NCBI GenBank assembly: GCA_013376995.1
Contig: JACAAZ010000005.1
Span: forward strand, 1 to 64,000
DNA: 64,000 nt
Direction: 5' to 3'
DNA from: Bacteroidota bacterium
GTDB lineage: Bacteria; Bacteroidota; Bacteroidia; Bacteroidales; UBA4417
In this document: positions 1 through 64,000 of the stretch, piece by piece
Layout of the letters: the number at the start of each line of letters is the position of its first letter
Numbering within the stretch: position 1 is the first letter of the stretch
Position numbers and translations under genes: made by a program
Notes under the pieces: generated by a model
Seen by the model: only the letters and a program-made list of their open reading frames with translations
Told to the model about the DNA's origin: nothing
Database searches by the model: none

Positions 1-51
1 CATCAAAAAAGCCCCGACAATCCACAGAAATAAGTGTTTTTGTCTTTTCAT
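1..51 (-). CDS. 5' end of a secreted protein (truncated by window edge)
   Basis: Only the first 17 codons lie in the window; the ATG is the complement of positions 49-51 and the frame reads off the left edge. They encode MKRQKHLFLWIVGAFLM, a basic start followed by a hydrophobic run, which is the beginning of a signal peptide or membrane anchor. The leader just upstream of the ATG (AAACCCAAACTATC) resembles those of two other secreted-protein genes in the window. It lies downstream of the 378-residue dockerin-like gene in the same direction. Nothing can be said about the mature protein. Confidence 0.55.
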   Translation of the reverse strand, partial: MKRQKHLFLWIVGAFLM

Positions 52-193
52 GATAGTTTGGGTTTTTGTTTATAAAAGGATTAATGGTCTTTCATTGAAT
101 ACAATTTTGCTGTTCTTTTTTTTAATCATAAAATGGGGTTAGAGTGAATATTTGGGTTATTTATTTAGTTTATGTTTCAAGTGTTGAATAGAA

Positions 194-1330
194 TCAGGGT
201 TTCTGGACACTGATGATCGATGTTGAATTATTATCGACCAATGCCATGTCCGATCCGTCAACAACAGAATCTCCGTTAACATCCGATACAAGATAACCAT
301 GCATCAGGGCTGTGGAGGCATTGTCGACGATAGCCATGTCAGAACCATCAACCACACCATCCTGGGTAACTTCTCCGCCATAAATAGCAAATAATCCGTT
401 CCCCAGGGATTTGAGATTGTTACCAAAGGCTTGTGATGCTGCATTACTGAAATCGTAATTCACTGTGCCAGAAGCAAATGAAACAGGGTTTGAACTCCAG
501 GTTTCCACGCTGTTACGGTGATTAATTACAATGAAGTAGGAGCCGCTTAGTGAACCAGGAACAGACAGGCTACATTTTCCGTTGGTATACAGCATCGTGT
601 TTGCGAATGTGTATGCCGTTGAAAAAGGATAGATTGCCTGTGCAAGTTTAACAGTGATCACATCAGCTACAGGACCGGGAAAATGATATCCGGATTCATC
701 CAGCGCTTTGTGATTACCGGTACCTGTAACATACAAGCCCTCGAGAAATAAGGTAATGTTTTCCGGTTTTGAATGTGATGTAGCTGATGTAACAGCAACA
801 TTAACCGGGCGGGTTGTACCTGGAATATAAGCAGCTACAACTGTATGATAAGGCATCAGGTTCATACTCCAGGAATAACTGAGCGGGTCATTTCCGAAAT
901 CGACACTATTGGTCAACCGGACACGACAGACTTTGGTTCCTGTTGTACTACTGATAAGGGTGCCGGAAGTAAGACCGGAAACATAGTCACGGGGAGGCGT
1001 ACGCGGAGCGATTTTTACGCAACGGTATGCTGCATCATAGGCAATGTTCTGGGGTACCTGGCTGGCATTCAACTCTGAACCCGAAAGAAGTGAAGGGGTA
1101 ATAGTTCCACCGTTCACAAATCCCGTATTCAGCAGAATTCCTGTATTAAATCCTGCAAGTTCGAAAGCTGTAGTTCCGCTTTGTACAAGGTAAAGATCAA
1201 ATTCAAAAACCTGTGAACTTACAAAACTGCAATTACGAATCTCACAACTGTAGGTTGGAGTATCAGCATACACTTTACTAAGTGAGATGAAGATGATCGC
1301 CGTAAGAGTGAGTAGGATATACCTTATCAT
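194..1330 (-). CDS. Secreted protein with N-terminal beta-sandwich-like domain and C-terminal dockerin-like module
   Basis: 378 residues with a signal peptide (about residues 1-22). Residues about 24-165 look like a beta-sandwich ('VFEFDLYLVQSGTTAFELAG' and a later 'VCRVRLTNS'), a layout that recalls cohesin-like domains, but this is only an impression. From about residue 190 to the end it carries the same module that ends two other proteins in this window: an 'LEGLY' start, a 'GSYFIVINHRNSVETWSS' core, 'IYGG', and two calcium-loop repeats (E-x-T-x-D-G-x-V-D-G-S-D at about 320 and D-x-N-x-D-S-x-V-D-G-S-D at about 350). The 12-residue loops match the dockerin type I pattern. It has no type A T9SS sorting domain. 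It lies 84 bases downstream of the giant surface protein, with a strong hairpin between. Function unknown; the extracellular location is fairly certain. Confidence 0.8.
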   Translation of the reverse strand: MIRYILLTLTAIIFISLSKVYADTPTYSCEIRNCSFVSSQVFEFDLYLVQSGTTAFELAGFNTGILLNTGFVNGGTITPSLLSGSELNASQVPQNIAYDAAYRCVKIAPRTPPRDYVSGLTSGTLISSTTGTKVCRVRLTNSVDFGNDPLSYSWSMNLMPYHTVVAAYIPGTTRPVNVAVTSATSHSKPENITLFLEGLYVTGTGNHKALDESGYHFPGPVADVITVKLAQAIYPFSTAYTFANTMLYTNGKCSLSVPGSLSGSYFIVINHRNSVETWSSNPVSFASGTVNYDFSNAASQAFGNNLKSLGNGLFAIYGGEVTQDGVVDGSDMAIVDNASTALMHGYLVSDVNGDSVVDGSDMALVDNNSTSIISVQKP

Positions 1331-1363
1331 TTTTTAATTTTTTTTAGTTTGAAATCCCTGAAA

Positions 1364-1396
1364 TTTCCGTCTCGTTGCTATACAACGAGACGGAAA
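1364..1396 (-). terminator. Strong hairpin after the giant surface protein gene
   Basis: A perfect 14-bp inverted repeat (TTTCCGTCTCGTTG at 1364-1377 with its complement at 1383-1396) encloses a 5-base loop. It lies between the stop of the giant gene (1415) and the start of the 378-residue gene (1330). There is no long T-run behind it on the minus strand, so it may be a terminator, a transcript stabiliser or a partial read-through element rather than a classical rho-independent terminator. Confidence 0.55.
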
Positions 1397-1414
1397 ATCG
1401 GGGAGTTTAAGAGA

Positions 1415-4400
1415 CTATAATGGAGGTCTCTGAGCCTGGATGACAGCTGTTGCATTGTTATCAACAATTGCCATATCAGATCCGTCAACAACACCATCAC
1501 CATTAACATCTTCAGCGAAGTAACCCTGTAATACAGATGTGCTTGCATTATCTACATTGGCCATGTCAGAACCGTCAACAACACCGTCAACGTTAACATC
1601 ACCTCCATAGATAACAAATACAGATCCAATTGGTTTAAGGTTATCTCCATAAGCTTGCGTAGCAAAGGTTGTGAAATCGTAAGTGAAAGGACCTGAACCG
1701 GTAAGTGATACTGGTGCAGCGCTCCATGTTTCCATACTGTTACGATGTTTAACAACGATATAATAACTGCCTGACAGGCTTCCTGGGATGGTAGTAATAT
1801 TCATAAGTCCATTGACATTCAGATTTACATTAGTGTATGATTGTGCAATGGCATATGGAGTGGTTGAATTATGCAGCTCAACGGTCATCTGGTCAGCAAC
1901 AGGTGCTGTGAACTTAGGAGTAGGATTGATGTCCATAGCCTGGTTCATAGTAGTTCCATTATACAAACCTTCCAGATATACCTTCACGTTGAGGGTCTTT
2001 ACAGGAGGTGTGATAGTTACAAAGTAATCCTCTGTAATACCTGAATAGAATTGAGTACATGCATCTGTTGAACCATTCGGGTTACCTGTACCTCTCGTGC
2101 GGATGCGCATACCGGTTAACCCGGCAAGTGCACCTGAAGGAATAGCTACATTAGCAGTTGAAGCAACTCCAACAGTGGAAGTAGTAGTTATCTGCGTCCA
2201 TTCAGTGGGTTCAAAAATCCCGTTCTGGTTAAAGTCGATCCATACCGAAATGATATCAGAAGTGGATGTAGTAACACTCAACGGGTAGGTAGTACCCTGC
2301 ACAAGAGCTGTTGTATTTGTACCTGTTGGGTAGTAGATACCTAAAGTGCTGCCATTAGCAGTTGAGCATTGGTTATGGTTGGTATTCACCAGGTTATGGA
2401 AGGTAACATTAGTGATATCACCCGGACATGAACCAAGACCACCTAAGGTGCTTGTACAATAAGGATCTGTTGGGAAGGTGTTCCCGCTAACAGCAACACT
2501 GGCTGTGAGGCTTCCTGCAACATTGGTAATTGTACCGCTATAATCCAGATTGGCAGTAGCAGCTTCAAGAACAACGTAAACATTGGCACTTACAGCGCCT
2601 CCGGTGTACGGTATATTAAGCGTGCTTGCATAACCTGAACCAGAAGTAAGGGATACCTTGTATCCTGCAGGAGGCGTAACAACCACATTACCGGAGGCCG
2701 GAGTGAGAAGAACACCACTGACGTGGTAGGACTTTTCAGCAGAGGTTGAACCAGGTGTCAACTGACCAAAATTGAGTACAGTTGGAGATGCACCAAGAGC
2801 CGGGGTGGTTGACAGGGTAATATTCACTATGTAATCTTCGGTTTCACCATATGAATAGGTTCCGCAGGGTACAATAGAACTAGGAGTAGTACCTTCCTTA
2901 CAAATAACGCGCATTAAGGTATGCCCAGGAATAGCGCCTACAGGTATTGTAATCGTACCGGTCTCAGTGTGAGCTCCTAATGTATAGGTAGGAGAAACAT
3001 ATACCTGTTCTCCTGCATCAAAAGTACCACTCTGGTCAAAGTCGATGAAAACTCCGAAAGCGTTGTTGTAGTTGTAAGTTCCGCAAGTTCCGGCACTCAG
3101 GCTGATAGGTACAGTTGCACCCTGTTCCAGGTTTGTAGGAGCAAGGCCTTTGTAATTACTGTACAAGTTCAGCGTAGAACCGGTTCCACCTGTAGTGAAA
3201 CAATCAGAGGTATTATTCAGTGTACCAAGAGTAACATTGAATACATCCTCATCTGCAACATTAGTTGCACTTGATGTACAATAGGAATTCAGGAGGTTGG
3301 AAGTAGCGGTTACTGCAACATTTACAGTAAGTGCACTGGCGCCTGCATTCGTGATGTTTCCTGCGTAATCAGTGTTGGCTAATGTAGGCATAAACTTCAC
3401 ATAGATAGGAGTAGCGACAAGTGCTGGTCCTGTATAAGGTACAAGCACTGAACTTCCAAATCCTGATCCGCTGGTGAGAGAAACCTCAAATCCGGCAGGA
3501 GCAGTAACAGTCAGGTTGCCTGAACCTGTCAGGTTGAGACCGGAAAGTGAATAGGATTGTTCAGCAGAACTGCCACCGTTGGCTACATAACCTAAAGCAA
3601 GAGATGTAGGAGTTACTGACAGCAAAGGCTGTTTAGGTTCCCAAACCACATCATCAATGTAAATGTAAGAATAGGTGGTTGTCTGTGGATGCTGGAACGC
3701 AATATACTGGTCTGAACCTGCATATGCGGAGAAATCAATGATCTCATTCGTCCAGTTTGTAATGCTCAGGCCTGTAACAGTCTGGAATGGGGTAAATGTA
3801 GAACTGTTTGTAGGATCTGACATAGTACCGACAATAACAGATGTATTGGTGCTGGCTCCCTTGGCTGCAAATCTCAACCAATGGTTTCCGGAATTCAGGT
3901 TCGATAGCTGCGGAGAGATCAGCATAGGTGCATCAGTAGATGCAGTGGCATATGAACTGTACAACTGAACGCAGTTAGGCGAAGAATTCGGGACTGAAGT
4001 AGTTGTTACAACCGTTTGCGATGTATATGTTGGTGAAACATACTTCGACCAGCAAACTGGCAGGTTCGGTGTTGTAACTGCATCAAAGTTCTGGTTGATA
4101 GCTGTTGCTGCAACACAGTTGGTTGTGAGTGTAACAGGACCATTCCATGGACTCTGTGATGATGTAGAGCAAACATTCTTGATGTAAACATCGTATGAGG
4201 TTGCTGGTGTTAAACCTGAAATAACATATGGATTTGAAGTGGTCGAGGCGGTAATGGTGCCTGTTCCGGCTGCATGTCCAACTGCTCCGTAATCAAATTT
4301 AACGGTTGTGGCGCCTGTCCATGTAAGACTGGCATCAGTTGTACCTACACCTGCTACAGTCAATCCGCTAGGTTCTGGACATGCAGGAGTCGGTTCAAAC

Positions 4401-7400
4401 TTGAAGTCGTCGAAACTCAGGTACCAGGGATAACCCGTTGGCTCATCTGATTTGATACCCATATAGTATACACCACTCGTTGCAGGAGTAAAGGTATACT
4501 TGAATTCGGTATAGGTAGCATTATTACATATAATTCCGGAAGCAAGAACATTCGTCATTCCGGCTGAAGTGTTTGAGGTACCGTAAGCAACATCCATGGT
4601 GAAATAGTCAGGAGGTGTAAGATCCTTATTCATCATGTAGAACTGGAAGTCATAAGAAGTACCTGCTACCAGGTCCATCGATGGCGTGAAAATCCAGGTT
4701 GTATTGCCATAGTAGGTATAAATGTAATGGGTACCTGTGCGTGGGCCGCTATAGGTTGAAGAGGTTGCGCTTGAATAAGGACCGGATGTTCCGGATACAT
4801 TCTCATACGACCAGCAAGCAGGAAGGATCTTGGATCCAACAGTAACCATGCTTTCAAATCCTTCAGTCCATGGGAAAGTAGAAATGGTACCGCAAACAGT
4901 AGTAAAGCTGATGGGCCCTACCCATGTACTGGTTGTTCCACCGCCACAATCTGACTGAACATAGAACGAATAATTGGTTCCTGCAGTCAACCCTGAAAGG
5001 TTGTATGGCTTTGAAGTAACGCCGCTAATCAACGTACTCCCTGCTCCAAGGTGGGTATATCCTTGCGGACCCCATTCAATGTTCCAGGTAGTAGATGTAC
5101 CATTCTCAGTCCAGTTAAGGTCGGCTGAAGTCTTGGTAAGGTTGGTGGCTGCTAGGTTGGTAGGAGCAGGACAAGCAACAAGAGTAGTAAAGCTCTTGGG
5201 GCCAATCCATGAACTCAGGCTTCCGCTACCGCAATTGGCACGGACATAATATGCATAAGTTGTAGTTGGCGTTAGCCCATGAAGGGTATAAGGATTGGTT
5301 ACTCCGAGAACCGTTGTGCCGGTACCCTGGGTAAATCCGTTGAGTCCCCATTCAATATCCCAGCTGGTTTCACTTCCGCCAGCAGTCCATGAAAGGTTGG
5401 CAAAGGTATTGCCAGGAGTTGCAAGCAAGGTATAAGGAGCAGGACACAAAGGTGTTGCAGTTACATTGATATCATCGAGGAAAATACCATCCTGGTCACC
5501 GGCACTGTAGCAATGGAAACCGATATAGTAAACACCTGTGGTACTGGGTGTAAATGATTGTTTTACCAATGTATAGGTTGCATTGTTATAATTAGCAGCA
5601 GTGAACACGGCAGCGCTGGTCATACCGGCGGCAGAAGCTGTGGTGCCATATTTAACCTCAAGGTTCTCAAACCAGGTTGAACTGGCAACCCTGTGGTAGA
5701 ATTTAAGGTCATAGCTGACGCCACCCGTTAACTGTAAGCCCTGGGTGAAATACCAGTCGTCCATATTTACTCCGAGAGCACTGTATCCAATAGATAGTTT
5801 ATTAGCCCCGCTATTGGTAGTTCCAGCAGTGGTTGCCCAGAATTTACCGTCGGCATTTACATCCTGTACGGTTCCACATCCAGTGGCAGGAGGTGTGTAA
5901 GTGTCGAATGTTTCAGTATAAGGAATGGTGGTCGAACTGCAAGCTGTAGTAAACGACTTGGGACCTGACCATGTGCTGGTTCCGCTTGTACAATGACCTC
6001 TTACATAATATGCATAAGCGGTATTGGAGGTAAGCCCGGAAACTGTATAAGGATTTGTCACAGCAGTATAGGTAGGTGTACCTGTAGGTGTAAATCCATT
6101 TGCTCCAAGCTCTATATCATAATTAAGGGCACCGGCTGTCCATCCTAGTTGAGCCGTGCTGGTTGTGATATTGGTTGCCGTTAGGGCAGTAGGAGCAGGA
6201 CACAAAGGAATGGGTTCCCAGTTAACATTGTCAATATACAGGTAGGCGTATGTGGTTGTTAATGGATGCTGTATGGCAATGTAGGTATTGGTACCGGCAT
6301 AACTTGCGAAACTAACGGTCACTTCAGTCCAGGATGTGGTATTCAAACCGGTCACTGTCTGTAATGGAGTGAAAGTAGCGCTGTTTGCAGGATCAGACAT
6401 TGTACCGACAATAACAGACAGGTTGGTGCTGTTTCCCTTTGCAAAGAACCTCAATTGATAGGTTCCGGCATTCAGGTTGGAAATCGGGGGAGAAATCAGC
6501 ATTGGGGCGTCTGTAGAAACGGAAGCGCCTGAAGAATACAACTGAACACAGTTAGGTGAAGAATTAGGCGTTGTGGTCACTGTTGTAACTGTTTGCGCTG
6601 AATAAGTAGGTGAGGTATACTTGTTCCAGCATGAAGGCAGATTAGGAACGGCAACGGCATCGAAATTCTCGGAAAGAGAAGAAACGGATGCACAAAGAGT
6701 TACGAAGTTCTTAGGCCCGGCCCAGGTGCTCTGAAGCGGACCAGGACAGTTACCTCTTACGTAGAAATCATAACTTGTGTTCGGAGAAAGGCCGCTAGCT
6801 GCATATGGTGCACTGACGCCCGTTGCAGTAGGTGTGCCAGGTGTGAAACCTGCAAGTCCAACAGCTACATCATAGTTTGTTGATGTACCGGTCCAGCCCA
6901 GTGATGCTGTGGTCGATGTAACACTTGTAGCAGTAAGGGTGGTAGGTGGAGGGCAGCTTGGAACGTTTTCAATTCCAAATTCGTCAATAGCTTGGTTGCA
7001 GAATCCTGAACCATAGTTGGAATTTGAAGTAAACCTGAACTTAACAGTTTGTCCAACATAAGCTGCGAGACTAACAACGTTAAGTGTCCAGGGTGAAGTT
7101 GTGGCTGTAGCAAATACAGAGTTTGCTGAAGTATGTGCATACAGGTCAGTCCACGTAGCTCCATTATTAGTACTGATCTGCAGAGTCAGGGGAACAGGTG
7201 ATAACTGGTTTCCGCCGGTTCCTAACCAGTAATAATACTTCACCTGTTTAGCTGTTGCATCCAGCACAAAAGCAGGTGAATAGAAGTAATATGGGTTATA
7301 GGCCGTTTGTGCATTGTAAACATCCAGCCTGGCAAAATAGGTTCCTGTTCCACTTTGAGCGGTTGTAACTCCATGCGTTGCATCGGAAGTTGCTGTACCC

Positions 7401-10400
7401 CAATGTGATGTTGCCCCGGCAGCTCCTTCACCATAGGACCAGCAACCCAGGGTTGCAGAGAAACTTTCGGTGAAAGGGAAAGTGCTGATAGAAGCACAAG
7501 GTGTGGTTGCATTGGCTGTTGCACCCGTACTGGACTTATAGTTGAATGCATCTGTCGACCATGCCTTATAGTAATAGGCAGTGTTGGCAGATAGCCCTGT
7601 ATGGTTAAATGCAGCAAGTGTACCAATATAAATAATGGTACCCTGGTTTGCGCCGATGGTATCCCCAACTATATAAGCTTTACCATTCTTTGGCGTGCCA
7701 AAGGAGCTGGTGGAAGCAGTGGCCAGGATAACGTTATTACCGGCTGCATTGTTTGTCCAGGTCGTGTTGATCTGGGCGGCACTGAATGCAGTGGCTGCGA
7801 GGGCTGTCGGAGGAGCTACGGAAGGAGTGGCAGTTGCGCCGATTCCGCTTGAGTAAGCTGCGCCATCATAGGAGAACACTTTATAATATGCAGGCACATT
7901 ATAGGTAAGGCCTGTATGGCTATAAGGTGAAGTGGTTCCTACATATAATACGGTTCCGCCTGCGAGAGCATTACCAACGGTAGGAGCCCCTGTGGGTGCT
8001 GTGAAAGTACCGGTAGCGTTGTAAACGATTACAACGTTATTGCTCGATAAGTTCGGTGTGAAAGCAATATTGACCTGCTGTGAACTGATGGCTGTTGCAG
8101 TAACTCCGCCCGGGTTGATGACACCACCGGCAAGGCCTGCGAATTCGTCAGCTCCAACATCTGGAGTTGCACCCCTGGTATTGCCGTCAAAGTCGTCAGT
8201 AACAGCAATGGGTGTTGATATAGAAATACCGCCGCTTTCGCATAATGTAGCAATTGTTGTCTGCATATGCAGATCAAACGGAGCTGTAATAACGTTTACA
8301 AAAGGCGGAAGTTCACGGAAGGAAACAGCATCCCTTGATGGACCTACAGCAGTCTGATAAGCTGCCATAGTCTGGTAGGAATTTGTTCCATCGTACATAA
8401 TCAGGTTATTAGTACCAGGTGCACCTGCATAAAAGCAGTTTGCATTGGAATTGGCTGAATAACTTGTCAATGTAGTCGAACTGCGGCGATAAGCTGCAGT
8501 TATTCCAGTTGAATTTGGAGTTGAAACATTAACCAGCACATTATCCCTTAGGTCGAGATTATATGTAGTTGAAGCATAAAGCGCTGCACTACCAAAAATT
8601 GCACCTGTGCTGGTTGCATTCAGATAAACTGAATTGTAGAACACATTGTTTGCAGAAGATGCGCCACCAACATAAATACCTACCAGAGGTATCCCAGAGT
8701 TAGCGGCGGTTGTGCGAAGGTCACTTATAAAGTTATTGTAGAAATTTGTTGTTGTACCTCCAGAAAGATATGCACCGTAAAGGGTTGGACCTGTACTGGC
8801 TGTAGCAAGATTGTATATCTTGTTCTTATAGGCGTTGGTAATACCAGCCCCCAGATAAATACCATACATGGTTCCACCTGTTCCTCCAGCAACACTAAAA
8901 CCATATACACTGTTGTTGTAAAGGTTGAGCGTTGTAGTGGCAGAATTATATATACCGTAGATTGTACCTGAAGTAGCTCCGGTAATGCTAAAGTTATAAA
9001 GCTGGTTGCCACTAACATCATCAGTGCCACCATAGCCTTTTCTGATACCATAAATGGTTCCACCACCAGCTACTGTGAAGTTATAGAACTGATTATTCTG
9101 TACAGTCTTATTTCCAGTTGCTGAATTGAAATATAATCCGCAGACAGTTGCTGTACCTGTAGTGGATAAATTGCGAACAATATTATTAGTGAACGATTCA
9201 GTCGCTGCGTTAAAAGTATAGATAGCGTAAATGGCTGCAGTACTTGCAGCAGCGGAACAAGTTAGGCCATCAACAGTATTACTTGCAATAGTAAGTATTC
9301 CTGAACCAGGATAAATACCATAGATTAAACCAATACCAGTTTTAGTAAGACCTGTAACAGTATTGTTAGAAATGTTATTGTTCGTAGGAACACCTGTGCT
9401 ATATATACCGTAGAGACCACCAGTTCCAGGTGTGGTTACAGTCTGAACAGTGTTGTAAGAAATATTCAGGTTAGCAGGACCACCAGTATTCTGAATCCCA
9501 TACCAAGCACCTGAAGTAGCTGTAGTATATGCACCTGAAACAATGTTATTCTTAATATCTACAGTATTGGATGCGGCTGTAGAACCAATACCATTATCAA
9601 TACCATAAACTGAGCTGCTGGTAGCACCGCATGCAAGAGTGATAGTATTATAGTTAATGGTTGCGCTTGCGCTTGTACCAGCTGCAGCATAGATTCCACG
9701 AAGAGTTAATGGGTGATTGACACCTGAACCATTATTGTTATTAATGGTATTATAGGAAATGTTAATCCCCCACTGGTTATTTACACGGATACCGGCTGCA
9801 GGATTTAATGCTGCAGCAGCTCCACCAAAGTTAATAACAGTATTTCCTGTAAAGGAGGATGTACCCCCAATATCATTCCCGGTATCACCAAGAGTGAAAG
9901 GAGTTGCAGCAGCATAACCAATAATGGCAATACCGATGTTGCAGTTCTGTAACGTATTGGTGTAGAACTTGTTATAAGAGTTAGTACCACCTGCGGTAGT
10001 AGGAGTAATGACAGTTGTTTGGGCTGCCACTGTGGAGTTCATCACGTTAATTGCACGTGAACCATCGACTGCTGGTGCAGTTCCGGAAGCATTGTTATTC
10101 CTGCTTAGGGTAACAACGCAGTTCTTAATGGTATTGTACTGACAACCATTGGTTCCATCAACTTTGAACATGGCATATCCATATTCCATGGTTGCGGGGT
10201 TCGTTGTGTTAGGATCATAAAGGTCAATCCCGTCAATGGTTACATAATCGGAACCAACAAGGTTCCACATACCATCCTGAACAGCCGTACCCGGGGTATT
10301 GGTACCCACATAGGCAGTGATCAGAGGATTTGCCCCGGATCCAAATTTCTGAAAGACGATTTGGTCGGAGGCTGTCCCTGTCGCAGTAATGGACAAGGGC

Positions 10401-10603
10401 GCGGTAAGCGTTTCAGTGTGTCCTGCAACAACGTTGAAGGTAACACCATTCGCACCTACACCGTTCAAGTTGAGGTCTGCAATTGCCAATGCAAGGGTGG
10501 CGTAATCCTGGCCTGCGCCAACGGTTTTCGTCCCTGTCAATGGAGTCGCAAAACTCATACTACTTATTGCAAGTGCAATAAGAAACAGTAGGAAATGTTT
10601 CAT
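1415..10603 (-). CDS. Giant multidomain surface protein: beta-helix, Fn3, adhesin/MAM-like, GEVED and dockerin-like domains
   Basis: About 3062 residues. The open frame extends to 10654, but the signal peptide (MKHFLLFLIALAISSMSFA) begins at the ATG at 10603, so that start is preferred. In order: a right-handed parallel beta-helix rich in N-N-x-V/I turns (about 40-830, ending near 'PDVGADEFAG'); Fn3-like domains; then alternating jelly-roll (MAM or cleaved-adhesin-like) and Fn3 domains ('LTWTGATT', 'GLTPATSYDVYIKN'), two of the jelly rolls being recent duplicates; two choice-of-anchor-like segments starting 'LSVTPTSLALG' and 'LGASPTVLNFG', each followed by a GEVED domain with 'IDFDQSGTFD' or 'IDFNQNGIFE' and 'YGETEDY' or 'GITEDY'; and finally the dockerin-like module with loops 'DVNVDGVVDGSD' and 'DVNGDGVVDGSD'. 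Probably a cell-surface or extracellular adhesin or scaffold. No catalytic motif was identified. The beta-helix might bind or cleave polysaccharide. Confidence 0.85.
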   Translation of the reverse strand: MKHFLLFLIALAISSMSFATPLTGTKTVGAGQDYATLALAIADLNLNGVGANGVTFNVVAGHTETLTAPLSITATGTASDQIVFQKFGSGANPLITAYVGTNTPGTAVQDGMWNLVGSDYVTIDGIDLYDPNTTNPATMEYGYAMFKVDGTNGCQYNTIKNCVVTLSRNNNASGTAPAVDGSRAINVMNSTVAAQTTVITPTTAGGTNSYNKFYTNTLQNCNIGIAIIGYAAATPFTLGDTGNDIGGTSSFTGNTVINFGGAAAALNPAAGIRVNNQWGINISYNTINNNNGSGVNHPLTLRGIYAAAGTSASATINYNTITLACGATSSSVYGIDNGIGSTAASNTVDIKNNIVSGAYTTATSGAWYGIQNTGGPANLNISYNTVQTVTTPGTGGLYGIYSTGVPTNNNISNNTVTGLTKTGIGLIYGIYPGSGILTIASNTVDGLTCSAAASTAAIYAIYTFNAATESFTNNIVRNLSTTGTATVCGLYFNSATGNKTVQNNQFYNFTVAGGGTIYGIRKGYGGTDDVSGNQLYNFSITGATSGTIYGIYNSATTTLNLYNNSVYGFSVAGGTGGTMYGIYLGAGITNAYKNKIYNLATASTGPTLYGAYLSGGTTTNFYNNFISDLRTTAANSGIPLVGIYVGGASSANNVFYNSVYLNATSTGAIFGSAALYASTTYNLDLRDNVLVNVSTPNSTGITAAYRRSSTTLTSYSANSNANCFYAGAPGTNNLIMYDGTNSYQTMAAYQTAVGPSRDAVSFRELPPFVNVITAPFDLHMQTTIATLCESGGISISTPIAVTDDFDGNTRGATPDVGADEFAGLAGGVINPGGVTATAISSQQVNIAFTPNLSSNNVVIVYNATGTFTAPTGAPTVGNALAGGTVLYVGTTSPYSHTGLTYNVPAYYKVFSYDGAAYSSGIGATATPSVAPPTALAATAFSAAQINTTWTNNAAGNNVILATASTSSFGTPKNGKAYIVGDTIGANQGTIIYIGTLAAFNHTGLSANTAYYYKAWSTDAFNYKSSTGATANATTPCASISTFPFTESFSATLGCWSYGEGAAGATSHWGTATSDATHGVTTAQSGTGTYFARLDVYNAQTAYNPYYFYSPAFVLDATAKQVKYYYWLGTGGNQLSPVPLTLQISTNNGATWTDLYAHTSANSVFATATTSPWTLNVVSLAAYVGQTVKFRFTSNSNYGSGFCNQAIDEFGIENVPSCPPPTTLTATSVTSTTASLGWTGTSTNYDVAVGLAGFTPGTPTATGVSAPYAASGLSPNTSYDFYVRGNCPGPLQSTWAGPKNFVTLCASVSSLSENFDAVAVPNLPSCWNKYTSPTYSAQTVTTVTTTPNSSPNCVQLYSSGASVSTDAPMLISPPISNLNAGTYQLRFFAKGNSTNLSVIVGTMSDPANSATFTPLQTVTGLNTTSWTEVTVSFASYAGTNTYIAIQHPLTTTYAYLYIDNVNWEPIPLCPAPTALTATNITTSTAQLGWTAGALNYDIELGANGFTPTGTPTYTAVTNPYTVSGLTSNTAYAYYVRGHCTSGTSTWSGPKSFTTACSSTTIPYTETFDTYTPPATGCGTVQDVNADGKFWATTAGTTNSGANKLSIGYSALGVNMDDWYFTQGLQLTGGVSYDLKFYHRVASSTWFENLEVKYGTTASAAGMTSAAVFTAANYNNATYTLVKQSFTPSTTGVYYIGFHCYSAGDQDGIFLDDINVTATPLCPAPYTLLATPGNTFANLSWTAGGSETSWDIEWGLNGFTQGTGTTVLGVTNPYTLHGLTPTTTYAYYVRANCGSGSLSSWIGPKSFTTLVACPAPTNLAATNLTKTSADLNWTENGTSTTWNIEWGPQGYTHLGAGSTLISGVTSKPYNLSGLTAGTNYSFYVQSDCGGGTTSTWVGPISFTTVCGTISTFPWTEGFESMVTVGSKILPACWSYENVSGTSGPYSSATSSTYSGPRTGTHYIYTYYGNTTWIFTPSMDLVAGTSYDFQFYMMNKDLTPPDYFTMDVAYGTSNTSAGMTNVLASGIICNNATYTEFKYTFTPATSGVYYMGIKSDEPTGYPWYLSFDDFKFEPTPACPEPSGLTVAGVGTTDASLTWTGATTVKFDYGAVGHAAGTGTITASTTSNPYVISGLTPATSYDVYIKNVCSTSSQSPWNGPVTLTTNCVAATAINQNFDAVTTPNLPVCWSKYVSPTYTSQTVVTTTSVPNSSPNCVQLYSSYATASTDAPMLISPQLSNLNSGNHWLRFAAKGASTNTSVIVGTMSDPTNSSTFTPFQTVTGLSITNWTNEIIDFSAYAGSDQYIAFQHPQTTTYSYIYIDDVVWEPKQPLLSVTPTSLALGYVANGGSSAEQSYSLSGLNLTGSGNLTVTAPAGFEVSLTSGSGFGSSVLVPYTGPALVATPIYVKFMPTLANTDYAGNITNAGASALTVNVAVTATSNLLNSYCTSSATNVADEDVFNVTLGTLNNTSDCFTTGGTGSTLNLYSNYKGLAPTNLEQGATVPISLSAGTCGTYNYNNAFGVFIDFDQSGTFDAGEQVYVSPTYTLGAHTETGTITIPVGAIPGHTLMRVICKEGTTPSSIVPCGTYSYGETEDYIVNITLSTTPALGASPTVLNFGQLTPGSTSAEKSYHVSGVLLTPASGNVVVTPPAGYKVSLTSGSGYASTLNIPYTGGAVSANVYVVLEAATANLDYSGTITNVAGSLTASVAVSGNTFPTDPYCTSTLGGLGSCPGDITNVTFHNLVNTNHNQCSTANGSTLGIYYPTGTNTTALVQGTTYPLSVTTSTSDIISVWIDFNQNGIFEPTEWTQITTTSTVGVASTANVAIPSGALAGLTGMRIRTRGTGNPNGSTDACTQFYSGITEDYFVTITPPVKTLNVKVYLEGLYNGTTMNQAMDINPTPKFTAPVADQMTVELHNSTTPYAIAQSYTNVNLNVNGLMNITTIPGSLSGSYYIVVKHRNSMETWSAAPVSLTGSGPFTYDFTTFATQAYGDNLKPIGSVFVIYGGDVNVDGVVDGSDMANVDNASTSVLQGYFAEDVNGDGVVDGSDMAIVDNNATAVIQAQRPPL
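3637..4119 (-). repeat. Duplicated jelly-roll module, copy B (approximate limits)
   Basis: Inside the giant gene, this stretch encodes a domain of about 160 residues that is very similar to the one encoded at about 6209-6694. Both share 'PNSSPNCVQLYSS', 'STDAPMLISP', 'SVIVGTMSDP' and a closing 'YIDDVVWEP' or 'YIDNVNWEP'. The pattern shows an internal duplication. Limits are approximate. Confidence 0.7.
6209..6694 (-). repeat. Duplicated jelly-roll module, copy A (approximate limits)
   Basis: The partner of the copy at about 3637-4119 within the same giant gene. It starts around 'SENFDAVAVPNLPSCW' and ends at 'YIDNVNWEP'. The two copies are separated by Fn3 and other jelly-roll domains, so the duplication is dispersed rather than in tandem. 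Confidence 0.7.
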
Positions 10604-11174
10604 AGAGAGTTGGGTTTTGGTTAATAAATGTATGGTTTGGGTCAAAAAATTCAAAATTCACCTACATACAACAACTTCCGCTCAATCTGCATGGCAGTTG
10701 ATCGGAAATGCTGTCAAATAAACATGTACAAGGACTGATGAAGCCATGTCCTGGTAAGTGTACAAGTTAATGAAGGATAAACAAGCATTGTGTAGCATGC
10801 AGGATACTCAGTTTCAAATCGTTGCAATTCAGATAGTTGTGGGTAACGAGGAAGAGGCTCCGAGAAAAATGGGTAGCGGAAACGAGTAGCAGAGATATTG
10901 TATAGACAAACTTCGTAAGAAAATGCAAGAAAACAATGAGAAAAGATGTCCGAGTTCAGGAAGTCGGACACATTTTGTGTGTTCGACTTTTAGTCTGCTA
11001 AAAATACAACTTTTTTCGGACAAACAAATAGTAGTTGAGAAATATCCTACCTTTAACATTAAAATCAGCAGATTACTGAAAATTTGCTTGGCTGGGTTAC
11101 ATTTCATGGCCTTGCCTATTAATAAAAAATGGGTAACAGTAAAGGATCAGGAATGATCATTACGAATTATACGT
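10604..11174. other. Intergenic region between divergent genes, with repeated TCGGACA words
   Basis: 571 bases separate the start of the giant surface-protein gene (minus) from the AraC regulator (plus). Short open frames here look like chance frames: they overlap one another on both strands and have no family signature. The notable content is a set of mutually complementary heptamers at 10947-11022, described separately. I could not assign a full promoter for either flanking gene; a weak TACCTTTA lies near 11050 on the plus strand. Confidence 0.6.
10947..11022 (+). promoter_or_regulatory. Cluster of complementary TCGGACA/TGTCCGA words forming alternative hairpins
   Basis: The words are TGTCCGA at 10947, TCGGACA at 10964, TGTTCGA at 10980 and TCGGACA at 11016. 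The middle pair forms a 12-bp stem with one G-T pair and a 5-base loop (10961-10972 with 10978-10989), followed by TTT. The first word can instead pair with the second, and the third with the fourth. The region lies upstream of the AraC-type regulator. It could be an attenuator-like leader or an operator with repeated sites; no known riboswitch was recognised. Confidence 0.4.
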
Positions 11175-12425
11175 ATGAGTGGTAATAGTTTAGAATTTGT
11201 ATCTGTAATACTTATTTGGCAGGCATTATTATTTGCGGCCCTTTTTGGAGGTATTTACAATAAAACAAAGCATTACCCCAAAAAATTCATAGCCTGGTAC
11301 ATGGCTTCCAATGCTGCATATTTTTCGATGGTTTGGATGGAATCTTTTGGATATACCGGCATATTGAGGTTTATTTTCCCATTGGCCATGCCTTTGCTCA
11401 TAAGTTTCCTCCCATTATTCTATTATTATTTCCGGTCACTTACTACCTTGAAATACAGGGTAAGAGGTAAGCAATATTACCATCTCTTGCCATCAGTGCT
11501 TGTACTCATACTTCATTTACCTTTTTTCAGCTTCCCGGCCCAGGTCGCTTCTGATTTCCTTTCCCGGAAGCCAATTCCCGCTGAATTTGAATGGCTGTCT
11601 CAATACCTTTTATGGGCAGAAAGAATATCATTCTATGGTGTATTTACCTTACAGTTCCTGTTCTACATTGTTAAGTTCAGGACGAACCTGAAATTGCACA
11701 GGTTGAGGATAGAACTCATGTTCTCCTACAAGGAAAATGTGGATTTGCGTTGGATGAAACTCCTTTTTATAGGGATACTCCTGTTTTTTGTAGGGAATGA
11801 TTTGATCTTCCTGTTTCGTGATGAATTTCCCTGGTTCTCCATCGTATTTTATAGTATAGGTATGATAGGGATCAATTTCTTTATAGGATACCACAGCCTG
11901 ATACAAAATGAACTGGTTGAGAATGAGATTATTGCCAGGATGACACATTACTGCGCCCTTCACAGGGAAATGACCTCACCAAAATCAGAAAACCAGGAAT
12001 TATTCCTGGCCCAGGAACTTCAGAAGTACCAGCGTTCAACTTTGAAAACGGATACAAGGGAACAAATTCTTCAGCAATTGGAAAAACTAATGGAAGATGA
12101 AGACCTTTATTCAGATTCAAAGATCAGCATTGAAGATCTTGCAATGAAATTGAGCATCAGCTCGAAAAACCTCTCACAGGCTATCAACGAGGTGTATCAA
12201 AAGAATTTCTTTAATTATATTAATGAATACAGGATAAGGAAAGCTAAGGCCATGCTGGAAAGCGGCGAAAACGTCACCTTCTCCATTGAAGGTATTGCCA
12301 GGATGGTAGGTTTTCAGTCCAAATCATCCTTCTATACAGCCTTTAAGAAGAGTACGGGGATTACCCCCACCGAATACCGGGCAAATTATAAAGAAGGAGT
12401 CGAGATCAATTCCCCCGTCAGATAA
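11175..12425 (+). CDS. AraC-family regulator with membrane-embedded N-terminal half
   Basis: 416 residues. The first roughly 240 residues contain about seven hydrophobic segments, starting at 'VSVILIWQALLFAALFGG'. They are followed by a charged linker and, from about 315, an AraC/XylS-type double helix-turn-helix: 'ISIEDLAMKLSISSKNLSQA', 'YINEYRIRKAKAML' and 'IARMVGFQSKSSFYTAFKKS', then 'GITPTEYRANY'. Such membrane-bound AraC proteins are common in Bacteroidota and are thought to sense an envelope or extracellular signal. It is divergent from the giant surface-protein gene and may control it, but nothing in the sequence proves this. Confidence 0.85.
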   Translation: MSGNSLEFVSVILIWQALLFAALFGGIYNKTKHYPKKFIAWYMASNAAYFSMVWMESFGYTGILRFIFPLAMPLLISFLPLFYYYFRSLTTLKYRVRGKQYYHLLPSVLVLILHLPFFSFPAQVASDFLSRKPIPAEFEWLSQYLLWAERISFYGVFTLQFLFYIVKFRTNLKLHRLRIELMFSYKENVDLRWMKLLFIGILLFFVGNDLIFLFRDEFPWFSIVFYSIGMIGINFFIGYHSLIQNELVENEIIARMTHYCALHREMTSPKSENQELFLAQELQKYQRSTLKTDTREQILQQLEKLMEDEDLYSDSKISIEDLAMKLSISSKNLSQAINEVYQKNFFNYINEYRIRKAKAMLESGENVTFSIEGIARMVGFQSKSSFYTAFKKSTGITPTEYRANYKEGVEINSPVR

Positions 12426-12437
12426 TTATAAAAATGG

Positions 12438-12480
12438 AACGCGGATAATCACGGAATTAATCTCCGTGGTTATCCGCGTT
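12438..12480. repeat. REP-like palindrome in the intergenic gap
   Basis: An 18-base arm starting AACGCGGATAATCACGGA (12438-12455) pairs at 17 of 18 positions with 12463-12480 across a 7-base loop. The words 'GCGGATAA', 'CACGGA' and 'ATCCGCG' and the tail 'TCTGCGTTGTCAGCGTTCC' resemble the dispersed palindromic repeats seen between genes in many Bacteroidota. There is no T-run, so it does not look like a standard terminator. It sits between two convergent genes, where it could still halt transcription from both sides. Confidence 0.65.
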
Positions 12481-12512
12481 TAATCTGCGTTGTCAGCGTT
12501 CCAAAAAAACGT

Positions 12513-15500
12513 CTAGCGGTTAATCAGAACTTGTTTGCTCCATCCGGAGGTTGTATTCTCAATCCTTAGCAGGTACATGCCATTTGATAGATTCTTAATG
12601 TTCATGGTCTTATGTAACTCACCATTTACAATAAGGTTATCATCGCTGTAAACTACCTTACTCTGGACATTGTAAACTTTGATGCTGTATTTCCCATCCG
12701 GTAGCGAATTGCTGCGGATCTCAAACAGCCCCTGGTTTGGATTCGGGTAGATTTCGATCTCTGTAGAATTAGCAGCTTCTTCCAACCCGGTGCAATCAAA
12801 GAATGTCACTTTGAATGATTTGGTTGCAGCACAGCTGTTGGCATCGGTTAAGGCAATGGTATAATTCAGCACCCCGAGTCCCTTTCCGATCGTGTCAACA
12901 CTGATTGCAGGAGTTGTGAGGTTGCCGGGGGTCCAAAGATAAGTGCTGATGTTTGGTGATGTAGCATCCAGCAGCAGTACACGGTTTCCGCATAGTGAAG
13001 TATCATTGACGGCAATTGTCGGAAGCGGATTTACTTTCATAACCTGGCTTGAAGTTATAAGGCAGTGGGTAACCGGATCCTGGTATGTATAGCTGAGGGT
13101 AAAATCACCGGCCCCTGAAACGGCTGGATCAAATATATTTCCGCTAACAGCTGTACCAGTGAAGGTTCCCCCCGCTGGTGTACCATTCAGTGTTATTGCA
13201 GCTGCGTTACTACAAACTGGTGCTAAAGCATCAAAAGTAACAGTTGGTACAGGGCTGACAGAAATAATATGGAATGCCGAGTCGGAGCATCCGTTAACAT
13301 CAGTATAGGTATATGTAAGCGTATAGTTGTTGGGTGCAAGGGTAGTAGGGTCAAAGCTGAGGCCATTGGTTGAAACTCCGGCTCCGGAATAAACACCTCC
13401 AACCGGATCACCACCGGTGAGATTAAATGCCGGAGTATTGCCGCATATAGAATCTGCCATAATGAAGGAAACAATAGGCAGGGGGTTAATGGTTAAGGTA
13501 ACACCTCCTTTTGCGCTTTCGCATCCATGAACGGTCTGGGTGATGGAATAATTATAGGTGCCGGGTTGAGTTTGTCCGGTAGCGAACGAATTTCCATTTC
13601 CAACCAAAAGATTGCCCTTATACCATTTTAATCCTGTTCCATCAGCAGTCAGGTCGGGTACTGTTTGTCCGAAACAGGCAACCTGGTCTGTTCCCAGCGG
13701 AATTTCCGGAACCGGGTATACATGAACATAGTTGGAGAGGGTGATGGAATTGGAACCGGACTGATTTGTTACAGTCAGGGTAACATCATACTGACCTGGT
13801 TCGTTGTAAACAATACCGCTTGGGTTTTGAACGTTCGATGTTGAAGGTGTTCCTCCCGGAAATGACCAATCCCAGCTGGTAGGAGGCCCTGCTGAAACAT
13901 CAGTGAAGTTGAGCGGTTGCCCAACACAGGCAGATGTGTCATTTACTATAAAGTTTGCAGTCGGAGCAACCGGGGTCAATGCCCTTACAGTTGCAGTCCT
14001 TTTATGAACAGGGGTACCATTGCTTCCGGTAGCCACAATATTCAGGGTGTAATCTCCAAGAGGGACTGAGCCATTCTGGCTGATTTGGATGGGAACTGAA
14101 CCTGGATACGACCAAAGCTTATTTCCATTAGGATAAGAGATGGTGAACAATCCCGGGTTGCCGGAAATTGTAGCACTTACAACCACAGTATCCTGGTATG
14201 CCTTAACACTTGGCACCATTGCATTGATGGTAGCAACAGGCGATAAAGTGTCAATAGCAGGAGTAGCCCTTAGTCCAAAGTCCGGGAAATAAGCTACATA
14301 GCTCCCAAAGCTATTTTCACGGAAATCAGTCCATGCAAGCAGGGAAGTAACCTTGTTGGCTGCGATCCCATTATAGTCGCCCAGGTACATTGGTGTACCA
14401 CCACCGCCGCAACTTGTACAGTTGATTTTCATCTTTTTGTTGGAGATGCGTTTGTTGGGAGCGAATGTTACACCGTCATCTGTATAACTTGCATAGATCA
14501 TGCAACTGTCGCTTGTAGGCGTATCGCGTGTATCCATCCATGAAATATAGAGCCTTCCTGTATTTTTTTCACACCATACAGCTGGAAACCAGTTATGGTT
14601 TGATTGTGAGTTAGGATCGTCATTAACTACCTTGGCTGATGACCAGGTGCTAGCTCCATCATCAGAATAACGACAGAAGATATCAGGCTTGTTTCCGTTT
14701 CCGGTTGGATTATTTGAAGCATATACAAGGTACAACCTGCCACGGTGAGGGCCAAAACTGTTATCACAAGCGATAAAAGGATAAGGGCGGGTCCTCATGT
14801 TGAGAACGGCATTTCGGCCGCCAACCTGGGTGCCAACGGTATTTGAGAACTGCTGGGCGGACTTCATGGCGAAAGTGGATCCACCATTGGTTGATTTGTA
14901 GAAAGTGTAAGTAGAGCTGAAAGAACTCCCTGAATTAGTGACCACATATACTGCACCACCGGATGTATTTCCATCTGGACCTACACAAACGGATGTACCT
15001 GGAATGGCACCTCCGGGGTTGAAACTGGTTGGGGAAGTCCAGGTTGCTCCCAGGTCAATAGTACGGGAATAACTTTGGCCACTACCGGCTGTGTTGGTCA
15101 TAGTACCATAAATATAATTGGCATATGGACCCGCAGTCTGATCAGCAAACATCCAGTTTTTATCACTGCCTGACATTGAGGTGACAGGAGAATCCCAGCT
15201 CTGGCCATTATTGGAAGACATGGCTACTTTTGTACCCTGGACGTTTGAAGACCCGTACATATTTTGATAGGCCAGGTGCCCTAGACTGTCATAGGTAACA
15301 ACAACATCACCCCACATACCTGTCCAGTTAGGATTTCCTGCTGTCCATGTATAACCGTCATTTGTATAATATCCCTTTCCGCCGGCAGTACCTGAAGAAT
15401 TCCATACTGCATAATATTGAAGGGGGTTCAGGGGGTTCCCTGCAATGCTGCATTCTGCAAAATCAACACCCAATTTGAAATTGTCATAATCATCGATTGT

Positions 15501-15674
15501 AATAACGGTTGATTCCAATTGATCATTGGCCGGCATTATATAACCAGGCTGCATGATCATCGGGTCTTTGTTCTTGTTCTTATCAACGGTAGCCGGTTGT
15601 GCAAACAAACGGACCACGGAAAGTGAAAAAAACAGGAGAACCAGCAAGAAAGAATAGGGTATGGTTCTTTTCAT
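12513..15674 (-). CDS. Secreted sialidase-like (BNR/Asp-box) protein with PKD domain and type A T9SS sorting domain
   Basis: 1053 residues, signal peptide about 1-26 (ends '...VVRLFAQ'). Residues about 60-470 hold Asp-box-like repeats ('NNGQSW', 'STNGGSTF', 'SDDGASTW', 'TDDGVTF') of a six-bladed beta-propeller of the sialidase/BNR class. A PKD domain follows ('PTSWDWSFPGG', 'VTLTVTNQSG'), then more Ig-like domains. The last about 80 residues are a type A T9SS sorting domain ('EIYPNPNQGLFEI', 'SIKVYNVQSKVVY', 'NGMYLLRIE'). It should cross the outer membrane by T9SS and be surface-attached or released. The arginine triad of true sialidases was not verified, so the substrate is unknown. Confidence 0.85.
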   Translation of the reverse strand: MKRTIPYSFLLVLLFFSLSVVRLFAQPATVDKNKNKDPMIMQPGYIMPANDQLESTVITIDDYDNFKLGVDFAECSIAGNPLNPLQYYAVWNSSGTAGGKGYYTNDGYTWTAGNPNWTGMWGDVVVTYDSLGHLAYQNMYGSSNVQGTKVAMSSNNGQSWDSPVTSMSGSDKNWMFADQTAGPYANYIYGTMTNTAGSGQSYSRTIDLGATWTSPTSFNPGGAIPGTSVCVGPDGNTSGGAVYVVTNSGSSFSSTYTFYKSTNGGSTFAMKSAQQFSNTVGTQVGGRNAVLNMRTRPYPFIACDNSFGPHRGRLYLVYASNNPTGNGNKPDIFCRYSDDGASTWSSAKVVNDDPNSQSNHNWFPAVWCEKNTGRLYISWMDTRDTPTSDSCMIYASYTDDGVTFAPNKRISNKKMKINCTSCGGGGTPMYLGDYNGIAANKVTSLLAWTDFRENSFGSYVAYFPDFGLRATPAIDTLSPVATINAMVPSVKAYQDTVVVSATISGNPGLFTISYPNGNKLWSYPGSVPIQISQNGSVPLGDYTLNIVATGSNGTPVHKRTATVRALTPVAPTANFIVNDTSACVGQPLNFTDVSAGPPTSWDWSFPGGTPSTSNVQNPSGIVYNEPGQYDVTLTVTNQSGSNSITLSNYVHVYPVPEIPLGTDQVACFGQTVPDLTADGTGLKWYKGNLLVGNGNSFATGQTQPGTYNYSITQTVHGCESAKGGVTLTINPLPIVSFIMADSICGNTPAFNLTGGDPVGGVYSGAGVSTNGLSFDPTTLAPNNYTLTYTYTDVNGCSDSAFHIISVSPVPTVTFDALAPVCSNAAAITLNGTPAGGTFTGTAVSGNIFDPAVSGAGDFTLSYTYQDPVTHCLITSSQVMKVNPLPTIAVNDTSLCGNRVLLLDATSPNISTYLWTPGNLTTPAISVDTIGKGLGVLNYTIALTDANSCAATKSFKVTFFDCTGLEEAANSTEIEIYPNPNQGLFEIRSNSLPDGKYSIKVYNVQSKVVYSDDNLIVNGELHKTMNIKNLSNGMYLLRIENTTSGWSKQVLINR

Positions 15675-16008
15675 CTTTTAATTGTTTAGTTATTTATGGT
15701 GGAATGGAATAACCATGTTAGATTAATTATCGTCTTTAATTGAGGATAAAGAATAAACATGGTGAATTAATGAGGATGAATTGGTTGATGAATGTATTGA
15801 GAGATTGGAAGCATAAAAGTAAGTAAATTCTATTTCCCTGCTCAATTATTGGAAAGGATTTTCTAAATTTGTAATAATAGTCCGGCTAACCTATACTTAT
15901 TCCTGATTTTTAGTGATCATTAAGCATATTAATCAGGTAAATCTTTGATAGAGTGTGATCCGGATAAAGTCAGCACCGCTAAATCTTTAATTCACTAAAT
16001 CTCCTTTT
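15675..16008. other. Intergenic region between divergent genes
   Basis: 334 AT-rich bases between the T9SS cargo gene (minus) and the small lipoprotein (plus). TAAATTTG occurs near 15865 on the plus strand and matches the Bacteroidota -7 element, but no TTTG lies at the right distance upstream. I see no RNA gene or coding frame. Confidence 0.5.
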
Positions 16009-16530
16009 ATGAAGTTCACATTAGTTAACAAAATAAGTGTATCAGTTGCACTTTTGGGCCTGGTAATTCTGCTTGCCGGTTGTCCATATTCAAGTTCGGT
16101 GCCTATAGACCAGGGCAGTATCAAGATACCTAAAAGCCTTGTAGGTAAATGGGTCAAATCATCTGACGATCAAACCGAGAATCCTACATATTTTGAGATC
16201 AGCATTGACGAGAGCAATGCATCGAAAGCAACAGCCCTGAAATATGAATATTCAAGTTCTGACTCCACTTACCAGAGTACCCGTTACCAGCTGACTTTTT
16301 CGGATGTTAATGGTGATATGTTCATGAATGCTATGGAAGACGGGGGATCTACCTATTCGCTGTTCAAATTTAACTTTGATGAAAGTAGCGGTGATGTTAC
16401 TACCTATGAGGTTTCTGATTATATTAAGGAAACCTTTTCTTCATCCACAGAATTAAAAGGATTTATTGCGAAAAATAAAGAGAACAGTTATTTTTTCACA
16501 AACACGGTTGATACCTATAAAAAGAAATAA
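16009..16530 (+). CDS. Small lipoprotein of unknown function
   Basis: 173 residues with a lipoprotein signal peptide: a hydrophobic run followed by the lipobox LLAGC, with the lipid-modified cysteine at about residue 25. The mature part is polar, rich in Ser, Asp, Thr and Tyr, and predicted mostly beta ('KSLVGKWVKSSD', 'YEYSSSDSTYQSTRYQLTFS'). The phrase 'LVGKW' near the start resembles small lipocalin-like lipoproteins of Bacteroidota, but no family can be named with confidence. It is convergent with the nucleoside phosphorylase gene, with only 3 bases between the two ends. Confidence 0.75.
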   Translation: MKFTLVNKISVSVALLGLVILLAGCPYSSSVPIDQGSIKIPKSLVGKWVKSSDDQTENPTYFEISIDESNASKATALKYEYSSSDSTYQSTRYQLTFSDVNGDMFMNAMEDGGSTYSLFKFNFDESSGDVTTYEVSDYIKETFSSSTELKGFIAKNKENSYFFTNTVDTYKKK

Positions 16531-16533
16531 GGA

Positions 16534-17346
16534 TCAGAGTGTGGCCGCAAGATTACTGAACAGCCGGATTAGCTTTTCTTCAGCTATGCCGGCTGTTCTT
16601 ATTATATCGTCTATATCTGCAGGGATGAGGTTATCAGGATCACATTCATCAGTTAGCACTGAAATTGCAGCACAAGGCAAGCCCATATGGTTGGCAATAA
16701 TTACTTCAGGAACAGTTGACATACCAACGGCATCAGCACCGATAAGGCGAAGAAACCTGTATTCGGCGCGAGTTTCTAGGTTAGGGCCTGACACTGCAAC
16801 ATACACTCCTTCATGAAGTTTGATGTTCAGATCAAAAGCAATTTTCCTGAGAATTGAATTAAGAATATTCGAATAGGGCTGACTCATATCAGGAAACCGG
16901 GGACCCATCTCGTCAATATTTCTACCGGTAAGCGGATTATCGGGGAGAAGATTAATGTGGTCATTTAATAGCATTAATTCCCCTTTCTTGTATGCCGGGT
17001 TCATAGCTCCGGCTGCGTTCGAGAGAAGCAGCCATTTAACGCCCAATAATTTCATGACCCTTATCGGGAAAGTTACCTGGCGTAAAGTGTAGCCTTCATA
17101 AAGATGAAAGCGGCCTTGCATGGCCAGAACTTTCTTGCCATGCAGTAAACCGAAGATTAGCTTGCCTTTATGAAATTCAACGGTTGAAACCGGGAAGTGA
17201 GGGATTTCGCTATAATCCAACTCAAGAATGATTTCAATTTCATTCACCAGTTTACCTAGACCTGTTCCAAGCACAATTCCTATTTCAGGAGTTGTGATCC
17301 CTTTATCGCGGAGGAAATCAGATGTTTCTAAAATAGTACTGTACAA
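16534..17346 (-). CDS. Purine nucleoside phosphorylase (family 2)
   Basis: 270 residues, the usual length. It cleaves purine (deoxy)nucleosides with phosphate to free base and (deoxy)ribose 1-phosphate, in purine salvage. Motifs: phosphate loop 'GTGLGKL' near residue 27, 'LSNAAGAMNP', and 'SGPNLETRAEYRFLRLIGAD' followed by 'VGMSTVPEV'. The residue after the Thr of 'VLTDECD' is Asp, where classical guanosine/inosine enzymes have Asn and methylthioadenosine phosphorylases have Asp; this may bear on base preference. The start codon is TTG at 17346, 14 bases after the upstream dockerin-like gene; no ATG lies in frame nearby. It is probably co-transcribed with that gene, which is an odd partnership. 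Confidence 0.9.
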   Translation of the reverse strand: MYSTILETSDFLRDKGITTPEIGIVLGTGLGKLVNEIEIILELDYSEIPHFPVSTVEFHKGKLIFGLLHGKKVLAMQGRFHLYEGYTLRQVTFPIRVMKLLGVKWLLLSNAAGAMNPAYKKGELMLLNDHINLLPDNPLTGRNIDEMGPRFPDMSQPYSNILNSILRKIAFDLNIKLHEGVYVAVSGPNLETRAEYRFLRLIGADAVGMSTVPEVIIANHMGLPCAAISVLTDECDPDNLIPADIDDIIRTAGIAEEKLIRLFSNLAATL

Positions 17347-17360
17347 TTGTAAGAATTCTG

Positions 17361-18845
17361 TTAGGGTAGATAGGAGTGAATAATATTTGTACTGTTATTA
17401 TCAACTATCTGCATGTCAGAACCGTCAACAATACCATCACCGTTGACATCCTGCGCATTGTAGCCCTGCAGGAGGCCGGTGCTCGCATTTTCAACCAATG
17501 CCATGTCTGAACCGTCAACTGATCCATCTTGTGAAGGATCACCTCCATAGATTGCATAATAACCGCCACCCATCGACTTAAGATTACTTCCAAAAGCCTG
17601 TGAAGCACTGCTTGAAAAATTGTAGCTCGGTGTGCTTCCTGAAAATGATACAGGCAATGCAGTTGTTGTAACAATGGAATTTCTATGGTGAATAGTGATA
17701 TAATAGGATCCGCTCAGGATTCCAGGCACCGCTGAGGTACAAGTACCGGTGGTACTCAGGTTAAGGTTATTCAGCATATATGCAATGGAAGAATAGGAAG
17801 CTGCATTGTGCAGTTCAACGGAGATCTGGTCAGCTGTAGTTCCCGGGAATTGGGGCCCTCCAATATTCTGTGCTTTACGCATCAAACCACCTCCATTATA
17901 AAGTGACTCAAGCATAACAGTAAGGTTCAAACTCTTGTCAGCCAGAAGCTGAAAGCCTGTAAATGTTCCAAATGAAGTCACTCCGGTTGCAGTCAACTGG
18001 TGAGTTGCAGGATTAGCAGCGTTATAATTGATAACTGATGATGGGCTTATCTCAGTACATAAAAGTTGATTTTCGCTTCCTACAACATCAGAAGGGAGAT
18101 ATTGGAACAAAGCAGTGCAACTGAATCCTGAAGCACCATTCTGAGTGAGTTTCCAATAGCGTTTTAGGTAATTGCTTGCGGCAGGACTTCCAGGGTACTG
18201 AGTATTAGCGAGGCTTACACCTGTATAATTTCCTCCCGGGAAAGTTCCGGAAGTGTAATTCAAAGTAACAGGTGAATATTCAGCAGTGCCCGAATTGTCA
18301 CCTACAGGAAAAGTAAAGTTTCCGGCGGCACTGAATGATTTACGAATTTCACCACTTCCGGTAGGAACAATCATGGAGGTGGAGGAAGGTGAGCCTGCAA
18401 TGGTTGCAGCAGGTCCTAAAGTAAGGTTATTTGCGCCTAAAGTTAACTGCCCTGAAGTGAGTGTAAGCACGCCGTTAACCTTGTTATCTCCTCCGTTTGT
18501 GACACCAGTGGCATTGTTGATGGTCAGGTTTTGGAATAAATTACTCCCATTGATATTTTGGTTCACAGATCCTGAAAAAACAACTGTTCCAACACCCAGG
18601 GAATTGCTACCTGCATTTTCGTTTGTCAGGTCTTTCTTGAGGATTACAATGCCGGAATTATCAAGCGTGCCGCCACTTTTGATGGTAAGGCTTTCCAGGG
18701 AGACTAACATTGTTCCCGCAGATACTTTTACTTTGGCTCCGGAAGTGATAATATTTTCAGCGAGTATATGCTGAAAAGGATATGCCAGCAATAGGATGCT
18801 AATTATCACAAAACTGAATATCGGGTTTTTGGGTTTTGTTTCCAT
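17361..18845 (-). CDS. Secreted protein with dockerin-like C-terminal module
   Basis: 494 residues. An N-terminal signal sequence (hydrophobic 'IFSFVIISILLLAYPFQHIL') is followed by a repetitive beta region ('LTIKSGGTLDNSGIVILKK', 'QNINGSNLFQNLTINNATG') resembling beta-helix or autotransporter-like stretches, and by 'FTFPVGDNSG', common in Bacteroidota surface proteins. From about residue 305 the protein shares the roughly 190-residue module found at 194-1330 and in the giant protein: 'LESLYNGGGLMRKAQ', 'GSYYITIHHRNS', 'YAIYGGD'. Two calcium loops close it, 'DPSQDGSVDGSD' and 'DVNGDGIVDGSD'. No type A T9SS domain. Function unknown; extracellular. Confidence 0.8.
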   Translation of the reverse strand: METKPKNPIFSFVIISILLLAYPFQHILAENIITSGAKVKVSAGTMLVSLESLTIKSGGTLDNSGIVILKKDLTNENAGSNSLGVGTVVFSGSVNQNINGSNLFQNLTINNATGVTNGGDNKVNGVLTLTSGQLTLGANNLTLGPAATIAGSPSSTSMIVPTGSGEIRKSFSAAGNFTFPVGDNSGTAEYSPVTLNYTSGTFPGGNYTGVSLANTQYPGSPAASNYLKRYWKLTQNGASGFSCTALFQYLPSDVVGSENQLLCTEISPSSVINYNAANPATHQLTATGVTSFGTFTGFQLLADKSLNLTVMLESLYNGGGLMRKAQNIGGPQFPGTTADQISVELHNAASYSSIAYMLNNLNLSTTGTCTSAVPGILSGSYYITIHHRNSIVTTTALPVSFSGSTPSYNFSSSASQAFGSNLKSMGGGYYAIYGGDPSQDGSVDGSDMALVENASTGLLQGYNAQDVNGDGIVDGSDMQIVDNNSTNIIHSYLP

Positions 18846-19322
18846 GGGGTCAGGTATATTTCAGGATATATTAATCATATTTAGATTTCTGCATGCAAGT
18901 TAAGCAAATTTTCTTAAAATCCTCAAATTACTGTTGAAATTCTAAGCACTTTTATTAACACAACAGCAAGCCGAATGTTCAGGTTTACATGTAATATAGA
19001 GGATGTATTTTGTTAGATAAATAAGTAAGTATTTTTATTGTATTGATTTTGTGAGCAATAAATCATTGATGTATGAAAAGTTTTGCCGAATTGATAGAGA
19101 ACTAGCTCCGATTTTTTTTTGAGAAATTGTAGTATTCCGGAGTAAAAAAAGTTATATCCCACTCATGAGGTGGCTATTTTTATGATGATAACTTCCTCTA
19201 CTTTTTATAAGGGAATGCACACTATATTTTTTTTTGTGAGGGGATTTCTCAGTATAATTCAATGTTTATGATTTTTCAGTTTACTAACACACCATTCGTT
19301 TTTATTTGTTCAAAAACATTGT
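18846..19322. other. AT-rich intergenic region
   Basis: 477 bases between the starts and ends of two minus-strand secreted-protein genes. It contains several poly-T and poly-A runs (for example near 19115 and 19230) but no convincing hairpin with a T-run, no RNA gene and no coding frame. It must hold the promoter of the 494-residue gene; I could not identify a clear TAnnTTTG element. Confidence 0.5.
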
Positions 19323-21887
19323 TCATCTGACCGTTCTTATCGTTTTGTTTACATAGGTCCCGGAAACAGGAGCCTTGGCAGCACCGCAAGGTCCCAAAGT
19401 TGCTTTAAACAAATTTTCTTGCTTTGCATTGAACCCGGTAGTGAGCTGAACATAGTTTGCCGCTTTGTATGTAACATCAGTTCCTATCCCTCCGGTAATA
19501 ATTCTGGAAGAAGAGATGTAGTTACTTGCTTCATAAAACTGGTAACCCGTATAATTGGGATTGCTGGGGTCATTGGCGGTAGTGAGTAAATATCCATAAG
19601 GGCAAGCTGTAAAGAGGCCTGAAGACCATATTCCCCTTCCGTAGGTTCCAGCCCTGATAAGCCCACTTGTCTTATTGATTTCGAGGTCAAATACAGGGAC
19701 ATGTGGCAGACCGTTCATAAACGGAATCCAATCTCCAATGGTCGCATTCCTGTAATAAACACCAATATCAGTGCCTATATAAAGCGCATCATCAGGTGAA
19801 CTATTGTTATCTTCATAGGCAATGCAATTTACCACTACATTAGGAAGTGTTCCGGAGATATTTGTCCAGGATGCGCCACCAGTGGTAGAAGAATATACCT
19901 TTAAACCGGAATAATAATCGCCAACCGAAACAAATACATCAAGGGAGTTATCCGGGTTTACGGCAATTGAAGTTATCCCTATTCCTGGCAGGCCGAAAGA
20001 AATGCTGGCCCACGAAGTGCCTCCGTTATCAGATCTCCAGATGGAAGTTCCGTTCGCAGCATAAACTCTGTCAGTAAAATTGGTGCCAATAGCCATCGCA
20101 CTGCTTCCGCTAACTCCCATATTTGTCCAGGTTGTGCCTTGGTTGGTGCTTTTATAGATAGCATTGTTATAACCGCCATAAATGATACTGGAATTCCCAG
20201 GGTTCATAATATAGGGAGTAACCCATGCACCAGTTGAACCTGCTGGTTGAATACTAGTGTAGGTGGTGCCGCCGTTTGTCGATCTTACCAGGTCTCCTGA
20301 CTGGCTACCGTAATACATGGTATTTGCATTTCCATAGTCAATCATGCAATCCATTCCATCTGCACCATAAATATGCTGCATTGCAGAACCTCCGGTCCAT
20401 TTATTACAACCATTATCCTGTGCACCGCCAATTATGAGGTTAACATTACTCTCAATTCCGGCAATCCTGTACCACTGGGTGTTGGCAATACCGGCTGTGA
20501 GGTCAGTCCAGTTGCTTCCAAAGTCAGTGGAACGGAAGATTCCTCCGTCACTGCAGCAATAAAGGTAATTGTTCAGGGGATTGATTGCCAGGTCATGGAT
20601 GTCGGCATGCGTATAACCAATCGTACCACCATTGTCATTCCACATGGAGGAGATTGCCCAGGTTGATCCCCAGTTAGCGGAAGTCCAGGTGTTTATTCCG
20701 CCAACAATTACCTGGGAGTTATTTGTCAACGAAACTGCCATGGAAAGGTCATAAGTAGTTTGACTGGAATTGTCATTTCCGGTAGATGAATAACCCAGTA
20801 TATTCGGGCTGGTTGAACGCACCGAAAAACTTGCACCGCTGTTTGTTGAAAGATAAAATCCTTTAAATGAACCAACTGCTGTCGGTGGCCCTGCAAACAG
20901 ATAAACGTATGAGGTGGCATTGGGTGTAACTCCTATTGCAATGCGGGAACAACCAGTGGGTATACCAGTAGAGATCTGTGTCCAGCTATCTCCTGAATCT
21001 GTTGACCTGTAAAATGATGAAGTTCCTGAAACGTAAACGTAAGTGGGGTCACCCGGTTTAAATTCGATGTCACGGTAACTTCCGGCAAGAACTTTTATCC
21101 AACTGTAACCACCATTCGAAGTCTTATATACACCATCGGTAGTTACTGCAAAAAGCATATTGTTATTGACTGGATGCATGATCAGCTTATATCCTCTTAT
21201 GGACTGATTGACTGTCCAGGTTAAGCCGGTACTTTGCCAGGTAACGCCACCATCCGTAGTTTTCAATACACCGATCGATTGAGTATCGCCGCCATCGCCA
21301 TCGCCGGATAACAAATACATCACATTGGTATTAGTATAGTCAACGGCAAGCCCGGAAACCCCGATCCTTGGCATTCCATCCGTTAAAGGAGACCAGGAAG
21401 TTCCGCCAGTGGTGGTCTTCCATAACCCGCCTGCCGGCATCCCTACCCAGAATATATTGGGGTCAGTTGGATGAAACGCTATTACATTGATACGGCCTAC
21501 ACCGGGGTTCCACCCGGCTCCATTCGTATACCCGAAAGGTCCTATTGAAGCCCAGTATCCATTCGTGGCAGTCGGATTGTCCCCGTTATTCCCGCTGTAA
21601 CGTTGCTGGTAATCCAGGTATGCTTCCCAGTTCCTTGCTGTAACATTGGTTATTTTCCCTTCCCGGGTAAGACGGCTCTGGTTATAGTATTCCCAACGTT
21701 TCCATTGTTTGTATCCTGAGCCTTGTCCTTTGGATTTTCCTGAATAGTAGCTTTCCACATTGCCCTGGATCTTTACAAAGTCGTCCGTACCCGGGTTCAG
21801 CCACAATTCGGAGGGTGAATCCTGTTGCCCCAATGACTTTAATGTTATCAAGAGCAAAATCAGCAAGATGCCTGATGTATGTTTCAT
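19323..21887 (-). CDS. Secreted BNR-repeat (sortilin/VPS10-like) beta-propeller protein
   Basis: 854 residues with a signal peptide (ends 'LLLITLKSLGQ'). Most of the chain is a series of Asp-box repeats ('TTTGGTSWSPLTDG', 'TTDGGVTWQSTG', 'STDSGDSWTQIS', 'STNQGTTWTNMG', 'SDNGGTSWASIS') typical of VPS10/sortilin-type or xyloglucanase-type propellers. The last about 75 residues ('YQFYEASNYISSSRIITGG', 'TGFNAKQENLFKATLGPC') look like a coathanger-stack end rather than a type A T9SS domain. It is the last gene of a three-gene operon with the Pro-rich and tail-fibre-like proteins upstream. Catalytic acids were not identified, so it may be a binding or proteolytic-accessory protein. Confidence 0.8.
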   Translation of the reverse strand: MKHTSGILLILLLITLKSLGQQDSPSELWLNPGTDDFVKIQGNVESYYSGKSKGQGSGYKQWKRWEYYNQSRLTREGKITNVTARNWEAYLDYQQRYSGNNGDNPTATNGYWASIGPFGYTNGAGWNPGVGRINVIAFHPTDPNIFWVGMPAGGLWKTTTGGTSWSPLTDGMPRIGVSGLAVDYTNTNVMYLLSGDGDGGDTQSIGVLKTTDGGVTWQSTGLTWTVNQSIRGYKLIMHPVNNNMLFAVTTDGVYKTSNGGYSWIKVLAGSYRDIEFKPGDPTYVYVSGTSSFYRSTDSGDSWTQISTGIPTGCSRIAIGVTPNATSYVYLFAGPPTAVGSFKGFYLSTNSGASFSVRSTSPNILGYSSTGNDNSSQTTYDLSMAVSLTNNSQVIVGGINTWTSANWGSTWAISSMWNDNGGTIGYTHADIHDLAINPLNNYLYCCSDGGIFRSTDFGSNWTDLTAGIANTQWYRIAGIESNVNLIIGGAQDNGCNKWTGGSAMQHIYGADGMDCMIDYGNANTMYYGSQSGDLVRSTNGGTTYTSIQPAGSTGAWVTPYIMNPGNSSIIYGGYNNAIYKSTNQGTTWTNMGVSGSSAMAIGTNFTDRVYAANGTSIWRSDNGGTSWASISFGLPGIGITSIAVNPDNSLDVFVSVGDYYSGLKVYSSTTGGASWTNISGTLPNVVVNCIAYEDNNSSPDDALYIGTDIGVYYRNATIGDWIPFMNGLPHVPVFDLEINKTSGLIRAGTYGRGIWSSGLFTACPYGYLLTTANDPSNPNYTGYQFYEASNYISSSRIITGGIGTDVTYKAANYVQLTTGFNAKQENLFKATLGPCGAAKAPVSGTYVNKTIRTVR

Positions 21888-21953
21888 AAGCTTTAATACG
21901 ATCTTTGAAAGAAATAAGACAAAACTAATAGTTGGTAAATCGAATCCAGTGTG

Positions 21954-22514
21954 TTATCGCCCGGGTTTTGCACCGGTTGGCTGAGAAGAAGGGCCCTTAA
22001 TTGAGCGATAATTGAAGGTCTTAACTGAATGAACAGGAGTTGGTTGAGATACCGGACCCTTGATGTTCCTGAAATTGATACTGTTCTTTGGCGCATTTCC
22101 GATGACTTGATCATGTGAAGTTTTAACAGCTGAAATTCCAGGCTTGCTTTCAATTTTGATTATTGGGGTTGGCTCATTCAGGGGTGGTAATGTTCCGTCT
22201 GGTTGAAGCTTAGCGTCAAAAGTGGATCCTTTTGAAAGACTTGAATTCCCGTTTGAAATTTCATGCATTCCAGGTAGTTCCATATTGGGTAGTTTTGGGT
22301 CCGGCAAAATAGCTGGAGGCCTTGTTGGATTAATCGATGAAGCCTGGGATGAAATTCCTTCAATCTTTGGGAGTTTAGGGTCAATAGATGGAAATTTGTC
22401 GAATTCAGCACTCGCTTTTACCGTTTGTTCATTTCGTTGCACTTCCTGGGCCTGGATGGAAATGCACATCATCATTGCCAGGATTAGGAATATATATTTT
22501 GGTTTTTTTTTCAT
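21954..22514 (-). CDS. Secreted proline-rich protein of unknown function
   Basis: 186 residues from the ATG at 22514; the longer frame would start at a TTG at 22535 and break the signal peptide (MKKKPKYIFLILAMMMCISI, ends '...QAQ'). The mature part is low in predicted structure and rich in Pro, Lys and Ser ('PKLPKIEGISSQAS', 'PAILPDPKLPNMELPG'). Near the C-terminus a 13-residue unit occurs twice: 'NFRNIKGPVSQPT' and 'NYRSIKGPSSQPT'. It lies between the tail-fibre-like gene and the BNR gene in one operon. No family recognised; it could be a linker or cell-wall-spanning element. Confidence 0.65.
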   Translation of the reverse strand: MKKKPKYIFLILAMMMCISIQAQEVQRNEQTVKASAEFDKFPSIDPKLPKIEGISSQASSINPTRPPAILPDPKLPNMELPGMHEISNGNSSLSKGSTFDAKLQPDGTLPPLNEPTPIIKIESKPGISAVKTSHDQVIGNAPKNSINFRNIKGPVSQPTPVHSVKTFNYRSIKGPSSQPTGAKPGR

Positions 22515-22544
22515 TTTGTCTGTAATTAAATCCAAAGGACCAGT

Positions 22545-23984
22545 TTAATTTTTGATTTCACTCCTGATTTTATCATGTGCCGGATTCAGGGCATTGATCT
22601 TATCCTGGAGAATCTTAATTTGTTTATCCTGGTCAATAACATGTAAGGTAAGTTCCTCCAATTTCTCAAGTAGTTTCTTCTGTAAATCTCCCAGCTGGAC
22701 ACCTGTATTTTTTACCTCCAGCGATGATGGAATACCAGGCAGATGTTTTTCAGCTTTTATACTTCTTTCAAGTTCAGGTAGGCTCATCAGTTTATAATCA
22801 CTACTGAACACATAATCAGGCCAACCGGAAGGAGCCTGGACAAGAACCTCCGTACAGGCGATCTTGCCATTAACAGAAACTGAATAACCGGTCGCCTGTT
22901 GGGTTGTACCTATTCTCAGATCGTTTGCCATGTATACACTGCCGGAACTGAAGTAACCTGCCCAGTTTGCGGTTCCGCCATAGGCATAGCCATAAATCCC
23001 GATCCGGGTTCCCGAAGAGCCCGTAGCAGCGCCATATACGCCATAGGCAAAGCCTGTATAAGTTGTTGCATTAGCATACGCATACGTACCCATGTATCCT
23101 CCCTCACCATACAATGCAATTCCATATCCCGGCCTGGGCTTTGAGATCCCTTCAATTGCCCTGGTGTCAGTATAAGAATTATTTGAAACCTGGGAGGAAA
23201 ATAGCGTATACAGGGAGTCTGCTGCTCCTTCTCCTCCTTTATATCCCTCAATCAGCACTCGACCCTTATACCGGCCTGCATAGTTGGTTAATCCACCTTT
23301 TGCCGCAGCAAAGAGTCCATAATTAGTATTCGAACTGATCCCATCGGAAAACAATATGCCTGCATAGTTATCCGTGTTTACATCATTGTTCCAGCCATAT
23401 ATTGCGGCCCCATTTCCGCCTGCAGCTGGCTTAATACCAAGGACCCCGGCATTCGTCACTGACAAGGGTATGCCCATGGCAGTAGGCTCCAGGACCCCCA
23501 GCATACCTGTGGCATAAATGTTTAAAGATTCATCGTTCCCTTTTATAGCCGCTCTGCCACTGTAATAATTTGAAACATTCAATCCATAGAAATCGGGATT
23601 GATCAGTCCTATTCCAACTCTACCTGTATTGAAATAAATATCTGAACCGTTTGATTGCCAGTAATCACTTGAAGAGCTGCCAAATTTTTGCCAGGTTGCT
23701 CCATCATAATAATAAAATCCGGCAATCCCATCGGTCTGGTAGATAATAAGGCCTGCTACAGGCGAAGCCGGTCGTTGGGCTAGGGTCATCCTGGGGGCCA
23801 GGATTCCTTTCCCGGTAGCTTTAACATCCAGCATGGCTGCGGAATTTGGAGCTGTACCATCCGTATTGATCGCTACCTGGGCAGAGAGATTTATACTGAT
23901 ACCAGAGCCGATAACAATTAAGGCTAACAATTTCAGAGTAAAGTTTGAAAAGGCTAACAATTCTTTTCTTAAATATGATTTCAT
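22545..23984 (-). CDS. Secreted tail-fibre-like protein with C-terminal coiled coil
   Basis: 479 residues. Signal peptide about 1-35 (ends 'INLSAQ'), then 'VAINTDGTAPNSAAMLDVKA' and 'KGILAPRMTLAQRPASP', the standard start of Bacteroidota tail-fibre-like surface proteins. The middle consists of Gly/Tyr-rich short repeats ('AIYGWNN', 'GIYGYAYGG', 'GVYGAATG'). The end is 'DYVFSSDYKLMSLPELERSI', 'KHLPGIPS', then a coiled coil ('LLEKLEELTLHVIDQDKQIK') likely to trimerise. A paralogue lies at 48176-49687. It is the first gene of the three-gene operon running to 19323. Role probably structural at the cell surface; no enzymatic motif seen. Confidence 0.8.
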   Translation of the reverse strand: MKSYLRKELLAFSNFTLKLLALIVIGSGISINLSAQVAINTDGTAPNSAAMLDVKATGKGILAPRMTLAQRPASPVAGLIIYQTDGIAGFYYYDGATWQKFGSSSSDYWQSNGSDIYFNTGRVGIGLINPDFYGLNVSNYYSGRAAIKGNDESLNIYATGMLGVLEPTAMGIPLSVTNAGVLGIKPAAGGNGAAIYGWNNDVNTDNYAGILFSDGISSNTNYGLFAAAKGGLTNYAGRYKGRVLIEGYKGGEGAADSLYTLFSSQVSNNSYTDTRAIEGISKPRPGYGIALYGEGGYMGTYAYANATTYTGFAYGVYGAATGSSGTRIGIYGYAYGGTANWAGYFSSGSVYMANDLRIGTTQQATGYSVSVNGKIACTEVLVQAPSGWPDYVFSSDYKLMSLPELERSIKAEKHLPGIPSSLEVKNTGVQLGDLQKKLLEKLEELTLHVIDQDKQIKILQDKINALNPAHDKIRSEIKN

Positions 23985-24575
23985 AGAGCTTGGGTTTAAA
24001 TGAAATTTAGATAGGGCCTGATATAATAATCTTATTAAAGGTAAGGTAAGTTTTAAATAAATCCAAATATTTACAAGTCAAAATATTTTGAAATGTAGTG
24101 GGATTAAATTGCTTGTCAACTAAGTAAGTCACATATGAAATTATAATCGATATAAATAAAATTATATAATAGTAAACTGACCTTGAAACCGCAATTAAAT
24201 AGAACCAAGATTCGCAGATTTGTATTTGGTATATTTACTTTAAATTAATTTACTTCCAATTATATTTACAATTAATTAATAATCAGAAGAATATATTAGT
24301 TCATGTAAACTTTGTCTTAGATATCGACTATGTTATGTGTAGACTTCACTAACTTTTTAAAAAAGTTGCAATGCCTGACTTATTTATATAGCACACTAAG
24401 GATTGGTTATACGAGTAGAAGGACTATCCGTGATAAGAAAAGAAAATAAATAAAAATAAGACTGGAAACAAAATATCTAGATGATAAAATCAAGCAAGTT
24501 CAATTTGAAATAGTTATGGGTATTTTCAGGCTTGTATTTTAAAGGTGAACTCCGGAAAATTATCTGTTAGTTCAG
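23985..24575. other. Long AT-rich intergenic region
   Basis: 591 bases between the start of the tail-fibre-like gene and the end of the NUDIX gene, both on the minus strand. It is very AT-rich, with no open frame of note, no tRNA-like fold and no strong hairpin that I can see. It must contain the promoter of the secretome operon; the leader next to the ATG reads TTTAAACCCAAGCTCT on the minus strand. Confidence 0.5.
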
Positions 24576-25658
24576 CTAGAGATGAAAGGAAAGTATAGCC
24601 TGTTTCAACAAGTTGTATTCATTTTCAAAATTGGGAGTAAGTATATTTTTGCCGATCAAAAGATCTATATCGCTGATCTTCCAGAACCTGCCATCAGCAA
24701 TTTCTGATGGATTATGGGATATAGGATGTTCCACAAGGGCTATGAAAGAGAATACCAATTCTGATTCTAATTCTGAGTCCCACCTGTATTTGCAGAGTGG
24801 AGCAGGATCAAAACCTGTCAGGTTTAATTCTTCCTGTGCTTCCCTGACAAGGGCATGCTCAATGGTTTCGTCGATACCTACATGACCTCCGACAGAACTG
24901 TCCCATTTCCCGGGCTGAATGTCTTTATTAGCAGCTCTTTTCTGCAGGTATATTTCAGATTTTCGGTTAATCACATGCAAATGAACTACCGGGTGAAGCA
25001 TTCCGGGAGTACTGTGAACCTGCGACCTTGTAGCTTTCCCAATGACTGCCCCTTCATCGTTAACCAGTGGAAACCATTCTTCATCCCGCATTTTGCGATC
25101 ATGTATCCACCGGTTTAGAAATTGCCAGCCGAAAAACAATATGAAGAGAATATACAATAAGCCACCACTGATAAAAGCCCAGGCCGGTTTAGACAAATAG
25201 AATGCAGAATATACAATCAGAACAGTGTGGAGGAAGAAAATCCAGAAAATTGAACGGAAGGTCCGGCGCATTTCTTTCTGAAGATTCGGGTCATCCGGAA
25301 GGTCCTTGAGGTAACGTTTCGAATATAGCATGATAAGGTTGCTGTTTGAAAAGGCAGACAGTCCTATGATCACGCAAAAGATCACATTGATGAAGGCAGG
25401 TTTGAGCTTAAAAAAGATATCATTATCGGATAGTAGAGAAACTGCACCCAGCATCATGAGCAATGCTGTATCAAAGATAATGAACCAATCCAGCCTTCGT
25501 TCCTTGAGAAGGATAACAATCAATTCGGTGAAGCCAAAAATGATGGCAACTATAAGCCCCGCCCGGGTACCCCACACTTCATCAACTATGATAAATATGA
25601 TGAGAGGTAGAAGCCCGGGAAGCAGTTTTTTCAGCAGTTGAATAAGTTGTGAATTCAT
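24576..25658 (-). CDS. Fusion of a multi-span membrane domain and a NUDIX hydrolase domain
   Basis: 360 residues from the ATG at 25658. The longer frame (to 25724) would begin inside RNase Y's stop (TAATG) and run through a rho-independent terminator, so the later start is preferred. Residues about 1-195 hold five to six hydrophobic segments ('LLPGLLPLIIFIIVDEVWG', 'TELIVILLKERRLDWFIIFD') resembling the VC0807/IspZ-like septation membrane family. Residues about 215-360 are a NUDIX domain with box residues 258-280 (G-x5-E-x7-R-E-A-x-E-E-L), 'QKRAANKDIQPGKWDSSVGG' before it, similar to isopentenyl-diphosphate isomerase-like NUDIX proteins. Substrate unknown. The fusion tethers the hydrolase to the inner membrane, an uncommon arrangement. 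Confidence 0.8.
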   Translation of the reverse strand: MNSQLIQLLKKLLPGLLPLIIFIIVDEVWGTRAGLIVAIIFGFTELIVILLKERRLDWFIIFDTALLMMLGAVSLLSDNDIFFKLKPAFINVIFCVIIGLSAFSNSNLIMLYSKRYLKDLPDDPNLQKEMRRTFRSIFWIFFLHTVLIVYSAFYLSKPAWAFISGGLLYILFILFFGWQFLNRWIHDRKMRDEEWFPLVNDEGAVIGKATRSQVHSTPGMLHPVVHLHVINRKSEIYLQKRAANKDIQPGKWDSSVGGHVGIDETIEHALVREAQEELNLTGFDPAPLCKYRWDSELESELVFSFIALVEHPISHNPSEIADGRFWKISDIDLLIGKNILTPNFENEYNLLKQAILSFHL

Positions 25659-25673
25659 CGCTGTATCTGTATT

Positions 25674-25711
25674 CCCAAAAAAGAAAAGGAGGCTGAAAAT
25701 CAGTCTCCTTT
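25674..25711 (-). terminator. Rho-independent terminator after rny
   Basis: A 12-bp stem with one G-T pair (25685-25696 with 25700-25711) and a 3-base loop is followed on the minus strand by TTTCTTTTTT. It starts 13 bases beyond the RNase Y stop codon and ends before the ATG at 25658 of the next gene. It therefore ends the zapA-6S-rny unit and argues against the upstream start for the NUDIX gene. Confidence 0.8.
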
Positions 25712-25723
25712 CCAGGTATTCCA

Positions 25724-27289
25724 TTATTTAGCGTAACTAATGGCTCTGGTTTCACGAATAACCGTGATCTTAATCTGACCAGGGTATGTCATCTCTTCCT
25801 GGATCTTTTTGGAAAGGTCGTAGGATATCTGGTTCGACTCTTCGTCAGTAACCTTGTCTGCACCAACAATAACCCTTAATTCACGACCTGCCTGGATTGC
25901 ATAGGTTTTAACCACACCAGGGTAGGAGAGGGCCAGTTCTTCCAGTTTGTTCAACCTTTGAATGTAGGCTTCAACCACTTCACGACGTGCTCCGGGGCGT
26001 GCTCCCGAAATGGCGTCGCAGACCTGCACAATCGGAGCTATCAGGGTTTCCATTTCAACTTCATCATGGTGGGCTCCGATAGCGTTGCAGATATCCGGCA
26101 ATTCTTTGTGCTTCTCCGCTATCTTCATTCCAAGTATAGCATGAGGAAGTTCAGCCTCATTTTCAGCAACTTTACCTATATCATGGAGAAGCCCGGCACG
26201 CTTGGCTTTTTTGACGTTAAGGCCAAGTTCTGCGGCCATTGTGGCACAGAGATTAGCAACTTCACGGGAGTGTTGCAACAAATTCTGCCCATAGGATGAG
26301 CGGTATTTCATTTTCCCGATCAATCTTACAAGTTCAGGGTGCAGGCCGTGGATCCCGAGGTCGATGGTAGTTCTCTTCCCGGTCTCGATAATCTCCTGCT
26401 CAACCTGTTTTTTGGTTTTTGCGACCACTTCTTCAATGCGTGCAGGATGTATTCGACCGTCGGTTACAAGTTTATGTAAAGAAAGGCGTGCTATCTCACG
26501 ACGGATAGGATCAAATCCTGAAAGGATAATGGCATCAGGAGAATCATCGATGATAATTTCAATACCTGTAAGTGCCTCCAGAGTTCGGATATTTCTTCCT
26601 TCACGGCCAATGATACGGCCTTTGATCTCTTCGCTTTCTATGTTGAATACGGAGACTGTGTTCTCAATGGCTTGCTCAGCGGCAGTGCGCTGAATGGTTT
26701 CAACGATGATTTTCTTTGCTTCGTTGTTAGCCTTAAGTTTAGCTTCTTCAATAATTTCATTGATCTGAACTATAGCTTCGCTTTTAGCGACATCTTTCAA
26801 ACTTTCAATAATTTGACTTTTCGCTTGTTCAGCTGACATCCCTGAGATAAGTTCAAGTTGCTCAATGTGAATTTTATGAGCCTTTTCTACTTCAATCTGC
26901 TTACGGTTCACGATCTCAAGCTGCTGCTCAAGGGTGGATTTCAGGTCGCTTGCTTCTTTGATCTTTTTCTGGGATTCTTCAATCTTTTGGGAAAGGGATT
27001 GCTCCTTTTGCTGAATTTGTTGTTCTTTTTGTTTAATCCTGTTTTCAGCTTTGTTTATCAGGTTGTCTTTCTCATTGAACTCCTTTTCGTGTTCTGATTT
27101 TAGTTGAAGAAATTTTTCTTTAGCCTGGAGAATTTTCTCCTTTCGGATGACCTCGGCTTTGGTTTCGGCTTCTTCGAGCAGGTGGATGCTTTTTTTCTCT
27201 ATAGCTTTCCTAAGGAGAGTTGTAGCTATAGCCACACCTATTCCTATTCCTACGATAGCCGCAACAGCCGCCATTAATATACTGCCCAT
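25724..27289 (-). CDS. rny: Ribonuclease Y
   Basis: 521 residues, the usual length. An endoribonuclease that initiates mRNA decay at the inner membrane. Order of domains: N-terminal membrane segment ('[20 protein letters not shown]'), a long charged coiled coil (about 35-200), a KH RNA-binding domain around '[20 protein letters not shown]', and an HD domain with 'HDIGK' (His369, Asp370) and '[16 protein letters not shown]'. The C-terminal segment '[20 protein letters not shown]' is typical. It follows zapA and the 6S-like RNA and is closed by a strong terminator. Confidence 0.95.
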
Positions 27290-27342
27290 TGCGTATTGGT
27301 TAAGAGTGAAACATATATGGGCAAGAATGCTGTGGGGAAAAT

Positions 27343-27543
27343 AAAAAAAACCCGCTATCGATCCAGTGTTTTGGGAAACCCCAAAACGACATGATTAGGG
27401 TTGCCGGAAATCGTCGGGCTTCCACTGTTATCCCGTCAGCTGACGGGTACCACTTGCGTGGCTGAGGCCTGTCCTGTTATTTCGTGGAGGCTTTCCCTTA
27501 TTGAAAAGTGTTGAGTTTCCAAACGAAATGGATAGATGCGGGT
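27343..27543 (-). ncRNA. ssrS: 6S RNA (Bacteroidota type), regulator of RNA polymerase
   Basis: A transcript of about 193-200 bases lies between zapA and rny, the same neighbourhood as ssrS next to zapA in proteobacteria. Its ends pair: ACCCGC with GCGGGT, then ATC with GAT, then ATCCA with TGGAT, and the 3' side runs into eight Ts, giving a built-in terminator. Just inside, GGAAAC near the 5' side can pair with GTTTCC on the 3' side, while the 3' side alone can form an 8-bp hairpin (GTTTTGGG/CCCAAAAC), as expected for the central bubble of 6S RNA. Apical hairpins include CCAC-GCAA-GTGG and a perfect palindrome CCCGTCAGCTGACGGG (27432-27447). 6S RNA binds housekeeping holoenzyme in stationary phase. 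Confidence 0.72.
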
Positions 27544-27575
27544 TTATCTTAAATATTTTCAAAGAACGCTGTGTA

Positions 27576-27869
27576 TCAATCTTTTAAAGCTACCGTTAGA
27601 AGGTTGTCAATCTCATTCAAAGTTCCCTGCAACTCTTTCTTTATAAATCCCGATTCTTCTTCAGCATTCATGCCAATAGTTGCGTAATGCAGGGCTACCA
27701 TAGCCAACAGGTCCTGTTTATCATTGTGCCTGTAATTCTTGGCGTAGTAGTTTAATTGCTCATCAACAAGTTTTGCCGCCTTGCGGATCTCTTCTTCTTC
27801 TTCCCGTTTTATACGCAGGGGATATGGCCTGCCTGCAACGTGAATGGTCACTCCAATTTCATCCGCCAT
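27576..27869 (-). CDS. zapA: Cell division protein ZapA
   Basis: 97 residues, the standard length. ZapA bundles FtsZ filaments at the Z ring. The sequence shows the family pattern: 'VTIHVAGRPYPLRIKREEEE' near the start, 'LVDEQLNYYAKNY', 'DKQDLLAMVALHYA' and a C-terminal helix that forms the tetrameric coiled coil. It follows a coiled-coil gene by 7 bases and is followed by the 6S-like RNA and rny on the same strand, an order seen in other Bacteroidota. Confidence 0.9.
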   Translation of the reverse strand: MADEIGVTIHVAGRPYPLRIKREEEEEIRKAAKLVDEQLNYYAKNYRHNDKQDLLAMVALHYATIGMNAEEESGFIKKELQGTLNEIDNLLTVALKD

Positions 27870-27876
27870 GCGCTTT

Positions 27877-28173
27877 CTATATCGGATGGTTGTTTAAAAG
27901 ATCAATACAACTGTCAAGTTCCCGCAATAGTTCATTTATTTTCTTCCGTGCATCAGCTGATTCCTTGCCTTTTGGGATTGCTTTTGCAATTTTAAGTGCC
28001 TGAAGTTTTAGTTCGAGTTCCTGGTTAGTTTGTTTGTATTGTTCGTTATTTTTTTCAAGTTGATAAATTCGTTCTTCGAGGACTTTATATGCTTCATTCA
28101 GCGTTTTGAGTTTGTCGGTTAATTGCCTGACCTTAAACTCTATACCTTTTGCAAGGGTGCCAATCTGCTGCAT
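27877..28173 (-). CDS. Small coiled-coil protein upstream of zapA
   Basis: 98 residues, almost entirely predicted coiled coil ('LNEAYKVLEERIYQLEKNNE', 'LELKLQALKIAKAI'). It is 7 bases upstream of zapA and certainly co-transcribed. Size and context suggest a division-associated partner comparable to ZapB, but sequence alone does not show homology. It has its own well-formed promoter upstream. Confidence 0.75.
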   Translation of the reverse strand: MQQIGTLAKGIEFKVRQLTDKLKTLNEAYKVLEERIYQLEKNNEQYKQTNQELELKLQALKIAKAIPKGKESADARKKINELLRELDSCIDLLNNHPI

Positions 28174-28204
28174 AAAAATCTTTTGATAACTGAACCATCA
28201 ACGG

Positions 28205-28236
28205 CAAAAATAATGATTGTGAAAGTGACAAGCAAA
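28205..28236 (-). promoter_or_regulatory. Promoter of the coiled-coil/zapA/6S/rny unit
   Basis: On the minus strand TTTG (28233-28236), 20 bases, then TATTTTTG (28205-28212): a full match to the Bacteroidota housekeeping promoter pattern. The predicted start, about 6 bases further on, gives a leader of roughly 25 bases before the ATG at 28173. Confidence 0.65.
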
Positions 28237-28388
28237 TTTATTATTTATCACACTTTGCCTGAATAGTAATAGCTCGGAACAATTAATTCCAGAGAAAGCA
28301 TATCACCGTATGCATAATGCGGAGGTTGCTTTTCAAATCCGGGGATTGCCTGGTTCAGGCTTTCAGTTGGTGCGAGGAGCTTTTTATT

Positions 28389-31064
28389 TTATTTGTTTAT
28401 GGCGCTTGAAATTGCAATCCTTTGAAAACCAGTATTCCATCCATTCAACTCAAGAACAGGTTCCAGGTTTTCGTCTGATGCAAATTCAATGGTTAAGAAC
28501 CTGGTTGCCCCGGGGAGCAAACTAACATAATTGTCTGAATAAAATGCTGGCAATATTCGTTTACCTGTTTTCAAATCTTTGAGCAACAGGCGGTTGAAGA
28601 ATGATATGTGCCCGCCATTATTGGTCAGGGTCAGCTGTATCCTGCTTTTTCCCTGCCCGGTTTCTATCTTTGCCTGGCCGACTATTACACTGTTTGGAAG
28701 TTTCCTTAGTTCTGAGTAATCCTTTCCTTTTTTGTTAAGCCAAAGCAGGTTATGAGAAACCGGTTTTCCTGCGGGATCCTTTAGCTCAAGGCTGAGGAAA
28801 AATAAATTCCCAATAGCCAGGGGAACAGGTAATCGACAGATTTCCTTTACAGATTGTTTGTCAATATCCACAACTCCTTCTTCCTGGCTGATTAGCTTGC
28901 CATCTGCTTCAAATGATTTGATTGAGTAAGAGTATCTCCTTAACTTTTCGGGTGTGGTATTGGTCACTGCAATAGTTGAATCATCAAGGTTCAACTGGAT
29001 ATGGACCGGCTCACAGGCAGATTTCAGTCCGTAGAAACAAGCGTTCTGGGCCAGGAACCAGTCATACATTTGACCCCCCAGTGCAGTCCAGGGGTTCTGT
29101 GTCCTCCAGATAACAACCCCTGTGTAAGTTTCAAACATCCTCGAAGTTTCTCCCTCAAGAAATGATTTGTATTGGAGATAATTAGCTAATTGAGCCTCCG
29201 AACAATACTCTTCAAGGGACTTAACAGGCCCGTATCTTTCGGTATGGTCTCCGTAGGAAGCAAATCGATGGTAACGCCAATTCGGGATTTGTTCAGAAAT
29301 AAATGGCGGAATCCACTCTTTCTCAGGTAAAATTTCTTTCAGTGATTCAATTTCAGGCAGTCCCACAGATCCCATTTCCGGGTTGAATGGATTAGCCTGG
29401 GGAAAGTAAAACCATTCAGGTTCCTGTATGCCGTAGGGGCCATCTCCTGCCATCATAGGCAGCTTCAGTGTCAGATCCCTTGAAAATGAGCTATTGACAT
29501 AAACTCTTGATGGATCATAGGTTGGGAAAACAAAATGTTGTAGTACAGTGTCGATATCTGCAGGGGGATGAAATTCATTTCCACCGCACCAGAAACATAG
29601 ACTCGGGTGATTTCTCAGCATAAGTACCTGGTCGATAGCGGAAGAAATGAATAAATTATGGTCATCTGGATATTTCCTTCGTTGATCACGGGAATCTTTC
29701 TTCATTGGATCATTCCATGCCCCATTGCAATCTCCTGTTACCCAGAGGTCCTGCATAACCAGTATGCCATTCTGGTCGCAGGCGTCATAAAATTCAGGCC
29801 GTTCGGTTATAGAACCACCCCAAACCCTGATCAGGTTCAGGTTCATCTCTTTATGCATCCTGATTTCCTGTTCATAGCGTAATTCAGGAGTTGTCAGCAT
29901 CCAGTCAGTTGCAATCCAATTCCCGCCCCTGATAAAGATCTTCTGCCCGTTTACGTAAAATAACCGGCTTTTCGTGTTCGTATCAACTGATGATTTGATG
30001 GATCGGATTCCTGTTTTCAGCAACATTGAATCTGACAACACCCCCTGGCTTGTAAAGCGAATCTCAATGTCATTCAAATCCTGGCTTCCAATGCCGTTAG
30101 GCCACCATAATCGCGGATTATGAACGCGCAAACTATTCATTGTGAATCTCCTTAGTTCATGGGGCCCGAGCGTGACAGTTTTCGATACCTGTTGAGAATT
30201 GTTCAGTAGACAATTCAAGGTTCCTTTGATAGCTTGATTGCTTTCATTTATCAATCCTGTACTTATCCTGATATATGCATCTGCCTGCTTGCCTCCGGGT
30301 ACCCGAACACCCGGCACATCTGTTAATACAAGTGGGTCCTTGATCCGGACATTCCCTGTGCAGGTTATTGAAACTTCATCCCAAATACCTGTGTTCCTGT
30401 CGTGTACTGCTGGAATCCAATCCCAGCCAGCTGAGAATTGATTGGTTACGTTACTGCCTATTGCTCCATCTCCGCCTTGCCCTCCATTATCGTTGCCTGG
30501 TGGATCAGGAGGCAGCACGAGCACGGCAAGTTTATTCAATGTTCCGTCAGTATTCAGGTATTGAGTGATATTGTATGATTCCCGTAAAAACATTCCGACA
30601 TGTGTCTCTTTATTGATCTTTTTACCATTCAGATAGATCTCTGCTTTATAATTTATTCCCCTGAAATTCAGCCAGTAATTTTTTCCTTTCTTAAAGTTGG
30701 AAGTCCTGAAACTGCTGATAAACCAGTATGTGTAAAAGTCAGTGCCGGTAACATTTATGTCGGGAATACTATCGTTGTTGGAAGAAAAATAGGGATTCGG
30801 GTAGATCCTGTTCAGTAGAAGTGTTTTCAGCACTGTCCCCGGAACTTCGGCTGGTATTAAATCATCCAAATGCATATCAATAGATGTCAGCGCAATACCA
30901 TCTGCTGAGACCTTCGAAGCTTTAATCGCATACCAATTTCTATTCAACAGGGCTTTTTGTCCGTTCGAAGGAAGCCGGATATCTGAATATGATTCCTGCC
31001 CATATAACAATGCCGATGAAACGAAACACTGCATTAGGATGAAGAATGCAAACAGGATTTTCAT
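28389..31064 (-). CDS. Glycoside hydrolase family 2, beta-mannosidase/exo-glucosaminidase-like
   Basis: 891 residues with signal peptide (ends 'SSALLYGQ'). N-terminal jelly roll ('WYAIKASKVS', 'VPGTVLKTLL', 'YWLNFRGINYKAEIYLNGK'), Ig-like domain, TIM barrel and C-terminal domains as in large GH2 enzymes. The acid/base is probably Glu497 in 'FWCGGNEFHPP' and the nucleophile Glu591 in 'PPFISEQIPNW'. 'VVIWRTQNPWTALGGQMYDW' with 'NACFYGLKSACEP' closely resembles plant mannosylglycoprotein endo-beta-mannosidase and exo-beta-glucosaminidase, suggesting action on mannose or glucosamine linkages of N-glycans or chitosan-like chains. Periplasmic or secreted. It lies 19 bases downstream of the CotH-family gene and is co-transcribed with it. 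Confidence 0.85.
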   Translation of the reverse strand: MKILFAFFILMQCFVSSALLYGQESYSDIRLPSNGQKALLNRNWYAIKASKVSADGIALTSIDMHLDDLIPAEVPGTVLKTLLLNRIYPNPYFSSNNDSIPDINVTGTDFYTYWFISSFRTSNFKKGKNYWLNFRGINYKAEIYLNGKKINKETHVGMFLRESYNITQYLNTDGTLNKLAVLVLPPDPPGNDNGGQGGDGAIGSNVTNQFSAGWDWIPAVHDRNTGIWDEVSITCTGNVRIKDPLVLTDVPGVRVPGGKQADAYIRISTGLINESNQAIKGTLNCLLNNSQQVSKTVTLGPHELRRFTMNSLRVHNPRLWWPNGIGSQDLNDIEIRFTSQGVLSDSMLLKTGIRSIKSSVDTNTKSRLFYVNGQKIFIRGGNWIATDWMLTTPELRYEQEIRMHKEMNLNLIRVWGGSITERPEFYDACDQNGILVMQDLWVTGDCNGAWNDPMKKDSRDQRRKYPDDHNLFISSAIDQVLMLRNHPSLCFWCGGNEFHPPADIDTVLQHFVFPTYDPSRVYVNSSFSRDLTLKLPMMAGDGPYGIQEPEWFYFPQANPFNPEMGSVGLPEIESLKEILPEKEWIPPFISEQIPNWRYHRFASYGDHTERYGPVKSLEEYCSEAQLANYLQYKSFLEGETSRMFETYTGVVIWRTQNPWTALGGQMYDWFLAQNACFYGLKSACEPVHIQLNLDDSTIAVTNTTPEKLRRYSYSIKSFEADGKLISQEEGVVDIDKQSVKEICRLPVPLAIGNLFFLSLELKDPAGKPVSHNLLWLNKKGKDYSELRKLPNSVIVGQAKIETGQGKSRIQLTLTNNGGHISFFNRLLLKDLKTGKRILPAFYSDNYVSLLPGATRFLTIEFASDENLEPVLELNGWNTGFQRIAISSAINK

Positions 31065-31083
31065 CAGTAATTGTTGGGATTTC

Positions 31084-32709
31084 TTATTTCGAAACTATGA
31101 GTCTTAAAGGTGAAATCTGTTGTCCTTTGCCAGTATAGGGGGTGCAAATGTAAATGCCTGCTTCAAGGAAGCGAAGATCAATACTAAATACTTGTCCATT
31201 GGAATTATATGAGACAAATACCTGTTGCCCCGTAAGAGTATGGAACTCAAGTTTTTTAATGTCAATACCAGCCGGAATTTCCAGGTAGGCCAGATCCCTG
31301 GCTGGGTTAGGGAATATAAAAGGGATTGATGCTTTATTTTCCTCCAGGTTTACACTTTGGCATGTTCCCGGCATATTGGCGTCAAGCCAGGACAGCCTGA
31401 GAGATATCCACCCCTTAAATCCATCTATTTCACCCTGGAAAGTAGTCGGTATCGGACCAACCACAGGGGCGCCTACATTTAAGCCAAGTATTGGCCAGCG
31501 CTGGTAATGCCTTTGCTGGGCAGCGTCAAGAAAAGCAGCACAGCTGTCAATGTACTGGAAAAGACTGTCATCGCTCAGAACATTAGAACGAAGGTATAAA
31601 TAGCGACATTTTAATTGGGCTGTAAAGGCAGGATCCTGAAGCAGCCTTATATGCCAGCCCGGAGAATTAATATCCGGGTTACAATCATTCACTTTATAAG
31701 CCCAACCACTTCCATCTGTACTCCTGAAGATATCACATTCATCTATATTTTTCCATGCCCAATCGAAATCCCAAACCGGCCCGGTTTTAATTCTCCTGTC
31801 AATTCCATCGCGATTCTTATGAAAATAAAAGCTTTTTTTGAAACCATCGTTGTTCCTGGAGACCTCATTCACTAAGAAATAGTCTATGAAAGCCCCCTTG
31901 TCTATGAAGGGTGAATATCCAAAGACAGGATCTTTGAAATTGTTGCTATAGAGAGCTGCTTCAAATGAGTTGATGTAGTCTTTGATGTACTCTTTTTGGC
32001 TAGGGGTGATTACATCATAATCGGGATAATCGTACACGTAATGAATATCAAAATTTGGATGGTCTATTGGGTGATAGTTTGATAACCAGCTATTTCCATT
32101 ATCCCAATAATCCATTTTAAAAATATATCCACCGGTAAGAGGCTCGCCTGAGTTTTCATTTTCCGTGAGTTTGGCAATATTTACCCTGCTATCATCCCTT
32201 TTGATTTTTTCACCAAAAATATAGATGCCTTCATAGCTCCCGTTAATTGTTACTTCGCAAAACCTGGTCCGGGAAGCATATTGCCCCATTTCATTAAAGA
32301 GTTTGAAGGCCAGTGTGTTACGCATGAAAACTTTGTCATTGTAATTTGCTAATAGGACCCAATCATTTTCAGCCGGGAATCCAAATAAGGGAACATTGAG
32401 ATTATTCTGGGCAGTATCCCGTGTTTCGATAGCGTAGGGCTTTTGGGGTAAAATAGAAGAATAATGGCCCCGGATTTCAATTCCGATATTACCCGAATAT
32501 ACATTCCCTGAATCATAGATATGGTTTACCTGGCCTGGCCCGTTGTCTATGATTTTCATCAGGCCGGGAATTTTAGGCTCATCCGGAATTGGGATGCCAA
32601 AAGTGTTGATCACTATGATAGGGAGATTGCTCTCGGTAAATATCTGAGCTCGTAACCCCGGGAAAAAGTAAAAAATGAATAGTAAGAGAATGACGGATTT
32701 TTTGAGCAT
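31084..32709 (-). CDS. Secreted CotH-family protein with type A T9SS sorting domain
   Basis: 541 residues with signal peptide (ends 'FFPGLRAQ'). Residues about 50-400 match the CotH kinase-like fold: 'GHYSSILPQKPYAIETRD', 'NDWVLLANYNDKVFMRNTLA', 'GSYEGIYIFGEKIKRDDSRV', 'NEVSRNNDGFKKSFYFHKN' and the metal-site motif 'KTGPVWDFDWAWKN'. CotH proteins are atypical kinases; in Bacillus CotH phosphorylates spore-coat proteins. The last about 75 residues form a T9SS sorting domain ('PFIFPNPARDLAYLEIP', 'LEFHTLTGQQVFVS', 'LEAGIYICTP'). First gene of a pair with the GH2 enzyme. A secreted protein kinase or adhesin is possible; the substrate is unknown. Confidence 0.85.
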   Translation of the reverse strand: MLKKSVILLLFIFYFFPGLRAQIFTESNLPIIVINTFGIPIPDEPKIPGLMKIIDNGPGQVNHIYDSGNVYSGNIGIEIRGHYSSILPQKPYAIETRDTAQNNLNVPLFGFPAENDWVLLANYNDKVFMRNTLAFKLFNEMGQYASRTRFCEVTINGSYEGIYIFGEKIKRDDSRVNIAKLTENENSGEPLTGGYIFKMDYWDNGNSWLSNYHPIDHPNFDIHYVYDYPDYDVITPSQKEYIKDYINSFEAALYSNNFKDPVFGYSPFIDKGAFIDYFLVNEVSRNNDGFKKSFYFHKNRDGIDRRIKTGPVWDFDWAWKNIDECDIFRSTDGSGWAYKVNDCNPDINSPGWHIRLLQDPAFTAQLKCRYLYLRSNVLSDDSLFQYIDSCAAFLDAAQQRHYQRWPILGLNVGAPVVGPIPTTFQGEIDGFKGWISLRLSWLDANMPGTCQSVNLEENKASIPFIFPNPARDLAYLEIPAGIDIKKLEFHTLTGQQVFVSYNSNGQVFSIDLRFLEAGIYICTPYTGKGQQISPLRLIVSK

Positions 32710-32771
32710 ATCAGGAGGATGAGGATGATGTCTTATCCATATAGGAATGAGTATGTAATTGCCTTTTGAAG

Positions 32772-32779
32772 CAAAAATA
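32772..32779 (-). promoter_or_regulatory. Possible -7 element of the CotH-GH2 operon
   Basis: TATTTTTG on the minus strand matches TAnnTTTG and lies about 62 bases before the CotH ATG. No TTTG is found at the expected distance upstream, so support is partial. Confidence 0.35.
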
Positions 32780-32883
32780 AATAAAATGAGTTCATTTGAG
32801 CCAGGAAATAGGATCCTGGTTAACCTTTACTTATTTGTAAGATTTTTTTATGAAATACTTGCATTTCAAGCTTGGCATTTTTG

Positions 32884-32891
32884 TATCTTTA
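32884..32891 (+). promoter_or_regulatory. Possible -7 element of the DUF2851 gene
   Basis: TATCTTTA lies 45 bases before the ATG at 32936, with CTTG 22 bases upstream (32858-32861). It is a near match to the Bacteroidota promoter pattern, so confidence is low. Confidence 0.3.
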
Positions 32892-32935
32892 AATCGCTTT
32901 TATATGCGGTTTTGATTATTTGATTTCCTTTTATT

Positions 32936-34201
32936 ATGACTGAAGAATTCCTCCATTATGTCTGGCAATTCAGGCTTTACAAAGCTAACCTGTCCCTTGT
33001 TTCTGGAGAACCACTGGAAATATTACATCCCGGGGTGCACAATCTGGATTCCGGGCCTGATTTCTTTAATGCCAGGATACGGATAGACGAAACGACCTGG
33101 GCAGGTAATATAGAAATTCACATTAATTCTTCGGATTGGTTCCGGCATCATCATCATTTGGATAAGGCTTATGGGAATGTGATCCTGCACGTTGTTTATC
33201 ATTCTGACCGGCAGATTGCATTAAAGGATGGGAATTATCTTCCCGAACTAGAACTGAAATCGTTAATTGATCAGCACGCATGGCAAAGATATCTGCTATT
33301 TATGGGTTCGAAAAACTGGATCCCATGCGAAAATCTTATTACAGGTGCTGATCCTGTAGTGTTTGTATCCTGGCTGGATGCACTCCTGGTCAACCGGATT
33401 GAACGTAAAGCGAAGCGGGTGGGAGATGCACTGATTCAGTCTGGAAATGACTGGAATGCTGCTTTTTTTCGGCTCCTGGCCCGCAATATGGGATTTAAGT
33501 TGAACAATGATGCTTTCGAACAGCTTGCACTCATCTTATCCTACAAGCAACTTGCGCGTCATTCAGATAAGTTGTTCCAGCTTGAGGCACTGATATTCGG
33601 GCAGGCAGGATTACTTCAAGGCAATTTTAAGGATAGCTATCCCCTGGCGCTGAGGAAGGAATTTAAATTTCTGAGCAAGAAATACTCCCTTCAAACAATG
33701 GATGAACATCAATGGAGGTTTATGCGGTTGCACCCGGGGAATTTTCCAACCTTCAGGCTTTCACAGTTCGCTCAGATCATTCACCGGTCTAATGGTTTTA
33801 TGATGAAATTCATAGATAGCACCGATGTCAGCAGCCTGCATGAATTGCTATCCTGTGAGGCTTCTGAATACTGGAAAACTCATTACCGCTTTGATTCTAT
33901 TACTGCTCCGTCCCTGCGAAAGCTGGGTATAATGTCTGTTAACCTTCTGCTGATCAATCTTGTAACACCCTTCATGTTTGTATACGGGAAAACAAAGAAT
34001 AAACCTGAGTTGGTTGAAAGGTCAGTTCAGCTGCTCGAAATAACCAAAGGTGAAAATAATTCAATAACCCGTTCCTGGGCTAAACACGGTATAGATGTAT
34101 CCAGGGCATCTCAAACACAGGCGCTACTGGAACTTAAAAGCAATTATTGCGATCAAAAAAAATGTTTAACTTGCAGGATTGGATTGAGCCTGTTGAAATA
34201 A
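32936..34201 (+). CDS. DUF2851 family protein
   Basis: 421 residues, typical family length. Recognised by the N-terminal stretch 'EEFLHYVWQFRLYKANL', 'LHPGVHNLDSGPDFFNARIR' and 'WAGNIEIHINSSDWFRHHHH', then 'GNVILHVVYHSD'. The family is widespread in Bacteroidota. Conserved Asp, Asn, Glu and His residues in 'GPDFFNARI', 'GNIEIH' and 'SDWFRHHH' look like a metal-dependent active site, possibly nuclease-like, but this is not established. The C-terminus ends in a Cys pair 'CDQKKCLTC', also a family feature. It is followed closely by an amino-acid permease. Confidence 0.85.
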   Translation: MTEEFLHYVWQFRLYKANLSLVSGEPLEILHPGVHNLDSGPDFFNARIRIDETTWAGNIEIHINSSDWFRHHHHLDKAYGNVILHVVYHSDRQIALKDGNYLPELELKSLIDQHAWQRYLLFMGSKNWIPCENLITGADPVVFVSWLDALLVNRIERKAKRVGDALIQSGNDWNAAFFRLLARNMGFKLNNDAFEQLALILSYKQLARHSDKLFQLEALIFGQAGLLQGNFKDSYPLALRKEFKFLSKKYSLQTMDEHQWRFMRLHPGNFPTFRLSQFAQIIHRSNGFMMKFIDSTDVSSLHELLSCEASEYWKTHYRFDSITAPSLRKLGIMSVNLLLINLVTPFMFVYGKTKNKPELVERSVQLLEITKGENNSITRSWAKHGIDVSRASQTQALLELKSNYCDQKKCLTCRIGLSLLK

Positions 34202-34248
34202 TCAAATTTCCAGATTTCAGCAAGCCGGAACTTCAAAATCAATCAACT

Positions 34249-35727
34249 ATGGCGAATCATCTTTTCACGGTAAAACCAATGCGGCAGCTCATGGAGGAAG
34301 CCGGAGACAGTTCCCAGGGACTAAAGCGATCATTAACTGCATTTAGTTTAATTGGATTGGGAATTGGAGCTATCATAGGTGCCGGTTTGTTCGTGCGTAC
34401 AGCTGCTGCTGCTGCAAATAATGCCGGGCCTTCAGTAACTCTTGGTTTTATTGTAGCTGGTATAGGTTGCGCTTTTGCAGGTCTTTGCTATGCAGAATTT
34501 GCATCGATGATACCTGTGGCAGGCAGTGCATATACATATTCTTATGCCACGATGGGCGAATTGGTAGCCTGGATTATTGGCTGGGACCTGGTACTTGAAT
34601 ATGCCTTAGGTGCTGCAACTGTGAGCATTGCGTGGAGTGAATACCTAAATAAATTACTGGGTTATTTTGACACAAGCATTCCATATCAGTGGAGCCATTC
34701 CCCCCTGGAGGTCAGCACGGCGGGAGTGCATGGAATAATGAATATTCCTGCCTTGTTTATCCTGTTTTTGCTGTCAGTCCTTCTTATCCGGGGCGCCCGG
34801 GAATCAGCCCTGGTAAACTCAATAATAGTTATTACAAAAGTTAGTATTGTCATACTGTTCATCGTTTTTGGCTGGTCTTTTATTAACCCTGTAAATCACA
34901 CTCCTTTTATTCCGAAAGCCACTACATTTATTGATGCTCAGGGTGTTCCGCATAATTTTGGCGGTCTTATGGGTATATTGGGGGCTGCCGGAGTAGTGTT
35001 CTTTGCGTTCATAGGATTTGATGCGGTATCCACAGCAGCCCAGGAAACGAAGAATCCCAAAAAAGCATTACCAATAGGTATTCTTGGTTCACTTGCCATC
35101 TGCACCGTCCTTTACATCCTTTTTTCTTATGTATTAACAGGAGTAGCATCTCTTAATGATTTCCGTACAGCAGGGAAGGAAGCCTCGGTCACCTACGCAA
35201 TCCAAACCTATATGACAGGCTTTGGATGGCTTGCGAAACTGGTTACAGTAGCAATATTGGCTGGTTTTTCATCTGTAATTCTTGTTATGCTTTATGGACA
35301 GTCAAGGGTGTTCTATTCTATGAGCCGGGATGGCCTTGTCCCTGGGATGTTTTCTGATCTTCATCCTAAATTCAGGACTCCGTATAAGTCCAATATGACA
35401 TTTTTCCTTTTTGTTGGTGTGTTTGCCTGTTTCATTCCGCAGGATATAGTGGGCGACATGACAAGTATAGGTACTCTGTTTGCATTTATGCTTGTATCTG
35501 CAGGCGTGTGGATTATGCGTGTCAAGAACCCTGGATTGCAGAGAGGTTTCAGAACACCTTGGGTTCCACTTGTCCCGATTTTAGGAATCTTGGTCTGCGG
35601 TGCAATGATTTTCGGACTGGGCTGGGCAAACTGGATTCGCCTGTTCATATGGATGGCAATAGGCTTTGTTCTTTATTTCACATATGGAGTGACTCATAGT
35701 AAATTGAGAGCTCAGAACAAGAAATAA
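34249..35727 (+). CDS. APC-family amino-acid permease (CAT-like)
   Basis: About 493 residues from the ATG at 34249. The frame extends upstream to a TTG at 34147, but that would overlap DUF2851 by 55 bases and adds residues with no family match. Twelve or more membrane segments. The first helix carries the substrate-binding motif 'GLGIGAIIGAGLFV', followed by 'AGLCYAEFASMIPVAGSAYT' and later 'FFAFIGFDAVSTAAQETKNP', characteristic of cationic amino-acid transporters of the YfnA/CAT type. Probably imports amino acids across the inner membrane by proton coupling. A second permease follows after a short gap. Confidence 0.9.
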   Translation: MANHLFTVKPMRQLMEEAGDSSQGLKRSLTAFSLIGLGIGAIIGAGLFVRTAAAAANNAGPSVTLGFIVAGIGCAFAGLCYAEFASMIPVAGSAYTYSYATMGELVAWIIGWDLVLEYALGAATVSIAWSEYLNKLLGYFDTSIPYQWSHSPLEVSTAGVHGIMNIPALFILFLLSVLLIRGARESALVNSIIVITKVSIVILFIVFGWSFINPVNHTPFIPKATTFIDAQGVPHNFGGLMGILGAAGVVFFAFIGFDAVSTAAQETKNPKKALPIGILGSLAICTVLYILFSYVLTGVASLNDFRTAGKEASVTYAIQTYMTGFGWLAKLVTVAILAGFSSVILVMLYGQSRVFYSMSRDGLVPGMFSDLHPKFRTPYKSNMTFFLFVGVFACFIPQDIVGDMTSIGTLFAFMLVSAGVWIMRVKNPGLQRGFRTPWVPLVPILGILVCGAMIFGLGWANWIRLFIWMAIGFVLYFTYGVTHSKLRAQNKK

Positions 35728-35772
35728 TCTATTAGTCAAGGTTATAAGAATCTGTTGAGGAAATTCTTGCTT

Positions 35773-37236
35773 ATGAAACAGGATAAAACACTTGATGGAA
35801 ATCCAGGCTTTGTCAGGAGCCTGGGCCTTATTGATTCAACGGCTATCGTAGCCGGATCAATGATAGGATCTGGAATCTTCATCGTTAGTGCCGATATGGC
35901 AAGAAACCTTGGTTCACCAGGATGGCTGATGATTGCCTGGCTCATCACAGGAATTCTTACCATCATTGCTGCCCTGAGCTACGGTGAACTTGCATCTATG
36001 ATGCCTCATGCCGGCGGCCAATATGTTTACCTGCGTGAAGCCTTTAATCCGCTGAGCGGATTCCTTTATGGATGGACATTATTCACAGTTATTCAAACCG
36101 GAACCATTGCAGCAGTAGCAATGGCTTTCTCAAAATTTATGGGTGTCCTGGTTCCCTGGTTCTCTGAAACCAATATGTTGCTTGACCTTGGTTTCTTGAA
36201 AATTACCACCGTGCATCTTATGGCTATCGCTTGCATTCTTATCCTGACCTTTAATAATATTAAGGGCGTTAGGAACGGAAAAGTGGTTCAAAACTTCTTT
36301 ACACTGATTAAGGTCATAATGCTTGTTGGATTTATCCTGATAGGCCTTCTTATTGCTCATAATACCAATGCAATTGAAGCCAACAGGCTTATTTACTGGA
36401 AACCGGTCTCATTAACCGGTGAATCACTTAGTGGATGGGCACTCATTGCGGCAATTGGCGTTTCCCTGGTTGGTTCTTTATTTTCGGCTGATGCATGGAA
36501 TAATATAACATTTGCTGCAGCTGAGGTTAAGAATCCAAAGAGGAATGTGCCTCTCAGCCTTGCTTTGGGTGTGACAATAGTTATTGTGATGTTTATGTTG
36601 GCGAACCTCGTTTATCTCAATGTTTTACCATTAAGGGGGATAAAGGATGGTGCGACTGTAGTGGAAAGAGGAATGCAGTTCGCAACAAATGACAGGCTTG
36701 GAACAGCCACAATTTCAGGGATCTTTGGTGCTTCAGCAGCGATAATAATGGCTGTTTTTATTGTCGTCTCAACGTTTGGGTGCAATAATGGGCTGATCCT
36801 TTCCGGAGCTAGGGTTTACTACGCAATGGCAAAGGACAAGCTCTTTTTTGAAGGTGCTTCCAAATTAAATAAGCATGGTGTGCCTGCCAATGGTTTAAAA
36901 TTCCAGGCCATTTGGGCTTGCTTGCTTTGTTTGTCCGGGACCTATTCTGATCTGCTTGACTACGTGGTATTTGCCGTACTAATATTCTATGTATTAACTA
37001 TCGGAGGTATCTATGTTTTGCGATGGAAAAAACCTGAAGCCGAGCGCCCCTATAAAGCTTTTGGATATCCGATATTGCCCGCCGTTTATATAGTGACTGC
37101 AATCCTCATTATGACAATCCTGCTTCTCTATAAGCCTGTATTTACAACACGGGGATTAATGATTGTCCTCCTGGGTATCCCTGTCTATTATGTCTGGAAT
37201 TGGTACACTGGAAAGCTTAAGAAAAGCTTAAAATAG
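35773..37236 (+). CDS. APC-family amino-acid permease (LAT-like)
   Basis: 487 residues from the ATG at 35773; the frame is open from a TTG six codons earlier. Twelve membrane segments, with 'IVAGSMIGSGIFIVSADMAR' in helix 1, 'AALSYGELASMMPHAGGQYV' and 'WNNITFAAAEVKNPKRNVPL', typical of the L-type amino-acid/SteT-like exchanger branch. It is 46 bases after another permease of a different branch, suggesting a combined amino-acid uptake or exchange locus, in keeping with the peptide transporter at 38276. Confidence 0.9.
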   Translation: MKQDKTLDGNPGFVRSLGLIDSTAIVAGSMIGSGIFIVSADMARNLGSPGWLMIAWLITGILTIIAALSYGELASMMPHAGGQYVYLREAFNPLSGFLYGWTLFTVIQTGTIAAVAMAFSKFMGVLVPWFSETNMLLDLGFLKITTVHLMAIACILILTFNNIKGVRNGKVVQNFFTLIKVIMLVGFILIGLLIAHNTNAIEANRLIYWKPVSLTGESLSGWALIAAIGVSLVGSLFSADAWNNITFAAAEVKNPKRNVPLSLALGVTIVIVMFMLANLVYLNVLPLRGIKDGATVVERGMQFATNDRLGTATISGIFGASAAIIMAVFIVVSTFGCNNGLILSGARVYYAMAKDKLFFEGASKLNKHGVPANGLKFQAIWACLLCLSGTYSDLLDYVVFAVLIFYVLTIGGIYVLRWKKPEAERPYKAFGYPILPAVYIVTAILIMTILLLYKPVFTTRGLMIVLLGIPVYYVWNWYTGKLKKSLK

Positions 37237-37313
37237 CTTATAGGTATTGTTTTTTATCTCTGGCCTGGGTGCCATGCATTTGTATTTTATTATTCACTTA
37301 AATTCTATTCAAG

Positions 37314-38222
37314 ATGTTAACCAAATTGAGAGATTTTTTTAATTTCAATGCTACTGAACGAAATGGCATAATCGTTTTGTTCATATTAATTGTTTTAATT
37401 GCTTTCCTTCCACGTATTTACAGGTTGATTAGTAAACCTGATGAGATGGATTTATCTGCATTTCAGGCAGAGATAAAAGCCTTTGATAAACAGGCACAGG
37501 CACCTGCCGAGAAGGAATACCATGAACAGGTCAGGAGAGTTGCAATTGATAAGGAGGATATTGCAATTCATTTAACCCCTTTTGATCCGAACTTAATTGG
37601 CGCTAAAGAGTGGAATGCACTGGGCTTAAAAGACTGGCAGGTAAGGATTATTATGAATTACAGGTTGAAAGGGGGGAAGTTCAGGTCAAAGGAGGATGTT
37701 GGGAAAATCTACGGAATAAAACCTGAATTGTACAAAAAACTGGAACCTTTTATCCGTATTCCCATTGACACAATCAGCAAGCAAAATGCATTGCAAAAGA
37801 AATTGCCATTTATTCCCAAAAAACTTTGTATTGACATAAATTCAGCTGATACAACTGCACTCCAGGAATTAAAAGGCATCGGACCTGCCTTTGCCAGGCG
37901 CATTGTTAAATACAGGGACTTGTTAGGCGGTTATTATAAAGTCGAACAACTGCTGGAGGTTTATGGATTTGACCAGGAAAGGTACCGGTTAATTGCCCCG
38001 GATTGCAATGTTGGGAAAGGCCCGATCAGATTGATGAACCTGAATACGGTGAGTACTGCCGATCTCAGGAAACATCCGTACCTGAACTATTCTCTCGCCA
38101 AAGCAATTGTTGATGCCAGAATAACTAGAGGGCATTACAATTCAATCGATGAATTGAAAATGATACCTCAAATTACAGATGAACTTTTTGAAAAGATTCA
38201 TAACTATTTGATTATTGAATAG
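37314..38222 (+). CDS. ComEA-like helix-hairpin-helix protein with membrane anchor
   Basis: 302 residues. One N-terminal membrane segment ('GIIVLFILIVLIAFLPRIY'), then three helix-hairpin-helix units: 'FDPNLIGAKEWNALGLKDWQ' with 'FRSKEDVGKIYGI'; 'INSADTTALQELKGIGPAFA' with 'YYKVEQLLEVYGF'; and 'LNTVSTADLRKHPYLNYSLA' with 'YNSIDELKMIPQI'. HhH units bind DNA through the backbone. The build resembles ComEA, the DNA receptor of natural transformation, but with three units and no other competence genes nearby. It could also act in general DNA metabolism at the membrane. Confidence 0.85.
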   Translation: MLTKLRDFFNFNATERNGIIVLFILIVLIAFLPRIYRLISKPDEMDLSAFQAEIKAFDKQAQAPAEKEYHEQVRRVAIDKEDIAIHLTPFDPNLIGAKEWNALGLKDWQVRIIMNYRLKGGKFRSKEDVGKIYGIKPELYKKLEPFIRIPIDTISKQNALQKKLPFIPKKLCIDINSADTTALQELKGIGPAFARRIVKYRDLLGGYYKVEQLLEVYGFDQERYRLIAPDCNVGKGPIRLMNLNTVSTADLRKHPYLNYSLAKAIVDARITRGHYNSIDELKMIPQITDELFEKIHNYLIIE

Positions 38223-38275
38223 GACCACTAAGATGATACGTTTCTTTTGCTAATTTGCAGCGAAAAAGAACTATC

Positions 38276-39610
38276 ATGGAAGGGCCGGTTCAGAGGAAAC
38301 ATCCTACCGCATTGTACATCCTGATCACGGCGGCAGCCGGGGAGCGATTCTCGTACTATGGGATGCGTGCACTACTGATATTGTACATGGTTGCGTCTGT
38401 ACCAGGGAACATAAGTGGAATGGGATTTACAGAGTCCTCATCGGGCTTAATCTATGGTTTCTTCACATCCGCCTGTTACCTGTTCCCCTTTTTTGGAGGT
38501 TTGCTGGCTGACAGGAAATTAGGTGATAGAAAATCATTAAGCATTGGTGCTGTTATTATTCTCATCGGTTTGCTGGTACTTGCTTCATCCAATATGATTA
38601 TGCCATTCTTTGCCGGTCTTTCTCTTATTGCGGCTGGCAATGGCTTTTTTAAACCTACCATTGTTACCATGATTGGAAAGCTTTATGAACAGGGCGATCA
38701 AAGGAGAGATTCTGCATATACCTTGTACTATCAATTGTTTAACGGATCTGTTTTTCTTGCTCCGATAGTTTGCGGCGGAATTGCAATTGAGTGGGGATAT
38801 AGGGCTGGATTTGCTGCCGCAGCGCTTGCCGTTGGAATAAGTATGCTTATATACTGGATACTGGCTCCGGGAATTTTAAAGGATGTTGGTAAATTTCCCT
38901 CCGCTATTTTGCGTAATTCCAATGCATCTCTACCCAGGAACCCTCTGAACAAAGAAGAACGCGATCGTATCCTGGTGATTTTCATACTTATGTTCACTGT
39001 CATTTTCTTCTGGTCAGGATATGAGCAAGCAGGGAGTTCTATGAGCCTGTATACGGAAAAATATATTAACCGGTCAATCCTTGGAATAACCATACCTACC
39101 ACCTGGTTCCAGTCTGTAAATCCTTTGCTGGTCTTTATTTTGGGCTTTCCAATAACATCTGTCCTTGGATGGTTGAGTATGCGCAGGAAGGGCCTTTCTA
39201 CCCCGGTTAAAATGGGAATAGGTATGATTTTGCTTGGAGTAGGATTTCTCTTTATGGTTGGTGCAGTAGCCCAACGAGGCGGGGATATTGCTGATACCCG
39301 GATTAAAGCAGGGATGGGTTGGCTGCTCGTGGCCTACCTTTTCAGCACATTGGGTGAATTGATGTTATCTCCTATCGGCTTTTCCATGGTATCAAAACTA
39401 GCTCCATCCCATATGGTCGGAATGTTCATGGGGGTTTGGTTTGGTAGTATGGCTATTGCAAACTTGCTTGGGGGCATAATTGCAAGTGTCGTTCCTTCTC
39501 TTGGAGCGTCCTATATCTTCGGGTTTGTTGCAGTTTTCGTCACCATAATTGGCATCATTACTCTTTTCATTTCCAAAAACCTACTCTTTTTGATGCATGG
39601 CCGGGACTAA
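38276..39610 (+). CDS. Proton-dependent oligopeptide transporter (POT/PTR family)
   Basis: 444 residues from the ATG at 38276 (a TTG 21 bases earlier is less likely). Major facilitator fold with 12 or more membrane segments. The POT signature is present: 'GERFSYYGMRALLILYM' in helix 1 (E-R-F-x-Y-Y-G), 'GGLLADRKLGDRKSLSIG' between helices 2 and 3, and 'GNGFFKPTI' in helix 4. It imports di- and tripeptides with protons. The stop overlaps the end of the convergent gene by 4 bases. With two amino-acid permeases upstream, the locus fits a peptide-fermenting lifestyle. Confidence 0.9.
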   Translation: MEGPVQRKHPTALYILITAAAGERFSYYGMRALLILYMVASVPGNISGMGFTESSSGLIYGFFTSACYLFPFFGGLLADRKLGDRKSLSIGAVIILIGLLVLASSNMIMPFFAGLSLIAAGNGFFKPTIVTMIGKLYEQGDQRRDSAYTLYYQLFNGSVFLAPIVCGGIAIEWGYRAGFAAAALAVGISMLIYWILAPGILKDVGKFPSAILRNSNASLPRNPLNKEERDRILVIFILMFTVIFFWSGYEQAGSSMSLYTEKYINRSILGITIPTTWFQSVNPLLVFILGFPITSVLGWLSMRRKGLSTPVKMGIGMILLGVGFLFMVGAVAQRGGDIADTRIKAGMGWLLVAYLFSTLGELMLSPIGFSMVSKLAPSHMVGMFMGVWFGSMAIANLLGGIIASVVPSLGASYIFGFVAVFVTIIGIITLFISKNLLFLMHGRD

Positions 39611-40155
39611 TCAAATTCAATCTTTTTTACCCGAAATTTATAGAGTATAACAGAGGGTGAATAAAAGTTCCAGGTTTCTACTCCCGTCAATCCGGGCATA
39701 ACTGGCAGAACTTTTACCTTAATAAATTTGTGTTTTTCAACTGAGTATATTTCAGCCTTATAAAAAAGCACAGAATGGGTAGGATTATGCACCAGAAGAA
39801 CTGTCATTGGTTGCTTGCGGTCATTATCCATAAAATTGAAATCTATGATTATCTGCTTATGAGTGTTCAATTCCTGGATAGTGGCATTGATGTTCTGAAA
39901 ATCAGAGACTCTGCTAATTGTTGAATCGGTTAGCACTAGTCTGTTCAGATTGCTTTTATTTCCATTATTTACAATTGCGAACCTTTGGCCGGCAAAAGCC
40001 TTAATTATCTTCTGGCAAAAAACAACAGGGGAGCGCTCTCTGGTAGCTTTCTGAACTTTCCGGTGTTGAGGGTAAGCAAAAACAAAAGAGGTAAGAAAAA
40101 AAGCAAGTAAAAAGAATTTTATTCGAGAATTGGCTGTTTTCTGAATCAGGTGCAT
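39607..40155 (-). CDS. Secreted protein of unknown function
   Basis: 182 residues with a signal peptide ('FFLLAFFLTSFVFA'). The mature chain is basic and predicted alpha/beta; 'AGQRFAIVNNGNKSNLNRLV', 'IIIDFNFMDNDRKQPMTVLL' and a closing 'PSVILYKFRVKKIEF'. No family recognised. It lies 74 bases downstream of the rhomboid protease on the same strand and may be co-transcribed with it. Confidence 0.65.
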   Translation of the reverse strand: MHLIQKTANSRIKFFLLAFFLTSFVFAYPQHRKVQKATRERSPVVFCQKIIKAFAGQRFAIVNNGNKSNLNRLVLTDSTISRVSDFQNINATIQELNTHKQIIIDFNFMDNDRKQPMTVLLVHNPTHSVLFYKAEIYSVEKHKFIKVKVLPVMPGLTGVETWNFYSPSVILYKFRVKKIEFD

Positions 40156-40229
40156 ACAGTAAAGATGGTTTATTCAGGAGATAAAAGTAAGGATTGCCAG
40201 TGAATATCTTATTATCGGAAACTTTCCAA

Positions 40230-40994
40230 TTATTTGGAATTAGGGGGTGGCTCAGAATTATTATCGTTCCTGATGTGATAGATAATTTGAATGGAATTAT
40301 CGCTAGGGTTATTCGTGGTATCTTCTTTTGTAGTTGCGGGCTCTGAAAAGTTGATCTCTTCAGCTGGTGGTTCTTCATCTGGTTCATCTTCATCCTCTTC
40401 CCAGGAATATTCCTTTCTTGTGGGACCAACATTCTTATAAAATACTGCTATGACAGCTCCAGCTAAAAGTCCCATAAGATGTGATTCCCATGAGATATTC
40501 TTTTCCGGGAGGAAATTAGGTATTATTCCCCAAATAAGTCCTCCATAGAGAAAAACAACCAGCAGGGAAAAGGCCATTAGCCTGGGCTCTTTACGTATGA
40601 CCCCGCCTGTAAAGTGGAAAGCCGCAAGGGCATAAACAACACCAGATGCCCCTATATGAATGCCAGTATCCTTGGCGAAAACCCAAACCCAAAATCCAGT
40701 TACCAGCCACAAAAGACTAAATATCCAGGCAGATTTACGGCCGTAAAAATAGAAGAGGCCGGCAGTCAGCACAAAAAGAGGAACAGAATTAGCTGATAAA
40801 TGAGCAAATCCGGCATGAAGCAAGGGGGAAAGGATTATTCCAATAAGCCCGGCCGCATGCTGAGGATAGATACCAAATCCGGAAAAATCAATGTTGAATG
40901 CAACTTCAACCAATTTGACAATCCAGATAATAGCAAGAAGAATGCTTGGAAATACCAGGCTGTGAAGGACTTTTTTCTTTTCTAGTGGATCCAT
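40230..40994 (-). CDS. Rhomboid-family intramembrane serine protease
   Basis: 254 residues. Six or so membrane segments. Catalytic residues are visible: Ser117 in 'HIGASGVVYALAAFHF' (GxSG) and His172 in 'SWESHLMGLLAGAVIA'. 'LHAGFAHLSANSVPLFVL' gives the oxyanion-side His and Asn. Rhomboids cut substrates within the membrane. The C-terminal about 60 residues are acidic, cytoplasmic and probably disordered ('EDEDEPDEEPPAEE'), which is longer than usual. Substrate unknown. Confidence 0.9.
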   Translation of the reverse strand: MDPLEKKKVLHSLVFPSILLAIIWIVKLVEVAFNIDFSGFGIYPQHAAGLIGIILSPLLHAGFAHLSANSVPLFVLTAGLFYFYGRKSAWIFSLLWLVTGFWVWVFAKDTGIHIGASGVVYALAAFHFTGGVIRKEPRLMAFSLLVVFLYGGLIWGIIPNFLPEKNISWESHLMGLLAGAVIAVFYKNVGPTRKEYSWEEDEDEPDEEPPAEEINFSEPATTKEDTTNNPSDNSIQIIYHIRNDNNSEPPPNSK

Positions 40995-41064
40995 TGATTG
41001 CAGAATTGGCTTCTATACAACAAACCCTTATCCAAGATGGAAATCCTGACAATCTGGCAGAAAA

Positions 41065-41964
41065 TTAATTCTTTTGATCGATCTTAGGCTGGAGGATAGT
41101 AAATACCCTATTGATTGTAAAACCAATATAGATATCGCCTTTTGACCACTTTCCTTTGGTTTCGGTAATAAATGCCCTGTCAAACATAGGTTGGGCATTC
41201 GTGATCCGGAACTGGAATACATGCCCACCGGTTTCAATATCAACGCCTGCAGAAAGAGCATTTTGTATGCTGTTATTTTTATTACCATTAAATAAATAGA
41301 AGTATTCAGCATTAATAGATGTTCGCTGTGTTATTTTTACTCTACCACCTGCACCTAGTGCAAAAACGTCGTTTGGATCAGTGCGCTTGGCAACAAGGTT
41401 CTTATGAACATATGTAGGTGACAACTGGAAAGACAAAGCATTCGAAAATTTCCGGGCAATGAGGAGCTGGCTTGTAAATGCAAGCCTGGAAGTAAAATAA
41501 TTCTTCCTGTCAGGATTAGCCCACTTAAGTGAATTACAGGTCATATCCGAATAAAATGAAACAGATAAAGGCATTCGCCTTGCTCCGGTACTTTGTTTCA
41601 GGATCTTAGCCTTTATTGCGCCATCTACGGTTTTCTCATAACTACTCCTTCCGGCTGAAACGCTCAGCCAATCATTGATCCCATACTCAATCCCGATTCT
41701 TATTGTTGACTGATCAAGGCCAAAGAATTCATATGCACCCTGGTTTACGCGGCCAAAATTATGTTCAATCAAAAACTGTAGTGTACCCTTAGCCGGGTTT
41801 TCGACAGATTGACCAAGAACAAGACGAGTCGTTTTAAAGGTTGCATATGCATACTCGGTTTTTGGCTTATCGTCTTTCAGAAGGTCCATCAGGTCCTGCG
41901 CAACAAGAGTAGAGAAAGGGAACAAGGAAACTAGTATGAGAAGGAGATAGGTTATTCTGCTCAT
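41065..41964 (-). CDS. DUF5777-family outer-membrane beta-barrel protein
   Basis: 299 residues with signal peptide (ends 'FPFSTLVAQ'). The mature protein has alternating hydrophobic beta strands and the pattern of DUF5777 barrels: 'ATFKTTRLVLGQSVENPAKG', 'LQFLIEHNFGRVNQGAYEFF', 'QSTIRIGIEYGINDWLSVS' and the C-terminal 'KGDIYIGFTINRVFTI'. In Bacteroidota this family commonly sits beside haem-binding lipoproteins, as here. It is the last gene of a four-gene operon. Role unknown; an outer-membrane port or anchor for the redox lipoproteins is possible. Confidence 0.8.
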   Translation of the reverse strand: MSRITYLLLILVSLFPFSTLVAQDLMDLLKDDKPKTEYAYATFKTTRLVLGQSVENPAKGTLQFLIEHNFGRVNQGAYEFFGLDQSTIRIGIEYGINDWLSVSAGRSSYEKTVDGAIKAKILKQSTGARRMPLSVSFYSDMTCNSLKWANPDRKNYFTSRLAFTSQLLIARKFSNALSFQLSPTYVHKNLVAKRTDPNDVFALGAGGRVKITQRTSINAEYFYLFNGNKNNSIQNALSAGVDIETGGHVFQFRITNAQPMFDRAFITETKGKWSKGDIYIGFTINRVFTILQPKIDQKN

Positions 41965-42007
41965 CGGGAATATTTTAGGATGTTACTTGTATTTCTTGGA
42001 ATAGCTG

Positions 42008-42445
42008 TTATTTGACGAACGAACATTTACTGAATTTAACATCGGTCTGGTCAAACCCATTGCAGAATCCCTTAACCTTTACAGAGCTACCAATCGCTAT
42101 TTTGGAGGCTTCTTCAAAATAATTTTGTAACAACTCACAACGAATGGATTTATCTCCGAACATGCTATCTTGTTCCATCACAAAAACAGCATATTCGACA
42201 GTGTCTGCCTTTTCAAGCTTATTCATATTTCCAGTGACCTCGATAACTTTTCCTGTGTAAAGTGAATCTGCAAGTTTTAGGTTGCTGTTGAATTGTTTCC
42301 ATAATTCATTTGCCGTCATTGTGTAAGCAGGAGTAGCGTGCTCAATATCAGCATGTGGCTTGTTGATATAAAATTTGTTTACCAGGAAAGCAGCAATTAC
42401 ACCAACAACAGCCAGTATAACTATAATCATGATCCACTTTTTCAT
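42008..42445 (-). CDS. Membrane-anchored OB-fold (tRNA_anti-like) protein
   Basis: 145 residues. An N-terminal membrane anchor ('IMIIVILAVVGVIAAFLV') is followed by an OB-fold-like domain of the tRNA_anti-like type: 'YTMTANELWKQFNSNLKLAD', 'YTGKVIEVTGNM', 'SIRCELLQNYFEEASKI' and 'GSSVKVKGFCNGF'. The periplasmic location makes tRNA binding unlikely; this family often co-occurs with haem-binding and DUF5777 proteins. Two Cys residues near the end ('FCNGF', 'KCSF') might be redox-active or form a disulfide. Confidence 0.75.
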   Translation of the reverse strand: MKKWIMIIVILAVVGVIAAFLVNKFYINKPHADIEHATPAYTMTANELWKQFNSNLKLADSLYTGKVIEVTGNMNKLEKADTVEYAVFVMEQDSMFGDKSIRCELLQNYFEEASKIAIGSSVKVKGFCNGFDQTDVKFSKCSFVK

Positions 42446-42568
42446 CTTTTCGATTTATTATATTAACGGAAGAATTAGTTTTATCAATATTAAGGTCAAT
42501 TTCTAAGTTCAAATAAGCAGAGATCGGTATTATATCCAGATTGAATTCAGAATTTTTAATCCTGCTAT

Positions 42569-42955
42569 TTATTTGGCAGGCATTCCTTTAATAATCCAAG
42601 CGTTTAATTCAGCTATATTGCAATCAGAAAGTGATCCTGTTGTAGGCATTAGCGAGTAACTGTTTCCCATAACATGTCCCATCAGGTGATGATTGTTAAC
42701 CCCTGCAATAACGTTATCAAGTGTGGTCAGGTCAAGATTGCCAGAAGGAGCACTTCCACTGTGGCAACCCTGGCAGTTATTCTGCATGATGGGCTGAATG
42801 GTGAGAGCATAAGTAGGGTTGGCTGTATCACAACTGCTGGTACCGGGTCTAACAGGATACAGGGCTTCCTCATTATCGTAATAGCAACTGCTTAAGCTGA
42901 TTAACAAGACAAAAGAGGAGCAGGCCAGAAGGCGGGGAAGCAGGGTAGTATTCAT
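42569..42955 (-). CDS. Haem-binding lipoprotein, single CxxCH
   Basis: 128 residues from the ATG at 42955, which follows the stop of the upstream gene by one base; the frame is open to 42979 but would overlap. Lipobox 'LISLSSC'. One c-type haem motif, 'NNCQGCHSGSAPSGNLDL', and conserved 'HLMGHVMG' whose Met may be the distal ligand. It resembles planctomycete-type cytochrome c domains. Paralogous to the adjacent upstream gene. Probably an outer-membrane or periplasm-facing electron carrier. Confidence 0.8.
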   Translation of the reverse strand: MNTTLLPRLLACSSFVLLISLSSCYYDNEEALYPVRPGTSSCDTANPTYALTIQPIMQNNCQGCHSGSAPSGNLDLTTLDNVIAGVNNHHLMGHVMGNSYSLMPTTGSLSDCNIAELNAWIIKGMPAK

Positions 42956-42956
42956 T

Positions 42957-43646
42957 TTAGTTTTTTGGAAAGCCATCATTTATCCATTTTTTGATTTGAG
43001 CAATATTGCAGGTAGATAACGACCCGTTTTGAGGCATCTGTGAATAACCGTTTCCCTCAATATGGTCCAGAAGATTCATGAATGTTGCGCTGGAAGGATC
43101 TGTAGCATTTTTGACCTCATCATAAGTGAGCAGGCTTAGGTTGCCTGAAGCCAAGGCTGTATTATGACAACTGACGCAATTATTATCAAGGATTGAACGG
43201 ATCGTCCCTGAATAGTTCACATGAATGGAATCGCAGTAATTCACGGATGAGGTATTCTTTGCTCCTTCCATGATCCAAAGCTGAATAACAGTGATTTGCG
43301 CATTGGTAAGCGAAGGGTAAGGTGAAGGCGGCATCGGGTTTCCAGCCAGCCCCTTAGTGGTAATGACTTGGTATAGGCTGCTCTTGTTTGGATTTCCTGC
43401 CTTTACCCTTCTGCTGACTTGTTCATAGTTGAGAAGGGGGAACTTTTCCCCGCTACCATCATGGCATCCTGCCATGGAACAATTTGAGACAATGATCGGC
43501 AAAACCTGGCTGTCAAACATTATGGAATCACCTACATTAGCTATAATAGGGGGTAATTCGGCATCATGCCTGCATGAAGAAAGTGAAATTAAAAGGATGA
43601 ACGTAATTGCCAGGAGAGGGAACCGGGATACATTTTTTGTTATCAT
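42957..43646 (-). CDS. Haem-binding lipoprotein with CxxxxCH and CxxCH motifs
   Basis: 229 residues; lipobox 'LISLSSC' almost identical to that of the next gene. Two cytochrome-c-like halves. The first has 'SNCSMAGCHDGSGEKFPL', a CX4CH rather than the standard CX2CH; the second has 'NNCVSCHNTALASGNLSL'. Both halves have a downstream 'QVITTKGLAGNPMPPSPYP' or 'GNGYSQMPQNG' segment in the place of distal-ligand loops. Tandem duplication is clear. First gene of the four-gene operon. It could carry two haems if the CX4CH site is loaded. Confidence 0.8.
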   Translation of the reverse strand: MITKNVSRFPLLAITFILLISLSSCRHDAELPPIIANVGDSIMFDSQVLPIIVSNCSMAGCHDGSGEKFPLLNYEQVSRRVKAGNPNKSSLYQVITTKGLAGNPMPPSPYPSLTNAQITVIQLWIMEGAKNTSSVNYCDSIHVNYSGTIRSILDNNCVSCHNTALASGNLSLLTYDEVKNATDPSSATFMNLLDHIEGNGYSQMPQNGSLSTCNIAQIKKWINDGFPKN

Positions 43647-43736
43647 AGTGCCTATACAAAAATTATTTTGGAAGTAAGTTGTAGCTTAAGAGTTAAGTTA
43701 GGAGCATAACGCTTAATATGCAATGTATATTTGCAA

Positions 43737-43744
43737 CAAAGATA
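43737..43744 (-). promoter_or_regulatory. Possible -7 element of the haem-lipoprotein operon
   Basis: TATCTTTG on the minus strand matches TAnnTTTG, about 91 bases before the ATG at 43646. No TTTG at the expected spacing upstream. A TATATTTG on the plus strand (43726-43733) overlaps it only by being adjacent and could be coincidental in this AT-rich stretch. Confidence 0.35.
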
Positions 43745-43863
43745 TAAGTATTTCACGAAATGAGTACTTTCTTTGCAAAAAACAGGCCTTCCATCTGTTA
43801 TAATGCTTCAAACCCTGCATGATAAAATTTGTTAAATAAACAGGGTTACTCGTATCAATTTGA

Positions 43864-43893
43864 ATTGTCGGGCCCCAGAATATCCTATTTTTG
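43864..43893 (+). promoter_or_regulatory. Promoter of ctpA
   Basis: ATTG (43864-43867), 18 bases, then TATTTTTG (43886-43893). The predicted start is about 6 bases later, leaving a leader of roughly 17 bases before the ATG at 43917. The element sits inside the longer open frame, which supports the later start. Confidence 0.55.
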
Positions 43894-43916
43894 AAGTCCC
43901 TAAATATCTTGGAATT

Positions 43917-45539
43917 ATGAAGAATAGCTGGTTTGGTTTCAGAACCTTATTTTTATTGATAACTGCTGCTGTACTGGCACTTCCATCAAAGGCACAGGTA
44001 TTGAACAATGCCGTCGATCCCAGTTCTACTTACGAGAAATTCGACAGGTTAATGCAGATTATTGACTATGCCTACGTTGAAAATGTTGACCAGGCTAAAA
44101 TAGTGGAAGATGCAGTCATCGATGTTTTGAAGGAGTTGGATCCGCACTCCACTTATATTTCTAAAAAAGACATAGAAAAGACCAATGAGCCATTGGTGGG
44201 AAATTTTGAAGGTGTAGGCATTCAATTCCAGCTCTTTCATGATACTATCCTCGTAGTTTCGCCTGTCCCTGGTGGCCCGTCTGACAAGCTTGGAATACTT
44301 GCAGGTGATAAAATCATAAAGATTAATGGAGAAGCTGCATATGGAAGCAAAATTAATAACCAGTATGTGCTGGATCACCTTAGAGGCCCAAAAGGTTCTA
44401 AGGTTACAGTAGGTATTTATCGAAAAGGAAATAAAGAGCTCATTGACTATACGATAACACGTGATAAAATTCCGTTGAATAGCATCGATGCAACCTATAT
44501 GCCTGCCCCCGGGATTGGTTATATAAAACTCGCAAGGTTTGCCCGTTCTTCCGCTGATGAGTTCAGGGAAAGTGTTAATCAACTGAAAAAAGAAGGAATG
44601 AAAAACCTTATCCTCGACCTGCGAAGCAATTCCGGTGGTTACCTGGATATCGCCTTTGAACTTGCCGATGAATTTCTTCCTGCAGGTAAGATGATCGTTT
44701 ACACTCAGGGGGTACGAAGCCCGAAACAAGATTATATTGCTACAAACAGAGGGTCTTTTGAAGAGGGTAAACTGGTAGTATTGATTGATGAAGCTTCTGC
44801 TTCAGCCAGCGAGATTGTATCAGGAGCTATGCAGGATTGGGATAGGGGAGTTATTATGGGTCGGCGTTCCTTTGGCAAGGGATTGGTGCAGCGTCCTTTC
44901 ATGTTGCCCGACAGTTCCATGATCCGGCTTACTACTGCTCGTTATTATACTCCTTCCGGACGTTGTATACAGAAGTCCTATGAACATGGAACTGAAGAAT
45001 ATTTCAGCGATATTTTCAACCGTTACCAGCATGGGGAGATGATTCATGCTGATAGCATTAAGTTCCCGGATTCATTAAAGTATTATACACATAACAAGCG
45101 CGTTGTATATGGAGGAGGTGGAATTATGCCGGATATGTTCATACCTTATGATACCTCTTTTGTTACAAAATACTATACGGATGTTTTCAGGAAAGGGTTG
45201 CTGAATGAATATATATTGCAGTATGTTGAATTGCACAGGAAAGACATGTTGGCCTCATTCCCGGATGATAAAAGTTTCCTTTCAGGATATAACCAGGAAG
45301 ATAAATTGCTGAGAGATTTTATTGATTATGCTGCAACCAAAGATGTGCCTAAGAATGATAAGGATATTGAGGCCTCTGGCAGTCAGATTAAACTTGTATT
45401 AAAAGCACTGCTGGCGCGAACATTATACAATATCAATGCGTATTTTGAAGTGATTGGCGTTACCGATGACGATATAAAAAGTGCTGTTAAAGTTATCAAT
45501 AATGATCAGATGTTCAAGAAATTGACCATCTCAAACTAA
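43917..45539 (+). CDS. Carboxy-terminal processing protease (S41 family)
   Basis: 540 residues from the ATG at 43917; the open frame begins at a TTG at 43860, but a promoter lies between. Signal peptide ends 'ALPSKAQ'. PDZ domain about 80-165 ('GVGIQFQLFHDTILVVSPVP', 'AGDKIIKINGEAAYG'). Catalytic Ser296 in 'ASASEIVSGAMQ' and Lys321 in 'RRSFGKGLVQRPF', the Ser/Lys dyad spacing of 25 seen in Prc/CtpA. C-terminal extension of about 170 residues typical of Bacteroidota members. It trims or degrades periplasmic proteins from their C-termini. Followed at 14 bases by an exporter gene. Confidence 0.92.
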   Translation: MKNSWFGFRTLFLLITAAVLALPSKAQVLNNAVDPSSTYEKFDRLMQIIDYAYVENVDQAKIVEDAVIDVLKELDPHSTYISKKDIEKTNEPLVGNFEGVGIQFQLFHDTILVVSPVPGGPSDKLGILAGDKIIKINGEAAYGSKINNQYVLDHLRGPKGSKVTVGIYRKGNKELIDYTITRDKIPLNSIDATYMPAPGIGYIKLARFARSSADEFRESVNQLKKEGMKNLILDLRSNSGGYLDIAFELADEFLPAGKMIVYTQGVRSPKQDYIATNRGSFEEGKLVVLIDEASASASEIVSGAMQDWDRGVIMGRRSFGKGLVQRPFMLPDSSMIRLTTARYYTPSGRCIQKSYEHGTEEYFSDIFNRYQHGEMIHADSIKFPDSLKYYTHNKRVVYGGGGIMPDMFIPYDTSFVTKYYTDVFRKGLLNEYILQYVELHRKDMLASFPDDKSFLSGYNQEDKLLRDFIDYAATKDVPKNDKDIEASGSQIKLVLKALLARTLYNINAYFEVIGVTDDDIKSAVKVINNDQMFKKLTISN

Positions 45540-45553
45540 CGGCGCTCCTTTAA

Positions 45554-46474
45554 ATGGTAACCAAGACTGGCTTTAGGACCCTTACCGTATATACCTATGC
45601 TGTTCTTGCAATGCTGTTCTGGGGATTGTCATTTGTTTGGTTCAAGCTGGTTATTGTCGCATATGATCCTATTACTATCATTTTTCTTCGCCTGCTTATC
45701 TCTTCATTCCTGTTAGCTGTTTTTCAACTAATTACCAGGAACTTTCAACGAATAAAATGGGATGATTTAAAGTGGTTTCTGCTTCTTGCTTTCACTCAGC
45801 CTTTTTGCTATTTCATGGGAGAAAGTTTTGGACTTAGATTGGTTTCTTCTACAGTATCATCTGTTATCATTTCAACAATACCCTTATTCAGCCCTATAGC
45901 TGCCTACATGGCGTTCAGGGAGAGGATAACATCTGATGTCCTTACTGGAATACTGTTTTCCTTCCTTGGCATCATGATCATGCTGATTAACCCAGATTTG
46001 TCTTTCACTAGCAATCCGAAAGGAGTCTTGTTTCTTTTTCTTGCAGTTTTCTCTGCTGTAGCTTATTCAGTGGTCATTAGGAAGTTGGCTTTTAAGTATC
46101 ACCCTGCTACAATTATCATGTTGCAAAACCTAATCGGAGCAATTTATTTTCTTCCACTTTTCCTGGTCTTTGATCTGAAAGGGTTCATGTTGATTCATCC
46201 TGGAAAGGATGTTTTATTTGCCTTGCTTGAACTTTCGTTCTTTGCTTCAACATTCTCGTATTTGTTTTATATAATTGCAATAAAAGAAATAGGCGTTGTG
46301 AAGTCCAATATACTTACGAATCTGATACCCATTTTTACTGCTGTTTTTTCTTTCTTTGTACTTGCAGAACGGTTTACGATTGCTAAGGTTATCGGAATGG
46401 CAATCGTTATGTCAGGTATTGTTATTTCTCAGTACAAAAGCATTAAGCTCATGATGAACAGGAGAATAAATTAA
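45554..46474 (+). CDS. EamA/DMT-family transporter
   Basis: 306 residues, ten membrane segments in two EamA halves: 'YTYAVLAMLFWGLSFVWFKL' and 'KGVLFLFLAVFSAVAYSVVI'. 'SSTVSSVIISTIPLFSPIAA' and 'LTNLIPIFTAVFSFFVLAER' are the usual paired motifs. Such transporters export amino acids, nucleosides or other metabolites; the substrate cannot be told. It starts 14 bases after ctpA. Confidence 0.88.
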   Translation: MVTKTGFRTLTVYTYAVLAMLFWGLSFVWFKLVIVAYDPITIIFLRLLISSFLLAVFQLITRNFQRIKWDDLKWFLLLAFTQPFCYFMGESFGLRLVSSTVSSVIISTIPLFSPIAAYMAFRERITSDVLTGILFSFLGIMIMLINPDLSFTSNPKGVLFLFLAVFSAVAYSVVIRKLAFKYHPATIIMLQNLIGAIYFLPLFLVFDLKGFMLIHPGKDVLFALLELSFFASTFSYLFYIIAIKEIGVVKSNILTNLIPIFTAVFSFFVLAERFTIAKVIGMAIVMSGIVISQYKSIKLMMNRRIN

Positions 46475-46522
46475 AGGCCTGATTTATTAGCATCTGAAAA
46501 TTAATATAACTAAACAATTACC

Positions 46523-47662
46523 ATGAGAATCCTCGTACTTGGTGCCGGGCTTGTTGGAGGCCCGATTGCAGCTGACCTGGCCGGCGATCCGGAATATAGT
46601 GTTACGGTTGCAGATATTGATCCCTTAGCTCTTGATAAGTTATCGGAATCACATAAATTAGCCACACTCCGGGTTGATCTATCTGACAGTAAACTGGTAA
46701 AGAAACTTGCCTCAGGATATGGCCTGGTTGTAAGCGCAGTCCCTGGTTTTTTAGGTCACCAGACGCTTCGGGCCATTTTGGAGGCTGGAACTAATGTTGT
46801 AGATATAACTTTTGCGCCTGAGGATTTCCAGGTTTTGGATAGTTTGGCAAAATCGAAAAATGTTACAGCTATCTGTGATATGGGTGTTGCACCAGGGATG
46901 AGCCATTTATTAGCAGCCCACTGCGTTCGCATGATGGATGAACCACAGGATGTTAAGATCTATGTAGGGGGGCTTCCCGTTGAGCGCCCCTGGCCTTATG
47001 AGTATAAAGCTGTCTTCTCTCCAATTGATGTAATTGAAGAATATACACGTCCGGCAAGATTCAGGAAAAATGGGAAGGAAGTGGTCATGCCTGCCCTGTC
47101 TGATGTTGAATTGATGGAGTTTGAAGGATTTGGCCAGGTAGAATCGTTTAACAGTGACGGGCTGAGGTCTTTATTGACATCTTTGGATGTGCCGAATATG
47201 ATCGAAAAAACCCTACGCTATCCGGGGCATATTGAAAAGATGCTGATGCTCAGGGAAACCGGCTTTTTCAGGACCGATCCTGTGATGGTGAATGGAATTT
47301 CTATCAGGCCTATTGATGTAACTGCAAAGTTATTATTCCCCATGATCAAACTGGGAGAAGGTGAAGAAGATATAACTGTAATGTCAATACAGGTAACTGG
47401 TAAAAAGGATGATAAACTGAAAAAACTTACCTATTCCCTGATTGACAGGTATGATGTTATAACAAAGGTCCATTCAATGGCCAGGACGACGGGTTATGCC
47501 GCAACGATGGCAGCCAGGTTTCTGGCAGGTGGATATTATACCAATCCGGGGATAAACCCTCCTGAGAACCTGGCATATTCTGACAACGCTGTGCCTTTTA
47601 TCTTAAAAGGGCTGGCTGATCGGGGTGTTATTTATCAGTTTAAGGAAGAGGAAATTGTTTAA
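46523..47662 (+). CDS. Saccharopine dehydrogenase-family oxidoreductase
   Basis: 379 residues. N-terminal Rossmann fold with 'ILVLGAGLVGGPIAADL' (GxGxxG at about 7-12) and Asp of 'VTVADID', which suggests NAD preference; then 'LVVSAVPGFLGHQTLRAILE' and 'CDMGVAPGMSHLLAAH', typical of the saccharopine-reductase/lysine 6-dehydrogenase group. The C-terminal domain carries 'YVGGLPVERPWPYEYKAVFS' and 'TTGYAATMAARFLAGG'. It probably acts on lysine or a related amino acid; the exact substrate is not shown. It lies downstream of the exporter and upstream of tRNA-Met. Confidence 0.85.
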   Translation: MRILVLGAGLVGGPIAADLAGDPEYSVTVADIDPLALDKLSESHKLATLRVDLSDSKLVKKLASGYGLVVSAVPGFLGHQTLRAILEAGTNVVDITFAPEDFQVLDSLAKSKNVTAICDMGVAPGMSHLLAAHCVRMMDEPQDVKIYVGGLPVERPWPYEYKAVFSPIDVIEEYTRPARFRKNGKEVVMPALSDVELMEFEGFGQVESFNSDGLRSLLTSLDVPNMIEKTLRYPGHIEKMLMLRETGFFRTDPVMVNGISIRPIDVTAKLLFPMIKLGEGEEDITVMSIQVTGKKDDKLKKLTYSLIDRYDVITKVHSMARTTGYAATMAARFLAGGYYTNPGINPPENLAYSDNAVPFILKGLADRGVIYQFKEEEIV

Positions 47663-47676
47663 AATTGTGATAGTGG

Positions 47677-47707
47677 GTTGCATCTTTCAGATTAATTTCT
47701 AATTTTG
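47677..47707 (+). promoter_or_regulatory. Promoter of tRNA-Met
   Basis: GTTG (47677-47680), 19 bases, TAATTTTG (47700-47707), then tRNA G1 at 47719. Spacing and -7 element fit the Bacteroidota pattern well. Confidence 0.65.
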
Positions 47708-47718
47708 CACCCCTGTTT

Positions 47719-47792
47719 GGCGGGGTAGCTCAGTTGGTTAGAGCGTCGGATTCATAACCCGGAGGTCTCGAGTTCAATTCTCGATCCCGCTA
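47719..47792 (+). tRNA. tRNA-Met (anticodon CAT), elongator-like
   Basis: A full cloverleaf: acceptor GGCGGGG pairs with TCCCGCT, with G-T pairs at both ends; D arm GCTCAGTTGGTTAGAGC; anticodon loop TTCATAA; variable AGGTC; T arm TCGAG-TTCAATT-CTCGA; discriminator A. The CCA end is not encoded (the next bases are CACTT). The three G-C pairs below the anticodon that mark initiator tRNA are incomplete (A31 opposite C39), so an elongator is more likely. A lysidine-modified isoleucine tRNA is a less likely alternative. Confidence 0.9.
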
Positions 47793-47798
47793 CACTTC

Positions 47799-47820
47799 AA
47801 AGCCCCTTGGGGCTTTTTTT
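47799..47820 (+). terminator. Rho-independent terminator of tRNA-Met
   Basis: AAAGCCCC, TT, GGGGCTTT followed by a run of Ts immediately after the tRNA. Confidence 0.85.
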
Positions 47821-48175
47821 ATTTTATTAGGTTCATTTTTATTATTTCTTTTTTTGCCTTCCATTTGTTTCCGTCTTGATTCTTAATGTTTTGTTGTTTT
47901 TATCTCAAGTTCTCCATTTGAGTGTTTTTTTCTGAATTCCATTAGTTAGATGCTGCCTTTCGTTTTTTCGGAGAGTTCTAATTGAATTAACATCCTGGGA
48001 ATATGAACAGGATTTGCAATCAGTGTGAAATTTTCTGAAACAATAAGACTATTAGGCATTTGGAATTTAAATATTAATACAGGTTCTCAAAAAACATAAA
48101 TGTAATTTGAATGTTAAACTAACTTGAAAATGAACGTTGTAGTAAGAAATTCCGGCTTTAATCAAATTTTCTACC
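47821..48175. other. AT-rich intergenic region after tRNA-Met
   Basis: 355 bases with no coding frame, no copy of the tRNA 3' end and no integrase, so no sign of an integrated element. It should hold the promoter of the tail-fibre-like gene at 48176, but I see no clean match to the consensus. Confidence 0.5.
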
Positions 48176-49687
48176 ATGAAAAAGTTGCTACTATTCATCT
48201 GCATTATAGTATTCCTGACAAGACCTCATGCCCAGGTTGCCATTAACTCTAATAATGCTGCACCTCATCCAAGCGCCATGCTTGATATCAGCAGCAGCAA
48301 CAAAGGTCTTTTGATTCCCAGGCTGAGTACGTCAGGCAGGACGGGTATTGTCTCTCCTGCTAAGGGGTTAATAGTTTATGATACAACATTAAGTGCCTTC
48401 TTCTATCATACAGGCATAGCATGGAACCAATTAAGTACGGGTTCAGCAACTAACTCATGGAATGTTGCAGGAAATGACATTTACAATAACAATATTGGCA
48501 ATGTTGGTATCGGGACTGTCAGCCCCGTTCATTCCCGACTTGAGATCAATGGCAGCATTGGAGCCGCTGTTGCAATTTTTGGTGCAGATAAATGTGGAGT
48601 TGCTATTGAAGCCGATAACCCTGAAATAGGGTTCAATTACTTTTACAATGGGGGAACAAAAACAATTAAAGCTGGCTATGCTTCTGTTTTTGGAATGGAC
48701 CCTGGAAACGGAGATCTTTATATAGGTAATTTCAATAACAATCAATCTGCTTCAGCATTCGGAAGTATAACAGGATATCAGAAAATAGCTACTTTCAGCC
48801 AATACGGGAATCTTGCTTTAGGTTTACTGCCATCAGCGGCTTCAGGGGAAAGGCTGGCCATAAACTCAAATTTAGGAGGGATCGGATTGTATGATAATGG
48901 AACCTTGTCAGGATCGATAAATACATCCGGTAATAATGCTGAAATTTCCGCACGTTTAAGTGATGGTTCAACTCCGAAAGGTAATCTTATTTTACAGGCA
49001 GACGGCTCAGTTGGAATCTTTCAACTTCCTGCAGGAGATGTTTCCATTGGAACAAGAAGTGCTCCTAAGGCCAAACTTTTAGTTCAGGGAAGTGAAGGGA
49101 ATACTGTTGCGATGTTCAAAAAGAGTTCTGCTTCACAAGGTTTATCATTTATTAGTGACTGGCCTGGTATTTACGCTAATTGCTATTTTAACGGTGGAGT
49201 TAAAACAATGAGTGGTGCTGGGTTTTCTTCAGCAATTAATTTTAACCAGGATGATGGTTCCATCGATTTTCTGAACTTTCCAACACCCAATTCAGGCTCT
49301 AATGTAAGCATAACGCTAGCTGAAAGCATGCGAATTGGAGGAGATGGCCGGGTTTCAATAGGTACAACTACACCGGCTACCGGCTATTTGCTCAATGTAG
49401 GTGGTAAGGCTATTTGTGAAGAGCTTACTGTCCGGTTAAGAGCCTCCTGGCCTGATTATGTTTTTGGTAATAAGTATCATCTTGCTTCATTACCAGACCT
49501 TGAAAATTATATTCAAAAAAATAAGCACCTGCCAGATATCCCGGAGGCTGCAGTTATTGATCAAGAAGGAGTGCAGGTAGGAGAAATGCAAAAAATAATG
49601 ATGCAGAAAATCGAAGAACTGACTTTGTATATCATCGAACAGGACAAAAGAATAAAAAGCCTGGAAGCTAAAATAGGTTCAAAATAG
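48176..49687 (+). CDS. Secreted tail-fibre-like protein with C-terminal coiled coil (paralogue)
   Basis: 503 residues, signal peptide about 1-19 (ends 'LTRPHAQ'). N-terminus 'VAINSNNAAPHPSAMLDISS' and 'KGLLIPRLSTSGRT', middle with repeated 'VGIGT', 'VSIGT' and 'VSIGTTTPATGYLLNVGGKA', end 'DYVFGNKYHLASLPDLENYI', 'KHLPDIPE' and a coiled coil ('MMQKIEELTLYIIEQDKRIK'). It shares both ends with the protein at 22545-23984 but has a different middle. Probably a trimeric surface fibre. It is followed at 37 bases by the metalloprotease gene. Confidence 0.8.
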   Translation: MKKLLLFICIIVFLTRPHAQVAINSNNAAPHPSAMLDISSSNKGLLIPRLSTSGRTGIVSPAKGLIVYDTTLSAFFYHTGIAWNQLSTGSATNSWNVAGNDIYNNNIGNVGIGTVSPVHSRLEINGSIGAAVAIFGADKCGVAIEADNPEIGFNYFYNGGTKTIKAGYASVFGMDPGNGDLYIGNFNNNQSASAFGSITGYQKIATFSQYGNLALGLLPSAASGERLAINSNLGGIGLYDNGTLSGSINTSGNNAEISARLSDGSTPKGNLILQADGSVGIFQLPAGDVSIGTRSAPKAKLLVQGSEGNTVAMFKKSSASQGLSFISDWPGIYANCYFNGGVKTMSGAGFSSAINFNQDDGSIDFLNFPTPNSGSNVSITLAESMRIGGDGRVSIGTTTPATGYLLNVGGKAICEELTVRLRASWPDYVFGNKYHLASLPDLENYIQKNKHLPDIPEAAVIDQEGVQVGEMQKIMMQKIEELTLYIIEQDKRIKSLEAKIGSK

Positions 49688-49724
49688 AGATTAAACGGTA
49701 TGAATTTAATATTACTCAAAGTCT

Positions 49725-51704
49725 ATGAAATCGTTAATAAAGCTTCTTTTCCTGTTTGGTTTCGTCTTGGTTTCCTCGATTGATATCAATGCGCAGGTAA
49801 ACGATTTTACTAAGAACCCGGATTCAACTCTTTTTAAAAGTGCAAATGTTTTCGGCTGGGTAAAATTTGTAGATGGATTGTCAATTAATCCAAAAGAGTT
49901 CTTTACCCTAAATAAAAAATCCTTTGGCCTGGCAGCTGAGTATGCTATGCGACTGAAACTTACACAAACTGATGAGTTGGGTTTTACCCACTACCGCTAC
50001 CAGGAAACGTATGCAGGAAAAGACATTAGCGGAGGGGAATTCTTTATACAGGTAAAAAATGGTAGTCTGTTTTCAGGTAACGGTAAAATTTATACATCCT
50101 CAACTATTCATAACCAGAACAATATCAGTGAAGAGAATGCTCTGGCCAAAGCATTGCAGTTTGTGGGGGCTCAAAAATATTGGTGGCAGGATTCCTTGAA
50201 AGAAAACAAATTGAAAGCAAAAACTAAGAATCAATCGAGCACCTATTTCCCTAAGCCGGATTTATGTTATTACTATGTATCTGGTGATCAGCAACTTCAT
50301 CTTTCATATATAATTCTTATTCAAGCTTTTGATCCTGGGAAATCCGGTTATGTTTATATCGATGCTGAAGATGGTAAAGTATTATGGTGGAATCCTGTTG
50401 AGATAGCTACATGCGATCCAACAACCGTTAATACGGTTTGGTATGGTAACCAGACAGTTAATGGGTATACTGATTTTTTAACCAGCGGCTGGGACCTTGA
50501 AGATGCATGCACCTCTTCTACTTACAAAGTCTTCGATTATTCCACGACATTCAACGATATATTCAATAGTTTCAACAATCAATGGAATTCACCTCGTCAG
50601 CGTAGTGCCGCAACTTGCCTGTGGAGTGTTAGGCATACCCATGATGTTTATAGCAGCCAGCTTGGCAGGAACGGACATGATGGTAATAATGGGAATCTGG
50701 ATATCTATTTTGACTATATTTTTCCGGGTGGAAGTACCTATAATGCTTCTTATCACTATGACCCTATCGGTGATGATGAAATGAATGTAGGCCGAGGGAA
50801 TGACCCTGTGGCCATTGATGATGACTTCGGAGCTTTGGATATTTTAGCACATGAATTTACACATGGCGTTACACAGTATACAGCCCAACTCATTTATGAG
50901 AAAGAACCTGGCGCTTTGAATGAATCTTTTTCGGATGTCATGGGAAAATATGTGGAGAACAAGGTGTTTGGTTCCAATAATTGGCTGATGGGATGGGATA
51001 GAATCGAAAATGGTGCGAATCACCCATTCAGGAGTTTAGCTTCCCCTCAAATTTATAATCAACCCGATCGATACCTGGGTACCATGTGGGTAGATGCATC
51101 CAGTAACTGTACACCTGTTGGGGATCCTACATTGCCTGGTTATAATGACTTTTGTGGAGTTCATACAAACAGTGGCGTGCAGAACCGGATGTATTATTTA
51201 CTTAGTTCAGGGGGATCCGGATGGACAAATGATGCAACCTCAACAGCAACCAGTGCTACAGGAGTCAATCCTTACACCTGGACAGTTTCGTCCATTGGAA
51301 TTGATAAAGCAGGAAGAATTGCTTACAGGGCATTATCCTATTACCTGGGATCAAATTCAAATTACTTTGATAGTCGTAATGCCTGGGTCCATGCCGCTGC
51401 TGATCTGTATGGGGAATGTTCCTTTGAAGCAATTCAAACCGGAAGAGCCTGGTATGCGGTTGGTTTAGGCCCTCCAGCACAAAGTATGACAATCTGCAAT
51501 GTCAATTATGGTTCAACTCCTTATACTCTTACAACTGCTAAGGCATTGATAGTGTCGAATAACTGTACCGTTAACATTTTACCAACCGGTAACCTTGTTG
51601 CTTTCAAAGGTTCATCCATCGATTTCAAGCCAGGGTTTTCTTCACAATCGGGGTCCAGCTTTTCTTCTAAAGCTGATGATGAATGTAATTATGCAACTTA
51701 CTGA
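49725..51704 (+). CDS. Secreted M4-family (thermolysin-like) metalloprotease
   Basis: 659 residues. Signal peptide ends 'SSIDINAQ'. A propeptide (FTP/PepSY-like, about 40-215, 'LTQTDELGFTHYRYQETYAG') precedes the catalytic domain. Zinc ligands His376 and His380 with base Glu377 lie in 'AHEFTHGVTQYTAQL', third ligand Glu400 in 'GALNESFSDVMG', and His480 in 'CGVHTNSGVQNRMYYLL'. The last about 60 residues ('NCTVNILPTGNLVAFKGSSI', 'SFSSKADDEC') form a coathanger-type end, not a type A T9SS domain. It secretes as a zymogen and digests proteins outside the cell, which would feed the peptide transporters. Confidence 0.92.
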   Translation: MKSLIKLLFLFGFVLVSSIDINAQVNDFTKNPDSTLFKSANVFGWVKFVDGLSINPKEFFTLNKKSFGLAAEYAMRLKLTQTDELGFTHYRYQETYAGKDISGGEFFIQVKNGSLFSGNGKIYTSSTIHNQNNISEENALAKALQFVGAQKYWWQDSLKENKLKAKTKNQSSTYFPKPDLCYYYVSGDQQLHLSYIILIQAFDPGKSGYVYIDAEDGKVLWWNPVEIATCDPTTVNTVWYGNQTVNGYTDFLTSGWDLEDACTSSTYKVFDYSTTFNDIFNSFNNQWNSPRQRSAATCLWSVRHTHDVYSSQLGRNGHDGNNGNLDIYFDYIFPGGSTYNASYHYDPIGDDEMNVGRGNDPVAIDDDFGALDILAHEFTHGVTQYTAQLIYEKEPGALNESFSDVMGKYVENKVFGSNNWLMGWDRIENGANHPFRSLASPQIYNQPDRYLGTMWVDASSNCTPVGDPTLPGYNDFCGVHTNSGVQNRMYYLLSSGGSGWTNDATSTATSATGVNPYTWTVSSIGIDKAGRIAYRALSYYLGSNSNYFDSRNAWVHAAADLYGECSFEAIQTGRAWYAVGLGPPAQSMTICNVNYGSTPYTLTTAKALIVSNNCTVNILPTGNLVAFKGSSIDFKPGFSSQSGSSFSSKADDECNYATY

Positions 51705-52002
51705 TCAATAACCAGGGATGCATCCGAATGTGTCAAAATAGTTTAATTTCAATATTGCTTTTCCAGGATAACCCTGTGTGCTCTTAGTAAACGCAAACCT
51801 GAGTTATCTGGAAGAAATGCTGTCTTTTTAATTATTATAGCTAACTATTTGAGTTAAAGGAATAATTTGATTGGTAAAAGTGAGTTGCAAAACTTAACTT
51901 TTAAATCTAATTTTATCAAGTTGAGCAAGGGCTTGATTACAGACAACTTCAGGATTTAATGAACAGCTCATCTTTTCGAAATGCCATTTCAATTGGATCA
52001 GT
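51705..52002. other. Intergenic region between M4 protease and GH31 genes
   Basis: 298 bases, AT-rich. No coding frame or RNA gene was found, and no hairpin with a T-run that would end the protease transcript. Confidence 0.45.
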
Positions 52003-55000
52003 ATGAGTAGATTATGCAAGATAATTGCCTGCATGTTTATAGTTGTGCAAATGCAGGCTCAGATTTCAGAACCAAATTCACATAAATCATTCTGGCAGGA
52101 AGATTTCTCCGAAGGGCAGATCCCTGCAGGATGGATCGTAAAAACGCTCAACGATAGCAGCGTTTCGTGGGAATGCACAAATCAACCTTATCCCGGCTCA
52201 TTTGGCCATGATCAGCAGGCTCCTCCACTCGCTTCAAAAAGTGGTGGTTATCACTTGCAATTTTCGCCCGGGGTGAAAGTTGATAAAAACTACAGGAAGT
52301 GGTTCAAGGCTGGAAAGTGGGCCGATGGTTACATCATGACTTCAGCTATTGATTGCTCCGGGAAAAACTCAGTGGTTCTCCGATTCAGTCAGAATTTTAT
52401 GTGGAACGATTGGGGTGGAGTGAGGGCAGATGCTGGGCTATTTGCCGGTGTGTCAAATGATGGCGAACATTGGCATGAATATGAAGTGAGGAACCAGGTG
52501 GGTTCAGAAGCAGATTGCCCGAATCCCATGAATGTTGAACTTAATATTTCAGCTTATGCTGCTCAGCAAAAAACGGTCTACCTGAGATTTTACTGGCGCG
52601 GAATATTTGCATGGTACTGGATGGTGGATGATATAAATCTTTCCGAGGCTCCTGACAGGGATATTTCTGCATCCTCCCTGATTTCGCATAAAGAATCCGG
52701 TAATTCATTTACTGACAGGGATGTGTTTCGCTTCAATGTTGTTAATCTGAGTGCCGTTAAGATCACGGAACCTTTTGATTGTTACCTTCAGCTTGATAAG
52801 CGCCAACCTTTGAAGGTTACAGTACCATTCAGTAAATCATTCCCCCTGGGTATTGTTGATACAGTCAGGGTCGAGTTTCCACCGGTCGATATGACTGATT
52901 ATGGAATTCATAACATAAGGTTCATTACCAGCCTGCCTGATGATAGCAGGAAAGAGAATGATACACTTAATGTGCAATTGTTTTCGAAAGCTTATGAACT
53001 AGGCGAGATCACCGGATTCTCTACCACCGGAAGTGATTTTATATTTGATTGTCACCATGCCAGGATCAGGATTAATTTCTGCAGAGATGATATCTTTCGG
53101 ATACAAATGGCCTACAATGGAGAGTTTACAGATCCTGCCGGGAATGATATCGTTATCAGCAAACCTGTGGCCTTTGTGAATGTAAAGTATTCAGTGCTAG
53201 GCGATTATTATCTATTGAAGACCAATAATTTAGCTCTGAGGGTCTACAAGCATCCAATGCGCTTTGAATTATATAAATCAGATAATTCAACTCTTGTATG
53301 GAAAGAAGCTAAAGGTATAACCTATGGTCAAGAAACGGTTCAGTACCTCCAACGGGGAGAATCAGAGAATTTTTATGGCGGAGGTATGCAAAATGGCAGG
53401 TTTTCTCACAGGGATAAGACAATTGCAATGAAGATTGATTGGAATTGGGAAGATGGCGGTAATCCAAATCCAGCCCCGTTTTTTATGAGTACACAGGGGT
53501 ATGCAGCTTTAAGAAATACCTATGCTCCCGGTGAATATTCATTTAAGGATACGGTGATGCTTCAGCATTCTGAACCACGTTTCGACTGCTATTATTTTAC
53601 AGGTGAATCACTTAAAGACTTATTGGGTGATTATACCCTTCTTACTGGCAGGCCTTTCTTACCTCCCCGTTGGGCATTGGGTATGGGGGATGCTAACTGT
53701 TACAACCGTGGTACAAATAAATCAAGGAACACTACAGGTTTTAAAGGAACTACTCCTGATGTAATCCCACTCATAGCTGATCAGTATATCTCAAATAATA
53801 TCCCGAGAGGTTGGATTCTACCGAATGATGGATATGGATGTGGATATACAAAGTTGGACTCCGTTGTGAAAGAATTGAGCAAAAGAGGTTTTCATACCGG
53901 ATTGTGGACCGAAAACGGCGTTGAGAAGATCGCACGAGAAGTCGCTGAATACGGAACCCGGCTTTGTAAGCTTGATGTAGCCTGGATCGGAAATGGCTAC
54001 AAGTTTGCAATTGACGGTTGCAAGGCTGCCTATGAAGGAATTGAAAATAACTCTGATGCCCGCGGATTTATCTGGTCAGTCTGTGGATGGGCAGGAACAC
54101 ATCGTAATTCAGTGGTCTGGACCGGTGATCAAAGTGGTTCATGGAATTATATTCGCTGGCATATTCCTACAGTAATTGGCGCCGGTTTATCAGCACAAAA
54201 TTGCGCGACGGGTGATGTAGATGGAATCTTTGGTGGAAGTGACAAAACCTATACGCGTGATCTTCAGTGGAAGTGTTTTACCCCTGTCTTCATGGCTATG
54301 TCAGGCTGGGCACCAAAGGACAAACAGCCTTATGTTTATGGAGAGCCCTATACATCTATTAACCGGAAATATCTTTCATTAAAGCTTCAACTTACGCCTT
54401 ACATGTACACATTGTGCAACGAGGCTTTTGAAACGGGAGTTCCGGCAGTAAGGGCAATGGTCCTGGAATTTCCATCTGATCCTGTTTGTTTTGGGACTAC
54501 AACCCAATACGAGTTTATGCTGGGGAAAAGTTTACTGGTGGCCCCGGTTTATAAGGATGAGGCAAAACGCGACAGTATTTATTTGCCCTCCGGACAATGG
54601 TTTGATTACTGGGATGGTACTATGATCACTGGTGGTACAATGCTTAACAACTATCCTGCACCTCTTGATAAATTACCACTTTTCGTAAGGGCCGGTTCAA
54701 TATTACCGATGTATCCGCAAATGAATTATGATGGAGAAAGGCCTGCCGATACATTGACACTGGATCTGTATCCGGGTGCAGATGCAAGTTTTGAACTATA
54801 TGAAGATCAAGGCTCTACGCGGGATTACAGGAATGGGGCATTTACCAAAACCCGCATCGAAATGAAGTCGGATGACCTCATAAATCAAAAATGTGAGATC
54901 CGGATTCACCCTTCTAAAAGTTCGTATAAGGAAATGCTTGCTTCTCGGTCTTATTTGCTGCTGGTCCATCAGAAAACCGTTCCAGGAAGAGTAACAATTC

Positions 55001-55152
55001 AGGGTGAGCGTTGCCGGAAATTCAGGAAAAAATCCGATTTTGATGCTGCCACCTCAGGATGGTATATGGATGTAAATGACAGGAATGGGATCTTACTTGT
55101 GAAAACTGGAAAGTTTCCAACCAAGGATAATGTTGAAGTGAAGACCTATTAA
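52003..55152 (+). CDS. Secreted glycoside hydrolase family 31 enzyme with N-terminal jelly roll
   Basis: 1049 residues with a short signal peptide (ends 'VVQMQAQ'). Residues about 25-210 resemble a MAM/jelly-roll domain ('WQEDFSEGQIPAGWIVKTLN', 'YWMVDDINLSE'), then an Ig-like domain, then GH31 N-terminal, barrel and C-terminal domains. 'FYGGGMQNGRF' is the GH31 substrate loop; the nucleophile is probably Asp658 in 'CKLDVAWIGNGYKF' and acid/base Asp709 in 'VWTGDQSGSWNYIRW'. 'PNDGYGCGY' recalls the branch that includes glucosyltransferase-type GH31 members rather than classical alpha-xylosidases; this is an impression. Acts on alpha-linked sugars. No T9SS domain at the C-terminus. Confidence 0.88.
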   Translation: MSRLCKIIACMFIVVQMQAQISEPNSHKSFWQEDFSEGQIPAGWIVKTLNDSSVSWECTNQPYPGSFGHDQQAPPLASKSGGYHLQFSPGVKVDKNYRKWFKAGKWADGYIMTSAIDCSGKNSVVLRFSQNFMWNDWGGVRADAGLFAGVSNDGEHWHEYEVRNQVGSEADCPNPMNVELNISAYAAQQKTVYLRFYWRGIFAWYWMVDDINLSEAPDRDISASSLISHKESGNSFTDRDVFRFNVVNLSAVKITEPFDCYLQLDKRQPLKVTVPFSKSFPLGIVDTVRVEFPPVDMTDYGIHNIRFITSLPDDSRKENDTLNVQLFSKAYELGEITGFSTTGSDFIFDCHHARIRINFCRDDIFRIQMAYNGEFTDPAGNDIVISKPVAFVNVKYSVLGDYYLLKTNNLALRVYKHPMRFELYKSDNSTLVWKEAKGITYGQETVQYLQRGESENFYGGGMQNGRFSHRDKTIAMKIDWNWEDGGNPNPAPFFMSTQGYAALRNTYAPGEYSFKDTVMLQHSEPRFDCYYFTGESLKDLLGDYTLLTGRPFLPPRWALGMGDANCYNRGTNKSRNTTGFKGTTPDVIPLIADQYISNNIPRGWILPNDGYGCGYTKLDSVVKELSKRGFHTGLWTENGVEKIAREVAEYGTRLCKLDVAWIGNGYKFAIDGCKAAYEGIENNSDARGFIWSVCGWAGTHRNSVVWTGDQSGSWNYIRWHIPTVIGAGLSAQNCATGDVDGIFGGSDKTYTRDLQWKCFTPVFMAMSGWAPKDKQPYVYGEPYTSINRKYLSLKLQLTPYMYTLCNEAFETGVPAVRAMVLEFPSDPVCFGTTTQYEFMLGKSLLVAPVYKDEAKRDSIYLPSGQWFDYWDGTMITGGTMLNNYPAPLDKLPLFVRAGSILPMYPQMNYDGERPADTLTLDLYPGADASFELYEDQGSTRDYRNGAFTKTRIEMKSDDLINQKCEIRIHPSKSSYKEMLASRSYLLLVHQKTVPGRVTIQGERCRKFRKKSDFDAATSGWYMDVNDRNGILLVKTGKFPTKDNVEVKTY

Positions 55153-55182
55153 TGTGAGGATGATTAAAGGCTGATACGGGAA

Positions 55183-55542
55183 TTAATTTCCCAACATCCT
55201 CTCTTCTTCATCCTGGATGAGTGTAGCGTCGCGAAGCACATCATTAACCAGTTGCTTAAGTTCAGTAACGAAAATTAGCTCGCTGCTTCCCATATCAGGC
55301 TGGTTGGTCATAATATCCTGCAACCGCTTATATTCTTTACTCAGGCGATCGTTAGCGGTTTTATAGAAGTATCCCAGGAAATTCTCATTATTATCCTTAA
55401 ACAATCCATAGATGTATTTCAGGTATTCTTTCTTGTTATTCTGTTGAATGTAAACATTTAGAAAAGCCTGGTAGTCCTTATCAGTAAGGATCCTGCCACT
55501 AGCTGCTTCATAATCATCAGAAGCCATAAATGAATCATTCAT
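55183..55542 (-). CDS. Small acidic protein downstream of the hybrid histidine kinase
   Basis: 119 residues, soluble, mostly helical, no signal peptide ('YQAFLNVYIQQNNKKEYLKY', 'ELKQLVNDVLRDATLIQDEE'). It starts 21 bases after the kinase stop, so the two are co-transcribed. No family recognised. A kinase-partner or adaptor role is a guess from position. Confidence 0.7.
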   Translation of the reverse strand: MNDSFMASDDYEAASGRILTDKDYQAFLNVYIQQNNKKEYLKYIYGLFKDNNENFLGYFYKTANDRLSKEYKRLQDIMTNQPDMGSSELIFVTELKQLVNDVLRDATLIQDEEERMLGN

Positions 55543-55563
55543 AAACCTGAAATTGAGAATTGC

Positions 55564-57279
55564 TTAGTTGGTATTTTTAGCATGCACTTTCCTGCCCCAA
55601 CGAACCAGGACTTCCTGAACATCTTTAAAACGGATGGGTTTTGAAAGATAATCAACCATACCTGATTCAAGGAATCGTTCCCGGTCACCAGGCATTGCAT
55701 TGGCAGTGATAGCTATGATATAAGGCCTTTCTTCTTCAGGGTACTGGTCAATAATAGCTGCTGTGGCCTCCATACCGTTCATGATTGGCATTTGAACGTC
55801 CATCAGAATGATATCATACTTCTTTGTTTCCATCATGTCCAGAACCTTGCGGCCATTGTCTACAGAGTCAATATCATAACCCATTTTTCTCATCAGGGTT
55901 ATAACGAGTTCCTGGTTGGTGAAATTATCTTCAGCGAGCAAAATATTCAATGGAAGTTTATCTGACAATTTCTTGTCGAAATTATGGTCAGCTTCCTGCT
56001 TTTTGCGATTGCGTGCTTCCGCAATTACACTTAGCACCAGGTCGAACAATTCTGCTAGTTTAACAGGCTTGGTAAGCTGTGCATCAAACAGATCCTGTGG
56101 AAGGTTGCTTACCTTTCCAACGGAAGAAACGAGCACGAAAGGAATATCACCTTTAAACGGGATTTCGCGTATGGCTTTAGCCAGGTCAACACCACTCATT
56201 TCTGGCAACTGCATATCGATAATGCCGAGGTCAAAATAAGCTTCTTCGCTCTCAATCACACGTATGGCTTCCTTCGCAGAGGCGGCATTATAAGCTTTCA
56301 TTCCCCAGGAATCAAACTGTACGCTGAAGATCTGACGTGTGGTTGGATCACTGTCAACAACCAAAACCCTGTTGTTCTTTAATTCGGGAATCTGGCCCCT
56401 GATATATAATTTGGTAGTAGGTGTTTCAGCAATCTTAAGCCTTACTGTGAAGTAAAAAGTGCTTCCTTTACCGGGAGTGCTTTCAGCCCACATTTTCCCG
56501 CCCATCAGGCCAACAACGTGACGTCCGATCGCCAATCCAAGGCCTGTTCCGCCATAACGGCGGTTAGCAAAAGATTCACCCTGGGTAAAGGCTTCAAATA
56601 TCTGTGATAACTTATCCTTCGGTATTCCGATTCCACTATCCTTAACGGATATTAGTAATTCGCAATATTCCTTGGTCTCGGCTCCTTTTTCAGCAGAAAT
56701 AAAGATTTCTCCTTCGTCTGTAAACTTGATTGCATTATTAACAAGATTACCAATAACCTGGCGAAGTCTTTTCATGTCCCCGACAAGATACGGAGGGACA
56801 TCCGGCTGCAACATATACAGCAGGTCAACCCCTTTATCGATGGCTTTCTGGGCATATACATCAAGGGACTCTTCAATGCAGCGCCTCAATTCGAAAGAGC
56901 TTTCGTCAAGAGTGAGTTTATCGGACTCAATCTTTGAAAAATCTAGAATATCATTGATGATACCCATCAGGTTGTCTGCACTTACCCTTAATGTTTCAAG
57001 GTAATTATGCTGCTCGGGGGTGAGCTTGGTATCCATCAGGAGACTGGTCATCCCAACAACTCCATTCATTGGAGTACGGATTTCGTGGCTCATCATGGAG
57101 AGAAAATCACTTTTGATCCGATTGGCTCTCTCGGCTTGTGCCCTTATTTCATCCGCTTCTTTTTCAAGTGCTTCAATATCTTTCAGTTTCTCCAACTGTT
57201 CTTTCAAAGTCCTGTTTTCAGCTCCCAGCTGTTCTAATTCTTGCTGTAAGCGGAAGGTGTCATTTGGTTCGGATATCAT
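55564..57279 (-). CDS. Soluble hybrid histidine kinase with two receiver domains
   Basis: 571 residues from the ATG at 57279; the open frame begins at a TTG at 57297, which would leave almost no leader after the predicted promoter. No membrane segment. An N-terminal coiled coil (about 1-45, 'LQQELEQLGAENRTLKEQLE') leads into HisKA with phospho-acceptor His65 ('MMSHEIRTPMNGVVGM'), a HATPase domain ('NLVNNAIKFTDEG', 'DSGIGIPKDKL', 'GGTGLGLAIGRHVVG') and two receiver domains: 'VLVVDSDPTTRQIF' with 'LGIIDMQLPEMSG', and 'ILLAEDNFTNQELV' with 'IILMDVQMPIMNGMEA'. No sensor domain is visible; the coiled coil may dock a partner. It sits just downstream of the hydrogenase operon but after a terminator and with its own promoter. 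Confidence 0.9.
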   Translation of the reverse strand: MISEPNDTFRLQQELEQLGAENRTLKEQLEKLKDIEALEKEADEIRAQAERANRIKSDFLSMMSHEIRTPMNGVVGMTSLLMDTKLTPEQHNYLETLRVSADNLMGIINDILDFSKIESDKLTLDESSFELRRCIEESLDVYAQKAIDKGVDLLYMLQPDVPPYLVGDMKRLRQVIGNLVNNAIKFTDEGEIFISAEKGAETKEYCELLISVKDSGIGIPKDKLSQIFEAFTQGESFANRRYGGTGLGLAIGRHVVGLMGGKMWAESTPGKGSTFYFTVRLKIAETPTTKLYIRGQIPELKNNRVLVVDSDPTTRQIFSVQFDSWGMKAYNAASAKEAIRVIESEEAYFDLGIIDMQLPEMSGVDLAKAIREIPFKGDIPFVLVSSVGKVSNLPQDLFDAQLTKPVKLAELFDLVLSVIAEARNRKKQEADHNFDKKLSDKLPLNILLAEDNFTNQELVITLMRKMGYDIDSVDNGRKVLDMMETKKYDIILMDVQMPIMNGMEATAAIIDQYPEEERPYIIAITANAMPGDRERFLESGMVDYLSKPIRFKDVQEVLVRWGRKVHAKNTN

Positions 57280-57306
57280 GCAAAATGGAGTTGACAATTA
57301 TTCAAG

Positions 57307-57336
57307 CAAATATATGAATTAATAACTGAATTCAAG
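57307..57336 (-). promoter_or_regulatory. Promoter of the hybrid kinase operon
   Basis: On the minus strand CTTG (57333-57336), 18 bases, then TATATTTG (57307-57314). The predicted start lies near 57301, about 20 bases before the ATG at 57279. Confidence 0.55.
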
Positions 57337-57413
57337 GAGATCAGTTTTTAGTAAAACTAAGCAATTTTAGTAATCAGGATAATACTTTCACAATGGAAAC
57401 TGTGTATATAACG

Positions 57414-57440
57414 AAAAACTGCCCTCATTGTTGAGGGCAG
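57414..57440 (-). terminator. Rho-independent terminator of the hydrogenase operon
   Basis: On the minus strand CTGCCCTCA, 4 bases, TGAGGGCAG, then TTTTT. The 9-bp stem is perfect. It lies about 115 bases after the hydC stop and separates the operon from the kinase. Confidence 0.8.
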
Positions 57441-57555
57441 TCTAAACCAAAGTCAGAAAAAAACAAGTATTACAAGGAAAGATTTTCAGAATTGAACATC
57501 TATCCATCAGGATGGAAGCCTCAAATCCAAAGAAATTTTCTAATGGTGCAATTAT

Positions 57556-58041
57556 TTACTTGGTGTATTCACCAATGATGTCCTTAACTCCATCCGGAGA
57601 AACTCTGCCGAATACCTTTTCACCAACCATCACAACAGGAGCTAAGCCACAAGCCCCTACACAGCGCAGGCAACTCAGTGAGAATTTTCCATCGGGGGTG
57701 GTTTCACCAACTTTTACTTTGAGTATTCTTTTGAATTCATCCAGTACCTTCTCAGCACCACGAACATAACAGGCGGTTCCCATACAAATGCTGATGGGAT
57801 GTTCACCTTTTGGGGTCATGGTAAAGAATGAATAGAAGGTAACTACTCCATAAACATGGGCAGCTGAAGTTTTGAGTTCATGTGCAATTACTTCCTGTAC
57901 TTCTGCCGGCAAATAGCCGAACAAATGCTGCGCCTTGTGAAGTACATTGATCAACTCACCTTTATCGTTGTTGAATTCTTTGCAGATATCCTGCAATTGG
58001 CTCACCTTTTCCTGGTTGAGTTTTATATTAATGCTTGCCAT
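57556..58041 (-). CDS. hydC: [FeFe] hydrogenase gamma subunit, NuoE-like
   Basis: 161 residues. Thioredoxin-like [2Fe-2S] protein with the four ligand Cys: 'CMGTACYVRGAEKVLDEF' and 'SCLRCVGACGLAPVVMVGEK'. N-terminal helices 'LINVLHKAQHLFGYLPAEVQ' and 'VYGVVTFYSFFTMTPKG' are as in NuoE. In trimeric HydABC enzymes this subunit joins HydB in the NADH and ferredoxin bifurcation module. It follows hydA by 45 bases and ends the operon. Confidence 0.92.
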   Translation of the reverse strand: MASINIKLNQEKVSQLQDICKEFNNDKGELINVLHKAQHLFGYLPAEVQEVIAHELKTSAAHVYGVVTFYSFFTMTPKGEHPISICMGTACYVRGAEKVLDEFKRILKVKVGETTPDGKFSLSCLRCVGACGLAPVVMVGEKVFGRVSPDGVKDIIGEYTK

Positions 58042-58086
58042 ATTGATTCTACTTTATGATGTTAATTTATTCATCGCTATACATTA

Positions 58087-59856
58087 CTAATCGACTTCAA
58101 TAGGATTACTCTTATCAAAATAATGAGTGTGAAGAAGGTGATGCGATTTATGTCCACAAGGTTTGCCAAGGAATTCCTCGTATAATTTCTGGATGAATGG
58201 ATTTTCGTGGGATTTACGGATTGGTTTTCCGGCATCTTCGCGATAAAGTGCAGCAGTTCTTGATTTAAGAATGGATGAATCTCCATGATGAAGCGGTTGT
58301 CCACCGCCACCGATGCAACCACCGGGGCATGCCATGATCTCAATGGCATGAAAATCAGCTTTTCCATCCCTGATCTCTTCCAGTAATTTCCGGGCATTGC
58401 CTAATCCATGAGCTATGCCAATCTTAATGGGAGTTCCATCAAAGTCAACTTCAGCTCTCCTGATCCACTCCATTCCACGTAGTTGCTCGAAATCAACTTT
58501 TTCAAGTTTTTTGCCTGTGAATACTTCATAAGCAGTGCGCGTTGCTGCTTCAATTACTCCACCTGTAGCCCCAAAGATTACCGAAGCTCCTGTTGATTCT
58601 CCAAGCGGACGGTCAAAATCTTCTTCCGGAAGCCCGTTAAAATCAATATTTGCCTGTTTGATCAGGTGTGCAAGCTCGCGGGTAGAAACTGCAAAATCAA
58701 CATCGGGGTTTCCATCCACCTTGAACTCCTCTCTTGAACATTCATATTTCTTGGCAAGACAAGGCATAATGGATACTACAACCATATTCTCGCGCTTGAT
58801 CCCAAGTTTCTCAGCAAAATAGGTTTTAGCTATTGAACCAAACATCTGCTGAGGGGAACGGGCGGTTGAAGGTATGTCAAGCATATCCGGGAACTGGTGT
58901 TCAAAGAAATTCACCCAACCCGGGCAGCAGGAAGTAAGGATAGGCATTTTTACGGTTTTATCACCATTCATAAAGCGGGATAGTCGGTCAAGAAGTTCAG
59001 TGCCTTCTTCCATGATGGTAAGGTCAGCCGCGAAGTCTGTGTCAAAAACATAGTCAAAGCCCAGGCCTTTTAAGGCAGAAACCATCTTACCTGTTACCAG
59101 GGTACCGGGTTCCAAGCCAAATTCTTCCCCGAGGGCAGCTCGAACAGCAGGAGCTGTCTGTACAATTACTGTCTTCGATGGATCAGCAAGGGCGCGGATT
59201 ACTTTATTTGTATGATCCACTTCGGTGAGGGCGCCGGTTGGACAAACAGCTACACACTGCCCGCAATAGGTACATTCAGAATGGTCAAGGTTCCTTTCAA
59301 AAGCAGGGGCTACTACTGACATGAATCCACGATTTACAGCTGATAGAACGCCTACAGTTTGAACATCGTTGCACATCATCTCGCAACGGCGGCACATAAT
59401 GCACTTATCCACATCGCGGATAATAGCAGGGGAGGTGTCTTCACGATAATGCGATTGTTCTCCCTGGTAACGGATCTGCCTGATTCCCATCTCCTGGGCA
59501 AGTGTCTGAAGATCACAATTCCCGCTCTTGGAGCAAATAAGGCAATCAGTAGGATGGTCACTGAGAATGAGCTCAAGGACGGTCTTCCGTGAATTGAGAA
59601 CCCGGATATTATGGGTATTTACAACCATTCCTTCAGTACATTCAGTAACACATGCGGGTGCCAGGTTTCTGCGGCCTTTGACTTCGACAACGCAAACCCT
59701 GCATCCGGCAGGTTTATTGGTTATATTAAGATCATGAAGATGGAGGTAACAGAGGGTGGGAATATTGATTCCTACTGTTTTAGCTGCATCCAGGATACTG
59801 GCTCCTTTTTGTACCTCGACTGTTTTATTATCGATTGTTAATTTTATCATTTCCAT
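58087..59856 (-). CDS. hydA: [FeFe] hydrogenase catalytic subunit
   Basis: 589 residues. Cytoplasmic; makes or uses H2 with reduced ferredoxin and NADH in a trimeric HydABC complex. Order: [2Fe-2S] ferredoxin domain ('CYLHLHDLNITNKPAGCRVC'), His-ligated cluster segment ('HPTDCLICSKSGNCDLQTLA'), two [4Fe-4S] sites ('CIMCRRCEMMC', 'CTYCGQCVAVCPTGAL'), then the H-cluster domain with L1 'TSCCPGW' (308-314), L2 'MPCLAKKYE' (364) and L3 'MACPGGCIGGGGQP' (508). The C-terminal small-subunit-like segment ends in 'HHLLHTHY'. The start at 59856 (MEMIKLT) has an AGAGGA 7 bases upstream; the Met at 59850 is an alternative. Confidence 0.95.
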   Translation of the reverse strand: MEMIKLTIDNKTVEVQKGASILDAAKTVGINIPTLCYLHLHDLNITNKPAGCRVCVVEVKGRRNLAPACVTECTEGMVVNTHNIRVLNSRKTVLELILSDHPTDCLICSKSGNCDLQTLAQEMGIRQIRYQGEQSHYREDTSPAIIRDVDKCIMCRRCEMMCNDVQTVGVLSAVNRGFMSVVAPAFERNLDHSECTYCGQCVAVCPTGALTEVDHTNKVIRALADPSKTVIVQTAPAVRAALGEEFGLEPGTLVTGKMVSALKGLGFDYVFDTDFAADLTIMEEGTELLDRLSRFMNGDKTVKMPILTSCCPGWVNFFEHQFPDMLDIPSTARSPQQMFGSIAKTYFAEKLGIKRENMVVVSIMPCLAKKYECSREEFKVDGNPDVDFAVSTRELAHLIKQANIDFNGLPEEDFDRPLGESTGASVIFGATGGVIEAATRTAYEVFTGKKLEKVDFEQLRGMEWIRRAEVDFDGTPIKIGIAHGLGNARKLLEEIRDGKADFHAIEIMACPGGCIGGGGQPLHHGDSSILKSRTAALYREDAGKPIRKSHENPFIQKLYEEFLGKPCGHKSHHLLHTHYFDKSNPIEVD

Positions 59857-59863
59857 TGTACGT

Positions 59864-59869
59864 TCCTCT
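59864..59869 (-). promoter_or_regulatory. Shine-Dalgarno-like site of hydA
   Basis: AGAGGA on the minus strand, 7 bases before the ATG at 59856. Unusual for the phylum, where most starts lack such a site. Confidence 0.5.
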
Positions 59870-59873
59870 CTAA

Positions 59874-61667
59874 TTATTTGATGAACACAGCATTGAACTT
59901 ACATTTCTCCATGCATGCACCGCATTTGATACAAACTGCCTGGTCAATCACATGTACACCCTTGCGTTCGCCAATAATGGCGTTTACAGGACAGTTACGT
60001 GCACAAGCAGTACATCCTACGCAATTTTCAGCATCAATAATATACTGCAGCAGGGATTTACACTGACCACTTGGGCACTTCTTATCCATCACGTGAGCTA
60101 TGTACTCTTCATAGAAGTTCTCCATAGTCGATAGTACAGGATTTGGAGAGGTTTGTCCAAGCCCGCACAGAGAAGTGTCCTTGATTACCTGGCTGAGGTT
60201 TCGCAGGTTGTCGAGGTCATCCATTGTCCCTTCGCCTTTACATATCTTCTCGAGGATCTCAATGAGCCTCTTGTTACCTATCCGACAGGGAGCGCATCGG
60301 CCACAGGATTCTTCAACCGTGAAATCGAGATAGAATTTTGCAATGGATACCATGCAATCATCCTCATCCATTACGATCATCCCGCCTGATCCCATCATGG
60401 ATCCAGCTGCAATAAGATTATCATAATCGATTGGAGTATCCAGGTGCCTCTGGGTTAAGCATCCGCCTGAAGGGCCACCGGTCTGTACTGCCTTAAACTC
60501 TTTCCCATCTTTTATTCCACCACCGATCTCGTAAATGACTTCCCGGAGGGTTATGCCCATAGGTACTTCAATTAGCCCTACGTTATTAATTTTTCCTGCC
60601 AGGGCAAACACCTTCGTTCCACGGGATTTCTCAGTGCCAATGCTGGCAAACCATTCAGCGCCGCGGTTGATAATAACAGGGACATTTGCAAAAGTTTCGA
60701 CATTATTGACATTGGTAGGTTTGCCAAGGTACCCAGAAACAGAAGGGAATGGAGGTTTCACTGTAGGTTCACCACGCAAGCCTTCCATCGAATGGATGAG
60801 TGCTGTTTCTTCACCGCAGACAAATGCACCCGCACCATAACGAAGTTCGATATCAAATGAGAATCCAGTTCCAAGTACGTTTTCCCCTAAAAGGCCATAT
60901 TCACGTGCTTGTTTGATGGCAGTTTTCAAACGTTCGATTGCAAGCGGATATTCAGCGCGTATATAAACAAGTCCTTTTGATGCGTCAATACAGTAACCAC
61001 ATATAGCCATGGCTTCAATCACTGAATGAGGGTCTCCTTCCAGAATGGAACGGTCCATAAATGCTCCGGGGTCTCCCTCATCAGCATTGCACACAACATA
61101 TTTTTGGTCAGCCTTGGAGGCACGGGTGATTTCCCATTTGAGGCCGGCAGGAAATCCACCACCACCGCGTCCGCGCAATCCACTCTTTTTCATGATCTCA
61201 ATCACCTGTTCAGGGGTGAGTTCAGTGAGACATTTACCAAGCGCCATATAGCCATCTCTACCGATATATTCATCGATATTTTCAGGATCAATAAAACCGC
61301 AGTTCCGCAATGCAATTCTAAGTTGTTTGCGGTAAAATCCCATTTTCTTGGAATCTACCACTTTCTCTTTTGTCTCAGGGTTTTCGTATAACAATCGCTG
61401 AACCTTACGCCCTTTGATCACATGTTCTTCAATAATTTCAATAGCATCGGCAGGGGTTACCTGGGTGTAAAAAGTATTGTCCGGCATAACCTTGACAATA
61501 GGGCCCTTTTCACAAAATCCGAAACAACCTGTCGTAATCACCTGGACTTCATTTTCAAGTCCTTTTTCACTTATTGTCGCTTTCAGATTATGAAACAATG
61601 CTTCGCTTTCAGAGGCCCTGCACCCGGTGCCTCCGCAAACCAGCAAATGAATTTTGAATTTTGCCAT
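59874..61667 (-). CDS. hydB: [FeFe] hydrogenase beta subunit, NuoF-like flavoprotein
   Basis: 597 residues. N-terminal thioredoxin-like [2Fe-2S] domain ('VCGGTGCRASESEALFHN', 'TTGCFGFCEKGP'), then the NuoF core with FMN/NADH loops ('KSGLRGRGGGGFPAGLKWEI', 'NADEGDPGAFMDRSILEGDP', 'YGAGAFVCGEETALIHSMEG'), an SLBB segment, a [4Fe-4S] site 'ESCGRCAPCRIG', and two C-terminal [4Fe-4S] sites ('CVGCTACARNCPVNAI', 'CIKCGACMEKCKFNAV'). It binds NAD(H) and is the bifurcating flavin subunit of HydABC. It starts 18 bases after the stop of the small Fe-S gene and has a strong AAGGAGG upstream. Confidence 0.95.
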   Translation of the reverse strand: MAKFKIHLLVCGGTGCRASESEALFHNLKATISEKGLENEVQVITTGCFGFCEKGPIVKVMPDNTFYTQVTPADAIEIIEEHVIKGRKVQRLLYENPETKEKVVDSKKMGFYRKQLRIALRNCGFIDPENIDEYIGRDGYMALGKCLTELTPEQVIEIMKKSGLRGRGGGGFPAGLKWEITRASKADQKYVVCNADEGDPGAFMDRSILEGDPHSVIEAMAICGYCIDASKGLVYIRAEYPLAIERLKTAIKQAREYGLLGENVLGTGFSFDIELRYGAGAFVCGEETALIHSMEGLRGEPTVKPPFPSVSGYLGKPTNVNNVETFANVPVIINRGAEWFASIGTEKSRGTKVFALAGKINNVGLIEVPMGITLREVIYEIGGGIKDGKEFKAVQTGGPSGGCLTQRHLDTPIDYDNLIAAGSMMGSGGMIVMDEDDCMVSIAKFYLDFTVEESCGRCAPCRIGNKRLIEILEKICKGEGTMDDLDNLRNLSQVIKDTSLCGLGQTSPNPVLSTMENFYEEYIAHVMDKKCPSGQCKSLLQYIIDAENCVGCTACARNCPVNAIIGERKGVHVIDQAVCIKCGACMEKCKFNAVFIK

Positions 61668-61675
61668 AATATTTT

Positions 61676-61682
61676 CCTCCTT
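61676..61682 (-). promoter_or_regulatory. Strong Shine-Dalgarno site of hydB
   Basis: AAGGAGG on the minus strand, 8 bases before the ATG at 61667. It matches the anti-SD core fully, which is uncommon in Bacteroidota and absent from most genes in this window. Confidence 0.65.
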
Positions 61683-61685
61683 GGT

Positions 61686-62084
61686 TTACTTTTCATCAAT
61701 GGATTCATAGTTCACAGGAATGATCCCTTCAACGAGTTCGCCATTCTTTATGTACTTCTCGATGATCTGGTCTGCCTTTTTGGTATCAACATAACCAAAA
61801 ACAATAGGGTCCTTGCCAGGAACAGTAACTTCAATGGTTGGTTCTGCATAGCAATATCCCATGCATCCTGTCTGGGTAACAATGGATTCAATGTTTCTTT
61901 TTTCAAGCTCCACCATCATGTAATCCATGACAATTTTAGCTCCGGAGGCAATTCCACAGGTCGCCATTGCAACCCTGACCTGGACAAGCTGGTCAGGATG
62001 GTCACTGCGTTCCCTAAGTGCCAGTTTTGATTGAACGCTGGATTTGATTTTACGTAAATCATCCAATGATTTGATCGTTGTCAT
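61686..62084 (-). CDS. Thioredoxin-like ferredoxin-domain protein of the hydrogenase operon
   Basis: 132 residues. 'VRVAMATCGIASGAKIVMDY' and 'TQTGCMGYCYAEPTIEVTVP' identify the (2Fe-2S) ferredoxin-like family that accompanies NuoF-type hydrogenase subunits. Only three Cys are present, one short of the four usual ligands, the first loop having 'CGIAS' instead of a second Cys. So either a non-standard cluster or none is bound. It corresponds in position to the HydD-type protein of acetogen hyd operons. Role unknown. Confidence 0.85.
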   Translation of the reverse strand: MTTIKSLDDLRKIKSSVQSKLALRERSDHPDQLVQVRVAMATCGIASGAKIVMDYMMVELEKRNIESIVTQTGCMGYCYAEPTIEVTVPGKDPIVFGYVDTKKADQIIEKYIKNGELVEGIIPVNYESIDEK

Positions 62085-62105
62085 TTTCTTTTTGTTTGGT
62101 TATTT

Positions 62106-62651
62106 TTAATGTATTCTTATGTCTTTTAAATTCTCGTTGATCATTTCTTTCAGGTAAGGATAAATGCTTAGTTCCGATATTGGAATCTCCCCAAGCACCT
62201 CCTGTACCTCCCTGCTGTCAAATGTGTATTTGCCAGCCGGAGTGCGGTGGGTATAGATGAACTGTATGGATGGATTTGCTGAAGCCATCATTACAATAGT
62301 CCCTGCAAGATCACCTTCAGGAAGCCGGTCAATATGATTAAAGACAAACGTAGCTTTGATCAGGGTTCCGTTTCCTTTTTTTGAGTCTATTTCAAAACTT
62401 CCTCCGGTTCGTTCAGCATTTAACTTTAATAATGGGATTCCCATTCCAACCTTCCTGCTGGTTCTGGTAGTAAAAAAAGGATCTGTCACCTTATTCCTCA
62501 TTTCTTCATCCATTCCCTTGCCATCATCCGAAATGCTAAGAGAGTATAGATTCTCTGACGGCTGTTCTTCAATGGTGATCTCAACCTGGCCAGCACCTGC
62601 AGAAATTGAATTCTGAGCGATATCGAGTATATGTAGAGAGAGGTCTTTCAT
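62106..62651 (-). CDS. HATPase-domain protein of the hydrogenase operon
   Basis: 181 residues. A GHKL ATP-binding domain without a histidine phospho-acceptor domain: 'LHILDIAQNSISAGAGQVEI' (N box), 'SISDDGKGMDEE' (G1) and 'TTRTSRKVGMGIPLLKLNAE' (G2). The last about 70 residues have no clear match. It resembles HydE of acetogen hyd operons and anti-sigma-type kinases. It starts 7 bases after the PHP gene stop. Probably regulatory (a kinase, or an ATP-dependent switch for an unseen partner). Confidence 0.85.
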   Translation of the reverse strand: MKDLSLHILDIAQNSISAGAGQVEITIEEQPSENLYSLSISDDGKGMDEEMRNKVTDPFFTTRTSRKVGMGIPLLKLNAERTGGSFEIDSKKGNGTLIKATFVFNHIDRLPEGDLAGTIVMMASANPSIQFIYTHRTPAGKYTFDSREVQEVLGEIPISELSIYPYLKEMINENLKDIRIH

Positions 62652-62658
62652 CCTGATT

Positions 62659-63387
62659 TTAAATGCTGATATTCATGGTTTCAATTGCAGTCCTGATCTG
62701 TTTGAAGGAGCAGTATTCCATCCGGAAGATGCTGCAAACTGAGCCGATTAGCTCAAGCAGATGTGCATCGGAATTCCGGATTAGCGTTTTGCTGGCACTT
62801 CCTGTAATCAAGGGGGTTATTGCCTGGCTATTTGCCCTGGGACTAATTTCAAATGCATCAGCCTTAAGTCCTTTCGGTATAAATCCCAATTGGCTAAACA
62901 GGCTGAAACTTCCTTTATCAATATGGGCAGGAATGAAGATCCCGCCTAACTCATGCACCATACTTTCAACCTGTTCAATCGACTGATCCAGTGCCGATAT
63001 CAATAGCCATTCTTCTGTTTTCAGAATTATTTCATTTTCGTCAACAATTACCTGGTATCCAAATCGTTCAGGATCATTTGGGATGTGGGGGAGATGTTCA
63101 TCCAGGTATTCCTGGAACTTATCCAATAGTTCATCCGTTTCAAAGAACGCGAGGCAGTGAACTTCCTCTTTTGTTGTAATTTCCGCTCCCATCATGACAA
63201 AAATTCCAAGCGGTTCTGCAATTTTCCGGATCAGTTTGCAATGATGGGTGCTGTTGTGATCCGTTATTCCGATTATGTGTAATTTCCTGTCTGACGCCTG
63301 TTTTACTATTTTATCCGGGCTCATATCAAGTTGTCCGCATGGAGACAGGACCGTATGAATATGTAAATCAGCCCGGAATTCTTTCAT
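62659..63387 (-). CDS. PHP-domain phosphoesterase of the hydrogenase operon
   Basis: 242 residues. Metal motifs: 'RADLHIHTVLSPCG' (H-x-H), 'GITDHNSTHH', 'GAEITTKEEVHCLAFF', 'GGIFIPAHID' and 'LIRNSDAHLLELIG'. All the usual PHP metal ligands appear present, so a hydrolase is expected; DNA or phosphate-ester substrates are possible. The gene starts 2 bases after the DRTGG stop. PHP genes in hyd operons recur in other anaerobes, but their job is not known. Confidence 0.87.
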   Translation of the reverse strand: MKEFRADLHIHTVLSPCGQLDMSPDKIVKQASDRKLHIIGITDHNSTHHCKLIRKIAEPLGIFVMMGAEITTKEEVHCLAFFETDELLDKFQEYLDEHLPHIPNDPERFGYQVIVDENEIILKTEEWLLISALDQSIEQVESMVHELGGIFIPAHIDKGSFSLFSQLGFIPKGLKADAFEISPRANSQAITPLITGSASKTLIRNSDAHLLELIGSVCSIFRMEYCSFKQIRTAIETMNISI

Positions 63388-63389
63388 TG

Positions 63390-63725
63390 TTATTTCGTTA
63401 GCAAGTTAAAGAGTTTTCCTGATATATCGAATGCCGATAGATTTGTTACAAGAACCGGAATTCCTTCTTCATTCGCTTGTTCAAGCATATCTTCGTCAGG
63501 TACATTGTTTTTTATTAGTACTACGGCTGCCAATTCTTTAAGGGATGCAACAGCCATTACATTCTTATGGGTCTGCAATGTAATCCAGATATATCCCTGT
63601 TCAGCATGGCCCATTACATCACTAAGCAGATCGCTGGTATAACCCCCAAGAATATCTTTTTGGAGACCTTCCTCACCACCCAGGACTTTCAGGTTCAATG
63701 CATCTTGTATTTCTATTACTTTCAT
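63390..63725 (-). CDS. DRTGG-domain protein of the hydrogenase operon
   Basis: 111 residues. The whole protein is one DRTGG domain: 'LGGEEGLQKDILGGYTSDLL' followed by 'SDVMGHAEQGYIWITLQTHK' and 'VPDEDMLEQANEEGIPVLVT'. DRTGG domains occur with CBS domains and phosphotransacetylases and are thought to bind a small ligand. It lies between the Fe-S gene (14 bases upstream) and the PHP gene. A sensory input for the operon's regulatory proteins is possible. Confidence 0.85.
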   Translation of the reverse strand: MKVIEIQDALNLKVLGGEEGLQKDILGGYTSDLLSDVMGHAEQGYIWITLQTHKNVMAVASLKELAAVVLIKNNVPDEDMLEQANEEGIPVLVTNLSAFDISGKLFNLLTK

Positions 63726-63739
63726 GGCTTGAGCTTTTC

Positions 63740-64000
63740 TTAAAATTTTTCCTCACCCCAAATCTCTTTGAGGATGGAGAGTGATTCTTCTGAACTGAGT
63801 TCTCCGGTTCTTTCGCGGCTTTTCTGGACAAAAATGCACTGTTTGATCGAGGCTTGCCCCTGCACAATGTCATTTGAAAAAGCCTGGCAATTGGGAGCCC
63901 CGCATGCACCGCAATCTGTAAGAGGCAGTATTTGCATGATCTTCCTGGCCTTATCCATTTTAATCATTGCTTCCCCCATGTTTTCATCCAGTTTCATCAT
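63740..64000 (-). CDS. C-terminal part of an Fe-S protein (partial at window edge)
   Basis: The last 86 residues or so of a protein whose start lies beyond 64000; the ATG at the very edge may be internal. It carries a [4Fe-4S] motif of the CODH/RnfB type: 'LPLTDCGACGAPNCQAFSND' and 'KQCIF', that is C-x2-C-x4-C with a fourth Cys 18 later. In related operons such a segment ends a sensory [FeFe]-hydrogenase-like protein, so this may be the tail of one. That is inference. Confidence 0.7.
   Translation of the reverse strand: MMKLDENMGEAMIKMDKARKIMQILPLTDCGACGAPNCQAFSNDIVQGQASIKQCIFVQKSRERTGELSSEESLSILKEIWGEEKF

Follow-up and report, generated by a model that had tools for sequence, protein, structure and literature searches.

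A shared dockerin-type module and a predicted cohesin-fold domain suggest a T9SS-anchored surface assembly in Bacteroidota

Three secreted proteins encoded in a 64,000-nucleotide stretch of Bacteroidota DNA (the whole stretch analysed, referred to as the window) end in the same dockerin-type module, and one of them carries a domain, designated P1N, with a predicted cohesin fold. The best reading of these data, with a probability of about 0.6, is a T9SS-anchored assembly of cohesin-dockerin type with a new cohesin-fold family. Since about 40 secreted proteins share the same plug and a likely socket lies in the window, the cell probably clips proteins onto surface-anchored partners. From gene order and co-occurrence we infer that module and P1N bind each other; the module presumably also binds calcium, and possible routes of module proteins across the outer membrane are considered below.

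Window proteins and the closing module

The three proteins that the original prediction had grouped by a common ending were found at the predicted positions, and the closing module (about 187 residues) is present in each. P0001, P0002, P0003 and their parts are all on the minus strand. P0001 (194..1330, 378 aa) is composed of a signal peptide, the P1N domain (758..1261) and the module (197..757; loops at 338-373 and 248-283). Near full-length relatives of P0001 with 41-71% identity were one paralogue and proteins of three other genomes. P0002 (1415..10603) is a giant secreted protein with GEVED, fn3 and choice-of-anchor J domains and the module at its end (1418..1987; loops at 1565-1600 and 1475-1510); its translation probably begins at residue 18 of the ORF, where there is an internal ATG. 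P0003 (17361..18845) is a secreted protein of 494 aa, again with the module at its end (17364..17924; loops at 17505-17540 and 17415-17450). Downstream of it lies no P1N gene and instead one that we take to be purine nucleoside phosphorylase-like, a name given from reading the sequence without a family search; P0003 was accordingly classed as an orphan client. The predicted spacing of the loops held, with two 12-residue loops starting 30 residues apart in each protein. The predicted loop motif is inexact in some copies, because loop 1 of P0001 begins with E instead of D and loop 1 of P0003 has S at position 3.

The module was found in 40 genes of the source genome, 39 of which end with it. A search of this genome with P0003 gave 41 matches at E<=1e-3, which speaks against a chance resemblance; the single match without the module (C8:93759) covers residues 79-373 only. 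Our own signal-peptide rule fired in 33 of the 37 module genes with an intact start. The P0003 module shares 39-61% identity with 36 other copies of this genome. Alignment A1 comprised 37 of the 40 module genes; a 118-residue ORF and two divergent C1 modules were omitted and a duplicate C14 entry was dropped. Alignment A2 combined the window's 3 modules with 27 of the 33 module matches of loci L066-L084; omitted were five matches to the dockerin part only and one truncated by the end of its contig.

The proposed resemblance of the loops to type I dockerins was borne out by profile searches. Every one of the 37 modules in the alignment matched Dockerin_1 (PF00404) at E<=0.1, the best with an E of 5.7e-10. 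Within the window, P0003 (24.2 bits) exceeds the gathering score of 22.9 bits, and P0001 (18.8) and P0002 (21.1) fall below it. PDB matches were mostly dockerins (including 2b59, 3kcp and 4fl4) and fell on the last ~60 residues, the part that matches type I dockerins; the remainder has no family in common. Besides PF00404, no Pfam family was found in more than 5 of the 37 modules, and the NCBIfam search gave just 3 weak families, each in at most 3 members. Given dockerin matches in all 37 copies, the lack of any other family in more than 5 and the 39-61% identity, a conserved flanking core exists, and a conserved region of about 115 residues precedes the calcium loops. In 99 modules drawn from 8 genomes, the acidic or amide residues expected as calcium ligands are near constant at loop positions 1 and 12 and mostly present at positions 3 and 5.

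The counter-case named at the outset was a set of generic calcium-binding repeats with no conserved flanking core. EF-hand models do match a few copies (at most 5 of 37), but a reading of the module as generic repeats with no common function is very improbable and is already largely refuted by the conserved core and by the gene order described below; the C-terminal place of the module and its co-occurrence and shared operons with P1N also speak against it.

For structure prediction, the P0003 copy of the module was modelled (m330e1f090e99). From residue 131 onwards, in the dockerin half, the model reaches block means of just 45-66 and is poor; the presumed fold and calcium sites of this half are therefore deduced from sequence. 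The first half was modelled as a transthyretin/Ig-like sandwich, for which no closer known fold is claimed because Foldseek gave no match below E 0.001 and VIA reached a Z of 5.0 at most. Among the VIA matches of this sandwich were the T9SS signal domains of mirolase (8qb1; Z 5.0, 70 aligned, 2.4 A) and NucA (8glk; Z 4.1, 62 aligned, 2.7 A); carboxypeptidase and transthyretin-like folds did equally well. X-modules were absent from the VIA list, which at Z <=5.0 is uninformative on them.

The bodies of 39 clients (set A5, the 118-residue ORF being omitted) were searched for known families. The tallies ran to 62 and 57 families; among the best 25 of each, fn3, GEVED, PKD and Ig domains lead, enzymes are few, and plant-cell-wall hydrolases are not the main clients. 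Two proteins of scaffoldin type, each with three cohesins and the module, are encoded at C12:337611-340448 and C22:29505-32357; one genome thus holds multi-cohesin scaffoldins together with 40 module genes, the combination sought as a mark of a cellulosome.

P1N, a predicted cohesin-fold domain

It had been stated that no clear cohesin was in view; in the predicted model, the body of P0001 itself has a cohesin fold. P1N was modelled alone with AlphaFold from 6 sequences (pLDDT 76.5). VIA aligned the model with cohesin 6kgf_C (Z 10.2, 138 aligned, 3.1 A), and the first 41 of the best 50 rows were cohesins or cohesin-bearing scaffoldin chains, with 4fl4 and 3kcp counted as cohesin-bearing. The best Foldseek match was the cohesin 5lxv (E 7e-5). 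Pfam, PF00963 included, gave no match at E<=1 in any of the 6 members, NCBIfam gave no family match, and hhalign of P1N against our own PF00963 cohesin alignment showed no convincing sequence link (probability 0.9%). P1N has the cohesin fold in the predicted model and falls outside PF00963.

Alternatively, P1N could be a CBM3-like carbohydrate-binding domain and the module the calcium-stabilised end of unrelated adhesins, the two co-occurring because both reside in surface-adhesin operons. CBM3 structures such as 2wob follow close behind the cohesins in VIA (Z 8.7, 130 aligned, 3.9 A). Foldseek gave 8 matches at E<=0.001, of which 2 were cohesin chains and 6 were GH9 enzymes or a CBM3 domain. 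The run of 41 cohesin or cohesin-bearing rows at the head of the VIA list argues against this alternative, as do gene neighbourhoods and loop residues considered below, and we regard it as improbable.

The P1N profile was built from 6 rows, 5 of them taken from loci that were chosen because they contain modules, which may bias it towards module-near variants. The architecture table was made without the HMMER default filters, which miss P1N in long repetitive ORFs. An apparent eight-socket scaffoldin (C12_35867, eight P1N 'domains' by phmmer) was rejected, as it consists of one true domain and Ig-like noise.

Operons and gene pairs

P1N occurs either in front of the module (in proteins termed adaptors, such as P0001) or close to the N-terminus of proteins that mostly have a T9SS type A tail (termed anchors). 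Of the 31 P1N genes without module that have at least 500 bp of upstream sequence, 19 are preceded on their own strand by a module-ending gene no more than 300 bp away, and 12 are not. Outside the order, 6 of 10 P1N genes have a module-ending gene upstream. A three-gene operon, in the order module, P1N-module and P1N, recurs in four genomes (G000, G278, G205 and G283), with the third gene cut short in two of them.

In the window, genes 1 and 2 of this operon are present as P0002 (the candidate tip) and P0001, together with what are probably the first 17 codons of gene 3. The operon order predicts that an anchor comes after P0001, and a gene start was found there: the probable start of a P1N anchor (1..51, minus strand) is signal-peptide like and cut by the contig end. 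On C12 the paralogous adaptor is likewise followed by an anchor, with which 8 of the 17 residues are identical; among 170 ORF entries of the source genome compared, this was the highest count (next best 6).

The module protein next to the P1N gene of G148 and of G195 has little beyond a signal peptide and the module (ORF lengths 244 and 246 aa). Such near-bare proteins are hard to explain without an interaction if P1N were a CBM3-like domain.

Co-occurrence across genomes

Module matches (E<=1e-10) were found in 31 of 294 genomes of the order and P1N (E<=1e-5) in 11, all within the 31 (Fisher p 2.9e-12). PF00963 cohesins were present in 24 of the 31 module genomes and in 56 of the 263 others (p 8e-10), an association that could partly reflect large secretomes. 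That of P1N is the sharper one, because none of the 263 module-negative genomes has P1N at E<=1e-5. The association was replicated with 393 further genomes of the phylum, of which 9 have P1N, 27 the module and 6 both (p 4e-6). All these p-values overstate the significance because the genomes are related, and part of the co-occurrence simply follows from several proteins in which P1N is fused to the module.

The match is incomplete on both sides. At the threshold used, 20 of the 31 module genomes of the order are without P1N, and 3 of the 9 P1N genomes of the phylum set are without module at its threshold. The source genome holds 6 P1N domains and 40 modules, hence few sockets. Consistent with the co-occurrence, a genome of the same genus (G112) gave no match for module, PF00963 or P1N.

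Loop dialects

At loop positions 10, 11, 13, 14, 17 and 18, residues are conserved among the modules of a genome and vary from one genome to the next. The sample of 99 modules from 8 genomes included 10 of 11 listed modules in each of five genomes, 3 of 11 in G100, and 9 modules from SZAS-89 loci. The dialect positions differed from all other columns (Mann-Whitney p 3e-8); because this comparison mixes the dockerin half with the first half of the module, the test was repeated inside the dockerin half (p 1e-5). Genome dialects at presumed recognition positions are at odds with a CBM3-like P1N beside unrelated adhesins.

T9SS tails and sorting signals

As predicted, P0001-P0003 have no type A T9SS domain, and such a domain is present nearby, in P0004 (12513-15674). 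TIGR04183 and PF18962 gave no match in the three window proteins or in the 37 aligned modules, and no NCBIfam match of type B kind was seen in the module. In the source genome TIGR04183 matched at least 150 places, and the 150 that were listed all lie outside module ORFs. The possibility had been raised that module proteins always carry a T9SS domain as well; with our own profiles (type B being a small one made from two seeds), a type A or B tail was found on none of the 41 module ORF entries of the source genome. Over all loci, tails were found on 2 of 120 module-matching ORF entries (L079 and L083, from Poribacteria), both of which match the dockerin part only. In the source genome, two P1N genes without module have a C-terminal TIGR04183 match (at C12:40151-40384 and C4:89191-89421). 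With our own type A profile, 20 of the 36 P1N genes without module matched at E<=1e-3, 5 matched weakly, 4 were cut and 7 gave no match.

These distributions also bear on the idea that the module could be an alternative sorting signal for the T9SS, recognised by the export machinery itself, instead of or besides acting as a plug. The C-terminal place of the module, the rarity of type A or B tails on module proteins, the signal peptides and the matches of the modelled sandwich to 8qb1 and 8glk, although tied with other folds, are compatible with it, and so is the finding that P1N bodies bear either the module or, often, a type A tail. It had further been proposed to ask whether module genes are confined to genomes with T9SS or with cohesin genes. 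SprA is present in all 31 module genomes of the order, in agreement with a sorting signal, and PF00963 in only 24. SprA was, however, dropped as a discriminator, being present in 275 of the 294 genomes of the order. That the module is found in only 31 of these genomes counts against a sorting signal; the profile link between module and type A tails is unconvincing (hhalign probability 4.7%), a conserved machine would not need genome-specific dialects, and the pairing with genes for cohesin-fold proteins would be left unexplained. We therefore consider a sorting signal unlikely, though less so than a CBM3-like P1N. Among the original options of a sorting signal, a surface anchor and one half of a cellulosome-like plug, the evidence most favours the last, with cohesin-fold candidates that co-occur and share operons with the module.

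Proposed assembly

In the proposed cohesin-dockerin-type assembly, the module would serve as a C-terminal docking plug, a modelled beta-sandwich followed by the type I dockerin pair of calcium loops, and P1N would be its most likely socket. The anchor would be exported and fixed to the surface by T9SS, its P1N holding the module of an adaptor or a client, and the P1N of the adaptor would hold the module of the next client. The genes for P0002, P0001 and the anchor would then stand in their operon in the order of assembly, beginning with the tip and ending with the base. The same plug would serve dispersed clients, P0003 among them, and proteins with three or four cohesins and the module may act as branched scaffoldins.

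A broader proposal, which we put forward tentatively and consider less likely than not, is a second tier of surface display atop the Bacteroidota T9SS, with P1N sockets fixed by type A tails, module plugs, and tip-adaptor-anchor operons in assembly order. Module proteins, having no T9SS signal of their own, would leave the cell bound to a signal-bearing socket or by way of the beta-sandwich half as a new export signal. If true, tens of secreted proteins of one cell would have a route to the surface overlooked by predictions of type A/B/C signals, and a cohesin-fold family would be added that is absent from the Pfam and NCBIfam copies used. A testable question is raised, namely export or display of a signal-less protein through a partner bearing a T9SS signal, and many genomes offer presumed plug-and-socket pairs, often one per operon.

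Relation to known systems

A literature search, with subscription papers largely outside its scope, gave no paper on 'cohesin-like' proteins at the Bacteroidota surface, a weak negative. Clostridial cellulosomes have X-module-dockerin pairs, scaffoldins that end in a dockerin, an anchored cohesin and loop specificity. The assembly proposed here resembles them in the beta-sandwich beside the dockerin (compare type II cohesin/X-module-dockerin), in multi-cohesin scaffoldins ending in a dockerin, in a separate surface-anchored cohesin protein and in species-specific loop residues. Clostridial anchoring is accomplished by S-layer modules, whereas anchoring here would be via T9SS type A tails; in addition, P1N lies outside PF00963, an outer membrane is present, and the clients are mostly adhesin-like with few enzymes.

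An adaptor scaffoldin consists of a single cohesin and a dockerin. P0001, with one cohesin-fold domain and one dockerin module, is similar to adaptor scaffoldins (PMC4959524), but its cohesin is of the P1N family and is encoded in an operon with the presumed tip and anchor. For Ca. Stygibacter (Cloacimonadota), a cellulosome-like complex has been proposed, in which a predicted cohesin scaffoldin with a conserved C-terminal surface-attachment domain and secreted proteins with C-terminal dockerins are likewise found (PMC8542988). In that complex, tandem cohesins and CBMs reside on a single large scaffoldin, and section 7 of the article describes no adaptor or conserved gene pair (PMC8542988). 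The T9SS type A, B and C domains are C-terminal on secreted Bacteroidota proteins (PMC10202324), as is the module, which differs from them in having no TIGR04183/PF18962 match, a dockerin pair and a patchy distribution.

Closing module

The 378-residue adaptor (P0001), the giant protein (P0002) and the 494-residue secreted protein (P0003) were confirmed in the window where originally placed, with their common ending of about 187 residues and, in each copy, two 12-residue loops starting 30 residues apart. Searched with P0003, the own genome (5.05 Mb, 43 contigs; the window is C39:1-64000) yielded 41 hits at E<=1e-3, one of them body only, leaving 40 module genes (41 table entries, one gene being present in two stretches). 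The match ended 0-7 residues before the stop in 37 of these, and 15 residues before it in two divergent modules. The module was the last domain in 39/40 genes, including an N-terminally short ORF of 118 residues; the sole exception, C14:61465-67467 (minus strand), continued with about 600 residues carrying repeated domains. Signal peptides were predicted by our own simple rule in 33/37 genes (the 118-residue ORF and two genes truncated at the end of a stretch or contig were left out).

Dockerin_1 matched all 37 aligned copies at E<=0.1, any other family at most 5 of the 37, and matching solved structures were mostly dockerins, over the last ~60 residues. For the first ~115 residues (core 'LEGLY...GSYY...HRNSIETWS') no shared Pfam or NCBIfam family was found. 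In the AlphaFold model the first part was beta-rich, with block means of 80-93 for residues 1-120; the dockerin half was poor (45-66 from residue 131). As modelled, the first part resembles carboxypeptidase, transthyretin-like and T9SS signal domains; no firm fold was assigned because these top likenesses tied at Z 5 or less. T9SS signals of types A, B and C are described in a review (PMC10202324). Our profiles detected no type A or B tail in the 41 own-genome module ORF entries, and among the TIGR04183 matches listed (at least 150 places in the genome) none lay inside a module ORF.

P1N domain and proposed assembly

The body domain of P0001 (P1N, residues 24-191) had no Pfam or NCBIfam match. 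Its model (pLDDT 76.5, from 6 sequences) gave the R. flavefaciens ScaC cohesin 5lxv as best Foldseek match (E 7e-5). VIA placed cohesins, or scaffoldin chains bearing them, in rows 1-41 of 50, a count that includes rows 4fl4 and 3kcp; the highest Z was 10.2 (138 residues aligned, 3.1 A). Because the model is cohesin-like and sequence-profile comparison gave no link to PF00963, P1N is best called a predicted cohesin-fold family outside PF00963. The original statement that no clear cohesin was in view did not hold: P0001's own body models as one.

P1N architectures were tabulated for every P1N protein found in the window and fetched loci. Two kinds were present, P1N preceding a module (adaptors) and P1N without a module. 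The latter comprised 36 distinct genes: 20 of them matched our type A tail profile at E<=1e-3, 5 more matched it weakly, 7 complete genes lacked a match, and 4 were cut before the end.

We propose, at a probability of roughly 0.6, that the module is a plug in a surface assembly, its binding and calcium being predicted. P1N anchors would be exported and fixed to the surface by T9SS, their P1N domains would hold modules (binding inferred), adaptors would lengthen the chain and multi-cohesin proteins would branch it. Clients, among the 25 families listed per tally, were mostly adhesin-like (fn3, GEVED, PKD, Ig), with a few enzymes (for instance a papain-family protease, C39-like peptidases, an amylase-type hydrolase). 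P1N might instead be a CBM3-like domain, which we consider quite improbable: CBM3 came next after cohesins in the VIA list (Z 8.7), and 6/8 Foldseek matches at E<=0.001 were GH9 enzymes or a CBM3 domain. The Foldseek matches, with the P1N genes lacking a visible type A tail, slightly raised this alternative and slightly lowered the docking reading.

Gene order around P1N

For the upstream test, the 31/36 module-less P1N genes with at least 500 bp of upstream sequence were used, and a neighbour had to lie on the same strand within 300 bp (overlaps up to 60 bp allowed). A module-ending gene was upstream in 19/31, and in 14/26 after dropping five module-found or sub-threshold P1N genes (two in locus L072, one each in L076, L227 and L198 at 12217); 12/31 had no module-ending gene within 300 bp upstream. 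Outside the order such a neighbour stood at 6/10 P1N genes, one of which (G654) is itself a P1N-module protein. In loci L229 (G205) and L227 (G245), a gene encoding four cohesins plus a module precedes a P1N gene that has a type A tail, weak in L229. At L243, L245 and L248 the gene immediately after a module gene encoded a short type A protein; the N-terminal regions of these proteins appear cohesin-like by eye and are candidates only. Two ORFs directly upstream of P1N genes, L193 3792-4523 (G148, 244 aa) and L194 3614-4351 (G195, 246 aa), hold scarcely more than signal peptide and module.

A triplet of module protein, P1N-module protein and P1N protein without module (gaps 3-239 bp) was seen in the own genome (contig C12), G278, G205 and G283, the middle proteins being 41-71% identical over most of their length. 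The third gene was intact and had a type A tail in the own genome (L131), was intact with just a weak type A match in G283, and was cut by the stretch end in G278 and G205. P0002 and P0001, 84 bp apart, correspond to genes 1 and 2. The contig ends just beyond P0001, and a minus-strand frame from position 51 starts MKRQKHLFLWIVGAFLM. It shares 8/17 residues with the beginning of the C12 anchor, which scored highest among 170 own-genome ORF entries compared (one gene is entered twice; the runner-up scored 6). The C4 anchor, outside those entries, also scores 8. Although 17 residues are little sequence, the frame at window position 51 (minus strand), a probable anchor start, lies where the operon would predict one.

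PF00963 cohesins

PF00963 gave 17 own-genome matches at E<=0.1 (15 above cut-off), several on proteins that end in the module: three cohesins each at C12:337611-340448 and C22:29505-32357, one at C1:10551-11618 and, with a divergent module, three at C1:2009-4126. C1:4102-5325 had one cohesin, by our own profile only, and a divergent module. The C12 and C22 genes directly follow long one-cohesin proteins with type A tails. These repeat-rich proteins (C12:340456-345801, C22:32422-38151), each followed by its three-cohesin-plus-module gene, carry by eye a pair of dockerin-like repeats of a different type (GDVSLNG...ADVS...) just before the cohesin and type A tail. At C1:2009-11618 (L055), clustered cohesin proteins variously carry a divergent module (with the loop dialect DDYTD/NDYTD), a standard one, or a type A tail.

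Co-occurrence across genomes

For 294 genomes of the order, thresholds were E<=1e-10 (module), E<=1e-3 (PF00963) and E<=1e-5 (P1N; a small profile, 5/6 rows from module-bearing loci). The module was found in 31, PF00963 in 80, SprA in 275 and P1N in 11, all 11 being module genomes (Fisher p 2.9e-12); PF00963 occurred in 24/31 module genomes vs 56/263 others (p 8e-10), these p-values and that of the second draw overstating the evidence because the genomes are related. P1N was present in 11/13 genomes whose module match reached E<1e-40, the exceptions being G184 and G245 (a weaker P1N, E 2e-4, within the fetched loci of G245), and in 3/7 module genomes lacking PF00963 (G093, G283, G286). G112, which shares its genus with the window genome, matched none of module, PF00963 and P1N. 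The second draw covered 394 genomes of the phylum; among the 393 besides our own, P1N occurred in 9 and the module in 27, with 6 having both (p 4.4e-6). The three P1N genomes of this draw with no module match were G441, G521 and G578; in G578 a divergent module lies next to the P1N gene.

Loop dialects

Loop variation was analyzed in 99 modules of eight genomes. Positions 10, 11, 13, 14, 17 and 18, chosen as presumed dockerin recognition residues, showed much greater variation among genomes than inside a single one (mean excess 0.36 vs 0.11 for all other columns, p 3e-8; vs 0.16 for the rest of the dockerin half, p 1e-5); positions 1 and 12 were near constant. The loop pair of one genome tends to a common dialect, for example VDGSDMA twice in the own genome, VDADDFN twice in G036, VDTADMT/VDTGDMT in G283. 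Such dialects are the pattern expected of a species-specific plug and socket. Gene conversion could contribute, yet should not single out these positions. A module that is itself a T9SS signal, compatible with docking, seems unlikely: its first part has some likeness to T9SS signal domains, but genome-specific loop dialects would not be required of a tag that conserved export machinery reads.

Known systems and window surroundings

Among the open-licence literature searched, the closest published idea to the docking assembly is the inferred cellulosome-like complex of Ca. Stygibacter, with a cohesin scaffoldin bearing a C-terminal surface-attachment domain (PMC8542988). The literature passages retrieved contained no description of the P1N family, module core or gene pair.

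NF047971 (thermolysin) matches the C-terminal part of the P0002 ORF (window 1415-10654, minus strand) at 2746-2882, scoring far under its cut-off (67.6 vs 1350 bits); this model appears to cover a non-peptidase tail as well. At 19323-21887 (minus strand) a secreted propeller-like protein ends in a GCX_COOH '3-coathanger stack' (NF045639), which is neither type A nor the module and may be a further type of surface tail. GH2 exo-glucosaminidase-like and CotH kinase genes (28389-32709, minus strand), an M4 peptidase and a GH31 enzyme (49725-55152, plus strand) and an iron-only hydrogenase (58087-59856, minus strand) point to a hydrolytic, probably anaerobic life style.
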